Below, piece after piece: positions 1-64,000 of a DNA stretch of 64,000 nt. The stretch is from an uncultured Comamonadaceae bacterium (lineage in GTDB: Bacteria; Pseudomonadota; Gammaproteobacteria; Burkholderiales; Burkholderiaceae). The stretch spans positions 11,936 to 75,935 of the forward strand of contig CAMLSD010000007.1 in the NCBI GenBank assembly GCA_946482595.1, given 5' to 3'. Every line of letters begins with the position of its first letter. Position 1 is the first letter of the stretch. Made by a program: the position numbers and the translations under genes. The notes beneath the pieces are model-generated. The model worked only from the letters and a program-made list of their open reading frames with translations. It made no database searches and had not been told where the DNA came from.

Positions 1-2
1 TC

Positions 3-236
3 GCTCAGCTGGTGGCCAATGCGCTGTGGAGCTGGCTGTTCTTTGCCTGGCGCATGGGGGGTGCCGCCTTCGCGGAGGTGCTGCTGTTGTGGTTGCTCAT
101 CGCATGCACACTTGTTGCCTTCTGGCGCATCAGGCCGGTCGCGGGATGGCTGCTCGTGCCTTACCTGGGGTGGGTCACGTTTGCCGCAGCGCTGAACCAT
201 GTGCTCTGGCAACTGAATCCTGCGCTCCTGGGCTGA
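3..236 (+). CDS. TspO/MBR-family membrane protein, C-terminal part (5' end outside window)
   Basis: The frame is already open at base 3 and ends at a TGA (234-236), so this is the last 77 residues of a gene that starts before the window. The block NALWSWLFF, a hydrophobic helix, then PYLGWVTFAAALN and WQLNP match the C-terminal helices of TspO/MBR (tryptophan-rich sensory) proteins, five-helix membrane proteins that bind porphyrins and similar ligands. The GTG at 12 is internal to the family fold and is not taken as the start. Only the last two to three membrane helices can be seen, so the assignment rests on that signature. Confidence 0.8.
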   Translation, partial: AQLVANALWSWLFFAWRMGGAAFAEVLLLWLLIACTLVAFWRIRPVAGWLLVPYLGWVTFAAALNHVLWQLNPALLG

Positions 237-409
237 GCTAGGGTGCGTGGGCATTTCCCGTTGTGAGTCGGATCGCATCCCGCAATGCTCCGCGCGCCAA
301 GCCGCCTTGGCCGCGACGCTCGGTGTGTCTATGATGTGCTCACTGTCCCAGCGTGAGCTTGCCAGCGCGTCGGTCAGCCCCAATATCAGGCGTCACGCCC
401 CCGCTCAAC

Positions 410-1027
410 ATGCTGCTCTACGTCGACTCCCAGTTCGCTTCGCCCTATGCCCTGTCTGCGTTCGTGGCGCTTCGCGTGAAGGGCATTCGATTCGAGCTCA
501 AGACCTTGGACCTTTCGGCTCGCGAAAACGCCGATTCGGCCTATGTCGCGGCTTCGCTGACGGGCAGGGTGCCCACCCTGGTCAGCGCAGACTTCGCGCT
601 CTCCGAGTCAAGCGCGATTGCCGAGTACGTTGAAGAGCTTCAGCCCGAGCCGCCCCTGTACCCGCGTGCCATGAAGGACCGTGCGCGCGCTCGCCAGGTT
701 CAGGCGTGGCTGCGCAGTGATCTGATGGCGCTGCGGCAGGAGCGATCGACCGAGGTGGTCTTTTACCGCCCGACGAATGTGCTGCTGTCGCCAGCGGGGC
801 GGGTCGCTGCCGACAAGCTCATCCAGGCGGCCAACGAACTGCTGTCGCACGGCGGAGCCTGCCTCTTCGGCGAATGGTGCATTGCCGACGTCGATCTGGC
901 ACTGATGCTCAATCGACTCGTGCTGAACGGCGATGCGGTGCCGCCCCATCTGGCGGCGTACGCGCGCCATCAGTGGGAGCACCCGGCGGTAGCGGAATGG
1001 GTTCAACGGGCTCGTCCGCCGTCGTGA
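410..1027 (+). CDS. yfcF: Glutathione S-transferase, YfcF type
   Basis: A 205-residue cytosolic protein. The N-terminal thioredoxin-like half begins LLYVDSQFASPYALSAFVAL and carries the glutathione-site motif LSESSAIAEY; the all-helical C-terminal half holds ARARQVQAWLRSDLM, RQERSTEVVF and LFGEWCIADVDLALMLNRL. These blocks correspond closely to E. coli YfcF, a glutathione transferase with peroxidase activity toward organic hydroperoxides. The ATG at 410 is preferred over the one at 353 because YfcF homologues begin at this point and the extra 19 residues look like non-coding sequence. It stands alone, with 67 bp before the next gene. The family call is firm; the natural substrate is not shown. 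Confidence 0.88.
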   Translation: MLLYVDSQFASPYALSAFVALRVKGIRFELKTLDLSARENADSAYVAASLTGRVPTLVSADFALSESSAIAEYVEELQPEPPLYPRAMKDRARARQVQAWLRSDLMALRQERSTEVVFYRPTNVLLSPAGRVAADKLIQAANELLSHGGACLFGEWCIADVDLALMLNRLVLNGDAVPPHLAAYARHQWEHPAVAEWVQRARPPS

Positions 1028-1094
1028 CGGCCGGCGGGTTGTTGAGCCGGGGCATCATCATCGGATTCATCCACCATCATCGAGGAGACTTCCC

Positions 1095-1490
1095 TTGTTC
1101 AGTCACGTCATGGTCGGCACCAACGACATCGAGCGTTCCAAGCGTTTCTACGACGCGTTGCTCCGGGTCATCGGCGCGGGAGCCGCATTCGAGAACACGA
1201 ACGCCACCGGGCAGCGCCGCCTGTTCTACCGGCATGAAGGCGTTTCATTTTGCGTGAGTGAACCCATCGACGGCCAGGCCGCATCGGTCGGCAACGGGAG
1301 CACCGTCGGGTTCAAATGCAGCTCGCCCGAACAGGTACGCGAGTTCCATGACGTGGCGGTTGCCCACGGGGGCACCTCCATCGAGGAGCCGCCCGGCCCG
1401 CGTGAGGTGTCTTCGGGCGTGCTTCATCTCGCCTACGTGCGCGACCCCGATGGCAACAAGCTTTGCGCGCTGTATCGACCCAAGGCGTAA
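1095..1490 (+). CDS. VOC-family (glyoxalase/bleomycin-resistance fold) protein
   Basis: A 131-residue single VOC domain made of two beta-alpha-beta-beta-beta modules: FSHVMVGTNDIERSKRFYDALL at the N-terminus and YVRDPDGNKLCALYRPK at the C-terminus are the typical opening and closing strands with the candidate metal-binding positions. A TTG codon at 1095 is used as start because a GAGGAG ribosome site sits eight bases before it (1082-1087) and the family sequence begins there. VOC proteins include lyases, isomerases, dioxygenases and drug-binding proteins, so the reaction cannot be named. Two more single-domain VOC genes lie at 4330 and 13787. Confidence 0.85.
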   Translation: MFSHVMVGTNDIERSKRFYDALLRVIGAGAAFENTNATGQRRLFYRHEGVSFCVSEPIDGQAASVGNGSTVGFKCSSPEQVREFHDVAVAHGGTSIEEPPGPREVSSGVLHLAYVRDPDGNKLCALYRPKA

Positions 1491-1571
1491 GACAACATTC
1501 ATTGCGCTGCGCAACCCTCGGGCGTCACGAGCGGCGCCGGTGTGACGCGGCACCATCAGGACCCACAGGCC

Positions 1572-2300
1572 ATGACACAGCCCACGCTGCTGGTTGAGAC
1601 CCAGGACGGCCTTGCGACCTTGACGTTGAACCGCCCGGACAAGCTCAATGCCATCGACAACGAGCTTGCCCAGGCGCTGGTCGATGCGCTCGCGTGCGCA
1701 GCGGCGGACGACTCGGTACGCGCGGTACGCGTGCGCGGCGCCGGAAGGGCCTTCTGCGCCGGGCGGGATGTGTCCGCCCCACCCACCGAGACGGACCTCG
1801 CGCTGGTTCAGTCCGTGTCCCAGGCCATCGTGGGGCTGAGCAAGCCCGTGATGTTCACCGTGCACGGCTGGACCGTCGGTGCGGGACTGGAGTGGATGCT
1901 GAACGCCGACATCGTGGTGGCGGGTGCCAGCAGTCGCTTCAAGCTGCCTGAGGCGGCCTTGGGCGTTTTTGTCACGGGCGGGCTGACCGCCACACTGCCG
2001 GCGTATGCCGGACTGTCGCGTGCCAAGGCCTTGACCTTGCTGGGCGAGGAGTTCACTGCGCAGCAGGCGCAGGCCTGGGGACTCGTCTGGCAAGTGGTGC
2101 CTGATGCCGAGATCGAGGCGACGGCGCAGCAACTGGCCGCTCGCCTCGTGGCACTCCGGCCGGACGTGGCCCACCAGTTCAAGCGGGTGCTCCATGAGGT
2201 CGGCCTCAGCCACTTCGAGCGTGCTGTCACCCTGGAGAACGACGCCCAGCGCTGCCTTGCCGCAGCGCCGCCCCCCGCCAGGCGCGATGATGCAGGCTGA
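1572..2300 (+). CDS. Enoyl-CoA hydratase/isomerase family protein
   Basis: A 242-residue crotonase-fold protein. Near the N-terminus it has TLTLNRPDKLNAID, then the first oxyanion-hole segment GAGRAFCAGRDVS, then GWTVGAGLEWMLNADIVVA as the second, and PEAALGVF where hydratases place an acidic catalytic residue. Members hydrate, isomerise or hydrolyse acyl-CoA thioesters. The segment after the first oxyanion hole is short, giving a protein slightly under the usual 255-265 residues. ATG 1572 is preferred to GTG 1542 because the first ten residues of the longer form have no family counterpart. No other beta-oxidation gene is adjacent, so the CoA substrate is unknown. Confidence 0.85.
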   Translation: MTQPTLLVETQDGLATLTLNRPDKLNAIDNELAQALVDALACAAADDSVRAVRVRGAGRAFCAGRDVSAPPTETDLALVQSVSQAIVGLSKPVMFTVHGWTVGAGLEWMLNADIVVAGASSRFKLPEAALGVFVTGGLTATLPAYAGLSRAKALTLLGEEFTAQQAQAWGLVWQVVPDAEIEATAQQLAARLVALRPDVAHQFKRVLHEVGLSHFERAVTLENDAQRCLAAAPPPARRDDAG

Positions 2301-2374
2301 CCCGCCACGGCTGGCATCGCCGGGCTGCGGCAGTCGCCTGCGTCAGCGCACATCCTTCCCATCTCGAATCTGCC

Positions 2375-3076
2375 ATGGAACCTGCTCAACTCGAAGCCAC
2401 GTTTGATCAACAGTCCGCCACCTATGATCAGCAGTGGGCCCGGCTCGCTGCCTTTCGTGATGGCATTCACTTGCTGATGAGTGCGCTGTTCAGCCGGCTG
2501 CCTGCGGATGCGAGGATGCTCTGCGTCGGGGCGGGAACGTGCGCGGAGATCCACGCCCTGGCCACACGGTTCCCGGGGTGGACGTTCACCGCGGTGGAGC
2601 CGTCGGCGGGCATGGTCGCGCAGGCTCGGGAGCGCGCCAAGACGCACGGCTACGCGGATCGGTGCACCTTCCACACCGGCTACCTGGACTCGCTGCCGGC
2701 ATCGGAGCCCTTCGACTGCGCGAGTTCGCTGCTGGTGTCGCAATTCATCCTGGACACCCGGCAACGCACGGACTACTTCCGGGCCATTGCCCGTCGTCTG
2801 AAAGTGGGTGGCATGCTGGCGAGTTCGGATCTGGCGTCAGACGTGACGACCGAAGGTTACAGGAGCCTGCTGGACGTCTGGTTGCGAACGATGGCCGCCT
2901 CGGATGTGCCGCCAGAGCGTGTTCTCAAGATGCAGGAGGCCTACGCCCGCGACGTTGCCATCCTGGCCCCGCAGGCCGTCGCCGACCTCATCGCGTCAGC
3001 CGGTTTTGCGGCGCCGGTGCAGTTCTATCAGGCGGGCCTCATCCATGCCTGGTACACCCACCGGCTTGCGACTTGA
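2375..3076 (+). CDS. Class I SAM-dependent methyltransferase
   Basis: A 233-residue cytosolic protein with a Rossmann-type methyltransferase core. Motif I is MLCVGAGTCAEIHALA (about residues 48-63), followed by an acidic end of strand 2 in FTAVEPSAGMV, and motif IV lies around SEPFDCASSLLVSQF. The N-terminal DQQSATYDQQWARLAAFRDGIHLLM resembles the cap helix of small-molecule methyltransferases. It lies 74 bp downstream of the enoyl-CoA hydratase gene on the same strand and could be cotranscribed. No strong ribosome site precedes the ATG. The methyl acceptor cannot be told from sequence. Confidence 0.8.
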   Translation: MEPAQLEATFDQQSATYDQQWARLAAFRDGIHLLMSALFSRLPADARMLCVGAGTCAEIHALATRFPGWTFTAVEPSAGMVAQARERAKTHGYADRCTFHTGYLDSLPASEPFDCASSLLVSQFILDTRQRTDYFRAIARRLKVGGMLASSDLASDVTTEGYRSLLDVWLRTMAASDVPPERVLKMQEAYARDVAILAPQAVADLIASAGFAAPVQFYQAGLIHAWYTHRLAT

Positions 3077-3138
3077 CGGGGGCGCGGATGTGAATGGGGC
3101 CTCGGTCCAACCTTGTCACGCCTCGCAGCCAGGTGGCC

Positions 3139-3567
3139 ATGAAGTCGCTTGCGCAGATTGAAGCGGATGTGTGCTCGATGGCATCGACCATCGCCGCACC
3201 CGCGCAGGCCTTGCCGACCTTCGGCCGGTCGAGGGATGGTGCACACCCGCACATCGAGGTGAGTGCCGGGGCCTACCACCATGTTGTGATCGAGCGCGGG
3301 ATCGAACTCGAACGCCGCAGTACGACGGACTATCAGGAATTGCTCTGCTGGGTGTTTGCGGATGTCACCCACCAGATGGCGTTCGAGTTCGAGCTTCATC
3401 ACCGTGTCGAAGGCCAGGACGCGCGCAGACTGGCCTTTCGCCGGCAGTTGGAGCTCATGGCCCTGCTCGGCCCGGTGTTCGAGGACAGGGCCCGCCGCAA
3501 CATCGAGCGCATCCTCAGGAAGGCGCCCTACCGTGACGACCCAGGCCGATCGGGTGGGTCTGCATGA
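3139..3567 (+). CDS. Imm63-like putative immunity protein
   Basis: A 142-residue soluble protein. The segments LPTFGRSRDGAHPHIEV, YHHVVIERGIELERRST, DYQELLCWVFADVTHQMAFEFEL and EGQDARRLAFRRQLELM follow the pattern I associate with the Imm63 immunity family of polymorphic toxin systems, which neutralise a cognate toxin by binding it. ATG 3139 is chosen because the preceding 15 residues of the longer frame (from 3094) have no counterpart. No toxin, VgrG, Rhs or contact-dependent inhibition gene is seen nearby, so it would be an orphan immunity gene. The family call is by pattern memory and needs a profile search. Confidence 0.6.
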   Translation: MKSLAQIEADVCSMASTIAAPAQALPTFGRSRDGAHPHIEVSAGAYHHVVIERGIELERRSTTDYQELLCWVFADVTHQMAFEFELHHRVEGQDARRLAFRRQLELMALLGPVFEDRARRNIERILRKAPYRDDPGRSGGSA

Positions 3568-3795
3568 CCGATGCAGGCTCACGCCTCGGGTGAAGCGGGC
3601 AAGGTGTTGTGGTGGGGGCTGTGCAAGGGGCGCTGTGGGAGAGGCGCTGTGGCCGGGCCCCACGGTTCGGCCATGCCTCTGGCCGGGGCATTCGCCACGG
3701 AGGGCGGGTGTTGGCCACAATGGTTCAGGGCGATGTCGGTCTGCCACGCTCACCCCCGCACGGCAACACACCCCACCACACAGGAGGCCACCGCG

Positions 3796-4269
3796 ATGCT
3801 GAACGACCTGTCGGCTGAGATCAGAGCGCTGGAGGCCCAGGCCGCTGACCCTGAGCGACTGCGGCTGGCTTTTGGCCACGCGTGCGTCGAGCGCGTCCGC
3901 CACCTGCTCGAAGACAGCGAGGTGATCCGCTGCCTCGACGTGCTTGCAGCCTACCTGGACGGCCGCAGCGACCGCGCCAGCCTGCAGCAAGCCGCCCTCG
4001 ACGCGGCTGCGCTGGCCAATCACCACCCGGGTTCGCGGTCGCTCGACGGTGTGGGCCACGCCGCCGTGTCGGCAAGTTACGCGGTGGCCCACGCCTTGTC
4101 CGGCCGGGCCGGCCAGGCGGCCGAGTATGCCGCCTATGCAAGCGTCTACGGCGGCGGGGGGTATGGTGCGGTGGCCGATGCCGACTCGTTCGTGCCTGAA
4201 CGGGCATGGCAACTGGCCACGCTGCGCCAACTGGCGAATGTGACTCAAGGGTCAGGCGTGGCGGCCTGA
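3796..4269 (+). CDS. Helical protein of unknown function, possibly immunity-like
   Basis: A 157-residue, Ala-rich, all-helical soluble protein with a strong AGGAGG ribosome site (3782-3787) eight bases before the ATG, which fixes the start. It holds ACVERVRHLLED, a long Ala-rich repeat-like middle (AALDAAALANHH, GHAAVSASYAVAHAL, GQAAEYAAYAS) and a C-terminal AWQLATLRQLA. The arrangement is reminiscent of helical Imm5-like immunity domains, but I do not recognise it firmly. It follows the Imm63-like gene by 228 bp on the same strand. That spacer holds no open frame I would call a gene. Confidence 0.6.
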   Translation: MLNDLSAEIRALEAQAADPERLRLAFGHACVERVRHLLEDSEVIRCLDVLAAYLDGRSDRASLQQAALDAAALANHHPGSRSLDGVGHAAVSASYAVAHALSGRAGQAAEYAAYASVYGGGGYGAVADADSFVPERAWQLATLRQLANVTQGSGVAA

Positions 4270-4329
4270 CCGGCGGGCGGTCCCGGCGCCGGGGGGCGGC
4301 TCGCGGCCGGGCCGGGCCGGGCCGGACGT

Positions 4330-4710
4330 TCAGGCCAGGTCCTCGTGCAGGCAGAGGACGTTGCCCTCCGTGTCCTTAAACCAGGCGGCCTTTTCTGCGC
4401 CGAGCACGCAGACGTGGTTCACCGTCTTGAAATCCGGAAAGTCGTAGTCTTCGAAGACGACGCCCTGCTGCTTCAGGCGTTCGATGGCGGCGGCGATGTT
4501 GTCCACCTTGAAGCTCACGGCCGTGTGCTCGGCTTTGGTTCCTTCGGGCTTGGGGAACAGGGCGATGGCCGTGCCGCCGACCTGATAGGTGAACTTGCCG
4601 TCCGGCTTCAGCGTGCCGGCCTGAAGGCCCAGGCGGTTCTCGTAGAAGGCTCGTGCACGGCCCATGTCGATCACGGGCAGCATGACGGTCACGGATGCGT
4701 GGTTCAGCAT
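4330..4710 (-). CDS. VOC-family (glyoxalase-fold) protein
   Basis: A 126-residue single VOC domain. The first module opens with VMLPVIDMGRARAFYENRLGL and the second ends with AAWFKDTEGNVLCLHED, where family metal ligands usually sit. The start at 4710 begins the family sequence (MLNHASVTVMLPV); the longer frame up to 4863 adds 51 Arg-rich residues without family match. It is the last gene of the minus-strand group led by the TetR regulator, but 159 bp separate it from the amidase gene, so membership of that operon is uncertain. Its substrate is unknown. Confidence 0.85.
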   Translation of the reverse strand: MLNHASVTVMLPVIDMGRARAFYENRLGLQAGTLKPDGKFTYQVGGTAIALFPKPEGTKAEHTAVSFKVDNIAAAIERLKQQGVVFEDYDFPDFKTVNHVCVLGAEKAAWFKDTEGNVLCLHEDLA

Positions 4711-4869
4711 GCGCTTTCCCCTTGAGTGAGCGGGCAGCCCTGCACGGGGCCGCCTTCGTCCAGCACCTCCCGTCGTGCCAGCATACTCCTGCGCGGGCCG
4801 GGTGAGCGTGTCACGAGCCCCTGGGCAGCGCGCCCGCCGCGCAGATCGTGCGGCCGGCGGCATCGCGGT

Positions 4870-6396
4870 TCACACCGCGCTCAACGTGGGGTGGTCGTCC
4901 GGCCTGCCGTGCAGCTGCGGGGGGTGGGTGACGATGCTGCGCAGGTCCGGCCTTGCCGTGCGCAGCGCCTCGACATCCGGCCGGGGGCGGGCCAGTTGCG
5001 GCGCACTGGCGAAGGCCTGCTCGAGCGCGTGAGCTGCGCCCAGCAGCCGGGTGTCGTCGCGCAGCGGCGCGATCAGCTGCAGACCGAAGGGCATGCCGCG
5101 TGCGTCGCGCCCGCATGGCAGGGCCAGGGCCGGGTTGGTCGCCAGTGTCACGATGTAGGTGAGCGCCAGCCACTGGTAGTAGTTGCGCATCGGCTGGCGG
5201 TCGATCTCGCGTGCGTACAGGTCGGTCCACGGGAACGGGGACACCGGCGTCACGGGCGCCACCACGAGGTCGTACTGCTCGAACAGCGCCTGCATGCGCC
5301 GGGCGATGCGGGTCTGCTCCAGGTGCGCCCAGGCGCGGTCGGCCAGGGTGATCGAAGCGGCCATCTCGACGTTCGATCGCACGTTCGGGCCCAGGGTGTC
5401 CGGTGCGTCGCGGTAGGTGTCGGCAAAGGCGGCGACAAAGCTCTCGGCACGCAGGATGTCGAAGGCGCGGTCTGCGTCACCCAGCGCGGGTTCGATCCGT
5501 TCGCAACGCGCGACCCAGGGTGCGATGGTCTCGATGCGCTGGCGGAAGGTTGCGCGGATGTCGGCGTCGACCGCGCAGATGCCGAAGTCCTCGGTCCAGC
5601 CGATGCGCAGGCCGGCCAGGTCCACCTGCGGCAGGGGCCACACATCGGCTGCACCTGCGGGGTACGACAAGGGGTCGCGACGGTCGAGGCCGACCATCGC
5701 ACCCAGCAGAAGCGCGGTGTCCGGCACGTTGCGTGCCATCGGGCCGAGCACCGAGATGGCTGACCAGCCCAGCGGCCGGGCGTCATTGGCCACCAGCCCC
5801 GGCGAAGGCCGCAGCCCGACCACACCGCACAGCGCGGCGGGGATGCGCAGCGAGCCACCGGTGTCCGAGCCGGTGCAGATCGGCAGCATGTCCACCGCGA
5901 GGGCAGCGGCGGACCCTCCGGAGGATCCACCCGCATTGAGCGACGGGTTGAACGGGTTGCCCGTGGCGCCCCACACGGGGTTGCGGGTGTTGGCACCTGC
6001 ACCCATGTCGGGCACGTTGGTCTTGGCCACCACGATCGCACCGGCAGAGCGCAGTCGGGCGACCAGGCCGTTGTCGACGCTCGGGACGTTGCCGCGCAGC
6101 CGGATGTTGCCGCAGGTCGTCAGCAGGCCGGCGGTGTCCTGCAGGTCCTTCACGCCCAGCGGCAGGCCATGCAGGCGGCCCAGCGGCCTGCCGGCCATGA
6201 CCTCGGCTTCGGCGGCACGCGCTGATGCGCGGGCACGCTCGAAGTCGGTGGCGCAGATGGCGTTGATGCCAGGGTTCAGCGACTCGATGCGTGCGATGCA
6301 CGCGTCGAGCAGCTCGACGGGCGACAGACGGCGGCTGCCGATCATCGCGCGCAGTTCGACCGCGCTGAGTTCAACGAGTGATCGGTCGGTGCTCAT
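4870..6396 (-). CDS. Amidase, amidase-signature family
   Basis: A 508-residue enzyme that hydrolyses a carboxamide to acid and ammonia. The full amidase-signature triad is visible: Lys83 in GVKD, Ser158 in GGSSGGSAAALA, and the nucleophile Ser182 in SDTGGSLRIP, with the family spacing of 24 between the two serines. The C-terminal half has the usual PFGLQLIAP block. Length is normal for glutamyl-amidotransferase-A-like stand-alone amidases, but no gatB/gatC is present and the context is catabolic. It starts 4 bp after the stop of the Bug binding-protein gene, so uptake and hydrolysis of an amide are probably coupled. Confidence 0.92.
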   Translation of the reverse strand: MSTDRSLVELSAVELRAMIGSRRLSPVELLDACIARIESLNPGINAICATDFERARASARAAEAEVMAGRPLGRLHGLPLGVKDLQDTAGLLTTCGNIRLRGNVPSVDNGLVARLRSAGAIVVAKTNVPDMGAGANTRNPVWGATGNPFNPSLNAGGSSGGSAAALAVDMLPICTGSDTGGSLRIPAALCGVVGLRPSPGLVANDARPLGWSAISVLGPMARNVPDTALLLGAMVGLDRRDPLSYPAGAADVWPLPQVDLAGLRIGWTEDFGICAVDADIRATFRQRIETIAPWVARCERIEPALGDADRAFDILRAESFVAAFADTYRDAPDTLGPNVRSNVEMAASITLADRAWAHLEQTRIARRMQALFEQYDLVVAPVTPVSPFPWTDLYAREIDRQPMRNYYQWLALTYIVTLATNPALALPCGRDARGMPFGLQLIAPLRDDTRLLGAAHALEQAFASAPQLARPRPDVEALRTARPDLRSIVTHPPQLHGRPDDHPTLSAV

Positions 6397-6400
6397 GTGT

Positions 6401-7363
6401 TCAGTCCGGCGTCAGCCCGGCCTTGTGCACATAGGCACGGATCAGGGGCAGCTCCCTGGTCACCCGTGTGTCGTAGGCGGTCGGGGGTTCGTAGGCGACG
6501 TCGACGCCGGCCTTGGTCAGGTCGCCCTGGGTGGCCGGGTCGGCCAGCGCACTGACAAACGCCTTGTTCAGCGCGGCCTGCACGGCCGGGGGCAGGCCAC
6601 GCGGGGCCACGATCGTGATCCACGGCACCATCTCGAAGCCCGGGTACCCGGATTCGGCGATGCTGGGCACCTTGGGCAGCGAGGGGGACGGCTTGAGCGA
6701 GGTCACCGCGATGGCCTTGACCCGGCCCGCCTGCAGCATGGGGATGGCTGCCACATTGGTGTCGAAGGTCAGCTGGACCTGACCGCCGATCAGGTCCTGC
6801 ATGGCGGGTGCACTGCCCTTGTACGGCACGTGGGTGATCTGCGTGCCGGTCTGGACCTTGAACATCTCGCCGGCGAAATGCGAGGTGGTGCCGTTGCCGA
6901 ACGAGCCGTAGCTCATCTTGCCGGGCTGGCTCCTGGCCAGTGCCACGAGCTCGGCCACGGTATTGGCCTGTACCGACGGATGGGCCAGCAGCACCAGTGG
7001 CGAGGTGCCCAGGATGCCGATGGCCTCGAAGCTTTTCAGCGGGTCATACGGCAGCCTGGACTTCAGGCCCGGGTTGATGGTGAACGTGGTGTTCGAGCTG
7101 ATCAGCAGGGTGTAGCCGTCGGCAGCGGACTGGGCCACCGCGCCCGCGCCGATCACCGTGCCGGCCCCCGCCTTGTTCTCGACGATCACCGGCTGCTTCA
7201 GGTGCGGGGCCATCCCCTTGGCCATGATGCGGGCCACCGTGTCGGTGGCGCCGCCGGGCGGGTAGGGGACGACCAGGGTCACCGGCTTGTCCGGGAAGGC
7301 AGCCAATGCGCCTTGGGCGCAGGCGAGTGCGGCGGTGGCGATCAGCCAGCGGGAGCGTGTCAT
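6401..7363 (-). CDS. Bug-family (tripartite tricarboxylate transporter) substrate-binding protein
   Basis: A 320-residue periplasmic binding protein with an N-terminal signal peptide (MTRSRWLIATAALACAQGALA) and the Bug hallmarks VTLVVPYPPGGATDTVAR, VENKAGAGTVIGA and MSYGSFGNGTTSHFAGE. Such proteins capture carboxylates, amides and similar small ligands. As is common in Burkholderiales, no TctA/TctB membrane genes adjoin it. The ATG at 7363 overlaps the TGA of the tetR gene (ATGA), which indicates translational coupling, and supports this start over the longer frame to 7459. The following amidase gene suggests the ligand is an amide or its acid. Confidence 0.92.
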   Translation of the reverse strand: MTRSRWLIATAALACAQGALAAFPDKPVTLVVPYPPGGATDTVARIMAKGMAPHLKQPVIVENKAGAGTVIGAGAVAQSAADGYTLLISSNTTFTINPGLKSRLPYDPLKSFEAIGILGTSPLVLLAHPSVQANTVAELVALARSQPGKMSYGSFGNGTTSHFAGEMFKVQTGTQITHVPYKGSAPAMQDLIGGQVQLTFDTNVAAIPMLQAGRVKAIAVTSLKPSPSLPKVPSIAESGYPGFEMVPWITIVAPRGLPPAVQAALNKAFVSALADPATQGDLTKAGVDVAYEPPTAYDTRVTRELPLIRAYVHKAGLTPD

Positions 7364-8043
7364 CGGGGGTTCCTTCCAGGGCGTGGCAAGGGGGCAGGCG
7401 AAGCGGTGCGGCACCGCAGGAGGATCAGTTCGGCCAGCACGTCGAGCTGCGCGGCGCATTGCGCCTCGGCCGGCCCGAACAGACGCATGATCCCGATGCC
7501 CCGCAACGTGGAGAGCACCAGGTCGGCCAGGGCGTCGACGTCCGGGGCCGTGGCGAGTTCGGGGAACACGCTGCGGAATCGTTCATGCAGCGACCTGCTC
7601 ACGTCGGCCCGGCGTGACGCGATGTGCGCGCGCATCTCGGGATCGGAGGCGGCGCCGAAATAGACGTCCCACGCGGCCAGGAAGCGCGGCGGCTCGTAGA
7701 CCGTCTCCCACAGGGCGCGCACGAAGCGGTGTGCCCGTTCGGGCAGCGGCAACTCGGCACCCGGCCAGGGCACACCGGTCCCCAGGCCCGAACGCAGGAT
7801 CTCGTCGATGACCTGCATCATCAAGATGGCCTTGGAGCCGAAATGATGCTGCAGCGCACCGGGGGTGACGCCTGCCGCCTTGGCCACTTCGAACACGGTG
7901 GCCCCCTGGTAGCTGCGCTCGCGCACGACGTCGATCGTGGTGGCGATGAGGTGCTCGCGTGTGGCACGGCTGCGCTCGGCCTGGCGACGGGGCCGGGGCG
8001 GGGAGAGGGGGGCTGGGTCGACCATGTTGTCGAGATTAAACAT
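7360..8043 (-). CDS. TetR-family transcriptional regulator
   Basis: A 227-residue regulator. The N-terminal helix-turn-helix is SYQGATVFEVAKAAGVTPGALQHHFGSKAILM (about residues 44-75); the rest is a helical ligand-binding domain with no recognised motif. It is the first gene of the operon with the Bug binding protein and amidase. Two starts are possible: ATG 8043, which lies inside a perfect palindrome (8041-8056), and ATG 8025, which places the palindrome upstream of the gene; neither has a good ribosome site. Autoregulation through that palindrome is likely, making this the local repressor of the amide-use operon. Confidence 0.9.
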   Translation of the reverse strand: MFNLDNMVDPAPLSPPRPRRQAERSRATREHLIATTIDVVRERSYQGATVFEVAKAAGVTPGALQHHFGSKAILMMQVIDEILRSGLGTGVPWPGAELPLPERAHRFVRALWETVYEPPRFLAAWDVYFGAASDPEMRAHIASRRADVSRSLHERFRSVFPELATAPDVDALADLVLSTLRGIGIMRLFGPAEAQCAAQLDVLAELILLRCRTASPAPLPRPGRNPR

Positions 8044-8056
8044 TACAGGTGTAATG
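8041..8056. promoter_or_regulatory. Palindromic operator candidate of the TetR operon
   Basis: CATTACA-GG-TGTAATG is a perfect inverted repeat with 7-bp arms and a 2-bp spacer, in an AT-rich pocket of otherwise GC-rich DNA. It covers the upstream-most start codon of the tetR gene. Size, symmetry and position fit a TetR-dimer operator; the assignment to this regulator is inference. Confidence 0.65.
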
Positions 8057-8211
8057 TAAAACGGGTGAAAACCCTCGCCGGAGTGCCCCGGGCAAAGTGG
8101 GTCGGGGCCACGGGTTTACCCTTGGGGTCGTGTTGTCGAAATGGCGACGGCTGTTTCGTCGTGTTGTCAGAGACTGCACTTGCAGCCTTCACCACCCACA
8201 GGAGCCTGACC

Positions 8212-8658
8212 ATGTCCGACCGCAGCGTTCACCTTCACCGAGTCATCCGTGCCCAGCCCGAAAAGCTCTACCGGGCTTTCACCGAGCCCGATGCCCTGGC
8301 CAAGTGGCTTCCACCGCATGGCTTCACCTGTGTCGTGCACCACCTCGATGCCGTCACTGGCGGCAGCTTCAGGATGTCGTTTCGCAACTTCACGACGGGC
8401 GGATCGCACTCGTTCGGCGGCGAGTACCTGGAGCTGGTGCCCGCCCGCCGGATTCGCTACACCGACAAGTTCGATGACCCGAACCTGCCGGGCGAGATGC
8501 AGGTGACGGTGAGCTTCGAGCCGGTCTCATGCGGCACCGAACTGTCGGTCGTCCAGGAGGGCATACCGCAGGCCATTCCTCTGGAGATGTGCTACCTCGG
8601 CTGGCAGGAGTCACTCGCCCAGTTTGCCGCGCTGGTCGAGCCGGACATTCCGGGCTAG
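8212..8658 (+). CDS. SRPBCC-domain protein (AHSA1-like)
   Basis: A 148-residue single START/Bet v1-like (SRPBCC) domain. Characteristic parts are HLHRVIRAQPEKLYRAFTEPDALAKWLPPHGF at the N-terminus, FGGEYLELVPARRIRYTDKFD in the middle and CYLGWQESLAQFAALVE at the C-terminal helix, as in the activator-of-Hsp90-ATPase-1-like family of bacteria. These proteins form a hydrophobic cavity and bind or process small molecules. The ATG 8212 has an AGGAG site nine bases upstream. It is divergent from the TetR operon, with the shared 170-bp region containing the palindrome. Confidence 0.88.
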   Translation: MSDRSVHLHRVIRAQPEKLYRAFTEPDALAKWLPPHGFTCVVHHLDAVTGGSFRMSFRNFTTGGSHSFGGEYLELVPARRIRYTDKFDDPNLPGEMQVTVSFEPVSCGTELSVVQEGIPQAIPLEMCYLGWQESLAQFAALVEPDIPG

Positions 8659-8896
8659 TGTCGTGAGTGGGAAGTTCGTTGAACCCGCGTCGCAGGCTCT
8701 GCGCCGTGCACACGAGCTTCCAATCGGCTTGCACGCGGTGCTTCCGCGAAGATTCCCGGGGCTGGGGCGGTCAGCGCAGGCTGCCTGCTCCGAGGGCGCT
8801 GGTACGATCGGCTGCGGGTTGAACTGCCGGCCGATGCGTCCAAGGGCGACCGGCGAGGCGATTTCCCGTCCCATCGACACAAGGTTCCCTGCAACG

Positions 8897-9334
8897 ATGC
8901 TCACGTCAGTCCGTCGCGCCATCGCCTCCCGTGCCGAAGTGGCCTTGGAAGTGATCGGCCTCGTCTTCGCGTTGTCTGGCGCAACCGTGGCCGCCGTGTT
9001 CGGCCGAGGCCTGCTGGCGCTCATGCTGGGCGCAGTGGTGCTTGGCATCTTCTTTCGTCTGACCGGCCGTCGACGGGCGCGCCAGGCCGCGGTCGCAGCC
9101 CCGCCGGGCTGGGTGTACGCGGCCAGTGCGCTGCTGTCGGTGGTGGAAGTCGGCGTGCTGGTGGAGGCCACCGACCTGCCTGTGCGGTTCCACCAGGAAG
9201 GCTTTGCGCTATTTCACTGGGTGCTGGTACTGACCGCCCTGTTTGCAGCCTTCTGGCTGCAACTGATGCTGCTGCGTGCCGTTGTTGCGCGCAGGCGAGT
9301 GCGCGGCGCAATGCCGACATCGGACCTTCATTGA
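8897..9334 (+). CDS. Small integral membrane protein of unknown function
   Basis: A 145-residue protein with about four predicted membrane segments: VALEVIGLVFALSGATVAAV, GLLALMLGAVVLGIFF, WVYAASALLSVVEVGVLV and FHWVLVLTALFAAFWLQLML, with Arg-rich loops (TGRRRARQ, ARRRVRG) that would face the cytoplasm. I do not recognise the family. ATG 8897 is taken as start; the open frame continues back to 8624 with no hydrophobic or conserved content, overlapping the preceding gene. Confidence 0.55.
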   Translation: MLTSVRRAIASRAEVALEVIGLVFALSGATVAAVFGRGLLALMLGAVVLGIFFRLTGRRRARQAAVAAPPGWVYAASALLSVVEVGVLVEATDLPVRFHQEGFALFHWVLVLTALFAAFWLQLMLLRAVVARRRVRGAMPTSDLH

Positions 9335-9343
9335 GCGATATGC

Positions 9344-9763
9344 ATGACGAAGACAAGGGATCGGCGCACCATCGACGATGTACTTCAGGGTGCCGCGGAT
9401 GTCTTGTTCCCTGGTGTCATGCCAACGCCACGCATCACACCCGTCACCGCGGACGCCTCCGGTGACACGCCGCTTCACGTCTACCTCTGGCGGCGGGACG
9501 CGTACGCTGTGCGCACGCTGCTTGCACATGGTGCGGACGTCAACGCCGCAGGGGACATGGGCGAGACTGCGCTGCATGTGGCTGCACGTCAATGCCCCGC
9601 TGACATCATTGCAGCAGTTCTGGCAGCGGGCGCGCGCGAAGACAGGGTGTCGGAGTTCGGGCAGACGCCATCGCAGCTGGCGCGCGAACTTGACCGGGCC
9701 CCGGTCTACCAGGAGGCCAGGCGTCTGGCCAGGGAGTCGAAGCCGTTCGGCCAACGCAGCTAG
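9344..9763 (+). CDS. Ankyrin-repeat protein
   Basis: A 139-residue soluble protein with two to three ankyrin repeats: SGDTPLHVYLWRRDAYAVRTLLAHGADVNAAG, MGETALHVAARQCPADIIAAVLAAGA and a degenerate FGQTPSQLARE. TPLH/TALH, LLAHGADVN and the closing helices are standard. Such short repeat proteins act by protein-protein contact; no catalytic domain is present. It begins 9 bp after the stop of the membrane-protein gene, so the two are probably transcribed together. Partner unknown. Confidence 0.85.
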   Translation: MTKTRDRRTIDDVLQGAADVLFPGVMPTPRITPVTADASGDTPLHVYLWRRDAYAVRTLLAHGADVNAAGDMGETALHVAARQCPADIIAAVLAAGAREDRVSEFGQTPSQLARELDRAPVYQEARRLARESKPFGQRS

Positions 9764-9850
9764 CGCAGCCTGAACCGACGCCATCTGCGACATGCCGGCC
9801 TGGGCACAATCCATGCATGCTGCCGGTCGTCGCAGCGACTGGAGAGACCG

Positions 9851-10162
9851 ATGGAATATGTATACATGCCGTTGCAGCTTGCGCCGGGTCAGCTCAATCA
9901 GCCCATCCTGCCGAACTGGTCGTTCAACCTGTTCAACGTGAATCTGGGGGCGTCGTCGAATGCGGCGCTGGAGCAGGCCGCCTTGCGCAAGGTCGGCAGC
10001 TATGGCAAGCAGATCGGGCATCTGGCCGAGGCGCTGGAGGTGGTCATCACGCGCCTGCGTCTCCTGGAGAGCGACGGCCTGACGCAGGCCGAGAAGGACT
10101 GTCTTGCGGTGTTCCTCGGGGATGTGGCGGCCGTGCGCAAGCTCAAGGCAGACGGTGTCTGA
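9851..10162 (+). CDS. Hypothetical 103-residue protein
   Basis: A small soluble protein with a good GGAG ribosome site six bases before the ATG. The first half is rich in Pro, Asn and aromatic residues (MPLQLAPGQLNQPILPNW, SFNLFNVNLG); the second half is helical and charged (LAEALEVVITRLRLLESDGL, DVAAVRKLKADGV). I do not recognise a family. Its end overlaps the GTG start of the lipoprotein gene, indicating an operon with it. Confidence 0.6.
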   Translation: MEYVYMPLQLAPGQLNQPILPNWSFNLFNVNLGASSNAALEQAALRKVGSYGKQIGHLAEALEVVITRLRLLESDGLTQAEKDCLAVFLGDVAAVRKLKADGV

Positions 10163-10730
10163 AGCGCTGACTCGCACACTCGCATGGGCTGCCGGCCTGG
10201 CCCTGCTGGGCGGATGCGCCAGCACACAGGTGTCGGTGTCCCCATCGCCCCAGGCACCCGTGTGCGACCGCAGCGCGACGGCGCTGGTGCTGTGGGCGCC
10301 GCAATGGCGGCCGGATCAGAAGGACGTTGCGGCGCGCGAGGCGGCTGCGGCGTCCGGGCTTGACGAATTCTTCAGGAGCGCCGGCTGTTTTGGTCGCACG
10401 CAATTGCGCCGCGCAGGCAGCCTGAGTCCCCAGGCCATCGCCTCGGAAGCGGGCGCGCCGGGCGGGCCGTTCGATGTGGTGCTCACCCTGGCGGTGCGTG
10501 AGCTGGGGCCGGTGGTCAGGCTGCTGTCATCGGCCGCACTCGTCGAAGGTGGCACCGAGGTGGTCCTGCAGGTCACGGCGCGCCGCGTCAACGATGGCGA
10601 GCCGGTGCGCGAGTTCACGGCACATTGGCGCCATGGGGGGCCCGGCGTGATCAAGGGCGTGCGCAGCCTGCCCGATGACATGCGCTCGGCCCTGCGCGGC
10701 GCGCTGCAGCCCCAGCCGCCCGGGCAGTGA
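10155..10730 (+). CDS. Predicted lipoprotein of unknown function
   Basis: A 191-residue exported lipoprotein: the N-terminus LTRTLAWAAGLALLGGC ends in a lipobox (LGGC, lipidated Cys21 from the GTG start), so the mature protein would be anchored in a membrane facing the periplasm. The rest shows alternating strand-like segments (FDVVLTLAVRELGPVVRLL, TEVVLQVTARRVNDGE) and no motif I can name. GTG 10155 is chosen because it gives a complete lipoprotein signal directly; the longer frame from 10104 would bury it. It overlaps the end of the preceding gene by 8 bp, suggesting coupled translation. Confidence 0.7.
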   Translation: MSEALTRTLAWAAGLALLGGCASTQVSVSPSPQAPVCDRSATALVLWAPQWRPDQKDVAAREAAAASGLDEFFRSAGCFGRTQLRRAGSLSPQAIASEAGAPGGPFDVVLTLAVRELGPVVRLLSSAALVEGGTEVVLQVTARRVNDGEPVREFTAHWRHGGPGVIKGVRSLPDDMRSALRGALQPQPPGQ

Positions 10731-10882
10731 CCACGCGGCCGCCGGCACACCACCTTGGCCGGCCCGACGCAGGGCGCTACATTGCGGGCTGGCTGGCCGC
10801 AGCAGCGTCTGTGCCTTTGCCTGCGCGCGCCGGCCTTGCGGCGCATCCCCCATCGAATCCCTCTTCCACGGGGCGCATCGCC

Positions 10883-11311
10883 ATGACGAATCCCTTGCCT
10901 GAAGGTCTCAGAACACCGGTGGTCCTGGCGCCTGGCGCCGGCCGGAGCTATCCCATGGGCCGGATTGCCGCGGTCTTCAAGGCCGATGGCGACGAGACCG
11001 TGCAGCGGTACTCGATCTCGGAATGGTGGCTGGAAGCCCGCACGCAGGGGCCGGGTGCCCATGCCCACGACGAGGACGACGTGTTTTTCGTGATCGAGGG
11101 GACCATGAGCTTTCTGCTTGGCGACGAGTGGATCGACGGCCCACCCGGCACCTTCGTGCTGGTGCCGGGCGGCATGCGCCATGACTTCGAGAATCGAAGC
11201 AACGCCCGGGCCGGTGTGCTGAACATCTCGGTGCCCGGGGGCTTCGAGCCAAACATGCCTGCCATCAGTGAATGGTTCCGCGAGCATCCTCCTGGCACTA
11301 CCGGAACCTGA
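10883..11311 (+). CDS. Cupin-domain protein
   Basis: A 142-residue single cupin barrel. Motif 1 is GAHAHDEDDVFFVIEGTMSFLLG with the His-X-His and Glu metal ligands, and motif 2 is GTFVLVPGGMRHDFEN with the fourth ligand His. Single-domain cupins include dioxygenases, isomerases and sensors. ATG 10883 starts the conserved part; the frame from 10727 overlaps the lipoprotein gene and adds 52 low-complexity residues. The function beyond metal-dependent cupin cannot be named. Confidence 0.85.
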   Translation: MTNPLPEGLRTPVVLAPGAGRSYPMGRIAAVFKADGDETVQRYSISEWWLEARTQGPGAHAHDEDDVFFVIEGTMSFLLGDEWIDGPPGTFVLVPGGMRHDFENRSNARAGVLNISVPGGFEPNMPAISEWFREHPPGTTGT

Positions 11312-11431
11312 GCCACAAGCCCGCCGGACGGCCGGGCGCAATGCGCTGGGCGGCCTCCGCCATGCGTATCATGCGCGTCGCGGGCAGCCACGCATGGCGC
11401 GTGTCGCCTGCGGCACATCTCCCCATCACGC

Positions 11432-12076
11432 ATGAAGCTCATGGCACCCTGTCTGCGCATCTTCGTCCTGGTGTCCGGCTGGCTCTTCGCCGCCGTGGCG
11501 TCTGCCAGCCCCATCGTCGCCCCCACCGAATCGGTGTCGGGCGCGAACCAGGCCGAGTGGTCCGTACGCTGGTGGCAGTGGGCCTGGTCCTTTCCCGACG
11601 ACGCAAGCCCGGTGGCGGATCGCACCGGCGAGCTGTGTGCGAGCAAGCAGTCCGGGGAGGTGTGGTTTCTTGCCGGGACGTACGGCACGCGGCGCACCAT
11701 TCGGCGTTGCACGGTGCCGGCCGGCAAGTACCTCTTTTTCCCGCTCATCAACTACGTTGTCTATCCGTCACTGGGCGCTGCGGGCAGTTGCAGCGAGATG
11801 AAGACCAGCGCAGCGCAGCTGACGGACGATCCGCAAGCGCTGGTGCTGGAAGTCGGAACCGAAAGGGTGCCGGTTGCTGCAGACCATCGCCAGGTGAGTG
11901 GGCGGTGCTTCGATCTGGGCGCCAGGAGGGTGCCGCCCACGCGCATCTTCCCTGCGGCGAGCGACGGCTACTTCGTGATGCTGAAGCCTCTGCCAAAAGG
12001 GACACACGTCATCAATTTTGGTGGCATCCTGCCGCACATGTCGCAGGCGGTGACCTACACGCTCACGGTCGAGTGA
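11432..12076 (+). CDS. Secreted protein of unknown function
   Basis: A 214-residue protein with an N-terminal signal peptide (IFVLVSGWLFAAVASA, cleavage likely after ASA). The mature part has an aromatic WSVRWWQWAWSFP segment, WFLAGTYG, CTVPAGKYLFFPLINYV and a C-terminal beta-rich INFGGILPHMSQAVTYTLTVE. Four or more Cys residues could form periplasmic disulfides. I do not recognise a named family, though the WWQWAWSFP/VPAGK pattern looks like a conserved exported module and may be a beta-sandwich. No ribosome site stands out before ATG 11432. Confidence 0.65.
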   Translation: MKLMAPCLRIFVLVSGWLFAAVASASPIVAPTESVSGANQAEWSVRWWQWAWSFPDDASPVADRTGELCASKQSGEVWFLAGTYGTRRTIRRCTVPAGKYLFFPLINYVVYPSLGAAGSCSEMKTSAAQLTDDPQALVLEVGTERVPVAADHRQVSGRCFDLGARRVPPTRIFPAASDGYFVMLKPLPKGTHVINFGGILPHMSQAVTYTLTVE

Positions 12077-12102
12077 GCGTGGCAACCGGCTGACGTGACG
12101 CC

Positions 12103-12486
12103 ATGAGCCTGGTCGATTCATTGCGCACCTGGGCCCGGCTGGCCTTTCGCTGGCAGAAAGGGCGCCAGGGCACGGGCTACGACAAGATGTTGCTGCTGAC
12201 CGGGACCTGGCCGTTGCCCTTCGATAGCTATCTGCTTCGCTATCCCGAGGGCTCGTGCGTGCCACCGCACACCGATCCGGTGGGGCAGGGGCGGCACTAC
12301 CGACTGAACCTCATACTCAAGGCGCCCCAGTCCGGTGGCGAGTTCGTCTGCGCCACGCCGATCTACGCGTCGGCCCGGATCAAGCTGTTTCGTCCTGACC
12401 AGTGTGAACACCAGGTCACGACGGTGCACGGCGGCAGCCGGTATGTGCTGTCGGTGGGGTGGGTGCGAGGCCGATCGGAGCAGTGA
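12103..12486 (+). CDS. Short 2-oxoglutarate/Fe(II)-dependent oxygenase-like protein
   Basis: A 127-residue protein with the jelly-roll metal site of 2OG-Fe(II) oxygenases: His56-Thr-Asp58, distal His103 in DQCEHQV and the 2-oxoglutarate-binding Arg113 in HGGSRYVLSVGW. LILKAPQSGGEF matches the strand before the distal His in prolyl-hydroxylase-like members. The protein is much shorter than the usual 180-280 residues and keeps essentially the core only. It lies 26 bp after the secreted-protein gene on the same strand. All four key residues are present, so activity is plausible; the substrate is unknown. Confidence 0.8.
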   Translation: MSLVDSLRTWARLAFRWQKGRQGTGYDKMLLLTGTWPLPFDSYLLRYPEGSCVPPHTDPVGQGRHYRLNLILKAPQSGGEFVCATPIYASARIKLFRPDQCEHQVTTVHGGSRYVLSVGWVRGRSEQ

Positions 12487-12621
12487 TCCGCGCCGGGGCG
12501 CATGGTCCCTGCCATGCATCTTGGCCGCGCCGGCGCCACACAGTACAGTCGTGCCGGAGCGCTGAAGGCATGCCGTCAGTGCGCCACTTGACCTGCACTC
12601 CAGCACCTCCCGAACCTCCCG

Positions 12622-13212
12622 ATGGCACAGACCGGCACGCTGCGAACCTGGCATGACGACCGCGGTTATGGGTTCATTGCGCCCACTGGCGGCGGCGATG
12701 AACTGTTCGTCCACATCAGCGCCTTTCCAAGAGACGGATCACGGCCCGTGGTTGGCGAGACCCTCACCTTCGAACTGGCACGCGGAAGAGACGGGAAGCC
12801 CGCCGCGGTGCAGGTTGTCCGCCAGGCCCTGGGCAAGCCATCAACCTACCCGAGCAGGCGACGAACCACGAGGAAAGAACCTGCGCCATGGCTCGGCCTG
12901 ATGGCCTTGCTCGTGTCGGCGGGGCTGATCGTGGCCGTGGCGGACTACGTTCATGGGCGGTACAAGGAGTCGGAGCGCCGTCGCGAGCTTGCGACGAGGC
13001 CCGCGACCGTGCCCGCGACGCTGTCTGCAGACATGTCGGAGGCCGCGCCATCCGGCGTGTTCCGCTGCGACGGACGCACCCACTGTTCACAGATGACGTC
13101 GTGCAGTGAGGCCACCTTCTTCATCAACAACTGCCCCGGGACGAAGATGGACGGCAACGGAGATGGTGTGCCGTGCGAGCAGCAATGGTGCACCAGCGCA
13201 TTCGCGCGTTGA
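12622..13212 (+). CDS. Cold-shock domain - membrane helix - Excalibur domain fusion protein
   Basis: A 196-residue three-part protein. Residues 1-67 form a cold-shock OB domain with RNP1-like GYGFI (16-20) and RNP2-like LFVHI (28-32), normally an RNA or single-stranded-DNA binder. A basic linker (PSRRRTTRKEP) precedes one membrane helix (about 91-109). The rest has a Cys-rich tail with an Excalibur calcium-binding-like motif DGNGDGVPCE (177-186). By the positive-inside rule the cold-shock part would be cytoplasmic and the Excalibur part periplasmic. The role is unknown; nucleic-acid binding on one side and envelope sensing on the other is conjecture. Confidence 0.85.
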   Translation: MAQTGTLRTWHDDRGYGFIAPTGGGDELFVHISAFPRDGSRPVVGETLTFELARGRDGKPAAVQVVRQALGKPSTYPSRRRTTRKEPAPWLGLMALLVSAGLIVAVADYVHGRYKESERRRELATRPATVPATLSADMSEAAPSGVFRCDGRTHCSQMTSCSEATFFINNCPGTKMDGNGDGVPCEQQWCTSAFAR

Positions 13213-13388
13213 CCTGGGCATGCGCCTGGCATCGGCAGGCCACTCGGCCGCGGCCGGCGCCTTGACATCAGCGGTGATCGGCATGCCGTGGTGTCGATTT
13301 CGGGCGTCCCGGTTCGTCGTGCAGAGGAGGCGGCACATTTCGTTGCCTCGCCCACCGAAATCTGGACAAGCGAACCTGGAGATCAATC

Positions 13389-13598
13389 ATGGAAACCACC
13401 GACAAGGTCAAGGGGCCGGCGTCGTACTTCCCGTCGATCGAGAAGAAATACGGTCAACCCATCGAGCACTGGCTGGCGGTGCTGCGTGCCGCCGGCGCGA
13501 TGAAACACATGGAACTGGTGAACCTGCTCAAGGCTGAACACGGGCTGGGCCACGGCCATGCGAATGCGCTGGTGGCCTGGCACCTGGCCAGGCGATAG
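13389..13598 (+). CDS. DUF4287-family protein
   Basis: A 69-residue soluble helical protein with a GGAG ribosome site (13378-13381) seven bases before the ATG. The pattern PASYFPSIEKKYGQPIEHWL, then KHMELVNLLKAEHGLGHGHANALVAWHL, is that of the DUF4287 family, common in soil and water bacteria and of unknown function. It is a monocistronic gene by spacing. The sequence fills the whole family length, so it is complete. Confidence 0.85.
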   Translation: METTDKVKGPASYFPSIEKKYGQPIEHWLAVLRAAGAMKHMELVNLLKAEHGLGHGHANALVAWHLARR

Positions 13599-13602
13599 CG
13601 CG

Positions 13603-13653
13603 CTGCACCCGGACGCACGCTGCACCCGGACGCACACTGCGCCCGGACACACG
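13603..13653. repeat. Three-copy 17-bp tandem repeat
   Basis: CTGCACCCGGACGCACG is repeated three times head to tail (13603-13619, 13620-13636, 13637-13653), with one to three mismatches between copies. It lies directly after the DUF4287 stop and before the next gene. No inverted symmetry or T-run is present, so it is not a terminator. Most likely slipped-strand repetition. Confidence 0.8.
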
Positions 13654-13786
13654 CTGCGAACGGCGGGCCTGTTGAACGGCATGCCTGGTGTACGCTGCCG
13701 GGGCGTCGTTCCGTCGGAGCGGTGCGGGGGCCGACCGCCGCATGGGCGCTGTCGGTGGCCAATGGACCTGGACGGAGCAGCAAGCC

Positions 13787-14209
13787 GTGTTCTCGCACAT
13801 TTTTGTCGGCGTCAGCCAGTTTGACCGGGCCCTGGCCTTTTACCGTGCGCTCATGCCGGTGCTCGGGGTGGCGGAGCGCTTCTGTGACCCGGGTCGACCC
13901 TGGGCGGGCTGGCAGTCACACCCCGATCCGCGTCCGCTGTTCGTGATCGGCGCCCCGTTCGATGCCCGGCCGCATGACAGCGGCAATGGCCAGATGGTGG
14001 CCTTCATGGCGGCGTCGCGGGCCGTGGTCGACGCAGCCCATGCGGTGGCGCTGGCCCATGGTGGCACCTGCGAGGGCGCCCCGGGCCTGCGCCCGCAGTA
14101 CCACACCAACTACTACGGTGCCTACTTTCGGGACACCGAGGGCAACAAGCTGTGCGTGGCCTGCCATGCCGCAGCCGATGACGCGCAGGCACTCCGGCAC
14201 GGTCCATGA
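13787..14209 (+). CDS. VOC-family (glyoxalase-fold) protein
   Basis: A 140-residue single VOC domain: FSHIFVGVSQFDRALAFYRALM opens the first module and YYGAYFRDTEGNKLCVACH closes the second. DAAHAVALAHGGTCEGAPGLRP is the typical helix and turn between them. The family sequence begins at GTG 13787; the longer frame from 13688 adds 33 residues with no family match. It resembles the VOC protein at 1095 in its ends (FSHVMVGTND, DPDGNKLCALY), so the two are probably distant paralogues. Substrate unknown. Confidence 0.85.
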   Translation: MFSHIFVGVSQFDRALAFYRALMPVLGVAERFCDPGRPWAGWQSHPDPRPLFVIGAPFDARPHDSGNGQMVAFMAASRAVVDAAHAVALAHGGTCEGAPGLRPQYHTNYYGAYFRDTEGNKLCVACHAAADDAQALRHGP

Positions 14210-14280
14210 CCTCCCAGGTCATTGCCACAGGCCGCCGGTCGCCGGTACACCATCACCTTTGGCATCACCGGGCCCGTACC

Positions 14281-14718
14281 ATGAGATTTGTCGTCCCTGT
14301 AGTCCTGCTGCTGGTGGCTGCCTTGCACTTGTTGCCGCTGGCCGGAGTGCTGGGTGCGGTCAGGCTGGCCGGTCTGTATGGGGTGGTGGTGGAGGACCCC
14401 AATCTCGAGATCCTGCTGCGCCACCGTGCGGTGCTGTTCGGCCTGCTGGCGGCCTTTCTGGGCCATGCGGCCTGTCATCGGCACCTGCATACGCTGGCGC
14501 TTGTGGCAGGTGTCGTCAGTGTCGGAGCCTTCCTGGTGCTGGCATGGACCGTGGGCCACTACAACGCCGCCCTGTCCACGGTTGTCCGGGCCGACGTGGT
14601 GGCGCTGGTGCTGCTGGTGGTGGCGACCGGGGTGCACCTGCGCAGCGCTGCGGTGCCGCCACCCGCTGCTGAGGTGGGCGAGGGCTCGTCGACCGCGGGT
14701 GCACACACATCACCCTGA
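14281..14718 (+). CDS. Small four-helix membrane protein
   Basis: A 145-residue integral membrane protein with about four hydrophobic segments: FVVPVVLLLVAALHLLPLAG, VLFGLLAAFLGHAA, LALVAGVVSVGAFLVLAW and VVALVLLVVATGVHL. The run LHLLPLAGVLGAVRLAGLYG, HRAVLFGLLAA and YNAAL recall a conserved family that is often mislabelled phosphopantetheine adenylyltransferase in databases; no nucleotidyltransferase motif is present, so that name should not be used. ATG 14281 begins the first helix and is preferred over 14206. Confidence 0.7.
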   Translation: MRFVVPVVLLLVAALHLLPLAGVLGAVRLAGLYGVVVEDPNLEILLRHRAVLFGLLAAFLGHAACHRHLHTLALVAGVVSVGAFLVLAWTVGHYNAALSTVVRADVVALVLLVVATGVHLRSAAVPPPAAEVGEGSSTAGAHTSP

Positions 14719-14797
14719 TGCATGTCGCGCATGTCACGCATCTTGCGTCCGCGACGCTAGACTTGCGATATGCCGGCGCAGAGTCAGGGAGCCCACC

Positions 14798-15256
14798 ATG
14801 CCAAGCTACCGCGGTCTGTACATCAGTGACAACGAGGCCTACGAGGCGATCAAGGACTGGGTGAAGCGCGGCTGCCCGGCCCGGCGCACCGAGCTGACCT
14901 ATCGTTACCAGGCGACCTATCCGTTGACCTTCTGCCGTTTCTGGATGAAGCCGGACCTGCGCATGTGGCACCTGGCCCGCGACAAGCGCGACGATCGCTG
15001 GGTCGACGTCGACGACTACGTGGCCATCGACGCGCACTACGTGGTGCGCACGGGCAAGTTCCAGGCCATCGGCGGCCTGTGGATCGACGAATTGAAGGGC
15101 TTCGACGTGAAGCCCCAGCAGGAGTGGAACGAACGCCGCCGGTACGACGATCTGCTGGATCTGTACAACACGCTGCGCGGGCAGTTTCCGGATGACGCTC
15201 CCGACAAGCTGACGCTGCGTCACTACCAGACCATACGCGAGTTCCTCAAGGCGTGA
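14798..15256 (+). CDS. Hypothetical protein coupled to the acetyltransferase gene
   Basis: A 152-residue soluble protein rich in Trp, Tyr and charged residues, with [32 protein letters not shown] as its most striking stretch, here noted only by the elements CRFWMKPDL and [10 protein letters not shown], and a helical C-terminus. An AGGGA site lies seven bases before ATG 14798. I recognise no family. Its TGA overlaps the GTG of the AAC(3)-I-like gene (GTGA), so the two are translated from one message. Confidence 0.6.
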
Positions 15257-15783
15257 GCGGCACCGACCTTCCCGATGCTGGCGCACCGGATGCGCCGGGC
15301 CGGCAGACCGAGGCGTCGGCCGATGTGCTGGTGCGGATGCTGAGCGCCGCCGACCTGCCGCTGGCGCGCGCCATGCTCGACCTGTTCGGGCGCGAGTTCG
15401 AAGACGCACCCTCCTACTGCGAACGTCAGCCGGACGACACCTACCTGCGCCGCCTGCTCGGCAGTGACACCTTCGTGGCGATCGTGGCCTGTGTCGGCGA
15501 ACGCGTGGTGGGTGCACTGGCCGGCTACGTGCTGCCCAAGTTCGAGCAGGCGCGCTCGGAGTTCTACATCTATGACCTGGCCGTCGACGCGCATCACCGC
15601 AGGCGCGGCGTGGCCACCGCCATGATCGAGCGGCTCAGGCAGCTTGCCGCCGAACGCGGCATCTACGTGATCTTCGTACAGGCCGATCACGGCGACGACC
15701 CGGCCATTGCGCTGTACACCAAGCTGGGTGTGCGCGAAGACGTGCTGCATTTCGACATCGCGCCAACACGTCGTGCGGACTGA
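15253..15783 (+). CDS. GNAT acetyltransferase related to aminoglycoside 3-N-acetyltransferase I
   Basis: A 176-residue GNAT-fold protein. The run [64 protein letters not shown] (acetyl-CoA pyrophosphate loop), and [29 protein letters not shown] follows AAC(3)-I enzymes block by block; these transfer acetyl from acetyl-CoA to the 3-amino group of gentamicin-type aminoglycosides. The first 25 or so residues are an unrelated Pro/Ala-rich extension, so a later start is possible, but GTG 15253 is coupled to the preceding stop. Whether it modifies an antibiotic or another amine is not known. No integron or transposon feature surrounds it. Confidence 0.82.
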
Positions 15784-15825
15784 AGTCATGTCGAGGCCGG
15801 CGCGCGGCATCCCTGTGAGGTGCCC

Positions 15826-16260
15826 ATGACACCCCGCCAGCGCCGCATCGTGCAGGCCGTGCTGTACGAGCTGATCGCCATCGCCTTTGTCGGCCCGGCC
15901 ATGGGGCTGCTGTTCGATGAGCCGATGGGCTCGTCGCTTGCGCTTGCGGCCACGCTGTCGACGATCGCCCTGCTGTGGAGCTATGTGTTCAATGGCCTGT
16001 TCGAGCGCTGGGAGTCGCGGCAGGCGCAGCGGCAGCGTACCCTGGGGCGACGGCTGCTGCATGGGGTGGGGTTCGAAGGCGGGCTGGTCGTGCTGCTCGT
16101 GCCGGTGATGGCCTGGTGGCTGGAGACCTCGCTGCTGCATGCACTGGTGGCCGACCTGGGCATCCTGCTGTTTTTCCTGGTGTATGCGATCGGCTTCACC
16201 TGGTGCTTCGACCGTGTGTTCGGCCCGCCCGAGTCGGCGCGGGTGCCGCCTTCAACCTGA
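15826..16260 (+). CDS. PACE-family efflux transporter
   Basis: A 144-residue inner-membrane protein made of two similar two-helix halves (bacterial transmembrane pair): RRIVQAVLYELIAIAFVGP with FNGLFERWESR, and RRLLHGVGFEGGLVVLLVP with GFTWCFDRVFG. The Glu at position 15, which is essential for proton-coupled chlorhexidine efflux in AceI, is present at the same number. PACE pumps export biocides such as chlorhexidine, acriflavine and proflavine, and short diamines. ATG 15826 has a GTGAGG site upstream. It follows the acetyltransferase gene by 42 bp. Confidence 0.88.
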   Translation: MTPRQRRIVQAVLYELIAIAFVGPAMGLLFDEPMGSSLALAATLSTIALLWSYVFNGLFERWESRQAQRQRTLGRRLLHGVGFEGGLVVLLVPVMAWWLETSLLHALVADLGILLFFLVYAIGFTWCFDRVFGPPESARVPPST

Positions 16261-16319
16261 CGGCCTGCGCTGGCGACCCCGGCAGTGCGCAGGCCGCGCG
16301 ATCACATCGAGGAGACTTC

Positions 16320-16727
16320 ATGTCCGCAACCCTTCAGGCCTTGCTCGGCTTCCTGACCTGGACCCTGGCACTGCTGCTGCTGATGGAGGTGCGGCGCTCC
16401 GTGCTGGTGCTCGCACGCAAGGTGCCGGCCAACGGGTTCACGCCGGACAACGCCGGCCTGTCCCCATTCATGCAGCGGCTGGCGCGTGCGCATGCCAACT
16501 GCATCGAGGGCCTGCCGCTGTTCGGCGGGATCATGCTGCTGGCCGTGGTGGCCGATCGCAGCAGCGTCACCGACCCCTGGGCCCATGCGCTGCTCGCCGC
16601 GCGGATCGTGCAATCGCTGATCCACCTGGCCTCGGTGTCGCCCGCGGCCGTGACGGCGCGATTCACCGCCTTTGCCGTCCAGCTTGCGATTGCGACGTAC
16701 TGGGTGGTGGCGCTGTACCGCGCATGA
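16320..16727 (+). CDS. MAPEG-family membrane protein
   Basis: A 135-residue protein with four membrane helices and the MAPEG signature around FMQRLARAHANCIEGLPLFGGIMLL (note RAHANCIEG), followed by a loop and RIVQSLIHLASV. Eukaryotic relatives are glutathione transferases and leukotriene synthases; bacterial members are mostly uncharacterised detoxification-type proteins. A GAGGAGA site lies four bases before ATG 16320. It may be cotranscribed with the PACE pump 59 bp upstream. Confidence 0.85.
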   Translation: MSATLQALLGFLTWTLALLLLMEVRRSVLVLARKVPANGFTPDNAGLSPFMQRLARAHANCIEGLPLFGGIMLLAVVADRSSVTDPWAHALLAARIVQSLIHLASVSPAAVTARFTAFAVQLAIATYWVVALYRA

Positions 16728-16740
16728 ATCACGCCGGGCT

Positions 16741-17622
16741 TCAGCGCCCTGAGCGTTTCAGCCAGTCGAGCACGGCCCGCACCCGCGCCGAATCGCGCCC
16801 GGGGCGCACCGCGCAGGCATAGCTGCCGCTCGGCGCAGCGTCCGCAGGCAGGCGATGCAGGCTGTGCGACTTGAGCATCTCGCCCACAAAAGGCAGCGGC
16901 AGCACCCCGCTGCCCAGGCCCTGCAACACGGCCTGGATCGCCAGCACCGTGTTGTCCATCCACAGCGGCGCGGGCAAGGTCGATTCGTCGAGGCCATGGT
17001 GGCGGCACCATGCCGGCCACAGGTCCGGACGCGATCGTGCCGCCACCCGCGGCCAGCGTCGCAGCAGCCGCGTCAGGGACGCAGGGGCCCCCGACCCGGG
17101 TGACCACAGTCGCGGGGCGATCACCCATGCCGCCTGCTCGTCCATGAAGGGGTGCGACGCCAGGGGCGCCAGTTCGGCCGGGTCCCGGCGGATGAACAGA
17201 TCGACAGGCAGCCGCGAGTCGGCAGGCCCGTCGTCCGTCTGGATCTCCAGCTGCAGGCCGTTGCACTCCTGCTCGATGCGAGGCACCTGCGGGATCAGCC
17301 AATGCATCGCCAGCGTCACGCTCGTGTTGATGATGACCGAGCGTCGGGGACGCGGCCCGCTGAACGAGGCCAGGCTGTGCACGAGGCTGTCCATCGGTGC
17401 CTGGGTGCGCTGCAGCAACCGCCGCCCCTCGCGCGTGAGCTCGGGGGGGCGCCCTGCGTGGCGCTGGAGCAGCACGCAGCCCAGGTGGGCTTCCAGTGCC
17501 GCCACCTGGCGGCTGAGGGCGCCAGGCGTGACATGCAGCACCTCGGCCGCAGGACGGAAGCCCCCCATGCGGACGACTTCCAGAAAGACGCGCAGGGCCT
17601 GGAACGGCAGGTCGGAGGGCAT
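16741..17622 (-). CDS. LysR-family transcriptional regulator
   Basis: A 293-residue regulator. N-terminal winged helix: LRVFLEVVRMGGFRPAAEVLHVTPGALSRQVAALEAHLG; the C-terminal part is a periplasmic-binding-protein-like effector domain, with NTSVTLAMHWLIPQVP as its first strand. The form of the HTH and effector region resembles the GcvA-type subgroup. Start ATG 17622 gives the standard LysR length; upstream codons are not conserved. It is transcribed away from the LysE-type exporter, with an inverted repeat in the shared intergenic region, and probably controls that gene. Co-inducer unknown. Confidence 0.9.
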   Translation of the reverse strand: MPSDLPFQALRVFLEVVRMGGFRPAAEVLHVTPGALSRQVAALEAHLGCVLLQRHAGRPPELTREGRRLLQRTQAPMDSLVHSLASFSGPRPRRSVIINTSVTLAMHWLIPQVPRIEQECNGLQLEIQTDDGPADSRLPVDLFIRRDPAELAPLASHPFMDEQAAWVIAPRLWSPGSGAPASLTRLLRRWPRVAARSRPDLWPAWCRHHGLDESTLPAPLWMDNTVLAIQAVLQGLGSGVLPLPFVGEMLKSHSLHRLPADAAPSGSYACAVRPGRDSARVRAVLDWLKRSGR

Positions 17623-17629
17623 CGCAAGG

Positions 17630-17648
17630 TGTTGAGTCTGGATCAACA
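17630..17648. promoter_or_regulatory. LysR-box inverted repeat between lysR and lysE genes
   Basis: TGTTGA-GTCTGGA-TCAACA has perfect 6-bp arms and contains the T-N11-A core (T17633, A17645) of LysR operators. It sits 8 bp upstream of the lysR start and about 60 bp before the exporter start, so it is placed to control both genes. Confidence 0.6.
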
Positions 17649-17705
17649 CATGATGACATGAAAGTCGTTTGGCGCGGCCTGGGCCCGAGCATGACACTTG
17701 CCGCC

Positions 17706-18347
17706 ATGACCACCAGCACGATCGACGTCCAGGGCGCCTATGTGGCGATGGTGTTCCTGACCGTGGCGACCCCGGGGCCGGGACAGATCCTGACGATCCG
17801 CCATGCCACCGAACTGGGCTGGCGCGCAGCCATGCTGGGCGTGCTGGGCCTGTGCATGGGCACGGTACTGATGTCCGGCCTGTCCCTGCTGAGCCTGGCC
17901 GGCCTGCTGCTGTGGTGGCCGCAGTGGTTCACGCTGCTCAAGTGGGCTGGCGCAGCCATCCTGATGCGGTTTGCATGGCAGAGCTGGCGCGCTGCAGCCA
18001 CTGCAGTCCAGGGCCCCGTGGCCTTGGGCGATGGGTGCGCGCCAGGCGCCTGGGTGCTGTTGCGACGCGGCCTGATGCTGCAGACGGTCAACCCCAAACC
18101 GGTGCTGTTTTTCCTGGCCGTGCTGCCGCCCGTGGCACTGGATGCGCCATCCGGCGACCTGGTGCCCTGGCGAGCGGCGGGGGCCGTCGGGGTCTATCTG
18201 TGCGCACTGCTGCTGATCCACGGCGGGCTGGCCGCCGTTGCCGTGCGGCTTCGGCAGGCACGGCCGGCACCCGGGGCCGTGGCCTGGTTGCGACGTGGCA
18301 GTGCCGTGTGCCTGGGCGTGTTTGCGCTGCTGCTGATCGCGTCGTGA
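17706..18347 (+). CDS. LysE/RhtB-family amino-acid exporter
   Basis: A 213-residue inner-membrane exporter with about six helices. The family signature is ATPGPGQILTIRHATELGWRAAMLGVLG near the N-terminus (PGPG motif at about residues 23-26), and the central RGLMLQTVNPKPVLFFLAVLPP holds the conserved NPK. Such proteins export basic or neutral amino acids, homoserine lactones or related compounds by proton exchange. ATG 17706 puts PGPG at the family position; ATG 17691 is an alternative. It is divergent from a LysR gene, the common regulator arrangement (as argO/argP). Confidence 0.88.
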   Translation: MTTSTIDVQGAYVAMVFLTVATPGPGQILTIRHATELGWRAAMLGVLGLCMGTVLMSGLSLLSLAGLLLWWPQWFTLLKWAGAAILMRFAWQSWRAAATAVQGPVALGDGCAPGAWVLLRRGLMLQTVNPKPVLFFLAVLPPVALDAPSGDLVPWRAAGAVGVYLCALLLIHGGLAAVAVRLRQARPAPGAVAWLRRGSAVCLGVFALLLIAS

Positions 18348-18426
18348 GACGCCCTCCGGCGCGTGCGCGGCCTACCCGATGCCCGGTCAAGCTGGTAGAG
18401 TGGGCGCCTCACTTGGAGGGGTCGCG

Positions 18427-19164
18427 ATGGGCACGTTTGTCATCTGGGGTGAAGACGATCACATGGTGCGCGCCAAGTCACTGGCCACGGCCTACGGCAC
18501 CACGGCAGCCAGCGTCAAGGACAAACCCAAGACCATCGGCGGGCTCGACAAGCTGGTGTTCTGGGGGCATGGCGACACCTCCCACTTCTGCACCCTGACC
18601 CCGGCGGCCTTTGTCGACCTGGTGGGCGAGTGGCGCAAGAAGAACCCCGGCCTCACCACGGTGGAAATGCTGACCTGCAATGCGCGGCACAAGCAGACCA
18701 ACACCGATTCCTACACCGACCAGGTCGTGACCGCCCTGTCACGCAAGCAGGCCAAGATGGCCGACAAGGTGAAGTTCCGGGCACTGCCGGTGGCCTCCAC
18801 CGCCAGTGGCAAGACCTGCGACTGGTCCATCCTGAAGTGGCACCCGGGCTCGGCCACCTGGGCCTATGTTGCCGCACCGACCCGGCAGATCCTCAACCAT
18901 GAAGACAACGACATGCACGATGCCGTCGTGATGCTCGAGAACTTCATGAAGCCCCGCGGTACGCTGGACGGTTATCGGCAGGCCTTTGCCGCATTCAGCG
19001 CGTTCAAGGGCATGACGCTGCAGCATCCGTTTGCAGTGAAGTACAAGTACGACCAGGCCAAGGTCGACGCCTTCAACAAGAAGTACAAGGAAGTCAAGGA
19101 CGACGCCTACATCATCGCCGGCACGCTGGGCCTGTTGCGCTGGCTGCTGGTCGACATCAAGTAG
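18427..19164 (+). CDS. Unrecognised protein with caspase-clan (C80-like) His/Cys pattern
   Basis: A 245-residue soluble protein with no signal peptide or membrane helix. A hydrophobic strand ending in a His-Gly turn, DKLVFWGHGDTSHF (His48), is followed 36 residues later by a second strand ending in Cys, VEMLTCNAR (Cys84). That order and spacing are what clan CD cysteine peptidases (caspases, C80 self-cleaving toxin domains) show, and the downstream part VKFRALPVASTASGK also resembles the C80 layout. The C-terminal half is helical and Lys-rich. GGAGGG at 18415-18420 fixes ATG 18427. No partner toxin or inhibitor is adjacent. Peptidase activity is inference. Confidence 0.6.
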   Translation: MGTFVIWGEDDHMVRAKSLATAYGTTAASVKDKPKTIGGLDKLVFWGHGDTSHFCTLTPAAFVDLVGEWRKKNPGLTTVEMLTCNARHKQTNTDSYTDQVVTALSRKQAKMADKVKFRALPVASTASGKTCDWSILKWHPGSATWAYVAAPTRQILNHEDNDMHDAVVMLENFMKPRGTLDGYRQAFAAFSAFKGMTLQHPFAVKYKYDQAKVDAFNKKYKEVKDDAYIIAGTLGLLRWLLVDIK

Positions 19165-19192
19165 CGGGCGGCCGGGGCGCCAGAGCGCCCGC
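19164..19192. terminator. GC-rich hairpin between convergent genes
   Basis: GGGCGC-CAGA-GCGCCC (19175-19190), or alternatively GCGGGCG (19164-19170) with CGCCCGC (19186-19192), can form stable hairpins in the 43-bp gap between convergent stops. There is no T-run, so it is at best a weak bidirectional terminator. Confidence 0.3.
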
Positions 19193-19207
19193 CGCTGCGG
19201 CGCGCGC

Positions 19208-20050
19208 TCAGGCCTTCTTCTGCTCGAGCAGGAAGTTCGCGCCGTCGAACTGCGCCAGGCGCTGGGTCAGCCAGGGCATCAGGGCCTCCAGCGTGTCGTG
19301 CAGCACCCAGGGCGGGTTGATCACGAACATGCCGCTGCCCATCAGGCCGAATCCGCGCTCGACCGGCTGCTGCACCGTCATGCGCACATGCAGCCAGCCC
19401 TTGGGGGCCGAGCCCTTCAGGCGCTGCGCGAGCTGCTGCGCCTCCAGGCGCTGCACATGCGGGTACCACACCATGATCACGCACTCTGAAAACCGCGACA
19501 GCGCGTCGCGCACGGCGGTCAGCACCTTGGCATAGTCGGTCTTGATCTCGTAGGGCGGGTCCATCAGCACCACCCCGCGGCGTGACGGCGGTGGCAACTG
19601 GCTCTTCAGCGCGGCGAATCCGTCGGCGTGATGCACTTCGGTATGCGGCTGGGACCCCAGGTGGGCGGCCAGCAGCTTGTGGTCGGTGGGGTGCAGCTCG
19701 AACAGGCGCAGGCGGTCCTGCGGGCGCAGCACCTGCAGCGCGATCTCCGGCGAGCCGGGGTAGTGGCGCAGGTGGCCGTCGGGGTTGTACTGGGCCACCA
19801 CGTTCACATAGTCGGCTACCGGTTCGGGCAGGTCATCAAAGCCCCACAGGCGGGCAATGCCTTCCTCGAATTCGGCGTTCTGCTGGGCGTGGCGCCCCTG
19901 CAGCTTGTAGCCGCCGGCACCGGCATGGGTGTCGATCAGCCAGTAGGGCTTGTCCTTTTCGCCCATGTAGCGCAGCACCTGGATCATGACCAGGTGTTTC
20001 AGGACATCGGCGTGGTTGCCCGCGTGGAAGGCATGGCGGTAGGCGAGCAT
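19208..20050 (-). CDS. rlmJ: 23S rRNA (adenine-2030-N6)-methyltransferase RlmJ
   Basis: A 280-residue SAM-dependent enzyme that methylates N6 of A2030 in 23S rRNA. The N-terminal MLAYRHAFHAGNHADVLKH is the RlmJ signature, motif I is WLIDTHAGAGGYKL, and the catalytic adenine-N6 motif is DPPYE in VVLMDPPYEIKTDY. The C-terminal MGSGMFVINPPW is also conserved. Length is normal. It is convergent with the caspase-like gene and starts 94 bp from the stop of the next minus-strand gene. Confidence 0.95.
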   Translation of the reverse strand: MLAYRHAFHAGNHADVLKHLVMIQVLRYMGEKDKPYWLIDTHAGAGGYKLQGRHAQQNAEFEEGIARLWGFDDLPEPVADYVNVVAQYNPDGHLRHYPGSPEIALQVLRPQDRLRLFELHPTDHKLLAAHLGSQPHTEVHHADGFAALKSQLPPPSRRGVVLMDPPYEIKTDYAKVLTAVRDALSRFSECVIMVWYPHVQRLEAQQLAQRLKGSAPKGWLHVRMTVQQPVERGFGLMGSGMFVINPPWVLHDTLEALMPWLTQRLAQFDGANFLLEQKKA

Positions 20051-20143
20051 GGTGTGTGGCGCAGTTCGGTTGAGGGCCGCGCAGCGGAGCAGGCGGCACG
20101 TCTGGACCGCCCACTTTAACCGCTGGCCGTGCCGGCGTGTCCT

Positions 20144-22042
20144 TCAGGTGGCCAGCAACCCGCCGACCCGCTCGCGCAGCAGCTCCGGCGTGACGGCCTG
20201 GGGCGCGACGGCTTCGCCGGCCACCAACCCCACGCGGCTGAGCAGCCCGCGGCGGAACGGCCGCACCATGGCCTTGCCGTCCTCGACCCGCGAGAAGTAC
20301 GAGCCCCAGAGGTTCTGCAGCGCCACCGGCACCACCGGCACCGGCACGCGCTCCAGGATCTTCATGATGCCGCCCTTGAATTCCTGCAGCTTGCCGTCGC
20401 GCGTGATCGCGCCTTCGGGGAAGATGCACAGCAGCTGGCCGTCGCGCAGCACCTCCTCGGCACGGCGGAAGGCGTTGTCGTAGGTCACCGGGTCGTCCTT
20501 CTGGGGTGCGATCGGGATGGCCTTGGCCAGGCGGAACAGGGCACCCAGCACCGGCAGCCTGAAGATCTTGTGGTCCATGATGAACACGATGGGCCGCGGG
20601 CTGGCGGCCATCAGCAGGATGGCGTCGACGAAGCTCACGTGGTTGCACACCAGCACGGCAGCCCCGTGCACCGGAATGTGCTCGTCGCCGCGCACCTTGA
20701 AGCGGTAGATGCAGCGTGACGCCAGGAAGGCGATGAAGCGCAGCAGGTACTCCGGCACCAGCAGGAAGATGTAGGCGCCCACCAGCGCATTGAGCAGGCC
20801 CACCACCAGGAAGACCTGGGGGATGCTCAGGCCCAGCATCAGCAGCCCGCCGGCCAGGATGGCGCTGGCGATCATGAACAGCGCATTGAGGATGTTGTTG
20901 GCGGCGATGATGCGGGCGCGGTGGCTGGGCTGCGCGCGCAGCTGGATCAGCGCATACATCGGCACGCTGTACAGGCCGGCGCTCAGGCTGAGCAGCAGCA
21001 GGTCGATCATGACCCGCCAGTGGCCGGGCTGGGCCACGAACCCCGACAGCGTCCAGGTCACGCCGCCAGGCAGGCTGCGCGAGGCGAAGTACAGGTCGAT
21101 CGCGAACACCGACATGCCGAAGGCACCCACTGGCACCAGGCCGATCTCGACATGGCGCCGCGACATGGTCTCGCACAGCAGCGAGCCCACACCGATGCCC
21201 ACCGAAAACACCACCAGCAGCAGCGAGGCCACCTGCTCGTTGCCGTGCAACACCTCCTTGGCGAACGACGGGAACTGCGACAGGAAGATCGCGCCGAAAA
21301 ACCACATCCACGAGATGCCCAGGATGGAGCGGAACACCGCAACGCTTTCACCGGCGAGCTTGAGGTTGCGCCAGGTTTCGGACACCGGGTTCCAGTTGAC
21401 CTTCAGCCCGGGGTCGGTGGCCGGGGAGCTGGGCACGTAGTGCGCCGTGGCCCGGCCCAGCACGGCCAGGGCCACACAGGCGCCGGCCACCCAGGTGGCG
21501 CCGGTCTCGGGGATGTCGATCAGCACACCGCCGGCCACATTGCCCAGCAGGATGGCCACAAAGGTGCCCATCTCGACCATGCCGTTGCCGCCGGTCAGCT
21601 CGCGTTCGTTCAGATGCTGCGGCAGGTAGGCGTACTTCACCGGGCCGAACAGCGTGGAATGCAGGCCCATCAGGAACACGCAGCCCAGCAGCACCGGGAT
21701 CTGCTGGACCATGAAGGCCCAGCTGGCCAGCAGCATGATGGCGATCTCCAGCCACTTCACGAAGCGGATCAGCATGGCCTTGTCGTACTTGTCGGCCAGC
21801 TGGCCGCTGGTGGCCGAAAACAGCAGGAAGGGCAGGATGAAGACCGCACCGATCACCAGGCCGGCCAGCGACGGTGCCATCCAGGCCACCTGCACCTTGT
21901 AGGTGACCAGCACCGTGAAGGCGAACTTGAACAGGTTGTCATTGCCGGCACCCAGGAACTGGGTCCAGAAGAAGGGCGCGAAGCGGCGCTGTCCCAGCAG
22001 CGCGAACTGGCTCGGATGGCCATGGGGGGTACTGGAACTCAC
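20144..22042 (-). CDS. MFS transporter - 1-acylglycerol-3-phosphate acyltransferase fusion (LplT/Aas type)
   Basis: A 632-residue membrane protein. Residues 1-430 form an MFS transporter of about 12 helices (FWTQFLGAGNDNLFKF, ADKYDK, GLHSTLFGPVKYAYLP) like LplT, a lysophospholipid flippase. The rest is a PlsC-type acyltransferase with NHVSFVD (about 465) and FPEGAIT (about 540). It thus imports and reacylates lysophospholipids, or acylates glycerophosphate. The acyl-ACP synthetase module of full LplT-Aas fusions is absent. The start is GTG 22042 with a GGAGGAG site. It is immediately upstream of no obvious partner. Confidence 0.9.
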   Translation of the reverse strand: MSSSTPHGHPSQFALLGQRRFAPFFWTQFLGAGNDNLFKFAFTVLVTYKVQVAWMAPSLAGLVIGAVFILPFLLFSATSGQLADKYDKAMLIRFVKWLEIAIMLLASWAFMVQQIPVLLGCVFLMGLHSTLFGPVKYAYLPQHLNERELTGGNGMVEMGTFVAILLGNVAGGVLIDIPETGATWVAGACVALAVLGRATAHYVPSSPATDPGLKVNWNPVSETWRNLKLAGESVAVFRSILGISWMWFFGAIFLSQFPSFAKEVLHGNEQVASLLLVVFSVGIGVGSLLCETMSRRHVEIGLVPVGAFGMSVFAIDLYFASRSLPGGVTWTLSGFVAQPGHWRVMIDLLLLSLSAGLYSVPMYALIQLRAQPSHRARIIAANNILNALFMIASAILAGGLLMLGLSIPQVFLVVGLLNALVGAYIFLLVPEYLLRFIAFLASRCIYRFKVRGDEHIPVHGAAVLVCNHVSFVDAILLMAASPRPIVFIMDHKIFRLPVLGALFRLAKAIPIAPQKDDPVTYDNAFRRAEEVLRDGQLLCIFPEGAITRDGKLQEFKGGIMKILERVPVPVVPVALQNLWGSYFSRVEDGKAMVRPFRRGLLSRVGLVAGEAVAPQAVTPELLRERVGGLLAT

Positions 22043-22145
22043 GGTCTCCTCCGTTGCAGATGGGGGTGTCGCATGCCTGCGTTCGTCTTGTGCTGCGCGC
22101 CGACTCTACCGGAAGGCAGCGCGGCTGCGTAGGGCGCGCCGGCGT

Positions 22146-23399
22146 TCAGGCGCTGGATGCGCTGAAGTGCTGCCGGGTCTCGAACACGCAGTTCGCCAGC
22201 CCCTGCGTTCCCAGCCGCAGCGAGCGCTTGAGCACGAAGTCGGCCAGCAGCGGGTTGTGCTCGCGCAGGCGGTCGATCAGCGCGGCGGTGGCCGCGTCGA
22301 GCAGCCCGGCCTGCACGAGGCGCTGGCTGGAATGCAGCGGCATCACACCGGGCAGCGGATGGTCGCTGCCATGCAGCAGGCGCGGATGCCAGTCGGGCCG
22401 GGCCAGCAGCGTTCGCCAGACGGCCGGCGTGCGGTTGGCCTGGAACACCGCGGAGACGTCGCCCAGCAGCAGGGCGGCCCACTCGGGCTCGTCCATCAGG
22501 CGCGCCCACAGCGAAAAGGCGCTGCGCCAGGGCTGGCTGCGTTGATCGAGGTCGCGCGCGCGGCCCAGCGACGCGGCGTGCGCCACGATCACCCGCACCC
22601 CGTGGCGCAGCGGCTCGCGCACCAGCAGCGGGTTGCCGAACTCGTGCATGCGCGCACCGGGCACGGCCTTCTCTTCGCCGCAGTGCACGATCAGCGGCAG
22701 GCCGCTGCGTGCCAGGGCGTCGTAGAACGGCCGGCAGCGGCGTGCCCGCAGGTCGATGTTCATCGCCCCGGGCAGCCACTTGACGGCGACCGCTCCGCCG
22801 GCCTGCGCGGTGCTCAGTCGCTGCAGCGCATCGGCGCGATAGGGGTGGATCGACGCGACCCAGGCAAAACGATCCGGCCGCGACTGGGCGATGCGGGCGG
22901 CATAGCGATCGGGCACGTGGAAGGTGGTCCAGTCGGGACACTCGCGGGCCTGATCGTCCAGGGCGTGGTCGAAGGCGAACAGGCACCAGCGCGCACCGGC
23001 CGGAAAGTCTTCGGTCAGGCGGTGCAGCTGGTCGACGTAGGCGCGGTCGATCGAGGCGCTGTCCGGTGCGACGCAGGCGGCGTTCATGATGGCGTGGCGA
23101 CGCATCACCTCGCCGGGGTGCCACCATTGATGCATGTGGGCATGCACCGTGCAGCCGGAGCCGCTGTCGCCGGTGCCCAGCAGGTGCGCATGCACGTCCC
23201 AGACAGCGGTGGCGTCCAAGCCGTCCCAGGCGGCGCGCACGCGCTCATGCTGAGCCAGCTCGGGCGGCAGCGTGCCGCGACAGGGGTTGCGCAGCCGACC
23301 CGCACCGCTCGCCGCGCCCACGGCCGTGAACAGCCCGGCCACGGCCGCGGCGCCGCAGCACAGTGCGCGCCGCCGCGTCCAGCCGATGCCGGCGCTCAT
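22146..23399 (-). CDS. Predicted exported amidohydrolase-fold protein
   Basis: A 417-residue TIM-barrel metal hydrolase. Metal-binding elements are DVHAHLLGTGD (His-X-His), VHCGEE, VIVAHAASLG and LLHGSDHPLPG. The N-terminus WTRRRALCCGAAAVAGLFTAVGAA has twin arginines and a hydrophobic core, so Tat export is likely. Most PF04909-type amidohydrolases decarboxylate or hydrolyse cyclic or aromatic carboxylates; this substrate is unknown. Its ATG overlaps the TGA of the DUF2145 gene by four bases, so it is translationally coupled. The open frame extending to 23948 upstream is not coding. Confidence 0.8.
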   Translation of the reverse strand: MSAGIGWTRRRALCCGAAAVAGLFTAVGAASGAGRLRNPCRGTLPPELAQHERVRAAWDGLDATAVWDVHAHLLGTGDSGSGCTVHAHMHQWWHPGEVMRRHAIMNAACVAPDSASIDRAYVDQLHRLTEDFPAGARWCLFAFDHALDDQARECPDWTTFHVPDRYAARIAQSRPDRFAWVASIHPYRADALQRLSTAQAGGAVAVKWLPGAMNIDLRARRCRPFYDALARSGLPLIVHCGEEKAVPGARMHEFGNPLLVREPLRHGVRVIVAHAASLGRARDLDQRSQPWRSAFSLWARLMDEPEWAALLLGDVSAVFQANRTPAVWRTLLARPDWHPRLLHGSDHPLPGVMPLHSSQRLVQAGLLDAATAALIDRLREHNPLLADFVLKRSLRLGTQGLANCVFETRQHFSASSA

Positions 23400-24214
23400 C
23401 GCACCACCTGCACGCCGGTGCCCAGCCCGCTGGCCGGCAGCCACTGGAAGACCGAGTCGACGGTGACGGTGTCGATGCGGCTGGCAAAGCGCTTCTCGTC
23501 GGGGTGATCGTCGAAGCTGATGTTGGCGGCGGTCACGCGTGCGCCCAGCCGTGTCAGCGTCGAGATGCGCAACGTGGTGGGCTGGTAGCCCTTGAGCACC
23601 AGCCAGGCCTGGGCCTGCTTGCGGGTGCCGATGGCCGGGTCCATCGCATGGGCCAGGGTTTCGATGGCCCACTGGTTGGACTGCTGGAAGCGCTGCGACC
23701 AGGGGTAGGCCACCATGTTGTAAGCCCGGGTGTGCATCACCGCGACGCGGTTGCGGTCGCTCAGCACTTCCAGCAACCGGGCCTGGACCTCGGGCTTGAG
23801 CAGCGCGATGCCGGCCTCGTAGGCATGCAGGTCGTCGAGGAAGAACTCGCCCAGGCCCTGACGGTACAGCGCCGCATCGGCGGTGCCGCACTGATTGAGC
23901 TTGTGCACCACCCGCCAGACGGTGGGCACCGGCTGATCGTCGCGCCACGGTCCGGGGGCGGTTTCGCGGTAGGCGAAGCCCAGGTGCGAGTAGCGCAGGC
24001 CGTAGCGGCTCAGGTCCTGGCCGACACGGGCGAGCACCACGACGTCCTGGTCGAGGCTGTCGAGCCGGCGGGCCACCCGCTCGGCCAGGGTGAAGCCACG
24101 TTCCATGGCCTGCACGGTGAGCGGCTTGTGTTCGCAGGTGCGGCCGGCCTGTGCGGTGCCCAGGCTCAGGGCCAGGGCGCAGGCGGCCAGCGTGGATCGT
24201 ATCCAGGTGTTCAT
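23396..24214 (-). CDS. DUF2145-family exported protein
   Basis: A 272-residue periplasmic protein with a signal peptide (RSTLAACALALSLGTAQA). The first mature part has HKPLTVQAMERGFTLAER, VVVLARVGQDLSRYGLRYSHLGFAYRE, the DUF2145 signature; the rest includes GLGEFFLDDLHAYEAGIALL, RAYNMVAYPWSQRFQQSNQW and LASRIDTVTVDSVFQWL. The Cys, His and Tyr content resembles NlpC/P60-type fold members, but the catalytic set is not evident. Function unknown. It lies between a small exported-protein gene and the amidohydrolase, overlapping the latter, so the three form an operon. The 80-residue Arg-rich extension to 24451 is rejected. Confidence 0.85.
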   Translation of the reverse strand: MNTWIRSTLAACALALSLGTAQAGRTCEHKPLTVQAMERGFTLAERVARRLDSLDQDVVVLARVGQDLSRYGLRYSHLGFAYRETAPGPWRDDQPVPTVWRVVHKLNQCGTADAALYRQGLGEFFLDDLHAYEAGIALLKPEVQARLLEVLSDRNRVAVMHTRAYNMVAYPWSQRFQQSNQWAIETLAHAMDPAIGTRKQAQAWLVLKGYQPTTLRISTLTRLGARVTAANISFDDHPDEKRFASRIDTVTVDSVFQWLPASGLGTGVQVVR

Positions 24215-24240
24215 GGTGAGGAAGGCCTCGTTCGCTGGGG

Positions 24241-24699
24241 TCAGTAGGTCAGGCGTTCGTTGTGCAGCAGGGCGCGCCCGATCTCGCTGGGGATGAAGGC
24301 GATGGCCTCGCCGGCGGCCGACAGCACCCAGCCGGCCGACAGCGCGGTCACGACCACCGCCGTGCCCACGCCGACCACCGAGGCTTCGGCCGCGCGGCCG
24401 CTGAAGCGCACGACGGCGCGGGTGCCGTCCGAGGCCCGCTCGAGCACCCACACGGTGCCGGTGGCCGAGGCCTCGACGGCGACCACGGTGAGCATCACGC
24501 CACCGGACAGCACCATGGCCGGTGCGGCGACCGACACCGCCACCGGCAGCGCAGACAGTGCGCTTGCTTCAGAGGCGGTTGAATGGGCTTGGGCGGTACG
24601 CAACGGGGCCAGCAGGGCCGCGGTGGCGGCCACTGCCAGCGCGGCGCCAACACAGAGGCGACGCAGCGCGGCCGACATCGAGGGGGTTGCAGTGGTCAT
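24241..24699 (-). CDS. Small exported protein linked to DUF2145
   Basis: A 152-residue protein with a cleavable signal (LCVGAALAVAATAALLAP... ending QAHS) and two or three long hydrophobic segments rich in Val, Ala and Ser (VAAPAMVLSGGVMLTVVAV, VVGVGTAVVVTALSAGWVLSAAGEAIAFI), ending in GRALLHNERLTY. An AAGGA site lies before ATG 24699. I do not know the function. Its stop lies 26 bp before the DUF2145 start, so both are probably one unit exported to the envelope. Confidence 0.65.
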   Translation of the reverse strand: MTTATPSMSAALRRLCVGAALAVAATAALLAPLRTAQAHSTASEASALSALPVAVSVAAPAMVLSGGVMLTVVAVEASATGTVWVLERASDGTRAVVRFSGRAAEASVVGVGTAVVVTALSAGWVLSAAGEAIAFIPSEIGRALLHNERLTY

Positions 24700-24791
24700 G
24701 ACGAATCCTTGGTCAGTGTTGGGGAGGCGGCTGCGGCGCCTGGCGTCGCAGCGAGGGCGTCGGGGGCGCCAGGGCGATGCCCCGGCAGCGT

Positions 24792-25262
24792 TCATTCGTT
24801 GTCGCGGGCGGCGCGCAGCGCGGCACCCTGGGCGCGGGCTTCGAGCAGATCGGCCTCGTAGGCGTCGCGCAGCGTCTTGGCGAGCGTGAACACGGTGGAG
24901 ATCAGGAACAGCCAGCACACACCGAGGTAGGCCTTGTAGGTCGGGTTGATGTCCATGCGGTACAGGCCCCAGCCGGTCAGGCTCATGGCCAGTGCAAAAC
25001 CGCCCCACACGACCAGCTGCCACATGGGGGTGTCGACCTTGCGCGCCTGGTTGTCACGCACGAACTTCGACAGCGCAAAGGCGGTGGACAGACAGAACAC
25101 ATACCCCATGAACATGAACGCGCGATCCAGGTCCTCGCCAGGCAGGTAGGCCAGGCCGGTGGCGCACAGCGTGGCGGCCGTGCCGAAGGAGATCCAGACC
25201 TGGGCACGCCAGGCCTTGGTGTCGCGCTGGATGCGGGTCATGGTTGCGGGGGTGGTGTGCAT
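24792..25262 (-). CDS. YiaA/YiaB-family inner membrane protein
   Basis: A 156-residue protein with four membrane segments and the family pattern WRAQVWISFGTAATLCATGLAYLP, FMFMGYVFCLSTAFALSKFVRDNQ, WQLVVWGGFALAMSLTGWGLYRM and YKAYLGVCWLFLISTVFTLAKTLRD. The SK.VRDN and K.LRD turns after helices 2 and 4 are the repeated YiaA/B signature. Function is unknown beyond inner-membrane location. ATG 25262 is used; ATG 25286 would add eight residues, and no ribosome site decides between them. It lies 92 bp upstream of the small exported-protein gene. Confidence 0.8.
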   Translation of the reverse strand: MHTTPATMTRIQRDTKAWRAQVWISFGTAATLCATGLAYLPGEDLDRAFMFMGYVFCLSTAFALSKFVRDNQARKVDTPMWQLVVWGGFALAMSLTGWGLYRMDINPTYKAYLGVCWLFLISTVFTLAKTLRDAYEADLLEARAQGAALRAARDNE

Positions 25263-25383
25263 GGTGTCAGCACGGTTGTTGAACATGGATGCATGTTCGG
25301 TGCTGGCCTGCAGAAGATCAACCAGACGGTACGCTGTGTCTTCTGGTTGGCTGCATGGTATCGCTTGAAGATACTGATGCCGG

Positions 25384-26247
25384 TCAGCCCCGGCGACTCA
25401 GGGTCTGGATCATCAGTGTTTCCATGGCCTGGGCCGCTGTCGATCGGCTGCTGGCGCGGCTGCGCATCACGGCCACCTCCATCTCGGGCAGCGGGGGCAG
25501 ACCGTGGCGGGTGTCCAGGATGGTCAGGCCGGCCGGCACGCTGCAGCGTGTGAGCGCCGCAATCGCCAGACCACTCTCGACGGCTGCGAGCTGGCCCGCC
25601 AGACTGGGGCTGTGATACACGAGGCGGAATGCGCGCTGCCTTGCCACCAGGGCGGCCACCGCCCCCTTGCGGGCCTGGCTGGCGGCCTCGTACACGGCCA
25701 CGGGCAAGGGGTCGCGCCGCCAGACCTCGAACGCCGGGGCGCCCACCCATACCAGCGGCTCCCGGAACAGCAGCCGCCCCTGCGAGGCACGCTCGCGCGA
25801 GACCAGCGCCACGTCGACCTCACCGCGCCGCAACCGTGGCAGGAGCGCCGTCGACTGTTCGCATACCAGTTCGATCTCGACCTGCGGGTGCTGGGCGGCA
25901 AAACCGCGCAGCACCGGCGTGAGGTAGGCCGCTGCATAGTCGTCGGGCACGCCCAGCGTGATGCGCCCGGACACCGTCGGGCCGTGCAACGCCTGCAGGG
26001 CTTCATGGTGGGCCTCCAGCAGGCGCCGGGCGTGCGGCAGCAACTGCTGCCCCGCTGCCGTCAGCGCCAGGTGGCGTGCATCGCGCGACAGCACCGGCTG
26101 GCCGACGGCCGCCTCCAGCTTCTTCAGCTGCATGCTCAGCGCCGACTGCGAGCGGAACACCCGAGGTGCCGCAGCCGTGAGTGAACCGGCATCGACCACG
26201 GCAACAAAGGCGCGCAGCCAGTCCAGCTGAAGATCGGTCGAGGCCAT
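25384..26247 (-). CDS. LysR-family transcriptional regulator
   Basis: A 287-residue regulator. Helix-turn-helix: LRAFVAVVDAGSLTAAAPRVFRSQSALSMQLKKLEAAVG; the effector domain begins GRITLGVPDDYAAAYLTPVL. ATG 26247 has GGAG six bases upstream; ATG 26262 would start inside an inverted repeat and is less likely. It is divergent from an EamA transporter gene and probably controls it. Effector ligand unknown. Confidence 0.9.
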   Translation of the reverse strand: MASTDLQLDWLRAFVAVVDAGSLTAAAPRVFRSQSALSMQLKKLEAAVGQPVLSRDARHLALTAAGQQLLPHARRLLEAHHEALQALHGPTVSGRITLGVPDDYAAAYLTPVLRGFAAQHPQVEIELVCEQSTALLPRLRRGEVDVALVSRERASQGRLLFREPLVWVGAPAFEVWRRDPLPVAVYEAASQARKGAVAALVARQRAFRLVYHSPSLAGQLAAVESGLAIAALTRCSVPAGLTILDTRHGLPPLPEMEVAVMRSRASSRSTAAQAMETLMIQTLSRRG

Positions 26248-26259
26248 GCGGGCTCCATG

Positions 26260-26276
26260 CATTCGTGAATCGAATG
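26260..26276. promoter_or_regulatory. LysR-box inverted repeat between lysR and eamA genes
   Basis: CATTCG-TGAAT-CGAATG has perfect 6-bp arms and a T-N11-A core (T26262, A26274). A second, weaker symmetric element, GAAT-CT-ATTC, follows at 26286-26295. The pair fits recognition and activation sites of the divergent LysR protein. Confidence 0.6.
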
Positions 26277-26332
26277 ATTATTGTTGAATCTATTCGCTTT
26301 GCAGGATCATGCGCCGGCGGCACAGTGGCGTG

Positions 26333-27259
26333 ATGAAAACACCCACCACGCTGACCCTGACCCGGATCGACGCCCAGGCCACCGACATGCTCGATCCACG
26401 CACCGGCCACGGCGTCGTGCTGATGACCCTCGGCGGGCTGCTGCTCGGCACCCTGGGTGTGTTTGTCGAGGAAGCCGGCCAGCACCCGCTGACGGCCGTG
26501 TGGTTCCGCTGTGCCTTCGGCCTGCTCGCGCTGTGCCTGTGGGGTGCCTGGCGTGGACGCTGGCATGAACTGCGCCTGCCGCGCCGTGCCCTGGGCTGGG
26601 CGGTGGCCGCCGGGCTGCTGATGGTGCTCAACTGGGCACTGTTTTTTGCGGCGATCCAGCGCAGCTCGATCGCGGTGGCCACGGTGGCCTTCCATGTGCA
26701 GCCGGTCTGGGTGATGGCCTATGGCGTGCTGGTCCTGGGCGAGGCCGCGCCGGCGCGACGCTGGCTGGCGATCGGTGCGGCCCTGTGCGGCCTGGTGCTG
26801 GCCACCGGCCTGGTCGGGGCGGGTGCCGCGGATGCGGCCGGCCGCCCGGACTTCCTCTGGGGGGTGCTGCTGGCCGTGGGCGGGTCGCTGAGTTATGCGG
26901 CCGTGACGGTGATCGCCCATCGCGAACGGCAGATGGGTTCGTTCGCGCTGGCCTGGTGGCAGTGTGCGGTGGGGGCCCTGGTGCTGCTGGCCTGGCCGGT
27001 GTGGCACGGCTGGCCGGCCCCGGGGGCCGCCTGGGGCTGGCTGGCCGGACTGGGCGTGGTGCACACGGGCCTGGCCTATGTGGTGCTGTATGCCGGCATG
27101 CAGCGGTTGACCCCCTCACGCATTGCGGTGCTGCAGTTCGTCTACCCGGTGGCGGCCATCGTGTTCGACGCCTTGGCTTACGGCCGATGGCTGGGCCCCG
27201 TACAGGTGGTGGGGGTGGTGGTGATGGGCGTGGCGCTGTGGGCCGCGCGGGGGCGGTAG
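26333..27259 (+). CDS. EamA-family (DMT) transporter
   Basis: A 308-residue inner-membrane protein with about ten helices in two EamA repeats: GHGVVLMTLGGLLLGTLGVFVEEAG starts the first and FLWGVLLAVGGSLSYAAVTVIAHRE the second. Repeat-end motifs are VAFHVQPVWVMAYGVLVLGE and IAVLQFVYPVAAIVFDALAYGR. DMT members export amino acids, metabolites or drugs. The N-terminal 25 residues before the first helix are extra-long and may not be translated, ATG 26390 being an alternative. Divergent LysR gene as neighbour suggests export in response to a ligand. Confidence 0.88.
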   Translation: MKTPTTLTLTRIDAQATDMLDPRTGHGVVLMTLGGLLLGTLGVFVEEAGQHPLTAVWFRCAFGLLALCLWGAWRGRWHELRLPRRALGWAVAAGLLMVLNWALFFAAIQRSSIAVATVAFHVQPVWVMAYGVLVLGEAAPARRWLAIGAALCGLVLATGLVGAGAADAAGRPDFLWGVLLAVGGSLSYAAVTVIAHRERQMGSFALAWWQCAVGALVLLAWPVWHGWPAPGAAWGWLAGLGVVHTGLAYVVLYAGMQRLTPSRIAVLQFVYPVAAIVFDALAYGRWLGPVQVVGVVVMGVALWAARGR

Positions 27260-27268
27260 CATGCGGGC

Positions 27269-28009
27269 ATGAGCACCACCCTGGATCTCGTGCAGGCGCT
27301 GAAGGCTGAACTCAAGGCCGCCGGCATCACCTATGCCGAGCTGGCGCCCCGGCTGGGCATGGCCGAGTCCAGCATCAAGCGCATCTTCGCCAAGGGCGAC
27401 ATGCCGCTGTCGCGCGTGGACGAGATCTGCCGCATCCTCAAGATCGACTTTGCCGACCTGGCCCGCAAGGTGGCCGACGCCCAGCCCCTGCGGCGCGAGC
27501 TCACGCTGGACCAGGAAAAGGCCGTGATCGCCGACCGCCGCCTGCTGCTGATGGCGATCTGCTGCCTGAGCCAGTGGACACTCGACCAGATCCTGGCGAC
27601 CTACACGCTCACCGAGGCGCAGGGCGTGCAGTACCTGGCCCAGCTCGACCGCCTGGGCATCATCGAACTCAAGCCGATGAACCGCTACCGCCTGAAGGTC
27701 GCGAAAGGCTTCCGCTGGCGACCCCACGGCCCGGTGATGCAGTACTTCCGCGAGCATGTGGTGGACGACTACTACAGCGGCGGCTTCGACGGAGACGGCG
27801 AAATGCTCACCCTGGTGCACGGCTCGATCGGCAAGAGCCTCGCGGGCCTCTTCAATGAGCGGCTGCAGCGCGTGGCGCAGGACTTCGCCACCCAGCACCT
27901 GGCCGACCAGAAGCTGCCCGCCGACCAGCGCATGCCCTACACCCTGCTGATCGGGATGCGGTCCTGGCTGTTTGCGGCCTTTCGTGACCTGAAACGCACA
28001 CCGGGTTGA
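27269..28009 (+). CDS. XRE-type helix-turn-helix regulator with C-terminal unknown domain
   Basis: A 246-residue regulator. Residues 7-65 form an XRE/Cro-type HTH (ITYAELAPRLGMAESSIKRIFAKGDMPLSRVDEICRILKID in broken form: YAELAPRLGMAESSIKRIF, VDEICRILKIDF). The C-terminal 170 residues are helical/winged-like, without a named motif (SQWTLDQILATYTLTEAQGV, YFREHVVDDYYSGGFDGDGEML). Such two-part proteins in Burkholderiales and Pseudomonas are common and of unknown target. It begins 9 bp after the EamA gene stop, so cotranscription is possible. No operator seen. Confidence 0.8.
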   Translation: MSTTLDLVQALKAELKAAGITYAELAPRLGMAESSIKRIFAKGDMPLSRVDEICRILKIDFADLARKVADAQPLRRELTLDQEKAVIADRRLLLMAICCLSQWTLDQILATYTLTEAQGVQYLAQLDRLGIIELKPMNRYRLKVAKGFRWRPHGPVMQYFREHVVDDYYSGGFDGDGEMLTLVHGSIGKSLAGLFNERLQRVAQDFATQHLADQKLPADQRMPYTLLIGMRSWLFAAFRDLKRTPG

Positions 28010-28063
28010 GCGGCCACAAGGCCCTTCAGATTCGCTTCATGTTCGGCGCGTCCAATGCGCGCC

Positions 28064-29758
28064 ATGGCAAGAACCACGCTGGCACACCCCTGGACGCAAC
28101 GGACCGATGAGCTTGTGTCGGCGCTACGGCTTCGGATGCCGGTCGAGGCGCTGCTGCTGGCGGCCGGGGGGTTCTGGGCGCTGGGTGCGAACGGCCGGTT
28201 CCTGAGCGCAGCGTTGCGGGGGCAGGATCCGGCGCAGCCGGCCACCTGGGGCCTGGCAGCGGCGCTGGTCACTCTGCTGGTGGCGGTGCATTTTCTGATG
28301 CTGGCGCCGTGGGTGACGCGCCGCAGCGTCAAGCCGGTGCTGGCCGTACTGCTGGTGGCCACGGCGCTGGCCACGCATGCGATGCAGGCGTACGGGCTGT
28401 ACCTCGATCCATCGATGCTGCGCAATGTGCTGCACACCGACCCGGCCGAGGCGCGCGAACTGCTGAGCTGGGCGCTGGCCCGGCATCTGGTGTTGCAGGC
28501 CGGCTTGCCTTTGCTGCTGCTGACACGCATCGAAGTGGTGGCGCACCCGGGCCTGCGCGGCCTGCGTCGGCGGGCCGGCATGATCATTGCCGTGTTGCTG
28601 GCGGGGCTGGCGGCGCTGCTGTTGGTCTTTCCGACGATGGCCTCGCTGATGCGCAACCAGCGCGAGGTGCGCTACCTGATCACACCAGCGAACTATGTGT
28701 GGTCGGTGGCGGCCAACCTGGCCCGCGACGCCCGCGGCGCCACTGCACCGCGCCAGCCGATCGGCACCGATGCCCATCCGGGGCCGCGCATGGCGGCGCG
28801 CGCGCGGCCTCTGGTGGTGGTGCTGGTGCTCGGCGAGACGGCCCGTGCGGCCAATTGGGGCCTGAACGGCTACGCCCGCCAGACGACTCCGGCGCTGGCC
28901 GCCTGGCCGGTGGTGTCGTTCGATCGGGTCACGAGCTGCGGCACGTCCACCGAGGTGTCGGTGCCCTGCATGTTCGCCCCGGTGGGGCGCCGCGACTATG
29001 ACGAGGCGCGCATCCAGGGCAGCCAGTCGTTGCTGCATGTGCTGGCGCGTGCCGGCGTGGATGTGCGCTGGCGCGACAACCAGTCGGGCTGCAAGGGAGT
29101 CTGCGACGGCCTGCCGTTCGACGAGGTCTCCACACTGGGCCTGGACGACGTGTGCAGCGCAGGGCGCTGTCTCGACGAGGGCCTGCTGCACGGACTCGAC
29201 GCCCAGCTGTCCCAGGCGCGTGGCACGCAGTTGATCGTGCTGCATCAGCTCGGCAACCACGGGCCCTCGTACCACCGGCGCTACCCGCCGGCGTTTGCGC
29301 GCTTCCAGCCGGCCTGCGACCGCGACGACCTGCGCGAGTGTTCGCGCGAGGCCATCGTCAATGCCTACGACAACGCGCTGCTCTACACCGACCACCTGCT
29401 GGCGCGCCTGCTGACGCAGCTGCAGTCGCACACGGCCCGTGTGGACACGGCCTTGCTGTACGTGTCGGACCACGGCGAGTCCCTCGGTGAAAACCGGCTC
29501 TACCTGCACGGCATGCCCTATGCGATCGCGCCGGCCGTGCAGACCCAGGTGCCGATGCTGATGTGGCTGTCCGACGGTGCACGGCAGGCCACCGGCATCG
29601 ACCTGGCCTGCCTGCGCCAGCGCGCCACGCAGCCCGCCAGTCACGACCACCTCTTTCACACACTGCTCGGCCTGATGGACGTGCGCACGACCCTCCATGA
29701 CACCGCCTGGGACCTGACGGCAGGATGCCGTGGCCCGGGCCAACGGGGAACTTCATGA
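28064..29758 (+). CDS. eptA: Phosphoethanolamine-lipid A transferase, EptA/MCR family
   Basis: A 564-residue inner-membrane enzyme: five N-terminal helices and a periplasmic alkaline-phosphatase-fold domain. It has the metal and catalytic residues of the family: Glu258 in VLVLGETAR, nucleophile Thr296 in SCGTSTEVSVPC, then LGNHGPSYHRRY and YVSDHGESLGENRLYLHG. Family members move phosphoethanolamine from phosphatidylethanolamine to lipid A, lowering negative charge and polymyxin binding. Cys pairs (292/302 and others) match the family's disulfides. ATG 28064 has no strong ribosome site. A small reading frame overlaps its stop by four bases. Confidence 0.93.
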   Translation: MARTTLAHPWTQRTDELVSALRLRMPVEALLLAAGGFWALGANGRFLSAALRGQDPAQPATWGLAAALVTLLVAVHFLMLAPWVTRRSVKPVLAVLLVATALATHAMQAYGLYLDPSMLRNVLHTDPAEARELLSWALARHLVLQAGLPLLLLTRIEVVAHPGLRGLRRRAGMIIAVLLAGLAALLLVFPTMASLMRNQREVRYLITPANYVWSVAANLARDARGATAPRQPIGTDAHPGPRMAARARPLVVVLVLGETARAANWGLNGYARQTTPALAAWPVVSFDRVTSCGTSTEVSVPCMFAPVGRRDYDEARIQGSQSLLHVLARAGVDVRWRDNQSGCKGVCDGLPFDEVSTLGLDDVCSAGRCLDEGLLHGLDAQLSQARGTQLIVLHQLGNHGPSYHRRYPPAFARFQPACDRDDLRECSREAIVNAYDNALLYTDHLLARLLTQLQSHTARVDTALLYVSDHGESLGENRLYLHGMPYAIAPAVQTQVPMLMWLSDGARQATGIDLACLRQRATQPASHDHLFHTLLGLMDVRTTLHDTAWDLTAGCRGPGQRGTS

Positions 29759-29922
29759 ACGAGATCGGCGAGGCCCTCGTGCCGCATCGCGACCGCACTG
29801 CACCACCCCCACACACCGGGGCGACCGGGTCTGGCACCGGCCGGCTGATGGCTGCGGCATGGCGGGGCCTGACCCTGCTGTGCGTGGGCTACGCGGCCCT
29901 GTATTTCCTGTGCGAGCTGTAG
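29755..29922 (+). CDS. Small single-helix membrane protein coupled to eptA
   Basis: A 55-residue protein whose ATG 29755 overlaps the TGA of eptA (ATGA). A hydrophilic N-terminal half (IGEALVPHRDRTAPPPHTGA) is followed by one membrane helix, GLTLLCVGYAALYFLCEL. Small open frames arise easily in this GC-rich DNA, but the exact coupling and the clear membrane helix argue for a real gene. It could stabilise or modulate EptA; this is conjecture. Confidence 0.5.
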   Translation: MNEIGEALVPHRDRTAPPPHTGATGSGTGRLMAAAWRGLTLLCVGYAALYFLCEL

Positions 29923-29943
29923 GTTGGCAGGGTGCGGCGTCCC

Positions 29944-29971
29944 AAAAAAAACGCCACCCGCAGGTGGCGTT
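29944..29971 (-). terminator. Rho-independent terminator of the porin gene
   Basis: Hairpin AACGCCACC (29950-29958) / CGCA / GGTGGCGTT (29963-29971). The eight A bases at 29944-29951 become a T-run on the minus strand, directly after the stem, so it terminates transcription of the porin gene, whose stop codon is 53 bp upstream in that direction. On the plus strand no T-run follows. Confidence 0.85.
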
Positions 29972-30023
29972 CGAACTCCGCTGAGAGAGTTGCAACTTCG
30001 GTGGCAGCGCGACGCTGCCGACA

Positions 30024-31037
30024 TCAGAAGCGATGGCGCACACCCACCGCAAAGGTGTTGCCGCTGTCGAGCGACTTGATCTTGTCGTACATGTAGACGG
30101 CGTAGACGTCGGTGCGCTTGGACAGGAAGTGGTCGTAGCCCAGGCTGAGGATGTCGCGCTTGGTGGTGGCGCCGCTCGGTGTGGTCTTGGCCACGCCATA
30201 CGAGGCCAGGATGGAACCTGCGCCCAGCGGGACGTTGGCACCGACCTGGAGGATCTTGTCCTTGGTGTTGGCGGTTGCGATGCCGGTGCCGGTCTCCTTG
30301 ACCTGGCCGTACTGCACGAAGGCCTTGGCCACGCCGAAGTTGTACGAGCCACCGAGCTGCCAGGTGGTTTCCTTGCCGGAGGCAAACGGCACCTTCACCT
30401 GCTGGATCGCCAGGCTGGCGGCCAGCGGGCCGCCGAAGTACATCACGTTGGCACCGAGGTTGCCGCCCTGCAGCGCTTCTTTCAGCACGTACGACACCGT
30501 GGCGCTCAGGCCGTTGAAGTTCGGCGTGCTGTAGACGATGGCATTGCTCCAGCCCGTGTCGCCGGCCACCTTGGTGGTCGGGCTGTAGAAGGTGCGGATG
30601 GCCGGTGAAAAGCCGAACGAATCGCCGAAGGGATTGAACAGCAGGGTCGAGACGAACAGCGGCGTGGCCGACCGACCCAGCTTGACCGTGCCGAAGCCCC
30701 CGCTCAGGCCGACGTTGGCATTGCGGGCCCAGTACAGGTCACCGTTGAAGCGGCCGGCCTCGCCGGTGTCGGCGCGCAGGAAGGTGTCGAGCGCAAAGAT
30801 GGCGCTGAGCCCGCCGCCCAGGTCTTCGCTGCCCTTGAAGCCGAGGTAGCTGGTGGTCATGCCACCCGACTCGACACGGGTCGTGCGGTCGGCGCCGCTG
30901 GTTTCATAGGACCCGACCGCCAGGTCGATCAGGCCGTACATCTGGACGGTCGACTGCGCCTGCGCGGCCGCGGTCACGCCGACACCGGCACACAGCACAG
31001 CACCGGCCCGGGCGACCTTGGCAAGGGACATCTTCAT
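30024..31037 (-). CDS. General porin, Burkholderiales type
   Basis: A 337-residue outer-membrane trimeric porin. After a signal peptide (ARAGAVLCAGVGVTAAAQA) come alternating beta strands; mature start QSTVQMYGLIDLAVGSYE and TSYLGFKGSEDLGGGLSAIFALD are the Gram-negative porin signature. The C-terminus ends GVRHRF, the terminal Phe needed for outer-membrane insertion. Position NGDLYWARNANVGLSGGFGTVKLGR holds the Arg-containing pore loop. Passive diffusion of small solutes is expected. ATG 31037 is preceded by GGAG. A terminator follows at 29944-29971; no other gene shares the unit. Confidence 0.95.
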   Translation of the reverse strand: MKMSLAKVARAGAVLCAGVGVTAAAQAQSTVQMYGLIDLAVGSYETSGADRTTRVESGGMTTSYLGFKGSEDLGGGLSAIFALDTFLRADTGEAGRFNGDLYWARNANVGLSGGFGTVKLGRSATPLFVSTLLFNPFGDSFGFSPAIRTFYSPTTKVAGDTGWSNAIVYSTPNFNGLSATVSYVLKEALQGGNLGANVMYFGGPLAASLAIQQVKVPFASGKETTWQLGGSYNFGVAKAFVQYGQVKETGTGIATANTKDKILQVGANVPLGAGSILASYGVAKTTPSGATTKRDILSLGYDHFLSKRTDVYAVYMYDKIKSLDSGNTFAVGVRHRF

Positions 31038-31472
31038 GGGAGCACTCCGTAAGAAAGGGTTGTTGGATGTGATTTGCGTAAGCTTGTATGCAAGGGGTGT
31101 GCCTGCCTGGCCCCCGCGCCTGGCAGCTGCGTGCCGGGGTGGCGCACGCAGGGCCGGCCTGGGCATGACGATTCTGTGACGCTGTGGGCGCGGCCTGCGC
31201 CGGCTGTGGTGGCATAAGAGCTATTCCTGGGCGCAGGGTGGTGCAGCGGGGCGATTCGGTGCATGCGTGCGAAATGCGCACCTGCATGGCCCCTGCAGGG
31301 CATGCGGGCAAGTCGGGAGCCCGCTCCAAAAGCGCAGCCGCCCAGGCCGACGGCTGGAGGATTGCCGCCACAATGTGCAGTGACGACCCTGCGCGATCAG
31401 CGCACGCCGTCCGACGGATCGCTGCCAACCGATGGCGCCCCCTCGATGACGGCACCCGACCGGATACGACCG
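31038..31472. other. Intergenic region between divergent porin and molybdoenzyme genes
   Basis: 435 bp without a gene. It must hold the porin promoter on its left and the hydroxylase promoter on its right. I found no confident -10/-35 pair, riboswitch or large inverted repeat; an AT-richer pocket at about 31070-31095 is the likeliest porin promoter area. The open frame running from 31263 into the next gene is not conserved in its first 70 codons. Confidence 0.5.
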
Positions 31473-31988
31473 ATGCAACTCACCATCAACGGACAGCCCC
31501 ACACCCTGCCTGACGACCTCGCCGATCCGTCCATGCCGCTGCTATGGGCCCTGCGCGACGTGCTGGGCCTGACCGGCACGAAGTTCGGTTGCGGTGTGGC
31601 CGCCTGCGGCGCCTGCACCGTGCGCCTGGACGGCCAGGCCGTGCGCTCGTGCGTCACGCCCCTGTCGGCCGTGGGCACGCGCCGGATCGAGACCATCGAA
31701 GGCCTGCAGCAGGGCGAGCGGTTGCACGCGCTGCAGCAGGCCTGGATCACCCACCAGGTGCCGCAGTGCGGCTACTGCCAGAGCGGCATGCTGATGGCGG
31801 CGGCCGCCCTGCTCGACGCGCGCCCTGCGCCGACCGATGCCGAGATCGATGCGGCCATGACCAATCTGTGCCGATGCGGCACCTACCCGCGCGTGCGCGA
31901 GGCCATCAAGACGGCGGCGCGTCTGCGCCAGCCCGCCTCCGGCACGCCACGTACGCTCAAGCCGGTGCGCACCGGGGGGGATGCATGA
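31473..31988 (+). CDS. (2Fe-2S) small subunit of a xanthine-dehydrogenase-family molybdoenzyme (IorA type)
   Basis: A 171-residue electron-transfer subunit. Plant-type ferredoxin cluster ligands are Cys40, 45, 48 and 60 ([15 protein letters not shown]); the second [2Fe-2S] cluster in the helical domain uses Cys99, 102, 133 and 135 (CGYCQSG, CRCG). This is the layout of isoquinoline 1-oxidoreductase alpha subunits and other small hydroxylase subunits. It passes electrons from the molybdenum subunit encoded next, whose ATG overlaps its stop. ATG 31473 begins the family sequence; ATG 31446 would add nine residues. Confidence 0.92.
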
Positions 31989-34276
31989 AGCGCCGCACGC
32001 TGCTGCTCAGCGCGCTGGCGGGTGGGGCGGCCCTGGTGGTCGGCTGGGGGGTGCTGCCCCCGCGCAGCCGCATGGGCGACCGCCACAGCCTGCCGGTGCA
32101 GGAGGGGGAGGTCGGCCTCAACGGCTGGCTCAAGGTGAAGCCGGACGGCACTGTCGTGCTGGCCATGCATCGCAGCGAGATGGGTCAGGGGGTGTTCACC
32201 GGCCTGGCGATGCTGGTGGCCGAAGAACTCGACGTGGACCTGGAGCGTGTGCAGCTCGAGCAGGCCGGTCACGACAGCCTCTACGGCAATGTGGCCACTT
32301 TCGTGGCCAGCCTGCCGTTCCACCCGGCCGATGCCGAGCCCGGCCACGAGACCACCACCGTGCGCCTGAGTCGCTGGATGGTGCGCAAGGTCGCGCGTGA
32401 ACTGGGCATCAGCGTGACCGGCGGCTCCACCACGATCGCCGATGCCTGGGACGTGCTGCGGCTGGCGGCGGCCACCGCACGCGCCCAGCTGCTCGGGGCG
32501 GCTTCGCTGCAATGGCGGCTGCCGGTGGCCGAGCTGCGCATCGAGCGCGGGGTGATCCAGCATGAGTCCGGTCCGAAGGCGCACTTCGGCGAGCTGGTGC
32601 GCCAGGCCGCGGCGTTGTCGGTCAGTTCGGTCACGCTGAAGGATCCCGCCCAATGGCGCCTGATCGGCCGCACTGCGTTGCGCACCGACGTGCCGGCCAA
32701 GGTGACCGGTCAGGCCGTCTTCGGCCTGGACGTGCGGCCGCCCGAACTGCTGCACGCGGTGGTGCGCCATGCGCCGGCGCTGGGTGGCAGCCCCGGACGG
32801 GTCGACGTCGATGGGGTGCTGCGCCAGAAGGGGGTGCTGCGGGTGGTGCGCCTGGGGCGGTATGCCGGTTCGTCACCGGCCATTGCCGTCGTGGCCCGCA
32901 CCACCTGGCATGCCCAGCAGGCGGCACGCGCGATGGATGTCGAATGGCGGGCGGCACCTCACGATCCGCTCGGTGAACGCACCGACACGCGGCGCATCGA
33001 CGCGGCGCTGGCCGCCACGGCCCGGCAGGCGCACGACACCGAGGGCGGTTTTGCCTTTCACTCACGCGGCGACATCGCTCAGGCCGAGGCGCAGGCGGCA
33101 CGCACGGTGGAGGCCACCTATCACGCACCGTACCTGCTGCACGCAACGATGGAGCCGATCAACTGCACGGCCCAGGTGCGTGACGGCCAGGTGACCGTGT
33201 GGGCGCCCACCCAGGTGCCGGGGCTGGCGCGTGACGCCGCTGCGGCGGCGGCCGGCGTGCCGGTCGAGCAGGTCACGCTGCATGCCACCCTGATCGGGGG
33301 CGGCTTCGGGCGCCGGCTGGATGTCGACTTTGTCGGCCAGGCGGTGCGGGTTGCGATGGAAACCGGCGGACGCCCGGTGCAGATCGTGTGGCCGCGCGAA
33401 GAGGACTTCACGCACGACTTCTATCGCCCCGCGGCGGTGGCGGTGCTGCGTGCGGCGCTGGATGCGCAGGGGCGCCCCACCGGGCTGCGTTGCACGAGTG
33501 CGGGCGATGCGATCCAGCCGCGCTGGATCGGGCGCAACCTGCCCGCCCTGGCCGGGCCGCTGGACACGCCGGACAAGTCGACGATGGAAGGCCTGTACGA
33601 CCTGCCCTACGAGGTGCCGAACCAGCGCATGGCCCACGTGGCCACTCGCCATGACGTGCCGGTCGGCTACTGGCGCGCGGTGGGGCATTCGCACAATGCG
33701 TTTTTCAGCGAGTGTTTCATCGACGAACTCGCTCACGCCGCCGGGCAGGACCCGGTGGCTTACCGCCTGGCGTTGCTGGCCGGCCGGCCTGCCCATGCGG
33801 CGGTGCTGCGCCTGGCGGCCGACAAGGCGGCCTGGGGCCAGCCACTGCCCCCGGGCCGCGCGCGCGGTGTGGCCTTGCACGAAAGCTTCGGCAGCATCGT
33901 GGCCCAGGTGATGGAGGTGTCGATCGATGCCGGTGTGCCGCGGGTGCACCGGGTGGTCTGTGCGATCGACTGTGGGGTGGTCATCAACCCGGGCCTGGTG
34001 GCGCAGCAGATGGAAGGCGGGGTGATCTTCGGCCTGAGTGCGGCACTGCACGGCCGGGTCGACATCGAACGTGGCGAGGTGAAGCAGAAGAACTTCCCCG
34101 ACCAGCCGCTGCTCACGCTGGCGCGTTCGCCACGCATCGAGACGCACGCGGTGCCGAGCGAGCGGGCCCCCACGGGCGTGGGTGAACCCGGCACCCCGCC
34201 GGCGGCACCCGCCCTGGCCAACGCCCTGTTTGCACTGACCGGCGTGCGGATGCGCCGGCTGCCGCTGGTGGCCTGA
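31985..34276 (+). CDS. Molybdopterin-binding large subunit, isoquinoline 1-oxidoreductase beta (IorB) type
   Basis: A 763-residue subunit of a two-subunit molybdenum hydroxylase/aldehyde oxidoreductase. A Tat signal ([20 protein letters not shown]) sends the pre-folded protein, with its small partner, to the periplasm. The molybdopterin-cytosine dinucleotide domain shows [28 protein letters not shown] and, at the end, GVGEPGTPP with the catalytic Glu. No FAD subunit gene is present, as usual for IorAB enzymes, which then pass electrons to cytochromes. ATG 31985 overlaps the preceding TGA (ATGA). The substrate is likely an aldehyde or N-heterocycle. Confidence 0.9.
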
Positions 34277-34284
34277 GGCCAGCC

Positions 34285-35895
34285 TCAGGCGGGGGCGCGG
34301 CTGGCACGCCGCAAGGCCACCGCATCGGGCAGGCTCACGGCCGTACCGACCACGCGGAAGACCTGTACCGATTCCGCCAGCACCTTGGCGCGTTCGCGCA
34401 GCCCGGTGGCGGTGGCCGAGAGTTCCTCGACCATCGCCGCGTTCTGCTGCGTGATGCCGTCGAGCTGGGTGATCGCCTCGTTGACCTGCGAGATGCCCAC
34501 CAGTTGCTCGGACGAGGCGTGGCTGATCTCCTGCACCATCTGCGCCACCTCGCCCACGCTGCGGGTGGTGTTGCCGATCACCTCGGCCGCCTGGTCGGCC
34601 TGGCGCACGCCGACCTCCACCGTCTGCTCCGAGCTGTCGATCAGCGTCTTGATCTCGCGGGCGGCCGAGGTGGTGCGCTGGGCCAGCGACCGCACCTCGG
34701 CGGCCACCACCGCAAAACCGCGGCCGGCTTCTCCGGCGCGTGCGGCCTCGACCGCGGCATTGAGCGCCAGGATGTTGGTCTGGAAAGAGATGCCGTCGAT
34801 CACCTGGGTGATCTCGGCAATGCGCCGCGAGGCCTCGCGGATGGCGTGCATGGTGTCGGTCACCTCCTTCATCGCCTGGGCGCCGCGTGCACTGTCGGCG
34901 GCCGTGTCCTGCGCCATCGTGGCGGCCTGGCGCGCGACGTCGGCGTTGTTGCGCACGGTGCCGGTGATCTCTTCCATCGACGAGGCGGTCTGCTCCAGGC
35001 TGCTGGCCTGGGATTCGGTGCGCGAGGACATCTCGCTGTTGCCGGCGGCCACTTCCATCAGCGCATGCTCGATGTGGCTCACCTCGGAGCGGGCATCCCC
35101 GACGATGGACTGCAGGTTCACGCTGAGCTGGTTCAGCGCCTGGCCGAGCTGGCCGGTGACATCGTCACCTTGCGGGCCGAGCGTCTGGGTCAGGTCACCT
35201 GCGGCCAGACGGTTGGCAAAGGTGAGCAGGCGATGCAGGGGCTGCACCAGCATGCGGTTGAGCATCGCGTAGCCGGCCAGCGCAACCGCCGCCACCGCCA
35301 CATTGCCCCACCAGGTCTCGCCCCAGACGCTGCCCATCGCATAGGCCGCGACGGCCACCAGCACCGGGATGATCGCGGCACGGTGTCCGGCCAGCGCGCT
35401 GCGGATGCGGTCCAGCCGTCCGGCCAGGCCGGTGCGCACGATCGCGCCGTGCGACAGTTTCACCGTGGCGGGTGCCTTGGCCAGCTCCTGCTTGCGCATC
35501 TCGGCATACAGCGTCTCGGCTGCGGCCACCTGCTCGCGCGTGGGCAGCGTGCGCACCGACATGTAGCCCACCGGACCGTTGCCGTCGAGCAGTGGCGTGA
35601 CGTTGGCCATCACCCAGTAGTGGTCGCCGTTCTTGCGCCGGTTCTTGACCAGCGCGCTCCACGGGTGGCCCGAGGCGATGGTGTCCCACAGGTCACGGAA
35701 GGCTTCTTCCGGCATGTCGGGGTGCCGGATCATGTTGTGGGGCTGGCCCAGCAGCTCGTCGCGGTTGTAACCGCTGACCTCGACGAAGGCCGGGTTGCAA
35801 TAGACGATGCGACCCTTCAGGTCGGTCGTGGACACCAGGGTCTGCCCCGAGGGAAAGCTGTATTCAGTGCCGGTGACCGGCCCGTTGTGACGCAT
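34285..35895 (-). CDS. PAS-domain methyl-accepting chemotaxis protein (Aer type)
   Basis: A 536-residue chemoreceptor. An N-terminal PAS domain (about 5-115: VSTTDLKGRIVYCNPAFVEVSGY, NGDHYWVMANVTPLLD) resembles Aer's FAD-binding redox sensor. Two adjacent membrane helices lie at about 160-205, followed by a HAMP-like MLVQPLHRLLTFANRLAAGDLTQTL and a signalling hairpin tip [27 protein letters not shown]. There is no periplasmic ligand domain, so redox or energy taxis is likely. RBS AAGGAG precedes ATG 35895. It is convergent with the molybdoenzyme genes (8 bp between stops). Confidence 0.92.
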   Translation of the reverse strand: MRHNGPVTGTEYSFPSGQTLVSTTDLKGRIVYCNPAFVEVSGYNRDELLGQPHNMIRHPDMPEEAFRDLWDTIASGHPWSALVKNRRKNGDHYWVMANVTPLLDGNGPVGYMSVRTLPTREQVAAAETLYAEMRKQELAKAPATVKLSHGAIVRTGLAGRLDRIRSALAGHRAAIIPVLVAVAAYAMGSVWGETWWGNVAVAAVALAGYAMLNRMLVQPLHRLLTFANRLAAGDLTQTLGPQGDDVTGQLGQALNQLSVNLQSIVGDARSEVSHIEHALMEVAAGNSEMSSRTESQASSLEQTASSMEEITGTVRNNADVARQAATMAQDTAADSARGAQAMKEVTDTMHAIREASRRIAEITQVIDGISFQTNILALNAAVEAARAGEAGRGFAVVAAEVRSLAQRTTSAAREIKTLIDSSEQTVEVGVRQADQAAEVIGNTTRSVGEVAQMVQEISHASSEQLVGISQVNEAITQLDGITQQNAAMVEELSATATGLRERAKVLAESVQVFRVVGTAVSLPDAVALRRASRAPA

Positions 35896-36220
35896 GAATG
35901 ACTCCTTGCGATGCGATCGGCCGTTGGTGAGAGCGGAGCAGTGCCTCGTTGCACTGCGGGTGCCGTGCCGTGCTCCGTTACACGACAGGATGCGTGTGAG
36001 CATCTCGTCTTTGTTTGATGGCTGTCAATAGTGCAAAGACCTGACGGCGCAAAGGCAACGCCTGCGTTTCCGGCCGGTGAAAGGCGGCTGGCGGGGTCAG
36101 GTTCAGGCAGCACCTGGCGCCGTGACGCGTGGTGGCAGCGCCTGCGACTGCATGTCCGGCGCACCTGGCCGGCATGCCGATCGACCGCCCCTCATCAAGG
36201 GCCGTCGCGAGGTGTCCGGT
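35896..36220. other. Intergenic region upstream of the chemoreceptor gene
   Basis: 325 bp without a gene. On the minus strand it contains a TTGACA at about 36023-36028 that could be a -35 box for the chemoreceptor, without a convincing -10 at standard spacing. No sigma-28-type flagellar promoter was seen. The Arg-rich open frames here are not credible genes. Confidence 0.4.
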
Positions 36221-37078
36221 TCAGCCTCGTGCCGGCGTGGTGCTGCGGCCGGTGTTGAGCTCGTCGCGGGTGCGTTGGGCGACCGCGCGTGCGGCCTGGG
36301 CGAAGTCGTCACCGGCGCTGGCATACAGGATGGCCCGCGACGAGTTCACCATCACCATGCCGGTGATGCCGTTTGCATCGGCCCGGTAGCCGGCCTGCAC
36401 GGTGGTGCGGGCATCGCCGCCCTGCGCGCCCACGCCCGGGATGAGCAGCGGCACCGTCGGGGCCAGTTCGCGCACCCGTTCGATCTCCTGCGGGAAGGTC
36501 GCGCCCACCACCAGCGCGAGCTGGCCGGTGAGGTTCCAGGGGCCTTGCGCCAGGCGGGCGATGTGCTCGTAGACCCGCGGCTGGCCGTCGACGTCGGCCA
36601 GGCGCTGGTTCTGCAGGTCCGACCCGCCCGGGTTGGACGTGCGGCACAGCAGGATGACGCCCTTGTCGGGGTAGTGCAGGTAGGGCTGGATGGAGTCGAA
36701 GCCCATGAAGGGTGACAGCGTCACCGCGTCGGCGCCGTAGCGCACGAAGGCCTCGCGGGCGTACTGTTCGGCGGTGGAGCCTATGTCACCGCGCTTGGCG
36801 TCCAGGATCACCGGCACCTTCGGTGCGACGGCGCGCATGTGGGCCATCAGGCGCTCGAGCTGGGCTTCGGCGCCATGGGCGGCAAAGTAGGCGATCTGGG
36901 GCTTGAAGGCCACGGCCAGGTCGTGCGTGGCATCGACGATGGCGGCGCAGAAGTCGAAGATCCGCGCGGGGTCGCCCTTCCAGGCGCCGGGGAACTTCGA
37001 AGGCTCGGGGTCCAGTCCCACGCACAGCAGGGACTGGTTCGCGCGCTCGGCGCCATGCAGCATGTCGATGAAGCTCAT
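36221..37078 (-). CDS. pyrF: Orotidine 5'-phosphate decarboxylase, type 2
   Basis: A 285-residue enzyme converting orotidine 5'-phosphate to UMP, the last step of pyrimidine synthesis. [14 protein letters not shown] starts the barrel, and the catalytic motif [11 protein letters not shown] places Asp93, Lys95 and Asp98; SSRAILYAS lies near the phosphate site at the C-terminus. The length is typical of the longer type 2 family found in Burkholderiales. The minus-strand TACAAT (37086-37091) lies only 7 bases before the ATG, so the message may be almost leaderless. It is followed at 35895 by the chemoreceptor, with no link. Confidence 0.96.
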
Positions 37079-37160
37079 GGCGCAGATTGTAGGTGTGGCG
37101 CCCCACCGGTCCGGCGGGGACCATACCCCTTCAGGGCCGCGGCCGGGGCCGCGTGCCGTC

Positions 37161-38189
37161 TTACTTGCGGTACTTCACCAGCAACTCACGGGCATCCTGC
37201 AGCAGCTGCTTGCCGTTGGCGCCGCGCTTGTCCATGTCGGCCACCCATTCGTCGTAGAGCGACGCCGAGGCCTGGATCCAGTTGTCGAGTTCGCTGGCGG
37301 GGATGCGGTAGAAGGTGTTGCCGCGGTCGGTGGCGAGCTTGCGGCCCAGCGCCTGGCTGTCGTCCCAGGTCTTGCCGATCTGGCGCGACAGCGTGGCGCC
37401 ACTGTTGGCGTCGATCACGGCCTTGAGGTCGGCCGGCAGGGCGTCATAGCGCGCCTGGTTCATGCCGAAGATGAACACGGCCGAATACAGCGCCGGCTTG
37501 GACGGGTCGGTTTCGGCGTGGAACTTCACCATCTCCTCGAGCTTCAGCGAAGGCATCACCTCCCAGGGCAGCAGGAAGCCGTCGACCACCCCCTTGTTCA
37601 CCGCCTCGACCACGGCGGGCAGCGGCATGGCCACCGGCGTGGCGCCCAGCTTGGCCAGCAGCTTGTTGGTCTGGCGGGTGGGGGCACGCATCTTCAGGCC
37701 CTTGAAGTCGGCCAGGGTCTTGACCTGCTTGTCGCGGGTGTGCACATAGCCTTCGTCATGCACCCACACCGCCAGGATCTTCGTGCCCGGGAACTCCTTC
37801 ATCGCATGCTTGTTGAGGTAGTCCCAGGCGGCCTGCGCACCGGCTTCGGCCGAGTTGGTCATGAAGGGCAGCTCGAACACTTCCATCATCGGGAACCGTC
37901 CCGCGGTGTAGCCGGGCAGCGTGATGGTGAGGTCGGTCACGCCGTCGCGCACCTGGTCGACCAGCTGGGGCGGCGTGCCGCCCATGGACATGGCCGGGAA
38001 GACCTGGCACTTGATGCGGTTCTTCGACTCGGTGGCAACCTTGTCGCACCACGGCCCGATGACCTTCTGCGAGGCCATGGCCTGGTTGTTCCAGATGTGA
38101 TGGAACTTGAGCGTGAGGTCCTGGGCCGAGGCGCCGAACGACAGCGTGGCGGCCAGTGCGGCCAGGGCATGGCGAAGGGGGTGGGTCAT
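37161..38189 (-). CDS. TRAP-transporter DctP-type substrate-binding protein (orphan)
   Basis: A 342-residue periplasmic binding protein with a signal peptide ([19 protein letters not shown]). The family core shows [80 protein letters not shown] (Arg of RAPTRQ clamps a carboxylate) and a C-terminal helical part. No DctQ or DctM membrane gene is near, so it is an orphan, using a remote permease. It lies 132 bp after the lyase gene at the end of the large catabolic group; the ligand may be the same acid as that pathway's product or substrate. Confidence 0.9.
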
Positions 38190-38321
38190 GTGGGTCTCCA
38201 GCAGAAGCACGGGGTGTGGGGCGACGTTGGCGTCAACCGTCAGATCAGGATCGTACGCAGCGGCCCTGCGCGCGCACAGTGGGGCAAGTCTGGAGGGCAG
38301 TGCGCACAGCGCGCAGCGCGC

Positions 38322-39182
38322 TCATTCATAACGTCTGCCCCGCGCCAGCAGCTCAGGGGTGCCGATGGCGGCATTCAGGCCGTCGAAGTCCAGCATGCGA
38401 TCGCGCCAGGGTGTGGTGGTGCCATGTGCCTGCAGGCTGCTGTAGTAGTGCTGCAGCGTGTGGGCCACCGCACGCGCCGTGCCGCCGGGGAAGATCGCGA
38501 TGCGAAAGCCGCGCCGTGCGAGCTCGGCCGTGTCCTGCACCGGTGTCTTGCCGCCCTCGACCATGTTGGCCAGCAGCGGCACGCGCTGCGCGAAACGCTG
38601 GCAGGCGGCATCCATCTGCTGCGGCGTGCGCAGGGCCTCGATGAACAACGCATCCACGCCGCAGGCGAGGTAACGTTCGGCCCGCTCCAGCGCCGCGTCC
38701 AGGCCTTCGATCGCCAGCGCGTCGGTGCGCGCGAGGATCAGCGTGTCGGGCTGGCGCCGGGCATCGAGCGCGGCGCGCAGCTTGCCGCACATCTCTTCGA
38801 CCGGGATCACCCCCTTGCCGTCGAGGTGGCCGCAGCGCTTGGGAAAGGTCTGGTCCTCGAGCTGGATCATCGCGGCGCCGCAGCGCTCCAGGTCGCGCAC
38901 CGCACGTTGTGCATTCAGCGCATTGCCGAAGCCGGTGTCGGCGTCGACGATCACCGGCACCTGTACCCGGTCGGTGATGCGCGCCAGCGTGTCGGTGACT
39001 TCGCTCAAGGTGGTCAGGCCGATGTCGGAGCGGCCCAGCCGGGTGTAGGCGATCGACGCGCCGGACAGGTACAGCGCCTCGAAGCCGGCCTGCTCGGCCA
39101 GCAGCGCCGAGAGCGCGTCATACACCCCTGGCGCCAGCACGATGCGCCCGCTGGCCAGGTGGTCACGCAAGGGGGAGCTCAT
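38322..39182 (-). CDS. Isocitrate lyase/PEP mutase-family lyase
   Basis: A 286-residue TIM-barrel enzyme. Substrate and metal-site motifs are YLSGASIAYTRLG, VDADTGFGN (Asp80, Asp82) and QLED (Glu109, Asp110); the gating loop KRCGHLDGK carries the catalytic Cys117 that defines lyases of the family (methylisocitrate, 2,3-dimethylmalate), as opposed to phosphonate mutases. It would cleave a 2-hydroxy-dicarboxylate to pyruvate (or a 2-oxo acid) plus a second acid. Its ATG overlaps the flavoprotein stop by four bases. In context it would follow the LeuCD-like hydratase in the pathway. Confidence 0.88.
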   Translation of the reverse strand: MSSPLRDHLASGRIVLAPGVYDALSALLAEQAGFEALYLSGASIAYTRLGRSDIGLTTLSEVTDTLARITDRVQVPVIVDADTGFGNALNAQRAVRDLERCGAAMIQLEDQTFPKRCGHLDGKGVIPVEEMCGKLRAALDARRQPDTLILARTDALAIEGLDAALERAERYLACGVDALFIEALRTPQQMDAACQRFAQRVPLLANMVEGGKTPVQDTAELARRGFRIAIFPGGTARAVAHTLQHYYSSLQAHGTTTPWRDRMLDFDGLNAAIGTPELLARGRRYE

Positions 39183-40603
39183 GACGGGGTCTCCTGAGTC
39201 GAAGTCAGCCGATCGGGGGGTGCCAGACGCCGGGCGGTGCGCGCGGCGATCGCGCCGCCGGCCACCGCGCTGAGCAGGCCGTTGCCGGACAGATAGCCCC
39301 AGACCGCATCGCCCGAGACGCCCCGTGCGGCGCCGCCGGCGGCCAGCAGATTGGGCAGCGGTGAGCCGTCTTCGCGCAGCACGCGGCAGTCGCCATCGAC
39401 GTTCAGTCCGCCCTGGGTGTGGAACAGCGCGCCGGTGACCTTGACCGCGTGCAGCGGTGTGCCCAGCGCGCGGCGGAAGCTGCGGCCGAACGGGCAGGTG
39501 ACGCCGGGCGCCACCGCCTGCAGCGTGGCCTGCAGTGCGTCCGCCGGTACCCCGATGAGGCGGGCGAGTGCAGCCGCAGCGTCGGCGCTGCGCACTGCAC
39601 CGGCCGCTTCGGCCGCGCGGAAGTCCGGGAAGCCGCGCGCCAGCGCGAGCACCGGCTCGTCGAACACCATCCAGGCGATCGAGCCGGGCTGTGCCAGCAC
39701 CTGCACCGCGGCTTCGGAGTACCCGGCGCTTTCGTCGTGGAAGCGGCGGCCTTCGCGGTTGACCTGCACACCGCCTTCCATCATCAGGGCCCAGGAGATC
39801 AGCGTGCCCTGGGGCACGGCCCAGCCGCCGTGACCCTGGTAGCCGCCCAGGTCGGCCAGGCCCGCCCCGAGCGACCGGCCCCAGGCCAGGGCACTGCCGT
39901 CATTGCCGACATGGCCGGCAAACGGCGCGTGGTGCATCTCGGGCAGCAGTTCGTGCACCAGCGCGGGGTTGCCGCCGAAACCGTTGCACGCCAGCACGAG
40001 CACGTCGCAGGCGATGTGCTCGTGCTGGCCGTCGGGGCGCTGCAGCCCCACCCCCAGGACGCGGTCATGCCCGTTGCACCACAGCTCGGTCACGAGCGAT
40101 CGGGTGAGCAGGTCGGCACCCGCCTGCACGGCGGCTCGCTCCAGGGCGGCCACCAGGGCTGCGCCGGTGCGTTCGGGCAGGGTGTGCATGCGGCGCACAC
40201 TGTGGCCCGGGTACAGAAACCCGTCGAGCAGCTCGAACTGCAGGCCGTGGTGTGCGCCCAGGTGGTCCAGCGTGGGTCCGATGGCCTGGGTGTAGGCGGC
40301 CACCAGCCGAGCGTCGGCACGGCCCCGGGCCTTGACCTGGATGTCGCGGGCGAAGCCCTCGGCGCTGTCGCCCACACCGGCCTCGCGCTGCACCTGGGTG
40401 CCGCCTGCCGGGATGAAGCCCGAGGAGAGTGCCGTCGAGCCCTGCGGCACCGCGTCGCGTTCGATCACCAGGCAGGCCACGCCGGCATCGCGCAGCATGA
40501 TCGCGGTGGTCAGGCCGCAGGCGCCGGCACCGACCACGACGGTGTCCACATGGGGTGTGTCGTCCGGCATGCGTTCGGCCCGCACGATCCGGGCCTGGGT
40601 CAT
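39179..40603 (-). CDS. FAD-dependent oxidoreductase, fumarate-reductase/KstD-like
   Basis: A 474-residue flavoprotein. The FAD-binding Rossmann start is VVVGAGACGLTTAIMLRDAG with an ERD acidic end; the family active-site region includes GLNVDGDCRVLREDGSPLPNLLAAGGAARG and the final GYLSGNGLLSAVAGG dinucleotide-binding segment. Such enzymes oxidise or reduce C-C double bonds next to carbonyls. Its ATG and stop overlap both neighbours (ATGA each side). In this pathway it may introduce or remove a ring or acid double bond. The large frame to 41482 on this strand is not one gene. Confidence 0.85.
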   Translation of the reverse strand: MTQARIVRAERMPDDTPHVDTVVVGAGACGLTTAIMLRDAGVACLVIERDAVPQGSTALSSGFIPAGGTQVQREAGVGDSAEGFARDIQVKARGRADARLVAAYTQAIGPTLDHLGAHHGLQFELLDGFLYPGHSVRRMHTLPERTGAALVAALERAAVQAGADLLTRSLVTELWCNGHDRVLGVGLQRPDGQHEHIACDVLVLACNGFGGNPALVHELLPEMHHAPFAGHVGNDGSALAWGRSLGAGLADLGGYQGHGGWAVPQGTLISWALMMEGGVQVNREGRRFHDESAGYSEAAVQVLAQPGSIAWMVFDEPVLALARGFPDFRAAEAAGAVRSADAAAALARLIGVPADALQATLQAVAPGVTCPFGRSFRRALGTPLHAVKVTGALFHTQGGLNVDGDCRVLREDGSPLPNLLAAGGAARGVSGDAVWGYLSGNGLLSAVAGGAIAARTARRLAPPDRLTSTQETPS

Positions 40604-41232
40604 GGTGCCGCTCCGGTGAGGTGGGCATGGAACCCGGCGCAGTCGATCACCCGGGCCACGGTGGCCAGGTCGGCCAGGCTGGCGCGGTGCGCCGCGTCGC
40701 TGAAGGCCGCGCAGCCGTCGGACAGCACCCAGGTGTCGTAGTCGCGCATGTGGGCATCGCGCACGGTGCTGGCCACCCCGCCGTTGGTGACGATGCCGCA
40801 GACCACCACGGTGCGGATGCCCGCGCGGCGCAGCACCCAGTCGAGTTGCGTGTTGAAGAAGGCGGAGTAGGCGACCTTGTTCACGCTCACGTCCACGCTC
40901 GGGGCCAGCAGGTCGTCGGTGGCGTGCCCGGGCTGGCCGGACTGGAAGTCGCCGCGGCGCAGGAAGGGCCGCAGCCTGTGCAGGTGCGGCGAGATCATCG
41001 GCTCGCCCCGGGCGTCCGGCCACAGGGTGAACTGGCTGGCCGCCACCAGGCCGCCCGCGAGCTTCAGGGCCTGCGCCAGCGGTGCAATGCGCCGTGGCAG
41101 CGCACGTGCGGCCTCGCTGACGGCGCCGCCGCGGGCGTAGGCACCATCGGGGGCAAGGAAGTCGTTCTGCAGGTCCACGATGACCAGGGCCGTGTGCGCT
41201 GCATCGATGATGTCGGGGGCGGGCATGTTCAT
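40600..41232 (-). CDS. Isochorismatase-fold hydrolase lacking the usual catalytic Cys
   Basis: A 210-residue Rossmann-like hydrolase. The family Asp20 (VIVDLQNDF) and Lys119 (VNKVAYSAF) are in place, but the third site, where cysteine hydrolases have Cys (TxxCVxST), reads VTNGGVASTVRDA, with Gly152. True isochorismatases also have Gly there, yet no isochorismate pathway is near. Cys145 is on the preceding strand and cannot be assumed to substitute. It lies between HyuA and the flavoprotein, overlapping both, so an amide- or ester-hydrolysing role is expected by context but not assured by residues. Confidence 0.85.
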   Translation of the reverse strand: MNMPAPDIIDAAHTALVIVDLQNDFLAPDGAYARGGAVSEAARALPRRIAPLAQALKLAGGLVAASQFTLWPDARGEPMISPHLHRLRPFLRRGDFQSGQPGHATDDLLAPSVDVSVNKVAYSAFFNTQLDWVLRRAGIRTVVVCGIVTNGGVASTVRDAHMRDYDTWVLSDGCAAFSDAAHRASLADLATVARVIDCAGFHAHLTGAAP

Positions 41233-43301
41233 GGGGTGAGGTCGGACTCGCGCCGGATGACCAGATTGCCCAGCGGGTCGACGGTGGCGGCAAAGCCCGG
41301 CTCCAGCCAGACGGTGGTGTCGGCCTGCTCCAGGATGGCCGGGCCGGGGACGGTGCAACCCACCGGCAGCGCCAGGCGGTCGTGGCGTGTCGCGGGCCAC
41401 CAGCGGCCGTCGTGGTGCACCTCCTGCACGCCCAGGCTGGCGGGCATGTCGGCATGTTGCGGGGCCAGCACGGCCAGGTCAAAGCCGGGTCGCACGCCGA
41501 TGCGGGTGTAGCGCAGGTTCATCACCCGCACCGCGATGCCGTCCAGCGTGCGGCCGAAGGCGGCCTGGTAGGTGGCGGCAAAGGCCTGTGCCAGCGCGGC
41601 GTGGGTCAGGCCCTCGCGCTCGACGCGCACGCGCAGCGTGTGGGTCTGGCCGGCGTAGAGCATGTCGAACTCGATCAGTTCGTCGATGCGCACGAACCGC
41701 ACGCCGGCCGAGTCCAGCCGGGCCTGGCAGGCCGCGGCCTGGGTCTCGATGCGCTCGCGCACCAGGGTGAGGTCCAGGTCGGCGAGGGCGCAGTTCAGCG
41801 TCTGCACCGTGTCGTGCCGCATGTCGGCCATCACGCAGCCCAGCGCCGACGTCACGCCCGGGTAGCGGGGCACCAGGCCCACGCTGACACCCACCTCGCG
41901 CATCATCGCGCACACATGCAGCGCCCCGCCGCCGCCAAAGGGCATGTAGGCAAAGCGGCGCGGGTCATGGCCGCGTTCGATCGACACCACCCGCACCGCA
42001 CCGGCCATGCGGGCATTGGCCACCGTGAGGATGGCTTCGGCCGCGGCCAGCACGTCCAGGCCCAGCGCGCGAGCCACGTGTTCCTCGATGGCGCAGCGGG
42101 CCAGCGACACGTCAAGTGCGGCCAGCAGGCCGCCGCCCAGCGGACGGCTGGCGGCGATGCGCCCGAGCAGCACGTTGGCGTCGGTGACGGTGGGGCGGGT
42201 GTTGCCCCGCCCGTAGCAGGCCGGGCCGGGCCGGCTGCCGGCCGATTCGGGGCCGACCTGCAGCAGCCCGCTGGCATCGACCGAAGCGATCGAGCCGCCC
42301 CCGGCGCCGATGGTCTCGATCTGGATCATCGGCGAGCGCACCACCAGGCCGAACTCGATCGCGGTCTGCGCGGCCAGCGCGGGCTCACCGCCGGCCACCA
42401 GCGACACGTCGAAGGACGTTCCGCCCATGTCGCCGGTGATGACGTCCGGATAGCCCGCACTGCGGGCGATGGCGGCGCAGGCGATCACGCCGGCGGCCGG
42501 GCCGGACAGTGCGGTGCGCACCGGCAGCTCGCAGGCGGTCTCGCGCGACATCACGCCGCCATTGCTCTGCACCACCAGCAGTTCGCCGCCAAACCCCTGC
42601 TCGCGCAGCTCGGCGTCGAGCCGCCCCAGGTAGCTGCCGACCACCGGCTGCAGCGCGGCGTTGATGCTGGCGGTGGAGGCCCGCTCGAACTCGCGGATCT
42701 CGGGCAGCACCTCGCTGGCGGCCGTGACGTGCGGGTTGGGCCACAGGCTGCGCACCACCTCGGCCGCCTGCTGCTCGTTGGCCGGGTTGGCATAGGCATT
42801 GATGAAAAAGACACACACCGCCTCGCAGCCGGCGGCCAGCAGGGCCAGTGCGGCCTCACGCACCTGGGCCGGGTCGACGGCCTGCAGCACCGTGCCGTCG
42901 GCCAGCACGCGTTCGTCGACCTCCAGGCGCAGGTCGCGCGGCACGAGCGGCGTGAAGCTGCCGCGCAGGCCCCAGGTCTGCGGGCGGTCGCGCCGGCGCA
43001 TCTCGAGCACGTCGCGAAAGCCGCGGGTGGTGATCAACCCGGTGCGGGCCACCTTGCGCTCCAGCAGCGCATTGGTGCCCACGGTGGTGCCGTGCACGAT
43101 GGTGGCCAGGTGCCGCGCGGGCTGCGGGTCGTCCGGGTCGACCCGGGCGATGCCGTTCATGAAACCCACGGACTCCTCACCGCGGGTGGAGGGCACCTTG
43201 ACGATGTGGGCGCGGCCTGCGGCCTCGTCGAGGATGAACAGGTCGGTGAAGGTGCCGCCGACGTCGACGCCGACCACCTGGCGACGGGAAGATGGGTTCA
43301 T
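41229..43301 (-). CDS. hyuA: Hydantoinase/oxoprolinase subunit A (HyuA)
   Basis: A 690-residue ATP-dependent subunit. The N-terminal ASKHA-type nucleotide fold shows VGVDVGGTFTDLFI and IVHGTTVGTNALLERK; central features are SGPAAGVIACAAIA and DMGGTSFDVSLV. HyuA works with HyuB to open a lactam or imide ring such as N-methylhydantoin or 5-oxoproline at the cost of ATP, or in acetone/acetophenone carboxylase relatives to activate a ketone. It overlaps the hyuB stop and the isochorismatase-fold start. Adjacent genes argue for a cyclic amide. Confidence 0.92.
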   Translation of the reverse strand: MNPSSRRQVVGVDVGGTFTDLFILDEAAGRAHIVKVPSTRGEESVGFMNGIARVDPDDPQPARHLATIVHGTTVGTNALLERKVARTGLITTRGFRDVLEMRRRDRPQTWGLRGSFTPLVPRDLRLEVDERVLADGTVLQAVDPAQVREAALALLAAGCEAVCVFFINAYANPANEQQAAEVVRSLWPNPHVTAASEVLPEIREFERASTASINAALQPVVGSYLGRLDAELREQGFGGELLVVQSNGGVMSRETACELPVRTALSGPAAGVIACAAIARSAGYPDVITGDMGGTSFDVSLVAGGEPALAAQTAIEFGLVVRSPMIQIETIGAGGGSIASVDASGLLQVGPESAGSRPGPACYGRGNTRPTVTDANVLLGRIAASRPLGGGLLAALDVSLARCAIEEHVARALGLDVLAAAEAILTVANARMAGAVRVVSIERGHDPRRFAYMPFGGGGALHVCAMMREVGVSVGLVPRYPGVTSALGCVMADMRHDTVQTLNCALADLDLTLVRERIETQAAACQARLDSAGVRFVRIDELIEFDMLYAGQTHTLRVRVEREGLTHAALAQAFAATYQAAFGRTLDGIAVRVMNLRYTRIGVRPGFDLAVLAPQHADMPASLGVQEVHHDGRWWPATRHDRLALPVGCTVPGPAILEQADTTVWLEPGFAATVDPLGNLVIRRESDLTP

Positions 43302-44977
43302 GCTGATGCCGATGCAGTGGTGTAGCCCAGGGCCAGATCGCGCGCGAGGGCTTCGGGGTTGCGTTCGCCGGCCGGGCCGCAGCCGCCGCCGCCGGGGGTT
43401 TCCAGGCGCACGCGGTCGCCGCGCACCAGGCGGATGCCGACCATCTTCGAGCCCAGCGCCGGCTGCTGCCACTGGCCGGCATGCCCGTAGCTGAAGCGGT
43501 TGGGTGCGCCGTCGCCGCCGCCGTCCACGCCCTTGGGGGCCGAGCGCGAGCGCTCACCGAAGATGAAGGCCTCGGCCTGCTCCTCGAGCAGCTCGATCTC
43601 GTAGACCGCGCCCAGGCCGCCGCGGTGCCGCCCGGCACCCCCTGAGTCGGCACGCAAGGCCCATTGCGTGAAGCGCACCGGGTAGGCCGCCTCCAGGATC
43701 TCCAGCGGCGGGATGGTCGCCATCGAGATCGGTGCATTGCCGTGGTTGAGCCCGTCGCCCTGCGCATGGGCACCGTGCCCGCCGCCGAAAAAGCTGAACA
43801 TCACCCAGCGCTGGCCGGCACGTGCGGGATCGCTGCGGTGGCCGGCGATCGACAAGGCGTTGATCGTGCCGTAGGCCTGGCCCATCGCATCGTGGGGCGC
43901 GGCCTGGGCGGCGGCGCTGAAGATCACGTCGATCATGCGCAGGATGGTTTCGGTGTAGCCACCCACCGGTCGCGGTCGTGCCGCCGAGATGACCCGCCCG
44001 TCGGGAATGATGAAGTCCACCGCGTCGAGCACGCCGGCGTTGGCCGGCACGTCGGGGAACAGGTGCTTGAGCGCCACGTAGCAGGCGGCCACCGCGGTGG
44101 CTCGCGAGATGTTCACCGGGCCGGCGCACGCAGGTGAGGAGCGCGAGAAGTCCAGTGTCAGGCGGTCGCCCTGCACCCGCATGTCGAGCGCGATCGCCAG
44201 CGGCGTGTCGGTGACACCGTCGTTGTCGAGGCAGTCGTCGAAGCGATAGTGGCCGTCGGGCAGGGCGGCGATGTGGTCGCGCATCAGGCGCACCGCGCGC
44301 GCACGCAGCAGGCCCAGGGCCTGGCGGACCGTGTCGTCGCCGTACTCGTCGAGCAGGGCATGCAGGCGGCGCTCGCCCAGCTCCAGGGCGGCAAGCTGGC
44401 CGTTCAGGTCGCCCCACAGGCTGTCGGGCAGCCGGGTGTTGGCACGCAGGATGGCCAGGACGTCGTCGTCCATCGTGCCGCCGCGCAGGATGCGCACCGG
44501 CGGGATCTGCACCGCCTCCTGCCAGCATTCGGTGGCCGCCGGGTTGTAATTGCCCGGCACCGCACCGCCCACGTCATGCCAGTGCGCGGCCGAGGCCAGG
44601 AAACACCACAGCCGGCCACCGCGAAACACCGGGCGCACGAGCTTGAAGTCGTTGGCGTGCGTGCCGCCTTCATACGGGTCGTTGAACAGCCACACATCAC
44701 CTGGCGCCAGGCCACGGTGCGGATCGTCCGGTGCACGTTGTGCCGCGGTGCGCATGGCCGCGCGCACGGCAAAGGCCATCGCCCCGACGAACACCGGCAG
44801 CCCGGACTTGCCCTGCACGAGGGTGTCGCCGGTGTCCGGGTCGTACAGGCCATGGCAGGCGTCATGGGCCTCGGCGATGATGGGATTGAAGGCGCTGCGG
44901 TACAGCGTGGCGTCCATCTCGTCGGCGATCTGTTCCAGCCGGCCCTTGAGCACGGCCAGGGTGACGGGGTCCATCAT
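43298..44977 (-). CDS. hyuB: Hydantoinase/oxoprolinase subunit B (HyuB)
   Basis: A 559-residue subunit. Family blocks are MDATLYRSAFNPIIAEAHDACHGLYD at the N-terminus, [88 protein letters not shown] in parts (GGGHGAH, EILEAAYPVR) and the Gly-rich GGLGAVYEIELL. With HyuA it forms an ATP-dependent ring-opening enzyme. The start is ATG 44977, which overlaps the leuD stop (ATGA); a Met directly after it is an equal alternative. Glu, His and Asp-rich motifs may bind metal. Confidence 0.92.
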   Translation of the reverse strand: MMDPVTLAVLKGRLEQIADEMDATLYRSAFNPIIAEAHDACHGLYDPDTGDTLVQGKSGLPVFVGAMAFAVRAAMRTAAQRAPDDPHRGLAPGDVWLFNDPYEGGTHANDFKLVRPVFRGGRLWCFLASAAHWHDVGGAVPGNYNPAATECWQEAVQIPPVRILRGGTMDDDVLAILRANTRLPDSLWGDLNGQLAALELGERRLHALLDEYGDDTVRQALGLLRARAVRLMRDHIAALPDGHYRFDDCLDNDGVTDTPLAIALDMRVQGDRLTLDFSRSSPACAGPVNISRATAVAACYVALKHLFPDVPANAGVLDAVDFIIPDGRVISAARPRPVGGYTETILRMIDVIFSAAAQAAPHDAMGQAYGTINALSIAGHRSDPARAGQRWVMFSFFGGGHGAHAQGDGLNHGNAPISMATIPPLEILEAAYPVRFTQWALRADSGGAGRHRGGLGAVYEIELLEEQAEAFIFGERSRSAPKGVDGGGDGAPNRFSYGHAGQWQQPALGSKMVGIRLVRGDRVRLETPGGGGCGPAGERNPEALARDLALGYTTASASA

Positions 44978-45504
44978 GGGCGGGCCTCCTTCAGGCGTTG
45001 CCGCAACTGCGGCAGCAGGCCACCGGCGTCGACCATGTCGAGCAGGAAGCCGGGAATGGGCTGGCACGCCAGCCGGCGGGGCGGGCCGGGCGGCTCACCG
45101 GGGCGCGCGGGGTCATGCAGCAACCAGCCGGCACGGGCGTCGAAGCCCAGGCGGTCGCCGTCGGCGATGGTCTCGGCCTCGGTGCAGGTCAGCAGCAGCA
45201 GGCCGACGTTGAAGGCATTGCGGAAGAACAAGCCGCTGAACGAGGGCGCCACCACCGCGGCCACCCCGAGGTGGACGAGGGCCTGGGCCGCCTGCTCGCG
45301 CGACGAGCCGATGCCGAAGTTCGCGCCGGCCACGATCACGTCGCCGCGCTGCACCTGCCGGGCGAACTCGGGGCGCACCGCCTCCAGGCAATGGCGGGCC
45401 ACCACGTCGATGCCGAACTTCATCGTGGCACCAGGCGCGAGCTGGTCGGTGTCGATGTCGGCGCCCAGCCGCCAGACGCGGTGGGGGGTCGTGCCGGCGC
45501 TCAT
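44974..45504 (-). CDS. Aconitase-family hydratase small subunit (LeuD-like)
   Basis: A 176-residue swivelling domain. VWRLGADIDTDQLAPGATMKF and the substrate-binding loop AGANFGIGSSREQAAQAL, with the G-SSR motif, are the LeuD signature. It pairs with the large subunit encoded just upstream, whose stop overlaps its ATG. The C-terminal portion (PIPGFLLDMVDAGGLLPQLRQRL) is typical. Real leucine synthesis is unlikely: leuA and leuB are absent and catabolic genes flank it, so it probably hydrates or dehydrates another 2-hydroxy acid, as in dimethylmaleate hydratase. Confidence 0.9.
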   Translation of the reverse strand: MSAGTTPHRVWRLGADIDTDQLAPGATMKFGIDVVARHCLEAVRPEFARQVQRGDVIVAGANFGIGSSREQAAQALVHLGVAAVVAPSFSGLFFRNAFNVGLLLLTCTEAETIADGDRLGFDARAGWLLHDPARPGEPPGPPRRLACQPIPGFLLDMVDAGGLLPQLRQRLKEARP

Positions 45505-46763
45505 GCCATCACCTCGCGCGGGTCGGTCACGCGGCCGCGCAGGGCCGAGGCAGCCACGGTGTACGGGGAGCCGAGGTAGACCTGCGCATCGGCCGCGCCC
45601 ATGCGGCCACGGAAGTTGCGCGCCGTGGTCGACATCACCGTCGCCCCGGCCGGGATCTGGCTGCCGTAGCCGGCACAGGCTCCGCAGCTCGAGGGCAGCA
45701 GTTGCGCCCCGGCGTCGAGCAGGGCCTGCAGCACACCTTCGCGTTCGGCGGCCTGCTGATCACGCACGCTGGCAGGCGCGACCATCAGCTGCACGCCGGC
45801 GGCCACACGCTGACCGCGCAGCACACGGGCCACGGCCCGCAGGTCGTCGAGCTTGGCGCCGGTGCAGGCGCCGACATAGGCCACCTGGATGGGGACCGGC
45901 TCGACCTGATCGATCGCGCGCGCATGGGCCGGGCTGTGCGGCAGGGCCACCTGGGGGGCGATGCGGCCGACATCAAAGGCATGGTCTTCGAGCACCTCGG
46001 CGTCCGGGTCGGTGAACCAGGGCGTCGCGTCCACACCCGCGGCGCCGTGTTCGGCCAGCCATTGCACGGTGGTGGTATCGGGGGCGACCAGGCCGGTCTG
46101 GCCGCCCAGCTCGGCCGTCATGTTGCACAGCGTCATGCGCTCGGCCATGGTCATGGCCTGGACGGCCTCGCCCGCGTACTCCACGGCCTGGTAGCGGCCG
46201 CCATTCATGCCGAAGCGGCCGATCAGCATCAGCATCAGGTCCTTGGCGGTCAGCCAGTGCGGCATCGTGCCGTCGAAGCGCATGCGCAGCGTGTGCGGCA
46301 CCTGCACCCACAGCTCACCGGTGACGACCACGCCCAGCATCTCGGTGGCGCCGATGCCGAACATGTAGGCGCCAAAGGCGCCGCCGGTGGGCGAGTGGGA
46401 ATCACCGCCCACCGCAAACATGCCGGGGCGCAGATGCCCCTGCTGTGGCAGCACGACATGGCAGATGCCCTGGCTGTCGTGCACATGCGGCAGGCCCATC
46501 TCGGTGGCCCAGTCGCGTGCCAGGCGCACGATGCGGCGTGACTCGTCGTCGCGCTCGGGCACGTAGTGGTCCATCACCAGCACGATCCTTGACGGGTCCC
46601 ACAGCCGGGCCCCCAGTTCGGCCAGCATGGGCTGAAGCCGGCGCGGGCCGCTGGAGTCGTGGAACATCGCCAGGTCGACCCGGCAGGTGACGATCTCGCC
46701 GGGCGTGACCTGGCTGCGACCGGCAGCGCGGGCGATGAGCTTCTGGGCGAGCGTGGCCGCCAT
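45501..46763 (-). CDS. Aconitase-family hydratase large subunit (LeuC-like)
   Basis: A 420-residue [4Fe-4S] enzyme subunit. The three cluster ligands are Cys300 in YVGACTGAK and Cys360 and Cys363 in SSCGACAG, as in LeuC; VMDHYVPE, GDSHSPTGGAFGAYMFGIGATEM and TTARNFRGRMG are substrate- and cluster-site motifs. Members add or remove water on maleate/citraconate-type acids. Context (HyuAB before the isocitrate-lyase-like gene) fits dimethylmaleate hydratase (DmdA)-like or related activity rather than leucine synthesis. The start lies 5 bp from the Bug gene stop. Confidence 0.92.
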   Translation of the reverse strand: MAATLAQKLIARAAGRSQVTPGEIVTCRVDLAMFHDSSGPRRLQPMLAELGARLWDPSRIVLVMDHYVPERDDESRRIVRLARDWATEMGLPHVHDSQGICHVVLPQQGHLRPGMFAVGGDSHSPTGGAFGAYMFGIGATEMLGVVVTGELWVQVPHTLRMRFDGTMPHWLTAKDLMLMLIGRFGMNGGRYQAVEYAGEAVQAMTMAERMTLCNMTAELGGQTGLVAPDTTTVQWLAEHGAAGVDATPWFTDPDAEVLEDHAFDVGRIAPQVALPHSPAHARAIDQVEPVPIQVAYVGACTGAKLDDLRAVARVLRGQRVAAGVQLMVAPASVRDQQAAEREGVLQALLDAGAQLLPSSCGACAGYGSQIPAGATVMSTTARNFRGRMGAADAQVYLGSPYTVAASALRGRVTDPREVMA

Positions 46764-46768
46764 GGTGG

Positions 46769-47731
46769 TCAGTCCGGCCTGGCGCCCGAGTACTTCACGA
46801 GCTGGGCCCAGCGCGGCACGTCGGCCTTCACGAAGGCGGCGAACTCCTCGGGCGCATTGCCCACGGGCTCGGCACCGTCCATCTCCAGGCGCTTGCGGAA
46901 GGCATCGGTGCGCACGGCGGCGCGGGCCGCGTCGCTGGTGCGGCGCAGCACCTCGTCGCTCATGCGTGCCGGGCCGAACAGGCCGAACCAGGCCGAGGAC
47001 TCATAGCCGGGCAGCACCTCGGCGATGGCCGGCACATCGGGCAGGGCGCTCAGCCGGCGCGGGCTGGTCACCCCCAGTGCCTTGAGCTTGCCCGACTGCA
47101 CCAGGCTGCGCACATTGCCCACCGCGGCAAACATCAGCGGCACGTTGCCGGCCACCACGTCGGACACCGCCGGCGCGGTGCCGCGGTAGGGGATGTTCAC
47201 GATGAACACACCGGCCTGGATCTTGAAGGCCTCGCCCGCCAGGTGCAGCGAGGAGCCGATGCCGCCGATGGCGAAGTTGAGCTGCCCGGGGCGGGCCTTG
47301 GCATAGGCGATCAGCTCGCGCAGGTTGGCCACCGGCAGGCTGGGGTGGGCCACCAGCACCGACGGTGAGGTGGCCACCATGGTCAGCGGCGTGAAGTCGG
47401 CCACCGGGTCGAACGGCAGCTTGGGGTAAAGCGTGGCGTTGATCGTGTGGCTGGTGAAGCTCAGCAGCAGCGTGTTGCCGTCGGGGGCGGCCTTGGCCAC
47501 GGTGTCGGCGGCGAGGTTGCCGCCCGCGCCGGACTTGTTCTCGATGATCACGTTGCGCCCGAGCTGGCGCCCCATCTCGGGGGCGATCTCGCGGGCCAGC
47601 GTGTCGGTGGTGCCGCCGGGGGGCGCGCCGACGAAGATGCGCACCGGCGGGCCGCCGATCTGGGCCAGTGCCGGCAGGCTGCCGGCCAGGGTCAGGCCAC
47701 CAAGGGCCTGGACGAGGGTACGTCGTTGCAT
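46769..47731 (-). CDS. Bug-family substrate-binding protein
   Basis: A 320-residue periplasmic protein with a signal peptide (RRTLVQALGGLTLAGSLPALA) and Bug motifs VRIFVGAPPGGTTDTLAREI, VIIENKSGAGGNLAADTVAKA and LNFAIGGIGSSLHLAGE. These bind a carboxylate or amide ligand through two beta-alpha loops. A GGAG site precedes ATG 47731. It sits between the LivF gene (24 bp) and LeuC gene (5 bp) in the large operon, so a second, independent binding protein serves the same pathway, either for uptake or for sensing. Confidence 0.92.
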   Translation of the reverse strand: MQRRTLVQALGGLTLAGSLPALAQIGGPPVRIFVGAPPGGTTDTLAREIAPEMGRQLGRNVIIENKSGAGGNLAADTVAKAAPDGNTLLLSFTSHTINATLYPKLPFDPVADFTPLTMVATSPSVLVAHPSLPVANLRELIAYAKARPGQLNFAIGGIGSSLHLAGEAFKIQAGVFIVNIPYRGTAPAVSDVVAGNVPLMFAAVGNVRSLVQSGKLKALGVTSPRRLSALPDVPAIAEVLPGYESSAWFGLFGPARMSDEVLRRTSDAARAAVRTDAFRKRLEMDGAEPVGNAPEEFAAFVKADVPRWAQLVKYSGARPD

Positions 47732-47755
47732 GAGGTCGTCTCCGCGGATGAGGGG

Positions 47756-48466
47756 TCACACGCCCAGGTAGGCGCGTCGCAGGTCGTCGCTGGCCAGCAG
47801 CTCGTCGGGTTGTCCGCTGAAGCGGATCGCGCCGTTTTCCAGCACATAGGCGCGGTCAGCGATCTCCAGCGACTGGCCCACGTTCTGTTCGACCAGCAGG
47901 ATGGCCAGGCCCTGGGCATGCAGCTGGCCGATGAGGGTGAACATCTCTTCCACCAACAGGGGCGACAGGCCCAGCGAGGGTTCGTCGAGGATCAGCAGGC
48001 GCGGTTCGGCCATCAGGCCGCGGCCGATGGCCAGCATCTGCTGCTCGCCCCCGCTCATGGTGCCGGCGAGCTGGTCGGTGCGTTCCTTGAGCCGCGGGAA
48101 GATCGTGAACACGCGCTCGAGGTTGGTGGCGCGGCGCTCGCGGGCTCGGGTGAACGACCCCAGCTCCAGGTTCTCGAGCACGCTCAGGTTGGGGAAGATC
48201 TTGCGTCCCTCGGGCACCTGGATCAGCCCGGCACGCACGATGGCGCGGTAGTGCGCATGGGTGAGGTCCTGCCCGTCGAACATCACCTGGCCCGACCAGG
48301 TCGGCACCAGTCCGCACAAGGTGTGGTTCAAGGTCGACTTGCCGGCGCCGTTGCTGCCCAGCAGCGCAACGGTCTCGCCGGCATGCACCTGCAGGCTCAC
48401 GCCGCGCAGCACTTCGACACGGCCGTAACCGCCGCGCAACTGCCGGATGTCGAGCAAGGCGGTCAT
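47756..48466 (-). CDS. livF: Branched-chain-type ABC transporter ATP-binding protein (LivF)
   Basis: A 236-residue ABC ATPase. Walker A is GSNGAGKST, the ABC signature is MSGGEQQML, and Walker B is LLILDEPSLGLSP; IQVPEGRKIFPNLSVLENL is the LivF-specific region. It provides energy, with LivG, for uptake through LivHM. Its ATG (48466) overlaps the livG stop. The upstream frame to 48622 is rejected. Family: hydrophobic amino acid and related carboxylate/amide uptake. Confidence 0.93.
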   Translation of the reverse strand: MTALLDIRQLRGGYGRVEVLRGVSLQVHAGETVALLGSNGAGKSTLNHTLCGLVPTWSGQVMFDGQDLTHAHYRAIVRAGLIQVPEGRKIFPNLSVLENLELGSFTRARERRATNLERVFTIFPRLKERTDQLAGTMSGGEQQMLAIGRGLMAEPRLLILDEPSLGLSPLLVEEMFTLIGQLHAQGLAILLVEQNVGQSLEIADRAYVLENGAIRFSGQPDELLASDDLRRAYLGV

Positions 48467-49260
48467 GACGATGCTCCGAGCGGCTCGCCGGCCCGGCGGC
48501 CTTGGGCGGCCTGCAGCCGCCGTGCGGCACCGTGCCCCAGGTAGGCCTCGACCACGGCCGGGTTTGAGGTGACCTCGGCCGGGCTGCCCGAGGCGATCAG
48601 CTGGCCCTGGGCCAGCACCCACACGCGCGAAGCCAGGTTCATCACCGCCTGCATCACATGTTCGATCATCAGCACGGTCACGCCGCTGGCGGCGATGCCA
48701 CGCACCACCGGGATCATCTCGGCGATCTCATGCGGGTTCAGTCCGGCCAGCACCTCGTCGAGCAGCAGCAGGCGCGGGCGGGTGGCCAGGGCGCGGGCCA
48801 GTTCCAGGCGCTTGCGCCCGGCCACCGTCAGGTCGGCCGCCGGCTTGTCGAGCTGGCTGGCCAGGCCCACGCGCTCTGCCACGGCCGCGGCCTCGTCCAG
48901 GGCGCGACGTCGCTCGCGCAGATGCAGGTGAGCGCCCACGGCGATGTTCTCGCGCACGGTCTGGGCGGCAAAGGGCTGCACGATCTGGAAGGTGCGGGTC
49001 ATGCCGTCGCGGGCATTGAGCTGGGGTGGCCGGCCGGTGATGTCCACACCGTCGAAGCGCACCCGGCCCGCATCGGGCTTCAGGAAGCCCGACATCAGTG
49101 CGAACAGGGTGGTCTTGCCGGCGCCGTTGGGCCCGATCAGCGCGCACAGGCTGCCCTGCGGCACGGCCAGGCTCACGTCCTGCACCGCCTTGAGGCCACC
49201 GAAGGCGATGGACAGGCCCTGCAGCTCCAGCAGGGCGCGGGCGTGGGTCGTGTCAGTCAT
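48463..49260 (-). CDS. livG: Branched-chain-type ABC transporter ATP-binding protein (LivG)
   Basis: A 265-residue ABC ATPase with Walker A GPNGAGKTT, Q-loop region in RTFQIVQPF, Walker B LLLLDEVLAGLNPHE and the LivG hallmark GLNPHEIAEMIPVV. The signature segment LTVAGRKRLELARAL differs from the canonical LSGGQ but is the LivG-type variant. It partners with LivF; the two overlap by four bases, and its start overlaps the end of livM by eight. The C-terminal HGAARRLQAAQGRRAGEPLGASS extension is poorly conserved. Confidence 0.93.
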   Translation of the reverse strand: MTDTTHARALLELQGLSIAFGGLKAVQDVSLAVPQGSLCALIGPNGAGKTTLFALMSGFLKPDAGRVRFDGVDITGRPPQLNARDGMTRTFQIVQPFAAQTVRENIAVGAHLHLRERRRALDEAAAVAERVGLASQLDKPAADLTVAGRKRLELARALATRPRLLLLDEVLAGLNPHEIAEMIPVVRGIAASGVTVLMIEHVMQAVMNLASRVWVLAQGQLIASGSPAEVTSNPAVVEAYLGHGAARRLQAAQGRRAGEPLGASS

Positions 49261-50224
49261 CGTGGCGTCTCCGGGCCTGGGCCCACAGGGTGCGCACCGA
49301 CAGGCCGATGCCGGCGATGCCGCGGGGCACGAACATCACGATCACCACCAGCACGGCGCCGTAGATCACCATGTTCACGCCGGGCAACTGGCCGAACAGG
49401 TTGCGGGTCACCTCGGCCAGCAGGTGCAGCACCGCCGCGCCCAGCAGCGGCCCCCACAGCGTGCCCATGCCGCCGACGATGGCGGCCACCAGGGCCTCGA
49501 CCGATGCAGCCGGGCCGAAGGCGATGTTGGGGTCGATGTACTGGAAGACCTGCAGGTAGAAGGCCCCGGCAGCACCCATGAAGGCCGCCGACAGGCCGAT
49601 GCCGGCGAGCTTCACGCGATAGGGGTCGACGCCGATCGCGCGGGCCGCGTCCTCGTTGTCGCGCACCGCCTGCAGGTAGGCACCAAAGCGCGAGTGACGC
49701 AGCCAGGCCGTGACCAGCAGCGCCAGCACCAGCAGGCCGAGGATCACCGCGATGTAGCCCTTGCGGGTGGCGAACTGCAGCTTCAGCGCGGAAGGGTCCA
49801 GCGGCAGCATCAGGCCCACGCCGCCGCCGGTGAAGTCGACCGACACCGCCAGGATGCGGAACACCTCGGCAAACGCCAGCGTGACCAGCGCGAAGTACGA
49901 GCCCTTGAGTCCGTAGCGAAAGCTCAGCGCGCCCACGAACAGGCCCACCCCGGCGGCCCCGGCCACCGCCAGCGGCAGCGCCACCCAGGCATTGAGCCCG
50001 TGGGTCATCTGCGCGATGGCCTGGATGTAGGCGCCGGTGCCGAAGAACAGCGCATGGCCGAAGCTGAACTGGCCGCCAAAGCCACCCAGCAGGTTCCACG
50101 ACTGCGCCAGCAGTGCGGCATACAGCGTCATCATCAGGAAGTTCAACCAGACGCCGGAGTCCAGCCACCAGGTCACCAGGGCGGTGAGCAGCGTGAAGGC
50201 GAAGATGTGCAGCAGGTCGCGCAT
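49253..50224 (-). CDS. livM: Branched-chain-type ABC transporter permease (LivM)
   Basis: A 323-residue inner-membrane permease with eight to nine helices. Family motifs are QSWNLLGGFGGQFSFGHALFFGTGAY near the N-terminus, and the cytoplasmic ATPase-contact loop RFGAYLQAVRDNEDAARAIGVD. GGMGTLWGPLLGA lies near the C-terminus. It forms the channel together with LivH, 3 bp upstream. This segment also contains long antisense open frames that are not genes. Confidence 0.93.
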   Translation of the reverse strand: MRDLLHIFAFTLLTALVTWWLDSGVWLNFLMMTLYAALLAQSWNLLGGFGGQFSFGHALFFGTGAYIQAIAQMTHGLNAWVALPLAVAGAAGVGLFVGALSFRYGLKGSYFALVTLAFAEVFRILAVSVDFTGGGVGLMLPLDPSALKLQFATRKGYIAVILGLLVLALLVTAWLRHSRFGAYLQAVRDNEDAARAIGVDPYRVKLAGIGLSAAFMGAAGAFYLQVFQYIDPNIAFGPAASVEALVAAIVGGMGTLWGPLLGAAVLHLLAEVTRNLFGQLPGVNMVIYGAVLVVIVMFVPRGIAGIGLSVRTLWAQARRRHDD

Positions 50225-50227
50225 GGA

Positions 50228-51109
50228 TCAGGCCCGCGCACCGAACAGCCCCTGCGGACGCAGCAGCAGCACGGCGATGAAGATGAGGAAGATGCCGATC
50301 TGCCCGAGCGACTCGCCCAGGAACAGGCCGCCCAGCGACTCCACGACCCCGATCAGCAGCCCGCCCACCAGCGCGCCGGCAAAGCTGCCCATGCCGCCGA
50401 GCACGACGATCGTGAAGGCCACCAGCACAAAACCGCTGCCCACCTGCGGGTTCACGTAGTAGGCCGGCAGCAGGAAACACGCGGCGGCCCCCAGGCAGGC
50501 CAGGCCGATGCCGAAACACATGGCATAGACGTGGTCGACGTCGATGCCCATCAGGCGCGCGCCCTGCTTTTCGCGGGCCACCGCCCGGATCGCGCGGCCG
50601 AGATCGGTGCGGCGGATGATCCACAGCAGCACTGCCGAGGTGGCCAGCGCGCCGCCGAAGGCCACCAGCTTGGGCAGCGAGAGCATCGCCGGGCCGATGG
50701 GCACGGTGCTGAGCGTGTAGGCGGTGTCGATGGTGCGAGTGTCGGACTTGAACACCAGCAGCGCCAGGTTCTCCAGCACGATCGACAGCCCCAGCGTGAC
50801 GAGCAGGATGTTCTCGTCCTTGCCGTGGCTGGCGCGGTTGATGATCAGGCGCTGCAGCGCATAGCCCAGCGCGAACATGCCCGGCACCACCAGCGGCAGG
50901 GCCAGGTAGGGGTCGATGCCCAGGCGGTCCTTGAGCAGATAGACCGCGTACAGGGCCACCATCAGCGCCGCACCGTGGGCGAAGTTGATGATGTGCAACA
51001 CGCCGTAGATCAGCGTCAGCCCCAGCGCGATCAGCGCATAGACGGCGCCCGTCGTCAGCCCGTTGAGGACCGACGGGAACAGGATGCCGAACTCGAGCAT
51101 GGCGGTCAT
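50228..51109 (-). CDS. livH: Branched-chain-type ABC transporter permease (LivH)
   Basis: A 293-residue inner-membrane permease with about eight helices. NGLTTGAVYALIALGLTLIYGVLHIINFAHGAALMV is the family N-terminal pattern, here by its parts (GAVYALIALGLTLIYG, NFAHG). The contact loop reads LGRAIRAVAREKQGARLMGID, and VVLGGMGSFAGALVGG is near the end. It follows the binding-protein gene by 34 bp and precedes livM. Substrate specificity lies in the binding protein, not here. Confidence 0.93.
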   Translation of the reverse strand: MTAMLEFGILFPSVLNGLTTGAVYALIALGLTLIYGVLHIINFAHGAALMVALYAVYLLKDRLGIDPYLALPLVVPGMFALGYALQRLIINRASHGKDENILLVTLGLSIVLENLALLVFKSDTRTIDTAYTLSTVPIGPAMLSLPKLVAFGGALATSAVLLWIIRRTDLGRAIRAVAREKQGARLMGIDVDHVYAMCFGIGLACLGAAACFLLPAYYVNPQVGSGFVLVAFTIVVLGGMGSFAGALVGGLLIGVVESLGGLFLGESLGQIGIFLIFIAVLLLRPQGLFGARA

Positions 51110-51143
51110 GGCGTGTTGCGGTGGGTGAGTGCGGTCGCCGGGC

Positions 51144-52346
51144 TCAGGCCTTGAGCGGGAAGATCGGATCGGCCTCGCGGTACTCGCGCGGGATGATCAC
51201 GCGGATGTCCCCCTGGATGACCTGGGTCATCAGCGGCTGCGCGCCGGTGTTCTGGCCGTTGACGAACTTCGTCGGGCCATAGGGCATCAGGTGGTCGGAG
51301 AAGGTGCTCTTCTCGAGGGCGTCGATGATCGCAGCGCGGTCGGTCGAGCGGGCCCGCTCGATCGCGTCGGCCAGCAGGCGTGTCGCGGTATAGGTGCAGA
51401 ACACCTCGTAGCTGAAGAACAGGCCCTTGGCCTCGACGCGCCGGCGTAGGTCGGCCGAGCGCTTGTCCTTGGGGTTGAACCAGTGGTTGCAGTCGATGAT
51501 GCCGTTGGCGGCGTCCGGGAACTCCTTCAGGAACTTGTAGCTCGATGCGGCGCCCCCCAGCACCGAGTAGATCGCCTTGGGCGCCACGCGTTGTTGTGCC
51601 ATCGTGCGCACCAGCAGCGCGTACTCGTTGTAGTAGTTCGCGGGGATCACGATGTCGGGGTTGACCGACTTCATGCGCAGCACGATGTTGTTGAAGTCGC
51701 GGGTCGGGTTGGCGTGCTTGACGACTTCCTTGATCTCGTAGCCGTAGCCCGGCAGCTCGCGCGCCAGCAGGTTGGCCGTGCCGGTGCCGAACAGCGACTC
51801 CTCGTGGATGATCATCACCGAGCGGGCCGGCTTGCCGGCAGCGGTGTTCAGCACATGCAGGTTGGCCACCGCCGCCTGGGCGCAGGTGCGGTAGCCCGGG
51901 CCGAAGCGGAAGGTGTTCTTCAGCCCGCGCTCGACGATCTGGTCGGCCACGCCCACGTCCACCACGTGGGGCAGGTTGTACTTGGCGGCGGTCTGGGTGG
52001 TGGCCAGGCAGATGGCCGAGGCAAACGCCCCGACCACGGCCGAGACACCGGCCTCGTTCATCTTCTCGATCTCGGCCGAGCCGGCTTCGGGGCGCGACTG
52101 CGCGTCACCCAGCAGGGCCTCGATGCGTGCCCCGCCCAGCGACTTGATGCCACCGGCCTGGTTGATGTCCTCGATCGCCATCAGCGCCCCCTCGCGGCAC
52201 TGCTGGCCCGAGTAGGCCAGCGCGCCCGTCACGGGATGGAGCACACCGATCTTCACCGACCGGGCCTGGGCTCCGCCCACGAGGGGAAAGGCCAGGGCCG
52301 AGGCGGCGGCGGCCGACTGCTGGATGAAGGTGCGACGCGAGCTCAT
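51144..52346 (-). CDS. ABC transporter substrate-binding protein, Leu/Ile/Val- or amide-type
   Basis: A 400-residue periplasmic binding protein of the LivK/UrtA/AmiC group. MSSRRTFIQQSAAAASALAFPLVGGAQA is a Tat-like signal. The mature part has IGVLHPVTGALAYSGQQCREGALMAIEDINQAGGI and VSAVVGAFASAICLATTQTA, typical lobe-1 motifs. An AAAGGAG ribosome site precedes ATG 52346. It heads the transporter genes below the GntR regulator (59 bp), so it should bind the pathway substrate or an analogue; the ligand cannot be named from sequence. Confidence 0.92.
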   Translation of the reverse strand: MSSRRTFIQQSAAAASALAFPLVGGAQARSVKIGVLHPVTGALAYSGQQCREGALMAIEDINQAGGIKSLGGARIEALLGDAQSRPEAGSAEIEKMNEAGVSAVVGAFASAICLATTQTAAKYNLPHVVDVGVADQIVERGLKNTFRFGPGYRTCAQAAVANLHVLNTAAGKPARSVMIIHEESLFGTGTANLLARELPGYGYEIKEVVKHANPTRDFNNIVLRMKSVNPDIVIPANYYNEYALLVRTMAQQRVAPKAIYSVLGGAASSYKFLKEFPDAANGIIDCNHWFNPKDKRSADLRRRVEAKGLFFSYEVFCTYTATRLLADAIERARSTDRAAIIDALEKSTFSDHLMPYGPTKFVNGQNTGAQPLMTQVIQGDIRVIIPREYREADPIFPLKA

Positions 52347-52405
52347 GGGCGACTCCTTTGGGGGTGGGTTCAAGGCAAGGCGGTGAGGGGTCAGATCAGC
52401 GCGGT

Positions 52406-53197
52406 TCAGTGAAACTGGGCCGACAGCTCCTTGCTGACCCAGACCTTGGCATCGATGCTGCCGACACGCGACAGCTGCATCTCGTACTGGTAGCGATCGG
52501 GCCGGTACAGGCCGTTGAGCCATTGCACCGGGCGGTCCTGGTCGTCGAAGATCAGGCGGCTGACGGCCAGCAGGGCCGAGCCCACGGCCACGTCCAGATG
52601 ACGTGCCACGACCGCATCGGCCAGGCGCGCCGAGATCGTCTGCGTGGCCCGTCCGATCGCCACGCCCGACTCCTCGAGCAGCAGCAGGATGGGCTTGCGG
52701 GCCAGCTCGCGCCGGCCGAAGCCGCTGGCCAGCGACTGAGGCACATGGGTCGTGATGTAGGACAGCGGGCCTTCGCGTGTGCTGCGCACCCGCACTGCCT
52801 TCTGCACCGGCTCGCCGGCTGGAATCTGCAGCACCCGGGCCACCGCCTCGGGTGCCGGCATCACCTCGCACTCGATCACGCTCACAGAGGTGCGCAGGCC
52901 CATGCTCACGATGTTCTCGAGCAGGCCGTTGAGCTGCGCCCGCGAGCCCGAAGCCTGAGCGCTGGCGGGGCTGTCGGCCGGCTTGACCGGCGTCGTGCCA
53001 CGGCCCGGCGTGCGGGTGATCAGCCCTTCGTTGACCAGCCGCTCCAGCGCCTTGCGTACCGTCACGCGTGCCACGCCGAACTCCTTCATCAGCAGCAGTT
53101 CGCTGGGCAGGCCCTGCTCGAACCGACCCTCGTGCAGCTGCTCGCGCAGCACGAGGTAGATCTGGTGGTACTTGGGCAGCGGCAGGGGATGGGCCAT
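52406..53197 (-). CDS. GntR-family regulator, HutC subfamily
   Basis: A 263-residue regulator. Winged-helix motif: YLVLREQLHEGRFEQGLPSELLLMKEFGVARVTVRKALERLVNEGLI in parts (GLPSELLLMKEFGVARVTVRKAL); the C-terminal UTRA effector domain begins about residue 90 (LENIVSMGLRTSVSVIECEV) and ends YRPDRYQYEM. It is the first gene of the large minus-strand group and most probably its repressor, acting through the overlapping inverted repeats just upstream (53218-53240). HutC-type effectors are often pathway intermediates. Confidence 0.9.
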   Translation of the reverse strand: MAHPLPLPKYHQIYLVLREQLHEGRFEQGLPSELLLMKEFGVARVTVRKALERLVNEGLITRTPGRGTTPVKPADSPASAQASGSRAQLNGLLENIVSMGLRTSVSVIECEVMPAPEAVARVLQIPAGEPVQKAVRVRSTREGPLSYITTHVPQSLASGFGRRELARKPILLLLEESGVAIGRATQTISARLADAVVARHLDVAVGSALLAVSRLIFDDQDRPVQWLNGLYRPDRYQYEMQLSRVGSIDAKVWVSKELSAQFH

Positions 53198-53217
53198 GCG
53201 CTGGAATTTAGTACGTC

Positions 53218-53240
53218 CTATTGTTCTGTCAATAGAACAA
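53218..53240. promoter_or_regulatory. Overlapping inverted repeats upstream of the HutC-type regulator
   Basis: Two nested perfect palindromes share bases: CTATTG-TTCTGT-CAATAG (53218-53235) and TTGTTCT-GTCAAT-AGAACAA (53221-53240), centred 4 bp apart. They begin 21 bp upstream of the regulator's ATG. In this GC-rich DNA the AT-rich block stands out and fits a GntR/HutC dimer operator, possibly two competing registers. Confidence 0.65.
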
Positions 53241-53287
53241 ATGACCTCGGGCTTTCCAGCATTTGTCCCTATGACGAGCAGGTTCTG

Positions 53288-53315
53288 GCACGATCGTGCG
53301 CCCGCGGCCTACAAT
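53288..53315 (+). promoter_or_regulatory. Promoter and palindrome of the FadR-type gene
   Basis: A TACAAT (53310-53315) matches a -10 box and is only 6 bases before ATG 53322, so the transcript would be leaderless or use ATG 53349. Directly upstream, GCACGATCGTGC (53288-53299) is a perfect 12-bp palindrome between the -35 and -10 positions, where a repressor would block RNA polymerase. Confidence 0.5.
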
Positions 53316-53321
53316 CATCCG

Positions 53322-54044
53322 ATGAATAGCCATGACCGTGCGAGTCTCATGGAAACGCCAGCCCCTCCCCGTCGCTCCCTGGTCGATGTTGCCGTGGACG
53401 CCATGCGCGACCGGCTCGAGCGCGGCGAGTGGCGCGTGGGTGAGCGCATTCCGATCGAGCCCGAGCTGGCGGCGCAGTTCGGCGTGAGCCGCAACACCGT
53501 GCGCGAGGCGGTGCGTGTGCTGGCCTTCAGCGGTGTGCTCGAAGTGCGCCAGGGTGACGGCACCTATGTGCGCTCGGCGGTGGACACCAGCGACGTGGCC
53601 CATGGCCTGAGCGGCGCCTCGCTGCGCGAGAACCTCGAGGTGCGGGCGATGCTGGAGGTCGAGGCGGCCCGCCTGGCGGCGCAGCGCCGCACGCCCGAAG
53701 ACCTGGAGCGCATCATGGCGGCCCTGGCGCTGCGCGGTGAACGCGCCGAGAAGCGCCGCCAGGACGTGTTCATCGAGCACGACCTGGCCTTCCACCGTGC
53801 CGTGGTCGAGGCCTCGCACAACCCCGCACTCGGCAAGCTCTACGCGTTTTTCACACGGGCCGTGCGCAGCACCGTCAAGGGCATGCTGGCCCGTCCCGAT
53901 CTGCCCGAGCCCGACTACGCCACCCATGCCGCGATGGCCGAGGCCATTGCCCGGCGCGACCCGGACGCGGCGGTGCAGGCCACGCGCGACCTGCTGCAGC
54001 CCATCCTCGACGCACTGGACCCGGTCGAGCCGCGCCACAAGTGA
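53322..54044 (+). CDS. GntR-family regulator, FadR/FCD subfamily
   Basis: A 240-residue regulator. Winged helix: RLERGEWRVGERIPIEPELAAQFGVSRNTVREAVRVLAFSGVLEV (residues about 25-70, shown by GERIPIEPELAAQFGVSRNTV). The C-terminal FCD helical domain shows Arg/His metal-site residues in FIEHDLAFHRAVVEASHNPAL. Such proteins respond to carboxylic acids. Two starts are possible, ATG 53322 or ATG 53349. It overlaps the following MFS gene by four bases (GTGA) and probably controls it, and perhaps the divergent operon too. Confidence 0.88.
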   Translation: MNSHDRASLMETPAPPRRSLVDVAVDAMRDRLERGEWRVGERIPIEPELAAQFGVSRNTVREAVRVLAFSGVLEVRQGDGTYVRSAVDTSDVAHGLSGASLRENLEVRAMLEVEAARLAAQRRTPEDLERIMAALALRGERAEKRRQDVFIEHDLAFHRAVVEASHNPALGKLYAFFTRAVRSTVKGMLARPDLPEPDYATHAAMAEAIARRDPDAAVQATRDLLQPILDALDPVEPRHK

Positions 54045-55225
54045 AAGCACGCGCTCGCACCGGTCGCCAGTCGCTGTGGCTGGCGCTCAGCATCGTGCTG
54101 GTCGCGCTGAACCTGCGCCCGGCACTGTCCAGCGTCTCGCCGGTGCTCGCGGCGGTGCAGGCCGAGCTGGGCCTGTCGGCCACGGCCGCCGGCCTGCTCA
54201 CCACCTTGCCGGTGCTGTGCCTGGGCCTGTTTGCGCCACTGGCGCCGTGGCTGTCGGAGCGCTTCGATTCCGAACGCACCGTGCTGGGGGTGCTGATCGT
54301 GCTGGGCGCCGGCACGGCGCTGCGCGGCCTGTTCGGCCCCTGGGGGCTGTTTGCCGGCGCGCTGCTGGCCGGCGCGTCCATCGGTGTGATCGGTGTGCTG
54401 CTGCCGGGCATCCTGAAGCGCGAGTATCCGCAGCAGGTCGGCCTGATGATGGGCATCTACACCATGGCGCTGTGCCTGGGCGCGGCCATGGCGGCGGGGG
54501 CCACGGTGCCGGCCCAGCGCGTGTTCGGCGGTGACTGGCGCCCGGCGCTGGCGGTGTGGTCGGTGCTGGCGGCACTGGCCGCGCTGGCCTGGTGGCCGCA
54601 CCTGCGCCTGGCCCATCACCACACACGGCAGCCGCCGGGGCCCAGCCTGTGGCGCAACCGGCTGGCCTGGGCCGTGACGCTGTACATGGGGCTGCAGTCG
54701 TCGCTGGCCTATTGCGTGTTCGGATGGTTGCCGCCGATCCTGGCCGACCGGGGTGTCGAGCCGCTGCAGGCCGGGCTGATGTTGTCGAGTTCGGTGGCGG
54801 TGCAGCTCATCACCGCCTTCACCGGGCCGTGGATCGCGATGCGGCTGGGGCGTGACCAGCGCCCCACGCTGTGGCTGATGCTGACGCTGGCACTGGCCGG
54901 GCTGCTGGGCTGTCTGTTTGCCCCGCTGTCCACGGTGTGGCTGTGGGTGGTGCTGCTGGGGCTGGGCCAGGGTGGGCAGTTCAGCGTGGCGCTGCTGCTG
55001 ATCGTGCTGCGCTCGCGTGACGGCCCGATGGCTGCGCGTCTGTCGGGCATGTCGCAGGGGGTGGGCTACACGGTGGCTGCGCTCGGCCCGTTTGCGGTGG
55101 GTGTGCTGCACGACCTGACTGGCGGCTGGGCGGCAGTGGGCGTGCTGTTCACCTTGCTCACGCTGGCGGCCGCCGTGGCAGGCGGGGTGGCGGCGCGCCA
55201 GGGCGTGATCGACCCCGACCGCTGA
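54041..55225 (+). CDS. MFS transporter, CynX/NimT type
   Basis: A 394-residue 12-helix transporter. LVALNLRPALSSVSPVLAAVQAELGLSATAAGLLTTLPVLCLG is the CynX/NimT family start, seen here by NLRPALSSVSPVL and GLLTTLPVLCLG, followed by a second half opening GLQSSLAYCVFGWLPPILADRG. CynX is linked to cyanate and NimT to nitroimidazole export, but most members have no known substrate. GTG 54041 overlaps the regulator's stop. Its regulator is FadR-type, consistent with export of an organic acid. Stop lies 8 bp from the convergent YidD-like gene. Confidence 0.88.
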   Translation: MKARARTGRQSLWLALSIVLVALNLRPALSSVSPVLAAVQAELGLSATAAGLLTTLPVLCLGLFAPLAPWLSERFDSERTVLGVLIVLGAGTALRGLFGPWGLFAGALLAGASIGVIGVLLPGILKREYPQQVGLMMGIYTMALCLGAAMAAGATVPAQRVFGGDWRPALAVWSVLAALAALAWWPHLRLAHHHTRQPPGPSLWRNRLAWAVTLYMGLQSSLAYCVFGWLPPILADRGVEPLQAGLMLSSSVAVQLITAFTGPWIAMRLGRDQRPTLWLMLTLALAGLLGCLFAPLSTVWLWVVLLGLGQGGQFSVALLLIVLRSRDGPMAARLSGMSQGVGYTVAALGPFAVGVLHDLTGGWAAVGVLFTLLTLAAAVAGGVAARQGVIDPDR

Positions 55226-55233
55226 GCAGGGGG

Positions 55234-55707
55234 TCAGTTGGCGCGGCGCCGGGCGTTGCGTGCGGCCTCGCGCTGCCGCGCCCGTTCCTGAGCCCGCTCG
55301 CGGGCCCGCTGTGCGCGTTGTTCGCGGTTGCCGCCGCAGTCGCACGAGCAGCAGTCGGCAAATTCGAACAGCCAGCCCAGGGGACGGCAGCGGCCGCCGC
55401 CTTCACCACCGCAGTCGAAGTCGGGCACGCCGCAGTCGCAGTCACCGCGCTGGGCGGGCAGCGGTCGCAGCCGGCGATAAGGGCCTGCGGCGGCCTCGGC
55501 GGCCAGCGTGCAGCGATCAAACTGCCGCTGCATGAGCAGCAGGCCGCGCCAGGCGCCGGTGCGTCGGACCGCCCGCAGGCCCACGCCGGAGCAGGTGTCG
55601 CGCCCGCTGGCCTGACCCCAGGCACACCGGTAGCCCTTGCGGTGAGACAGGTGGCGGCGGTAGAAGCGGATCAGGCCCAGCAGGGCTGTGGTGAAGACAG
55701 AGGGCAT
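55234..55707 (-). CDS. YidD-like protein with Cys- and Arg-rich C-terminal tail
   Basis: A 157-residue protein. The first 70 residues show the YidD (membrane-protein-insertion efficiency factor) pattern LIRFYRRHLSHRKGYRCAWG, DTCSGVGLRAVRRTGAWRGLLLMQRQFDRC. True YidD is about 85 residues; here a tail of about 80 residues adds several close Cys pairs (CDCG, DFDCGG, CCSCDCG) and ends in a run of Arg/Ala/Gln repeats. The Cys cluster could bind zinc or form disulfides. ATG 55707 is the start. Insertase gene yidC is not near. Confidence 0.72.
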   Translation of the reverse strand: MPSVFTTALLGLIRFYRRHLSHRKGYRCAWGQASGRDTCSGVGLRAVRRTGAWRGLLLMQRQFDRCTLAAEAAAGPYRRLRPLPAQRGDCDCGVPDFDCGGEGGGRCRPLGWLFEFADCCSCDCGGNREQRAQRARERAQERARQREAARNARRRAN

Positions 55708-55982
55708 GTCACGCGCGTTGATCGAGGCGCGTCGATTCTGGCAGAGCCTCTTGTGTCTGCCGCACAGGCCCGAGCCGGGACGGTGTGCCGGGGACGTTCA
55801 GCGCGGCACCGCAGACCGTGCCGGGGGGCAGCGCGCCATGACCGGATCGACCCGATGGTTTACACCTGAAACAGGTGTGGCACTTCTTCCCATCTCGAGG
55901 CGATTTCCCGCCGGGCCCTCTTGGCACGGGTGGGGGCACGCGAGTATCGTGACCGGGCATCGCTTGGAACGGAAACCGGCCC

Positions 55983-57827
55983 GTGGCACTGCTCGCCCCC
56001 CACCGCCCGCATGCGTCGGGCACCACCCTGAAGGAGCGGCGGCTGTTTGTCGTCTCCTTCATGATGGTGGTCGCGCTGCTGGTGGGCCTGGGACTGGCCA
56101 GCGTGGACACGCTGTCGGCGGTGCGGGCCTTCGTGGGCGGCGAAAGCCTGTGGTCCAAGGGCCAGAAGGACGCCGTCCAGGCCCTGCATCTGTATGCCCG
56201 CAGCCGCGACCCGGCCGACTTCGGTCGTTTCATGGCCGCGCTGTCGGTGCCGCTGGGCGACCGCATCGCGCGGCTCGAGCTTGATCGCCCCGACCCGGAC
56301 CTGAACATCGCGCGCCAGGGCTTCCTGCAAGGGGCCAATCACCCGGACGACGTGGACGGCATGATCCGCCTGTACCGCAACTTCCGCCATGTGAGTTTCA
56401 TGGCCGATGCGATCGCGATCTGGGCCGAGGGCGACGAGCAGATCGCGCAGCTCGTGGCGCTGGGCGACCAGTTGCGGCTGGAGTTGTCGGGGCCGCAGCC
56501 CGACATGCGGCGTGTCGAGGCCCTGCTGGTGCAGGTGCACGATCTGAACGAAGCGCTGACTCAGCTTGAACGCCGGTTTTCCGACCGGCTGGGCGAAGCC
56601 TCGCGCATCACCGGGCGCATCCTGATGGTGGCCACCCTGGCGGTTGCGGTGGTGCTGGGCCTCACCGTGGGTCTTTACATGCACCGCATGCTGCAACGCC
56701 AGGAGCGCACCGAACGGGCGCTGCGCGAAAGCAACGAGCGCTGGGAGCTGGGTGCCGATGCGGGTGGCATCGGCGTTTTCGACTGGCAGATCGACACCGA
56801 CCAGCTCGGCCTGGACGCCCGCGCGGCCCGCCTGCACGGGCTTGATGCCACCGGGCATGCGCTGGTCGACCGCCAGGCCTTTGCCGGCCCGATCGACGTG
56901 CAGGACCAGCACCGCCTGATGGCGGCCGTGCAGCAGGCGGCGGAAACCGGCAGCCTGGTCGACGCCCGCTACCTCGTGGCGCCGGCCGGCGGCAAGGTGC
57001 GTCATGTGCAGCTGATCGGGCGCGCCCGAGTGGGTGATGCCGGCGTGCATCTCACCGGCGTGCTGCTTGACGTGACCGAAGGGGTGCGGGCCGAGCAGTT
57101 GCGGCTGGACAAGGAGGCGGCGGAACGTGCGAGCCGCGCCAAGGATGAATTCCTGTCCCGGGTGAGCCATGAACTGCGCACGCCGCTGAACGCCATCATC
57201 GGTTTCACCCAGCTCATGCAGGTCGATCAGGTCGATCCGCTGACCGCTGGACAGGCGCGCCGCATGGCCCAGGTGCTGCACGGCGGGCAGCACCTGCTGC
57301 GCCTGGTGAACGACATCCTGGACCTCACGCGCATCGGCCGCGGTGACCTGCCACTCGAATGGAGCAGCGTGGACGTGGCCGACGTGCTGCGTGCCAGCGT
57401 GAACCTGGTCGAGCCGATGGCGCGCGAGATGCACGTCGAGATCCGCCAGGCGCTGCCGCCCGGCGGCGCCGAGGTGGTGACCGACCCGCTGCGCCTGCAG
57501 CAGGTGTTCGTCAACCTGCTGTCCAACGCGGTGAAGTACAACCGGCGCCATGGCCTGGTGCAGATCGACTGCCGGGTCGACGGCCGGCACGCGACCGTCT
57601 CGGTGCGCGATTCGGGCCCCGGGCTCACCGAGCATCAGCTCGGGCAGCTGTTCCAGCCCTTCAACCGGCTGGGTGCGGAGTACTCGGGTGTCGAGGGCAC
57701 AGGGCTCGGGCTGGTCATCACCCGGCAACTGCTCAAGCACTTGCGAGGCAGCCTGGAGGTGCGCAGCGAACCGGGCCGGGGCTCGTGCTTCGAAGTCCGG
57801 GTGCCTCAGCAGGCATTGCCGGGCTGA
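55983..57827 (+). CDS. PAS-domain sensor histidine kinase
   Basis: A 614-residue inner-membrane kinase. Helix 1 (FVVSFMMVVALLVGLGLA), a periplasmic domain of about 170 residues without named motif, helix 2 (ILMVATLAVAVVLGLTVGLYM), a PAS-like region (about 255-365) and a HisKA dimerisation helix with His396 in FLSRVSHELRTPLNAIIGF. ATP-binding boxes follow: NLLSNAVKYNRR, DSGPGL, GTGLGL and GSCFEV. No receiver domain is fused and no response-regulator gene adjoins, so it is an orphan kinase. Start GTG 55983. Stimulus unknown. Confidence 0.9.
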   Translation: MALLAPHRPHASGTTLKERRLFVVSFMMVVALLVGLGLASVDTLSAVRAFVGGESLWSKGQKDAVQALHLYARSRDPADFGRFMAALSVPLGDRIARLELDRPDPDLNIARQGFLQGANHPDDVDGMIRLYRNFRHVSFMADAIAIWAEGDEQIAQLVALGDQLRLELSGPQPDMRRVEALLVQVHDLNEALTQLERRFSDRLGEASRITGRILMVATLAVAVVLGLTVGLYMHRMLQRQERTERALRESNERWELGADAGGIGVFDWQIDTDQLGLDARAARLHGLDATGHALVDRQAFAGPIDVQDQHRLMAAVQQAAETGSLVDARYLVAPAGGKVRHVQLIGRARVGDAGVHLTGVLLDVTEGVRAEQLRLDKEAAERASRAKDEFLSRVSHELRTPLNAIIGFTQLMQVDQVDPLTAGQARRMAQVLHGGQHLLRLVNDILDLTRIGRGDLPLEWSSVDVADVLRASVNLVEPMAREMHVEIRQALPPGGAEVVTDPLRLQQVFVNLLSNAVKYNRRHGLVQIDCRVDGRHATVSVRDSGPGLTEHQLGQLFQPFNRLGAEYSGVEGTGLGLVITRQLLKHLRGSLEVRSEPGRGSCFEVRVPQQALPG

Positions 57828-58033
57828 GGGGCAAGCCCCCGTTTCGTGCGCGAGCACCGCATTGGTGATTTGTGCGCAGCTCACGCCATCTTGTGGTGCA
57901 GATATCGCGCCGATGATGCACCGGTTTGATGTTTGTCAGTGAATTGGCCACGGCGGCGGGATTTTCTTTGCCATGGCCCTCAAGCTGCGGCGCCGGATGA
58001 CGAAGACTCGGGGTAAATGCCTAGGGAGTTCCC

Positions 58034-59971
58034 ATGAGTCTTGTTGCCCTGCGCCACTGGCCGATCGGCCGGCGCCTCTTGTTGCTGGTCCTGCTGCTGG
58101 CCGTGGCCGTGGCCATCCCGACCCTCACCGTGGTGAGCACCCATCTGACGTCCTGGCGCTTCACCCAGGCCGAGGTGCGTGGCCTGGCGCCCGCGCGGGC
58201 CCTGCTGCAGGCCACACGTCACCTGCAGGTGCACCGGGGCCAGACCGCCGCGCTGCTGGGCGGGGCCGCCCAGGCTGACGCGCCTCGCCAGAAGGCGGCC
58301 GAGGCGCTGGTCCAGTCGCTCGGTGAGGCTCGAGACAGTCTGGCCCGCGCCGGGCTGCCCGCACAGCTCGTGCAGCAACTCGACAGCGTGGGTCAGCGCT
58401 TCCAGGCCTTGAAGGCGCAGGTCGAGGCGCGTCAGATCGCCGGGCCCGACAGCTTCAGCCAGCATTCGGCGCTGGTCGAAGACCTGCTGCAGACGGTGTA
58501 CCTCGTCACGCGCGAGTCCAACCTTCTGCTCGATCCCGAGCCGCATGGCCGCTTTCTCGTGTCGGCCGGCCTGGACGAAAGCCCGCGCATCGCCGAAGCG
58601 GCCGCCCAGATGCGCGGCCTGGGCTCGGGCATGATCGCCGCCGGCCAGCGCGAGATGGCCGCGCAGATGAAACTGGCCGCCCTGCTCGGCCAGCTCGAAG
58701 ACCACCTGCGCAACGTCGACCGGGCGCTGCAGTCGGCCTTCGACAAGAGCCCGGCCGTGCGGGCGCAGCTGGAGGCCCGCACGCGCGAGCCGCTGGCCAC
58801 GGTGCGCGCCTTCGGCGACATCGTGCGCGCCCAGCTGCTGGGCGAGGCTGCCCCCACGATGGCCTATGCCGAGTTCTTTGCGGCCGGCACCGCCGCCGTC
58901 AATGCCCAGCTGGCCATGACCGACGCGGTGAGCGAGATCACCAGCGTCGACCTCGAGGCCCGCGCCCGCGCAGCGCTGTGGCGCCTGCTGAGCGTGGTGG
59001 GCGGAGTGCTGGTGCTGGCCGTGGTGGCCACCGTGATGGTCTGGCGCCTGAGCCGCGGCATCGTGCAGCCGGTGCAGCGGGCCGTGCAGCTGGCCCAGGG
59101 TTTTGCCCAGGGCGATCTGACGCAGAGCTGGGCCACCGACCGGCGCGACGAGATCGGCGTGCTGATGAATGCACTGGAGTCGGCCCGCCTGGCCTGGGTG
59201 GAGATCATGCGCCAGCTTCGCCACACGGCCGAGTCGGTCTCGACCGCCTCGGGCCAGATCGCAGCCGGCAACCAGGACCTGTCCGGCCGCACCGAATCGG
59301 CCGCATCCAGCCTGCAGCAGACGGCGGCCTCGGTCGAGCAGCTCACCGGGACCGTGCGCAACACCGCGGACTCGGCCCGCACGGCCAGCCAGCTGGCCTC
59401 GACGGCGGCGCACAGTGCCGAGCAGGGCGGCACCGTGGTGGCGGACGTGGTGCGCAACATGGAGGCCATCCATGCCAGCTCGCGCAAGATCGGCGACATC
59501 ATCGGCGTGATCGACGGCATCGCCTTCCAGACCAACATCCTGGCGCTCAACGCGGCGGTCGAGGCGGCGCGTGCGGGCGAACAGGGCCGTGGGTTTGCCG
59601 TGGTGGCCGGCGAGGTGCGCAACCTGGCCCAGCGCTCGGCCCAGGCGGCACGTGAGATCAAGAGCCTGATCGGTGCATCGGTCGAGCAGGTCGAGGCCGG
59701 CACCCAGCTCGTGCGCGATGCCGGCACCAGCATGGGCGACATCGTGGCCTCGGTGCAGCGTGTCAGTGCTCTGGTCGGCGAGATCAGCTCGGCCGCCCAT
59801 GAGCAGAGCGCCGGGCTCAGCCAGGTCAACGTGGCGGTGTCCTCGCTGGACCAGGCCACGCAGCAGAACGCGGCGCTGGTGGAGGAATCGGCCGCGGCGG
59901 CCGAATCCCTGCTGGAGCAGGCGCGCCGGCTCAGCGGGGCGGTGGAACGCTTCCGTCTTCAGCCGGCCTGA
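58034..59971 (+). CDS. Methyl-accepting chemotaxis protein
   Basis: A 645-residue receptor. Helix 1 ([20 protein letters not shown]), a large periplasmic sensing part of about 290 residues, helix 2 ([20 protein letters not shown]), HAMP ([27 protein letters not shown]) and a signalling domain whose tip reads [36 protein letters not shown] lies seven bases before ATG 58034. It is transcribed alone. The signalling domain resembles that of the chemoreceptor at 34285, but the sensor parts differ. Confidence 0.92.
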
Positions 59972-59973
59972 GT

Positions 59974-60474
59974 TCAGGCGCCCAGCCGGTCCTTGAACTT
60001 GCCCAGCGCATCGGTGGCGCATTGTTCGTCGATTGCGCCGCCGGGGGCACCACCGACACCCACGCCGCCCAGCACTTCACCGCCGCCGCGCACCGGCACG
60101 CCGCCGGCCAGCGCGATGATGCCGTCGATGTAGACAAGCTGGGCTGCGGCCGGGTTCTCCTGCACGTTCTTCTGCAGCCCCGAAGTCGGGGCGCGGAACG
60201 ATGCCGCCGTGAAGGCCTTCTTCTGGGCCGACGCCAGCGTGTGCGGGCCGGCACCGTCGGCGCGGTGCAGCGCGCGCAGCTGGCCGGCGCGGTCGACCAC
60301 CGCGGCCGTCACCGCAAAACCCTTGGCGGCGCAGGCCGCCACGGTCTCGGCGGCGATCTCGTTGGCCAGTGCCAGCGGCAGGACCTTTTCGGTGCGCAGC
60401 GCGGCCGGCTGGGCCTGGGCCACCCCGGCGAGCAGGGTCAGCAGGGCGGGAGCAAACAGGTGGCGGGCGTTCAT
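59974..60474 (-). CDS. GlcG/HbpS-family (heme-binding-like) exported protein
   Basis: A 166-residue protein with a signal peptide (LFAPALLTLLAGVAQA). Mature motifs are ALANEIAAETVAACAAKGFAVTAAVVDRAGQLRALHRADGAGPHTLASAQKKA and the Gly-rich GGVPVRGGGEVLGGVGVGGAPGG in parts (GGEVLGGVGVGGAPGG). Family members bind heme or act on small acids (glycolate operon GlcG, HbpS sensor). RBS AAGGA precedes ATG 60474. The perfect palindrome 102 bp upstream (60576-60591), beside a FixJ-like gene, suggests control by that response regulator. Confidence 0.88.
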   Translation of the reverse strand: MNARHLFAPALLTLLAGVAQAQPAALRTEKVLPLALANEIAAETVAACAAKGFAVTAAVVDRAGQLRALHRADGAGPHTLASAQKKAFTAASFRAPTSGLQKNVQENPAAAQLVYIDGIIALAGGVPVRGGGEVLGGVGVGGAPGGAIDEQCATDALGKFKDRLGA

Positions 60475-60575
60475 GTCGATTCCTTGGGTTCCGGTGCCTG
60501 ACCCCCTTGGTCAGGATGAACGTCAGTCTAGGAATCGCGCCCTGCGCCGCACAGTCGCACGAATGCGCAGTGCCT

Positions 60576-60591
60576 TGCGTAGATCTACGCA
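60576..60591. promoter_or_regulatory. Perfect 16-bp palindrome, candidate FixJ-type binding site
   Basis: TGCGTAGATCTACGCA is fully self-complementary. It lies 2 bp downstream of the FixJ-like gene's stop and 102 bp upstream of the GlcG/HbpS-like gene on the same strand, a position and symmetry fit for a LuxR/FixJ-type dimer acting as activator of the latter. Confidence 0.6.
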
Positions 60592-60592
60592 G

Positions 60593-61222
60593 TCACGGCA
60601 CGGCCCCGCCTTCACCCGCAGCCAGCTGGATGCGGATGACCTCGGCCAGCGAGCGGGCCTCCAGCTTCTCGAAGATGCGGGCCCGGTGCGACTCCACCGT
60701 GCGCGGCGACAACTGCAGCTTGCGAGCGATCTCCTTGCTCGACAGACCCTCGCTCACTTCGGCCAGCACCTCGCGTTCGCGCTCGGACAGCCGCGCCAGG
60801 CGCTGTGCCGCCTCGCGCAGCGGTGCGGTGCGGCGACGCTGCTCGATGTGCGCGCGCAGTGCGCGCTGCACGGTGTCGATCAGCGTCGATTCGTCGACGG
60901 GTTTGGTCAGGAAGTCGAAGGCGCCCGAGGTGAAGGCACGTCGGCATGCCGCCAGCTCGCCATGGCCGGTGACCATCACGATGGGCAGGTCCACGCCTTC
61001 GCCGCGCAGCTGCTCCAGCAGATGCAGGCCGCTGGTGCCCGGCATGCGCACGTCCATCAGCACGCAGCCGATCTGCTCGGGGTCGAACACGGCCCGGAAG
61101 GCTTGCGCGTCGGCACAGCCCTGGCTGGCATGGCCATACGCGGCCAGCAGCAGTGCAAAGGCATCGCGCACGGCGGGGTCGTCATCGACCAGGTAGACAA
61201 GGGGGTGGTGCAGGTCGTTCAT
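60593..61222 (-). CDS. FixJ-family two-component response regulator
   Basis: A 209-residue regulator. The receiver domain has LVDDDPAVRD at the N-terminus, phosphoacceptor Asp57 in VLMDVRMPG and Lys of FLTKPV; the C-terminal LuxR-type HTH is LSEREREVLAEVSEGLSSKEIARKLQLSPRTVESHRARIFEKL in parts (EREVLAEVSEGLSSKEIA, SPRTVESHR). It is encoded 8 bp after the histidine kinase gene. It is probably phosphorylated by that kinase and acts at the palindrome just beyond its own stop. Confidence 0.93.
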   Translation of the reverse strand: MNDLHHPLVYLVDDDPAVRDAFALLLAAYGHASQGCADAQAFRAVFDPEQIGCVLMDVRMPGTSGLHLLEQLRGEGVDLPIVMVTGHGELAACRRAFTSGAFDFLTKPVDESTLIDTVQRALRAHIEQRRRTAPLREAAQRLARLSEREREVLAEVSEGLSSKEIARKLQLSPRTVESHRARIFEKLEARSLAEVIRIQLAAGEGGAVP

Positions 61223-61230
61223 GCGGTTCG

Positions 61231-62667
61231 TCAGTTCACCTGGGGCAGGCGCAGCACGAAACGCGCGCCGACGCCCGGGCCGGGGTCGAGCGCCAGTTCA
61301 CCGCCCAGGTGTTCGGCCAGTGTGCGCGCGATCGCCAGGCCCAGGCCGGTGCCCTCGGGCTTGGTGCTCACGAAGGGGTCGAACAGTCGGGCCGCCACGG
61401 CCGGTGCAACACCGGGGCCGTTGTCTTCGACCCCCAGCTGCACCCAGCCCGCCAGGGCCTGCGCCTGCACCCGGATGCGACCGGGCCCGTGGGGCGAGGC
61501 GGCGGCCAGGGCATCGAGTGCGTTGCTCAGCAGGTTGTGCAGGATCTGGTCGACCTGCACCGGATCGCCCAGCACCTTGAGCCCCTCCAGGCCATGCATC
61601 GTGACCTGCACCCGCTGGGCGCTCAGGCGGGGTTCGAGCAGGAACAGCATGCCGCGCGTGCGCTCGCCCAGATCCACCGGCACACGCACCGGCGGGCCGC
61701 CGCTCACGCTGGCGCGCAGGCGCGCCACGATGGCGGTGGCGCGTTCGGCCTGGGCCACATTGGCCTCGAGGGCCCGCGTGACCAGCTCGCCCGGGCCGTC
61801 ATCGGCCAGCATGCGCCGGGCGGCCTGGCTCTGGGAGACCAGCGCGGCCAGCGGCTGGTTGAGTTCATGGGCCACCTGGGCAGCCAGTTCGCCCAGCGCC
61901 TGCAGCCGTCCGGCCTGCGACAGATGGGCAACCCCTTCGGCCCGCAGCCGCTCGCGCCGCGCCTGCCACAGCGCGCCGCCCAGCAGCACCAGGGCCGCTG
62001 CGGCCACACCGGTGGCCAGGCTGGGCAGCCAAAGGGTCCAGGGCAGCACGGCGTGCCCGCCGGCATGAAACTGCAGTCGCATGTTGCCCACTGCGATGGG
62101 CTTGTGCACGGCAAACTGCAGCGGCCAGCCTCGGGTGGCCGGCAGCGAGGCCCGCATCACGTCGGACCGCGCACTGCCGTCATCGGCCTGCAGCCACACC
62201 CTGTGCAGCGCGCGTGGCTGGTCGGCGGCCGGCAGCAGTGCTGTCACATCGGCACTCAGGTAGGGCTGTACAGCGGTGCCGGTGTCGAGCCGCAGCAGAA
62301 GTCGCTGGCCGTGCAGACCGGCCGGTGCCGCCGCGGCCGGCATCTCGCCCGCATGCGGCTGTCCGCCCGTGCCCAGCCAGCCGAGGCCCCGCACGGCTGG
62401 GTCCAGGGTCATCAGGCGCTGCGGCAGGGCGTTGTCGTCGGCCGCTGGCGGGCCGGTGGCCGCCAGCGCACGCAGCAGGGTGTCCAGCGCCGCCAGCCGC
62501 TCGGACACCAGCCGGTGAGCGATGCGTGCGTCGACCTCGAACTGGTCCTGCCGTTGGTCCACGCCCGATTGCCAGGCCCAGGCTGCGTGCAGCATGGCAG
62601 CGACCACTGCGGCGGCACAGGCCGCGCGCCAGTGGCGCAGAAGGGAAGGTGAAAGCGCGGAGGTCAT
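61231..62667 (-). CDS. Sensor histidine kinase (partner of FixJ-like regulator)
   Basis: A 478-residue inner-membrane kinase. Helix 1 (CAAAVVAAMLHAAWAW), a periplasmic sensing part (about 35-205), helix 2 (LPSLATGVAAAALVLLGGALW), HisKA with phospho-His in VAHELNQPLAALVSQ, then ATP-binding boxes NLLSNALDALAAA, DNGPGVAP, GTGLGLAIARTL and GARFVL. The HELNQPL motif and FixJ-type partner match the DctB/FixL-like group. Start ATG 62667; the receiver gene follows 8 bp later. Stimulus unknown. Confidence 0.9.
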   Translation of the reverse strand: MTSALSPSLLRHWRAACAAAVVAAMLHAAWAWQSGVDQRQDQFEVDARIAHRLVSERLAALDTLLRALAATGPPAADDNALPQRLMTLDPAVRGLGWLGTGGQPHAGEMPAAAAPAGLHGQRLLLRLDTGTAVQPYLSADVTALLPAADQPRALHRVWLQADDGSARSDVMRASLPATRGWPLQFAVHKPIAVGNMRLQFHAGGHAVLPWTLWLPSLATGVAAAALVLLGGALWQARRERLRAEGVAHLSQAGRLQALGELAAQVAHELNQPLAALVSQSQAARRMLADDGPGELVTRALEANVAQAERATAIVARLRASVSGGPPVRVPVDLGERTRGMLFLLEPRLSAQRVQVTMHGLEGLKVLGDPVQVDQILHNLLSNALDALAAASPHGPGRIRVQAQALAGWVQLGVEDNGPGVAPAVAARLFDPFVSTKPEGTGLGLAIARTLAEHLGGELALDPGPGVGARFVLRLPQVN

Positions 62668-62741
62668 GCGGGCTGGGGCACTGCTGCCGGCATGCTAGCC
62701 GAAGCACGCTAGGATCGGCGCGTCGTCTGCACCGTCTTGCC

Positions 62742-63707
62742 ATGGACCGCTTTCTTGCCATCGAGGCTTTTGTCCGCGTTGCCGAGTCCCAGAGCTTTGC
62801 CAAGGCTGCGCGCACCATGCGGGTCTCGAAATCCGTCGTGACCACCCGCGTGCAGCAGCTCGAGGAACTGGTCGGTGCGCCGCTGTTTCATCGCAACACA
62901 CGCAACGTGCGCCTGTCGGAGGTCGGGGCAGCCTACCTGGCCGAATGCACCCACCTGGTGGGCCGGGCCGACGAGCTGGTCGACCAGATGCGGGGTGTGC
63001 AAGGGCGCCCCACCGGTCGCTTGCGCATCCATGCCCTGCCGGGTTTCGTGCTCGGGCATCTGGCCGCGCACCTGCGCAGCTTCCAGGAGCAGTACCCGGA
63101 CATCGCGCTGGACCTGGTCGTCAACGATGCCGCGATCGACCCGGTGCGCGAAGGCTTCGACTGTGCACTGCAGATCTTCCGGCCCGTGTCCGACGAGCTG
63201 GTGGCCCGGCCGGTGTTTCCGGTGCGCCGCATCTTCTGTGCGTCGCCGCAATACCTTCGCCAGCACGGCGCGCCCAAGCAGCCGCGTGACCTGTTCGGCC
63301 ACCGGCTGGGGCTGTATTCGGGCTACCCCACGCGAGACCGCTGGGTCTTTCACCAGGGCAGCGACAGTGTGGTGCTCGAGTTGAAGCCGGCCCTGCTGAC
63401 AAACTCGGTGCACCTGCTGGTCGAGTACGCCCTGGAGCACGCCGGCATCGTCTGCGTGCCCACGCTGGTGGCCTCGGCCCCCTTGCTCGACGGGCGGCTG
63501 AAGATGGTGCTGCCGGCCTGGCAACTGTCGTCCTTCCAGTTGTCGCTGGTGTATCCGCAGACGCACCGCAGCGGGGTGAAGCTCAGGCTGTTCATCGACA
63601 GCCTGGTCAGTCGCTTTGCGGGGGGCGATCCGCCCTGGGACCGGGCATTGATGGAGCAGGAGTTGCTGCCGCGCATGCTGGTGGCTGCGGCGCGGGAACT
63701 GGGGTAG
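62742..63707 (+). CDS. LysR-family transcriptional regulator
   Basis: A 321-residue regulator. HTH: IEAFVRVAESQSFAKAARTMRVSKSVVTTRVQQLEELVG; effector domain from GRLRIHALPGFVLGHLAAHL. The sequence resembles the large DmlR/AaeR-like Burkholderiales group that often regulates an adjacent gene; here the divergent neighbour is the histidine-kinase gene (74 bp) and the downstream one lies outside the window. ATG 62742 has no obvious ribosome site. Target unknown. Confidence 0.9.
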   Translation: MDRFLAIEAFVRVAESQSFAKAARTMRVSKSVVTTRVQQLEELVGAPLFHRNTRNVRLSEVGAAYLAECTHLVGRADELVDQMRGVQGRPTGRLRIHALPGFVLGHLAAHLRSFQEQYPDIALDLVVNDAAIDPVREGFDCALQIFRPVSDELVARPVFPVRRIFCASPQYLRQHGAPKQPRDLFGHRLGLYSGYPTRDRWVFHQGSDSVVLELKPALLTNSVHLLVEYALEHAGIVCVPTLVASAPLLDGRLKMVLPAWQLSSFQLSLVYPQTHRSGVKLRLFIDSLVSRFAGGDPPWDRALMEQELLPRMLVAAARELG

Positions 63708-63749
63708 TGGTTTGCTCCTTCGCCCGTTTGCGGTGGAGGGGGGATCACT

Positions 63750-63773
63750 CCCTCTCCCGCTTGCGGGAGAGGG
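63750..63773. repeat. Intergenic inverted repeat (11-bp arms)
   Basis: CCCTCTCCCGC-TT-GCGGGAGAGGG is a perfect hairpin 43 bp after the LysR stop, followed by GGTTGGGGAGAGGGAGGG. This pattern recalls dispersed palindromic intergenic repeats of beta- and gammaproteobacteria. It could also act as a terminator-like stem, but no T-run follows. Confidence 0.6.
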
Positions 63774-63869
63774 TTGGGGAGAGGGAGGGCGTTGGCGTGA
63801 CGCCGCAGCGTTTGCTCTGCTGCTGTATCGCCCCTGGCGGGGCGAGCCGGGTCTCGGCCCGGCGGCCGA

Positions 63870-63901
63870 GTTCCCTTTCTTGCTTCCCCAAGAAAGGGAA
63901 C
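63870..63901. repeat. Intergenic inverted repeat (13-bp arms) in a dispersed-repeat-like tract
   Basis: GTTCCCTTTCTTG-CTTCCC-CAAGAAAGGGAAC has perfect 13-bp arms. It sits in a tract (about 63840-64000, running off the window) that resembles a widely dispersed noncoding repeat of Burkholderiales. No gene is supported from 63708 to the window end (293 bp). Frames through this tract are Arg/Gly-rich and not credible. Confidence 0.6.
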
Positions 63902-64000
63902 CCAAAGAAGGGGACCCCGGCTATGGCGCCCCGCTGCGCGGGGTTCCCTGCGGTGCTCGCGGCTGCACGGTGGCTGCGGAACTCGCCCTTTTTGGCCCTG

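Follow-up and report, generated by a model that had tools for sequence, protein, structure and literature searches.

The minus strand of the window, the whole 64,000-nucleotide stretch of Comamonadaceae DNA analysed here, carries a group of fifteen genes at 37161–53197, which raises the question of what compound such a group would take up and degrade. The group exists as originally predicted, and the families named for its genes were confirmed by Pfam and, for ten of them, by NCBIfam. The conserved gene set looks like a complete, undescribed route of uptake, ring opening, nitrogen removal and C–C splitting, of which no account was found in the literature searched, and the ring-shaped nitrogen compound taken up is probably a cyclic imide.

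Extent and conservation of the gene cluster

The first gene (52406–53197) encodes a GntR/HutC-type regulator with a UTRA domain (PF00392 and PF07702). It is followed, in order on the same strand, by genes for a LivK-like periplasmic binding protein (51144–52346, PF13458), LivH-like (50228–51109) and LivM-like (49253–50224) permeases (both PF02653), LivG-like (48463–49260, PF00005 and PF12399) and LivF-like (47756–48466, PF00005) ATPases and a Bug/TctC binding protein (46769–47731, PF03401). The LeuC-like, LeuD-like, HyuB, HyuA, isochorismatase-fold, FAD_binding_2, ICL/PEP-mutase-family lyase and DctP-type (37161–38189, PF03480) genes complete the series. With the starts chosen, all fifteen reading frames begin with ATG, stay in frame and end in a single stop; the LivF start was set at 48466, giving a 4-bp overlap with LivG. 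Overlaps were found at eight of the 14 junctions (seven by 4 bp, one by 8 bp) and not at nine, as claimed. The DctP gene, previously counted as a member, probably lies outside the cluster. Because it stands behind a 132-bp gap and no homologue was detected in 80 related loci (E ≤ 1e-10), the unit is more sensibly counted as 14 genes. In Sulfitobacter, the cluster is accompanied by other DctP-type TRAP proteins. Within the 17.7 kb scanned, a single sigma-70-like site was detected where chance would give 0.5; it lies just upstream of the HutC gene (53232–53205). Terminator-like sites were at chance level (4 versus 4.2 expected).

Synteny was evaluated in the 80 related loci, 58 of which extended at least 9 kb upstream and at least 2.8 kb downstream of the hydrolase gene. 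HyuA, HyuB, LeuC, LeuD and the lyase were encoded on the same strand at 50% identity or more in 53 of the 58, and the order LeuC-LeuD-HyuB-HyuA-hydrolase-flavoprotein-lyase was that of the window in 51, loci that are not independent because many come from one genus, Limnohabitans. The Bug/TctC gene was optional (41/58). Among the 11 plasmid loci fetched (of 30 records matched), HyuB and HyuA stood beside the hydrolase in all and the lyase in 10; HutC-type homologues head Liv-type clusters on plasmids of Azospirillum, Neorhizobium, Roseomonas, Paraburkholderia and Variovorax. The linkage was also retained in Alphaproteobacteria, and a tautomerase-SnoaL protein is carried by some variants. The arrangement is not due to chance. 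That several unrelated transcription units merely lie side by side is extremely unlikely: DctP does look separate, but the overlapping genes, the shared order and the alphaproteobacterial linkage argue against it.

Predicted ring opening and a hydrolase without its cysteine

HyuB (43298–44977, PF02538) and HyuA (41229–43301, PF05378, PF01968 and PF19278) are the predicted metal-site and ATP-site subunits, respectively, of an ATP-dependent ring-opening amidohydrolase. The best solved match of HyuA was N-methylhydantoinase (7hk5, E = 2.6e-122), and its phosphate motifs GVDVGGTFTD (DxGGTFTD) and TGDMGGTSFD (DMGGT) were kept in homologues. The available part of the caprolactamase report (PMC8453981) describes DxGGTxTD and DxGGT phosphate motifs in the alpha subunit (CapA D11, D295) and a CapB metal site of D41, H99, D101/D102 and H124. 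Candidate ligands D39, H107, D110 and H132 of HyuB, conserved among the variants shown, were mapped to this site from motif spacing rather than direct alignment, the spacing of D39 being off by ten residues. According to the same source, the ATP and metal residues that HyuA/HyuB retain are needed in caprolactamase, and caprolactam hydrolysis can be uphill (+23 kJ/mol). The pair shares with CapAB and N-methylhydantoinase the two-subunit architecture, the ATP motifs and the candidate metal ligands. It differs in scoring far under the caprolactamase equivalog cut-offs of 1000 (499 bits for HyuA against CapA; 276 bits for HyuB, beta model NF050157), in being linked to a hydratase and a C–C lyase, and in having its place occupied by PuuE-like proteins in Halomonadaceae.

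HyuAB shares its superfamily with ketone carboxylases of the acetone or acetophenone type, in which case the cluster would handle a carboxylated ketone. This possibility, raised with the original prediction, was not favoured and is very unlikely, as HyuA reached just 283 and 174 bits against acetophenone carboxylase subunits compared with its CapA score, no extra carboxylase subunit was found among the 15 genes, and hydrolases apparently replace HyuAB in Halomonadaceae.

The isochorismatase-fold hydrolase (40600–41232, PF00857) had been described as NicF-type, an assignment that was dropped because the catalytic Cys is Gly (Gly152), as seen when it was aligned against RutB and 3irv. Gly occupied this position in all 121 sequences of one alignment (the window's own protein and the 120 top-ranked of 7,999 scored relatives), in 27 of 27 in a separate one, in 11 of 11 plasmid loci and in 77 of 80 genome loci, the motif not being found in the remaining three. 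Asp20 and Lys119 were invariant (27/27), and the structure model had a pLDDT of 89.1. The protein has the family, both these residues and an aligned GIVTN..VAST motif in common with RutB and the NicF-type amidohydrolases, from which it departs by the Gly in every close relative aligned. True isochorismatases (EntB/PhzD) also have Gly here, yet the match to PhzD (2.8e-11) was weaker than that to RutB (6.5e-16), the closest, and the 15 genes include no chorismate gene. Judged by these alignments, one enzyme of the cluster no longer has the residue on which catalysis by its relatives depends.

A block of hydrolase, two PuuE-like proteins and a flavoprotein homologue was present in 14 of 14 Halomonadaceae genomes, a count that covers those with a second PuuE-like protein at E ≤ 1e-100 among the 151 family genomes searched. 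Two Halomonadaceae loci combined two PuuE-like proteins and a hydrolase with the HutC-type regulator, lyase and flavoprotein; one (L104) had LeuCD called and kept the hydrolase Cys, and LeuC was found in the other (L103). The PuuE-like proteins, which are related to cyclic-imide hydrolases, score below the cut-off of allantoinase PuuE, which they match, and the Halomonas block hydrolase, of the isochorismatase family, matches N-carbamoylsarcosine amidohydrolases and maleamate amidases. Given these proteins beside the flavoprotein, ring opening and amide hydrolysis in Halomonadaceae seem to be done by other proteins. Since HyuAB is apparently replaced by a family that is not known to need ATP, and lactam hydrolysis can be uphill, a plain lactam is argued against. 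No HyuB-family protein was found in four of five Halomonadaceae genomes with the Cys-less hydrolase. HyuAB was not located near the hydrolase in locus L034 or in six loci of Halomonadaceae, of which one was short; one of these genomes, G001, also gave no match in the search for the PuuE-like protein, so that no ring opener was seen there. As far as the available part of PMC9304392 goes, the fungal cyclic imidase HxnM shares 64% identity with a cyclic imide hydrolase of P. putida; it also resembles HP0310, for which PuuE is the nearest relative that has been characterised.

Predicted hydratase, lyase and flavoprotein

The large (45501–46763, PF00330) and small (44974–45504, PF00694) subunits of the predicted Fe-S hydratase are LeuC/HacA/DmdA-like and LeuD/DmdB-like, respectively. 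The former exceeded the cut-offs of NF001614 and TIGR01343 and lies above that of the HacA family, and its Fe-S cysteine motifs GACTG and CGxC were conserved among the variants shown; the latter passed the LeuD/DmdB model TIGR02087 (146 versus 109 bits). A role in leucine synthesis, which would count against the original prediction, is opposed by the score of the window LeuC far under the leuC equivalog TIGR00170 (234 versus 560 bits), and 10 of the 11 related genomes, all but a fragmentary MAG, carry a separate leuC above the cut-off elsewhere. The point stands less clearly in five Halomonadaceae genomes, where the cluster-side LeuC also passed the leuC cut-off (565–663 bits), each genome holding a higher-scoring leuC elsewhere. 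In some lineages, MmgE/PrpD proteins occupy the LeuCD position.

The lyase (38322–39182, PF13714) had methylisocitrate lyase 1mum as best solved match, and its KRCGH motif aligned with PrpB; K115, C117, G118, H119 and NMVEGG were invariant (15/15). It scored under the PrpB equivalog cut-off (293 versus 354 bits) and matched 2,3-dimethylmalate lyase 3fa3 at 3e-43, a sequence match that does not decide the substrate. We propose that it may act as a 2,3-disubstituted malate lyase.

The flavoprotein (39179–40603, PF00890) is proposed to be an optional ring dehydrogenase/reductase. It had been called fumarate-reductase-like. The active-site Arg serves as acid/base in fumarate reductase, and by its catalytic residues the protein is not one: the Arg of ITTRDKAS in flavocytochrome c fumarate reductase aligned with the Tyr of SAGYSEAA, conserved among the variants shown, and the score was 200 bits against a flavocytochrome c cut-off of 285. 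Of ten genomes searched for it, six gave no match at E ≤ 1e-40, namely Paraburkholderia L020, Trinickia L006, a Pigmentiphaga MAG that is fragmentary and three from Halomonadaceae.

Candidate substrates and comparison with known pathways

The sequences show which genes are present, their families and conserved order, the lost residues, and the different proteins that stand in place of the ring-opening and amide-hydrolysis steps in Halomonadaceae; the reactions, their order and the substrate are all inferred. We give slightly less than an even chance to the 14 genes at 38322–53197 forming an inducible operon for the catabolism of a cyclic imide, likeliest of the five-membered substituted maleimide/succinimide type. 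Under control of the HutC repressor, the ring compound would be imported by LivKHMGF, joined in some lineages by Bug, TTT or TRAP proteins. The FAD protein could optionally oxidise or reduce the ring between succinimide and maleimide types, and HyuA/HyuB would open it with ATP to a half-amide (a maleamate). The Cys-less hydrolase would then free ammonia, perhaps with substrate assistance: since its nucleophile is gone, the substrate's cis-carboxylate may attack its own amide. LeuCD would hydrate the disubstituted maleate, and the KRCGH lyase would split the resulting 2,3-disubstituted malate into a carboxylic acid and a 2-oxo acid, the latter being pyruvate where one substituent is a methyl group. 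Synteny and the apparent replacement in Halomonadaceae support the originally predicted sequence of uptake, ring opening, amide hydrolysis, hydration and C–C cleavage, with the NicF and fumarate-reductase details removed.

Several observations speak against this proposal. HyuAB, the PuuE-like proteins, the RutB-like hydrolase and the Neorhizobium racemase-like proteins belong to families of hydantoin/ureide chemistry; imide hydrolysis has no obvious need for ATP; ordinary amide hydrolysis calls for a nucleophile that the hydrolase does not have; and the flavoprotein is missing in those six genomes, HyuAB is absent near some hydrolases and MmgE/PrpD can stand at the LeuCD position. The main rival substrate is a hydantoin, opened by HyuAB and relieved of its carbamoyl group by the hydrolase, with the flavoprotein and the rest processing the amino acid; we regard it as possible, if doubtful. 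The N-methylhydantoinase match of HyuA, the closeness of the hydrolase to RutB, the PuuE and N-carbamoylsarcosine amidohydrolase matches in Halomonadaceae and two hydantoin/allantoin-racemase-like proteins in Neorhizobium all favour it. N-methylhydantoin breakdown yields sarcosine, and Tistrella carries genes for sarcosine oxidase subunits on the opposite strand, about 1 kb past LeuD. However, with a hydantoin there is no evident substrate for LeuCD and the lyase, and a deamination step is needed for which the flavoprotein, missing in several genomes, is the sole candidate. Moreover, HyuBA and the hydrolase are paired in Tistrella with an acyl-CoA dehydrogenase and a CaiB CoA-transferase, which comes closest, though below cut-off, to transferases for succinate-glutarate and mesaconate; this variant points to a dicarboxylate free of nitrogen.

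A six-membered imide or lactam from a hydroxylated N-heteroaromatic acid (nicotinate or citrazinate type) is rather unlikely to be the ring opened. In Sulfitobacter sp. S190 the operon is followed by a gene cluster that encodes a molybdenum hydroxylase and 6-hydroxynicotinate reductase, a flavin monooxygenase lies downstream in 11 Limnohabitans-type loci, a molybdenum-hydroxylase-like pair is found in the window about 4 kb beyond the lyase, and the fungal nicotinate pathway, as given in the available part of PMC9304392, proceeds via a six-membered imide. Yet the 6-hydroxynicotinate reductase cluster had no match (E ≤ 1e-10) in any other fetched record and carries its own AraC regulator, and glutaconate-type products would suit a malate-type lyase poorly unless a further carboxyl were present.

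Within the imide proposal, tetrapyrrole-derived maleimides are an attractive guess. It is nevertheless unlikely that the cluster provides the missing route by which bacteria consume the monopyrroles left at the end of chlorophyll and heme breakdown, maleimides such as hematinic acid and methyl-ethyl-maleimide. HyuAB would open the dialkylmaleimide, the Cys-free enzyme would hydrolyse the dialkylmaleamate with the cis-carboxylate as nucleophile, and LeuCD and the lyase would produce pyruvate and either glutarate or butyrate from the dialkylmaleate. The flavoprotein, with the tautomerase-SnoaL protein in some variants, could bring succinimide-type or alkylidene rings to the maleimide level.

The proposed imide route has counterparts among known systems. 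The dimethylmaleate branch of Eubacterium barkeri nicotinate fermentation reportedly employs DmdAB and 2,3-dimethylmalate lyase, and thus shares an aconitase-family two-subunit hydratase and a KRCGH ICL/PEP-mutase-family lyase with the window, whose 15 genes include no enamidase or B12-dependent mutase and where entry would be by ring hydrolysis. The methylcitrate cycle tail (PrpD/Acn/PrpB) likewise joins a hydratase to a methylisocitrate-lyase-like enzyme, and PrpD-like proteins occur in some cluster variants; the window lyase differs in falling under the PrpB cut-off and in having NMVEGG, not the NITEFG of PrpB. For the P. putida imidase and Aspergillus HxnM/HxnN pathways, the available part of PMC9304392 makes no mention of a hydratase/lyase tail, and the window has other ring-opening and amidase families; what these pathways would have in common with it is conversion of the ring to a half-amide, followed by amide hydrolysis.

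Gene cluster and proposed pathway

Family profile searches identified fifteen minus-strand genes at 37161-53197 of the window, and the gene families named for them in the original prediction were all present. With the chosen starts, each gene begins with ATG, is in frame and ends in a single terminal stop. Neighbouring genes do overlap, at eight of the 14 junctions (seven by 4 bp, one by 8 bp) rather than in the nine pairs first counted. The last gene, encoding DctP, is separated from the lyase gene by 132 bp, and no DctP homologs were matched at E ≤ 1e-10 in 80 related loci. The segment 38322-53197 was therefore treated as the unit, comprising a HutC-type regulator, LivKHMGF, a Bug protein, LeuC, LeuD, HyuB, HyuA, an isochorismatase-fold hydrolase, a flavoprotein and a lyase of the ICL/PEP-mutase family. 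The sole promoter-like site of the region lies directly 5' of the regulator gene, which is weak evidence because 0.5 such sites are expected by chance. The terminator-like sites were at chance level, and Rfam gave no match at 30000-56000.

A cyclic imide catabolic operon is the best explanation of this unit, held tentatively and at close to an even call. In the most economical reading, an imide would be converted to a half-amide, then to a disubstituted maleate and a disubstituted malate, which would finally be cleaved to a 2-oxo acid and a carboxylate. Tetrapyrrole-derived maleimides fit the chemistry of this tail as candidate substrates. PMC7318184 describes hematinic acid in leaves, with other maleimides not detected there, and cites earlier findings of both hematinic acid and maleimides from lake sediments and senescent leaves; it puts the yearly turnover of chlorophyll at about 10^12 kg. 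If right, the imide reading would define a widespread catabolic route in Burkholderiales, Halomonadaceae and several Alphaproteobacteria, and a concrete gene set for asking which organisms consume such maleimides. Every nitrogen-handling family of the cluster also has hydantoin or ureide members, so the main rival is a hydantoin route, which we regard as less likely. Even with a hydantoin substrate, the wrong naming of the hydrolase family and the PuuE-like proteins that apparently replace HyuAB would still be useful, testable findings.

Other genes were noted elsewhere in the window. About 4 kb past the lyase, on the opposite strand, a small 2Fe-2S-like subunit is followed by a 763-aa molybdenum-hydroxylase-like protein (31473-34276, plus strand). 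The pair shares 38% and 25% identity with a Sulfitobacter Mo-oxidoreductase and is a possible N-heterocycle hydroxylase. A PAS/chemotaxis-type receptor-like protein, named from its N-terminal sequence only, lies between the molybdenum hydroxylase and pyrF (34285-35895, minus strand). A short minus-strand group at 4870-8043 consists of an amidase-like gene, a Bug-type binding protein and a TetR-type regulator (names from N-terminal sequences).

Conservation and lineage variants

A search of one genome per species with the hydrolase as query confirmed 210 stretches, of which the best 80, many of them from Limnohabitans, were retained. The synteny count was restricted to the 58 loci with at least 9 kb upstream and at least 2.8 kb downstream. 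Since the gene caller overlooks genes in some loci (the hydrolase was uncalled in 11), the tally was made by tblastn, counting only same-strand matches at ≥50% identity. LeuC, LeuD, HyuB, HyuA and the lyase were found in 53 of the 58 loci and the flavoprotein in 51. A synteny comparison had been proposed with the original prediction; all seven catabolic genes were kept in the window order in 51 of the 58 loci. The five loci that lacked the set of LeuC, LeuD, HyuB, HyuA and lyase on one strand were from Halomonadaceae, and three of them (L005, L010 and L015) carry a divergent, opposite-strand lyase (61-62% identical) that the same-strand rule scored as missing.

In a sample of 398 genomes from the phylum, eight had the hydrolase (E ≤ 1e-30), as did seven in a sample of 250 from the family to which Acidovorax sp. 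NB1 belongs (E ≤ 1e-60). Both counts include the anchor genome, and they indicate a patchy but widespread unit. The hydrolase also matched 30 plasmid records (Azospirillum, Sulfitobacter, Paraburkholderia, Variovorax, Roseomonas, Tistrella, Neorhizobium and Allorhizobium). Among the 11 examined, HyuB and HyuA accompanied the hydrolase in all 11, the lyase and LeuC in 10 each and the flavoprotein in eight. Among the open-access papers listed by the literature searches, none gave an account of this gene set.

The arrangement varied between lineages. Azospirillum oryzae and A. brasilense have the order regulator, LivKHMGF, lyase, HyuBA, hydrolase, flavoprotein and LeuCD. In Sulfitobacter, a TRAP transporter, LeuDC and a regulator on one strand are followed by a tautomerase-SnoaL protein, HyuB, HyuA, hydrolase, lyase and flavoprotein. 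Carriers of the cluster include the laboratory strains A. brasilense Sp7 (plasmid ABSP7_p1) and Sulfitobacter pontiacus DSM 110277. The tautomerase fused to a SnoaL-like domain occurs near the cluster in nine loci (L123 at 9669-10235, L102 at 5833-6387, L067, L045, L103, L104, L125, L127 and L132), the match being only partial in L103 and L104 and corresponding to the SnoaL domain in L104. An MmgE/PrpD protein occupies the LeuCD position in Roseomonas and Neorhizobium, the latter with two additional Asp/Glu/hydantoin-racemase proteins. Of ten genomes searched for the flavoprotein, six gave no match at E ≤ 1e-40, including Paraburkholderia (L020) and Trinickia (L006). The Tistrella stretch contains HyuBA, hydrolase, an acyl-CoA dehydrogenase, a CaiB-type CoA-transferase and LeuCD, with neither lyase nor flavoprotein listed. 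About 1 kb past this group, on the opposite strand of T. mobilis plasmid pTM2 (L126, 18210-23342), are sarcosine oxidase subunit genes. They would fit an N-methylhydantoin route, or their proximity may be due to chance, and they were counted towards the hydantoin rival.

Several neighbouring genes were confined to subsets of loci. Downstream additions were seen in L019 (12892-16233) and in related Limnohabitans-type loci. An Amidohydro_2 protein overlaps the lyase by 4 bp in L019 and has homologs in 6 of the 80 loci, and a Bug protein is also among these additions. A PRK07538-group flavin monooxygenase was matched in 11 of the 80 loci at ≥73% identity, with a further weak match in antisense, and 15 of the 80 have a protein that looks GNAT-like by eye. 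Directly past the operon on a Sulfitobacter sp. S190 plasmid (L134, 16757-23826) are genes for a 6-hydroxynicotinate reductase, a molybdenum hydroxylase, two proteins of amino-acid-synthesis families and UPF0280; an AraC regulator adjoins them, and photosynthesis genes lie farther on. This reductase cluster had no match in the other fetched records, and a constant link to the operon was rejected, as it was seen in a single strain.

Apparent replacement of HyuAB and the hydrolase in Halomonadaceae

The strongest new evidence was an apparent replacement in Halomonadaceae. In six hydrolase loci of this family (one short), the hydrolase lies beside Bug-type and TctB/TctA-like proteins (Tct named by eye), and HyuAB was absent nearby. 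A HyuB-family protein was absent from four of five such genomes searched, while other genomes were matched in the same search. Two further stretches, L103 and L104, contain a HutC-type regulator, the lyase (53% identical) and the flavoprotein (51-53% identical to that of the window), together with LeuCD (called in L104; LeuC found in L103). Beside the lyase and flavoprotein are another isochorismatase-family hydrolase and two PuuE-like proteins. The L104 hydrolase keeps the Cys, and its best solved matches were 4l07/4l08, 26st, 3ot4/3uao and 1nba; 26st and 1nba are N-carbamoylsarcosine amidohydrolase, and we take 4l07 to be a maleamate amidase and 3uao to be NicF. The PuuE-like proteins scored 116 and 126 bits, well under the allantoinase cut-off of 425. 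The second was found at E ≤ 1e-100 in 14 of 151 genomes sampled from Halomonadaceae, all 14 of which kept the order hydrolase, PuuE-like, PuuE-like, flavoprotein (50-54% identical).

From this gene content, the tail in Halomonadaceae seems to be served by other enzymes, unrelated to those of the window or only distantly related, for both ring opening and amide hydrolysis. The PuuE family is not known to use ATP, so that a plain lactam ring is unlikely. Lactam hydrolysis can be uphill, as described for caprolactam in PMC8453981. According to PMC9304392, HxnM, a cyclic imidase from fungi, shares 64% identity with a cyclic imide hydrolase of Pseudomonas putida. It also resembles HP0310, for which PuuE is the closest relative to have been characterised. 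In five Halomonadaceae genomes, the LeuC encoded in the cluster passed the leuC cut-off (565-663 bits), with a higher-scoring leuC elsewhere in each; this and the Tistrella sarcosine oxidase genes slightly lowered the weight given to the imide reading and slightly raised that of the hydantoin route. Beside the L104 cluster lies a second unit (14680-19999) with a TauD-type dioxygenase, a Cys-type isochorismatase-fold hydrolase, what looks by eye like a TRAP transporter, and a further ICL/PEP-mutase lyase.

Comparison with characterised enzymes

The window hydrolase had been proposed to be a NicF-type enzyme. When aligned with RutB and 3irv, it has Gly at the catalytic Cys position. Gly was present in all 121 sequences of one alignment, which combined the window protein with the 120 best among 7,999 scored relatives. 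A more diverse set of 27 sequences likewise had Gly throughout, along with invariant Asp20 and Lys119. All 11 plasmid loci shared the Gly, and a motif scan of the 80 genome loci gave the Gly form in 77 and no motif match in three. A NicF-type cysteine amidohydrolase mechanism was thus rejected. The AlphaFold2 model was confident (pLDDT 89.1). We suggest substrate assistance for this hydrolase: dialkylmaleamates hydrolyse easily through their neighbouring carboxylate, so an enzyme acting on them could dispense with a nucleophile, and the substrate's carboxylate would then take the place of the Cys. The hydrolase and its close relatives would define an isochorismatase-fold family that lacks the catalytic cysteine, although public records name its members cysteine hydrolase or RutB.

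The LeuCD proteins fall on the HacA/LeuD-DmdB side of their family. By score, the window LeuC is not a leuC product, and leucine biosynthesis was rejected on this basis, the Halomonadaceae cluster LeuC being less clear. A third substrate carboxylate, read from a Lys in the LeuD specificity loop, was dropped: Gln occurs at this position in L034 and His in L097/L098, and a literature search gave no source for the loop rule. HyuA and HyuB retain the ATP and metal residues that are required in caprolactamase, as given in PMC8453981. A ketone carboxylase was rejected for this pair on family scores and the best solved match. In sequence, the flavoprotein is similar to flavocytochrome c fumarate reductase, but not at the Arg positions that are presumably the catalytic and substrate residues of that enzyme. 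A conserved Tyr stands opposite its catalytic Arg, and the region around the second substrate Arg is also different, so fumarate reductase activity was rejected. KRCGH is retained in the lyase, in which NMVEGG replaces the NITEFG of PrpB.
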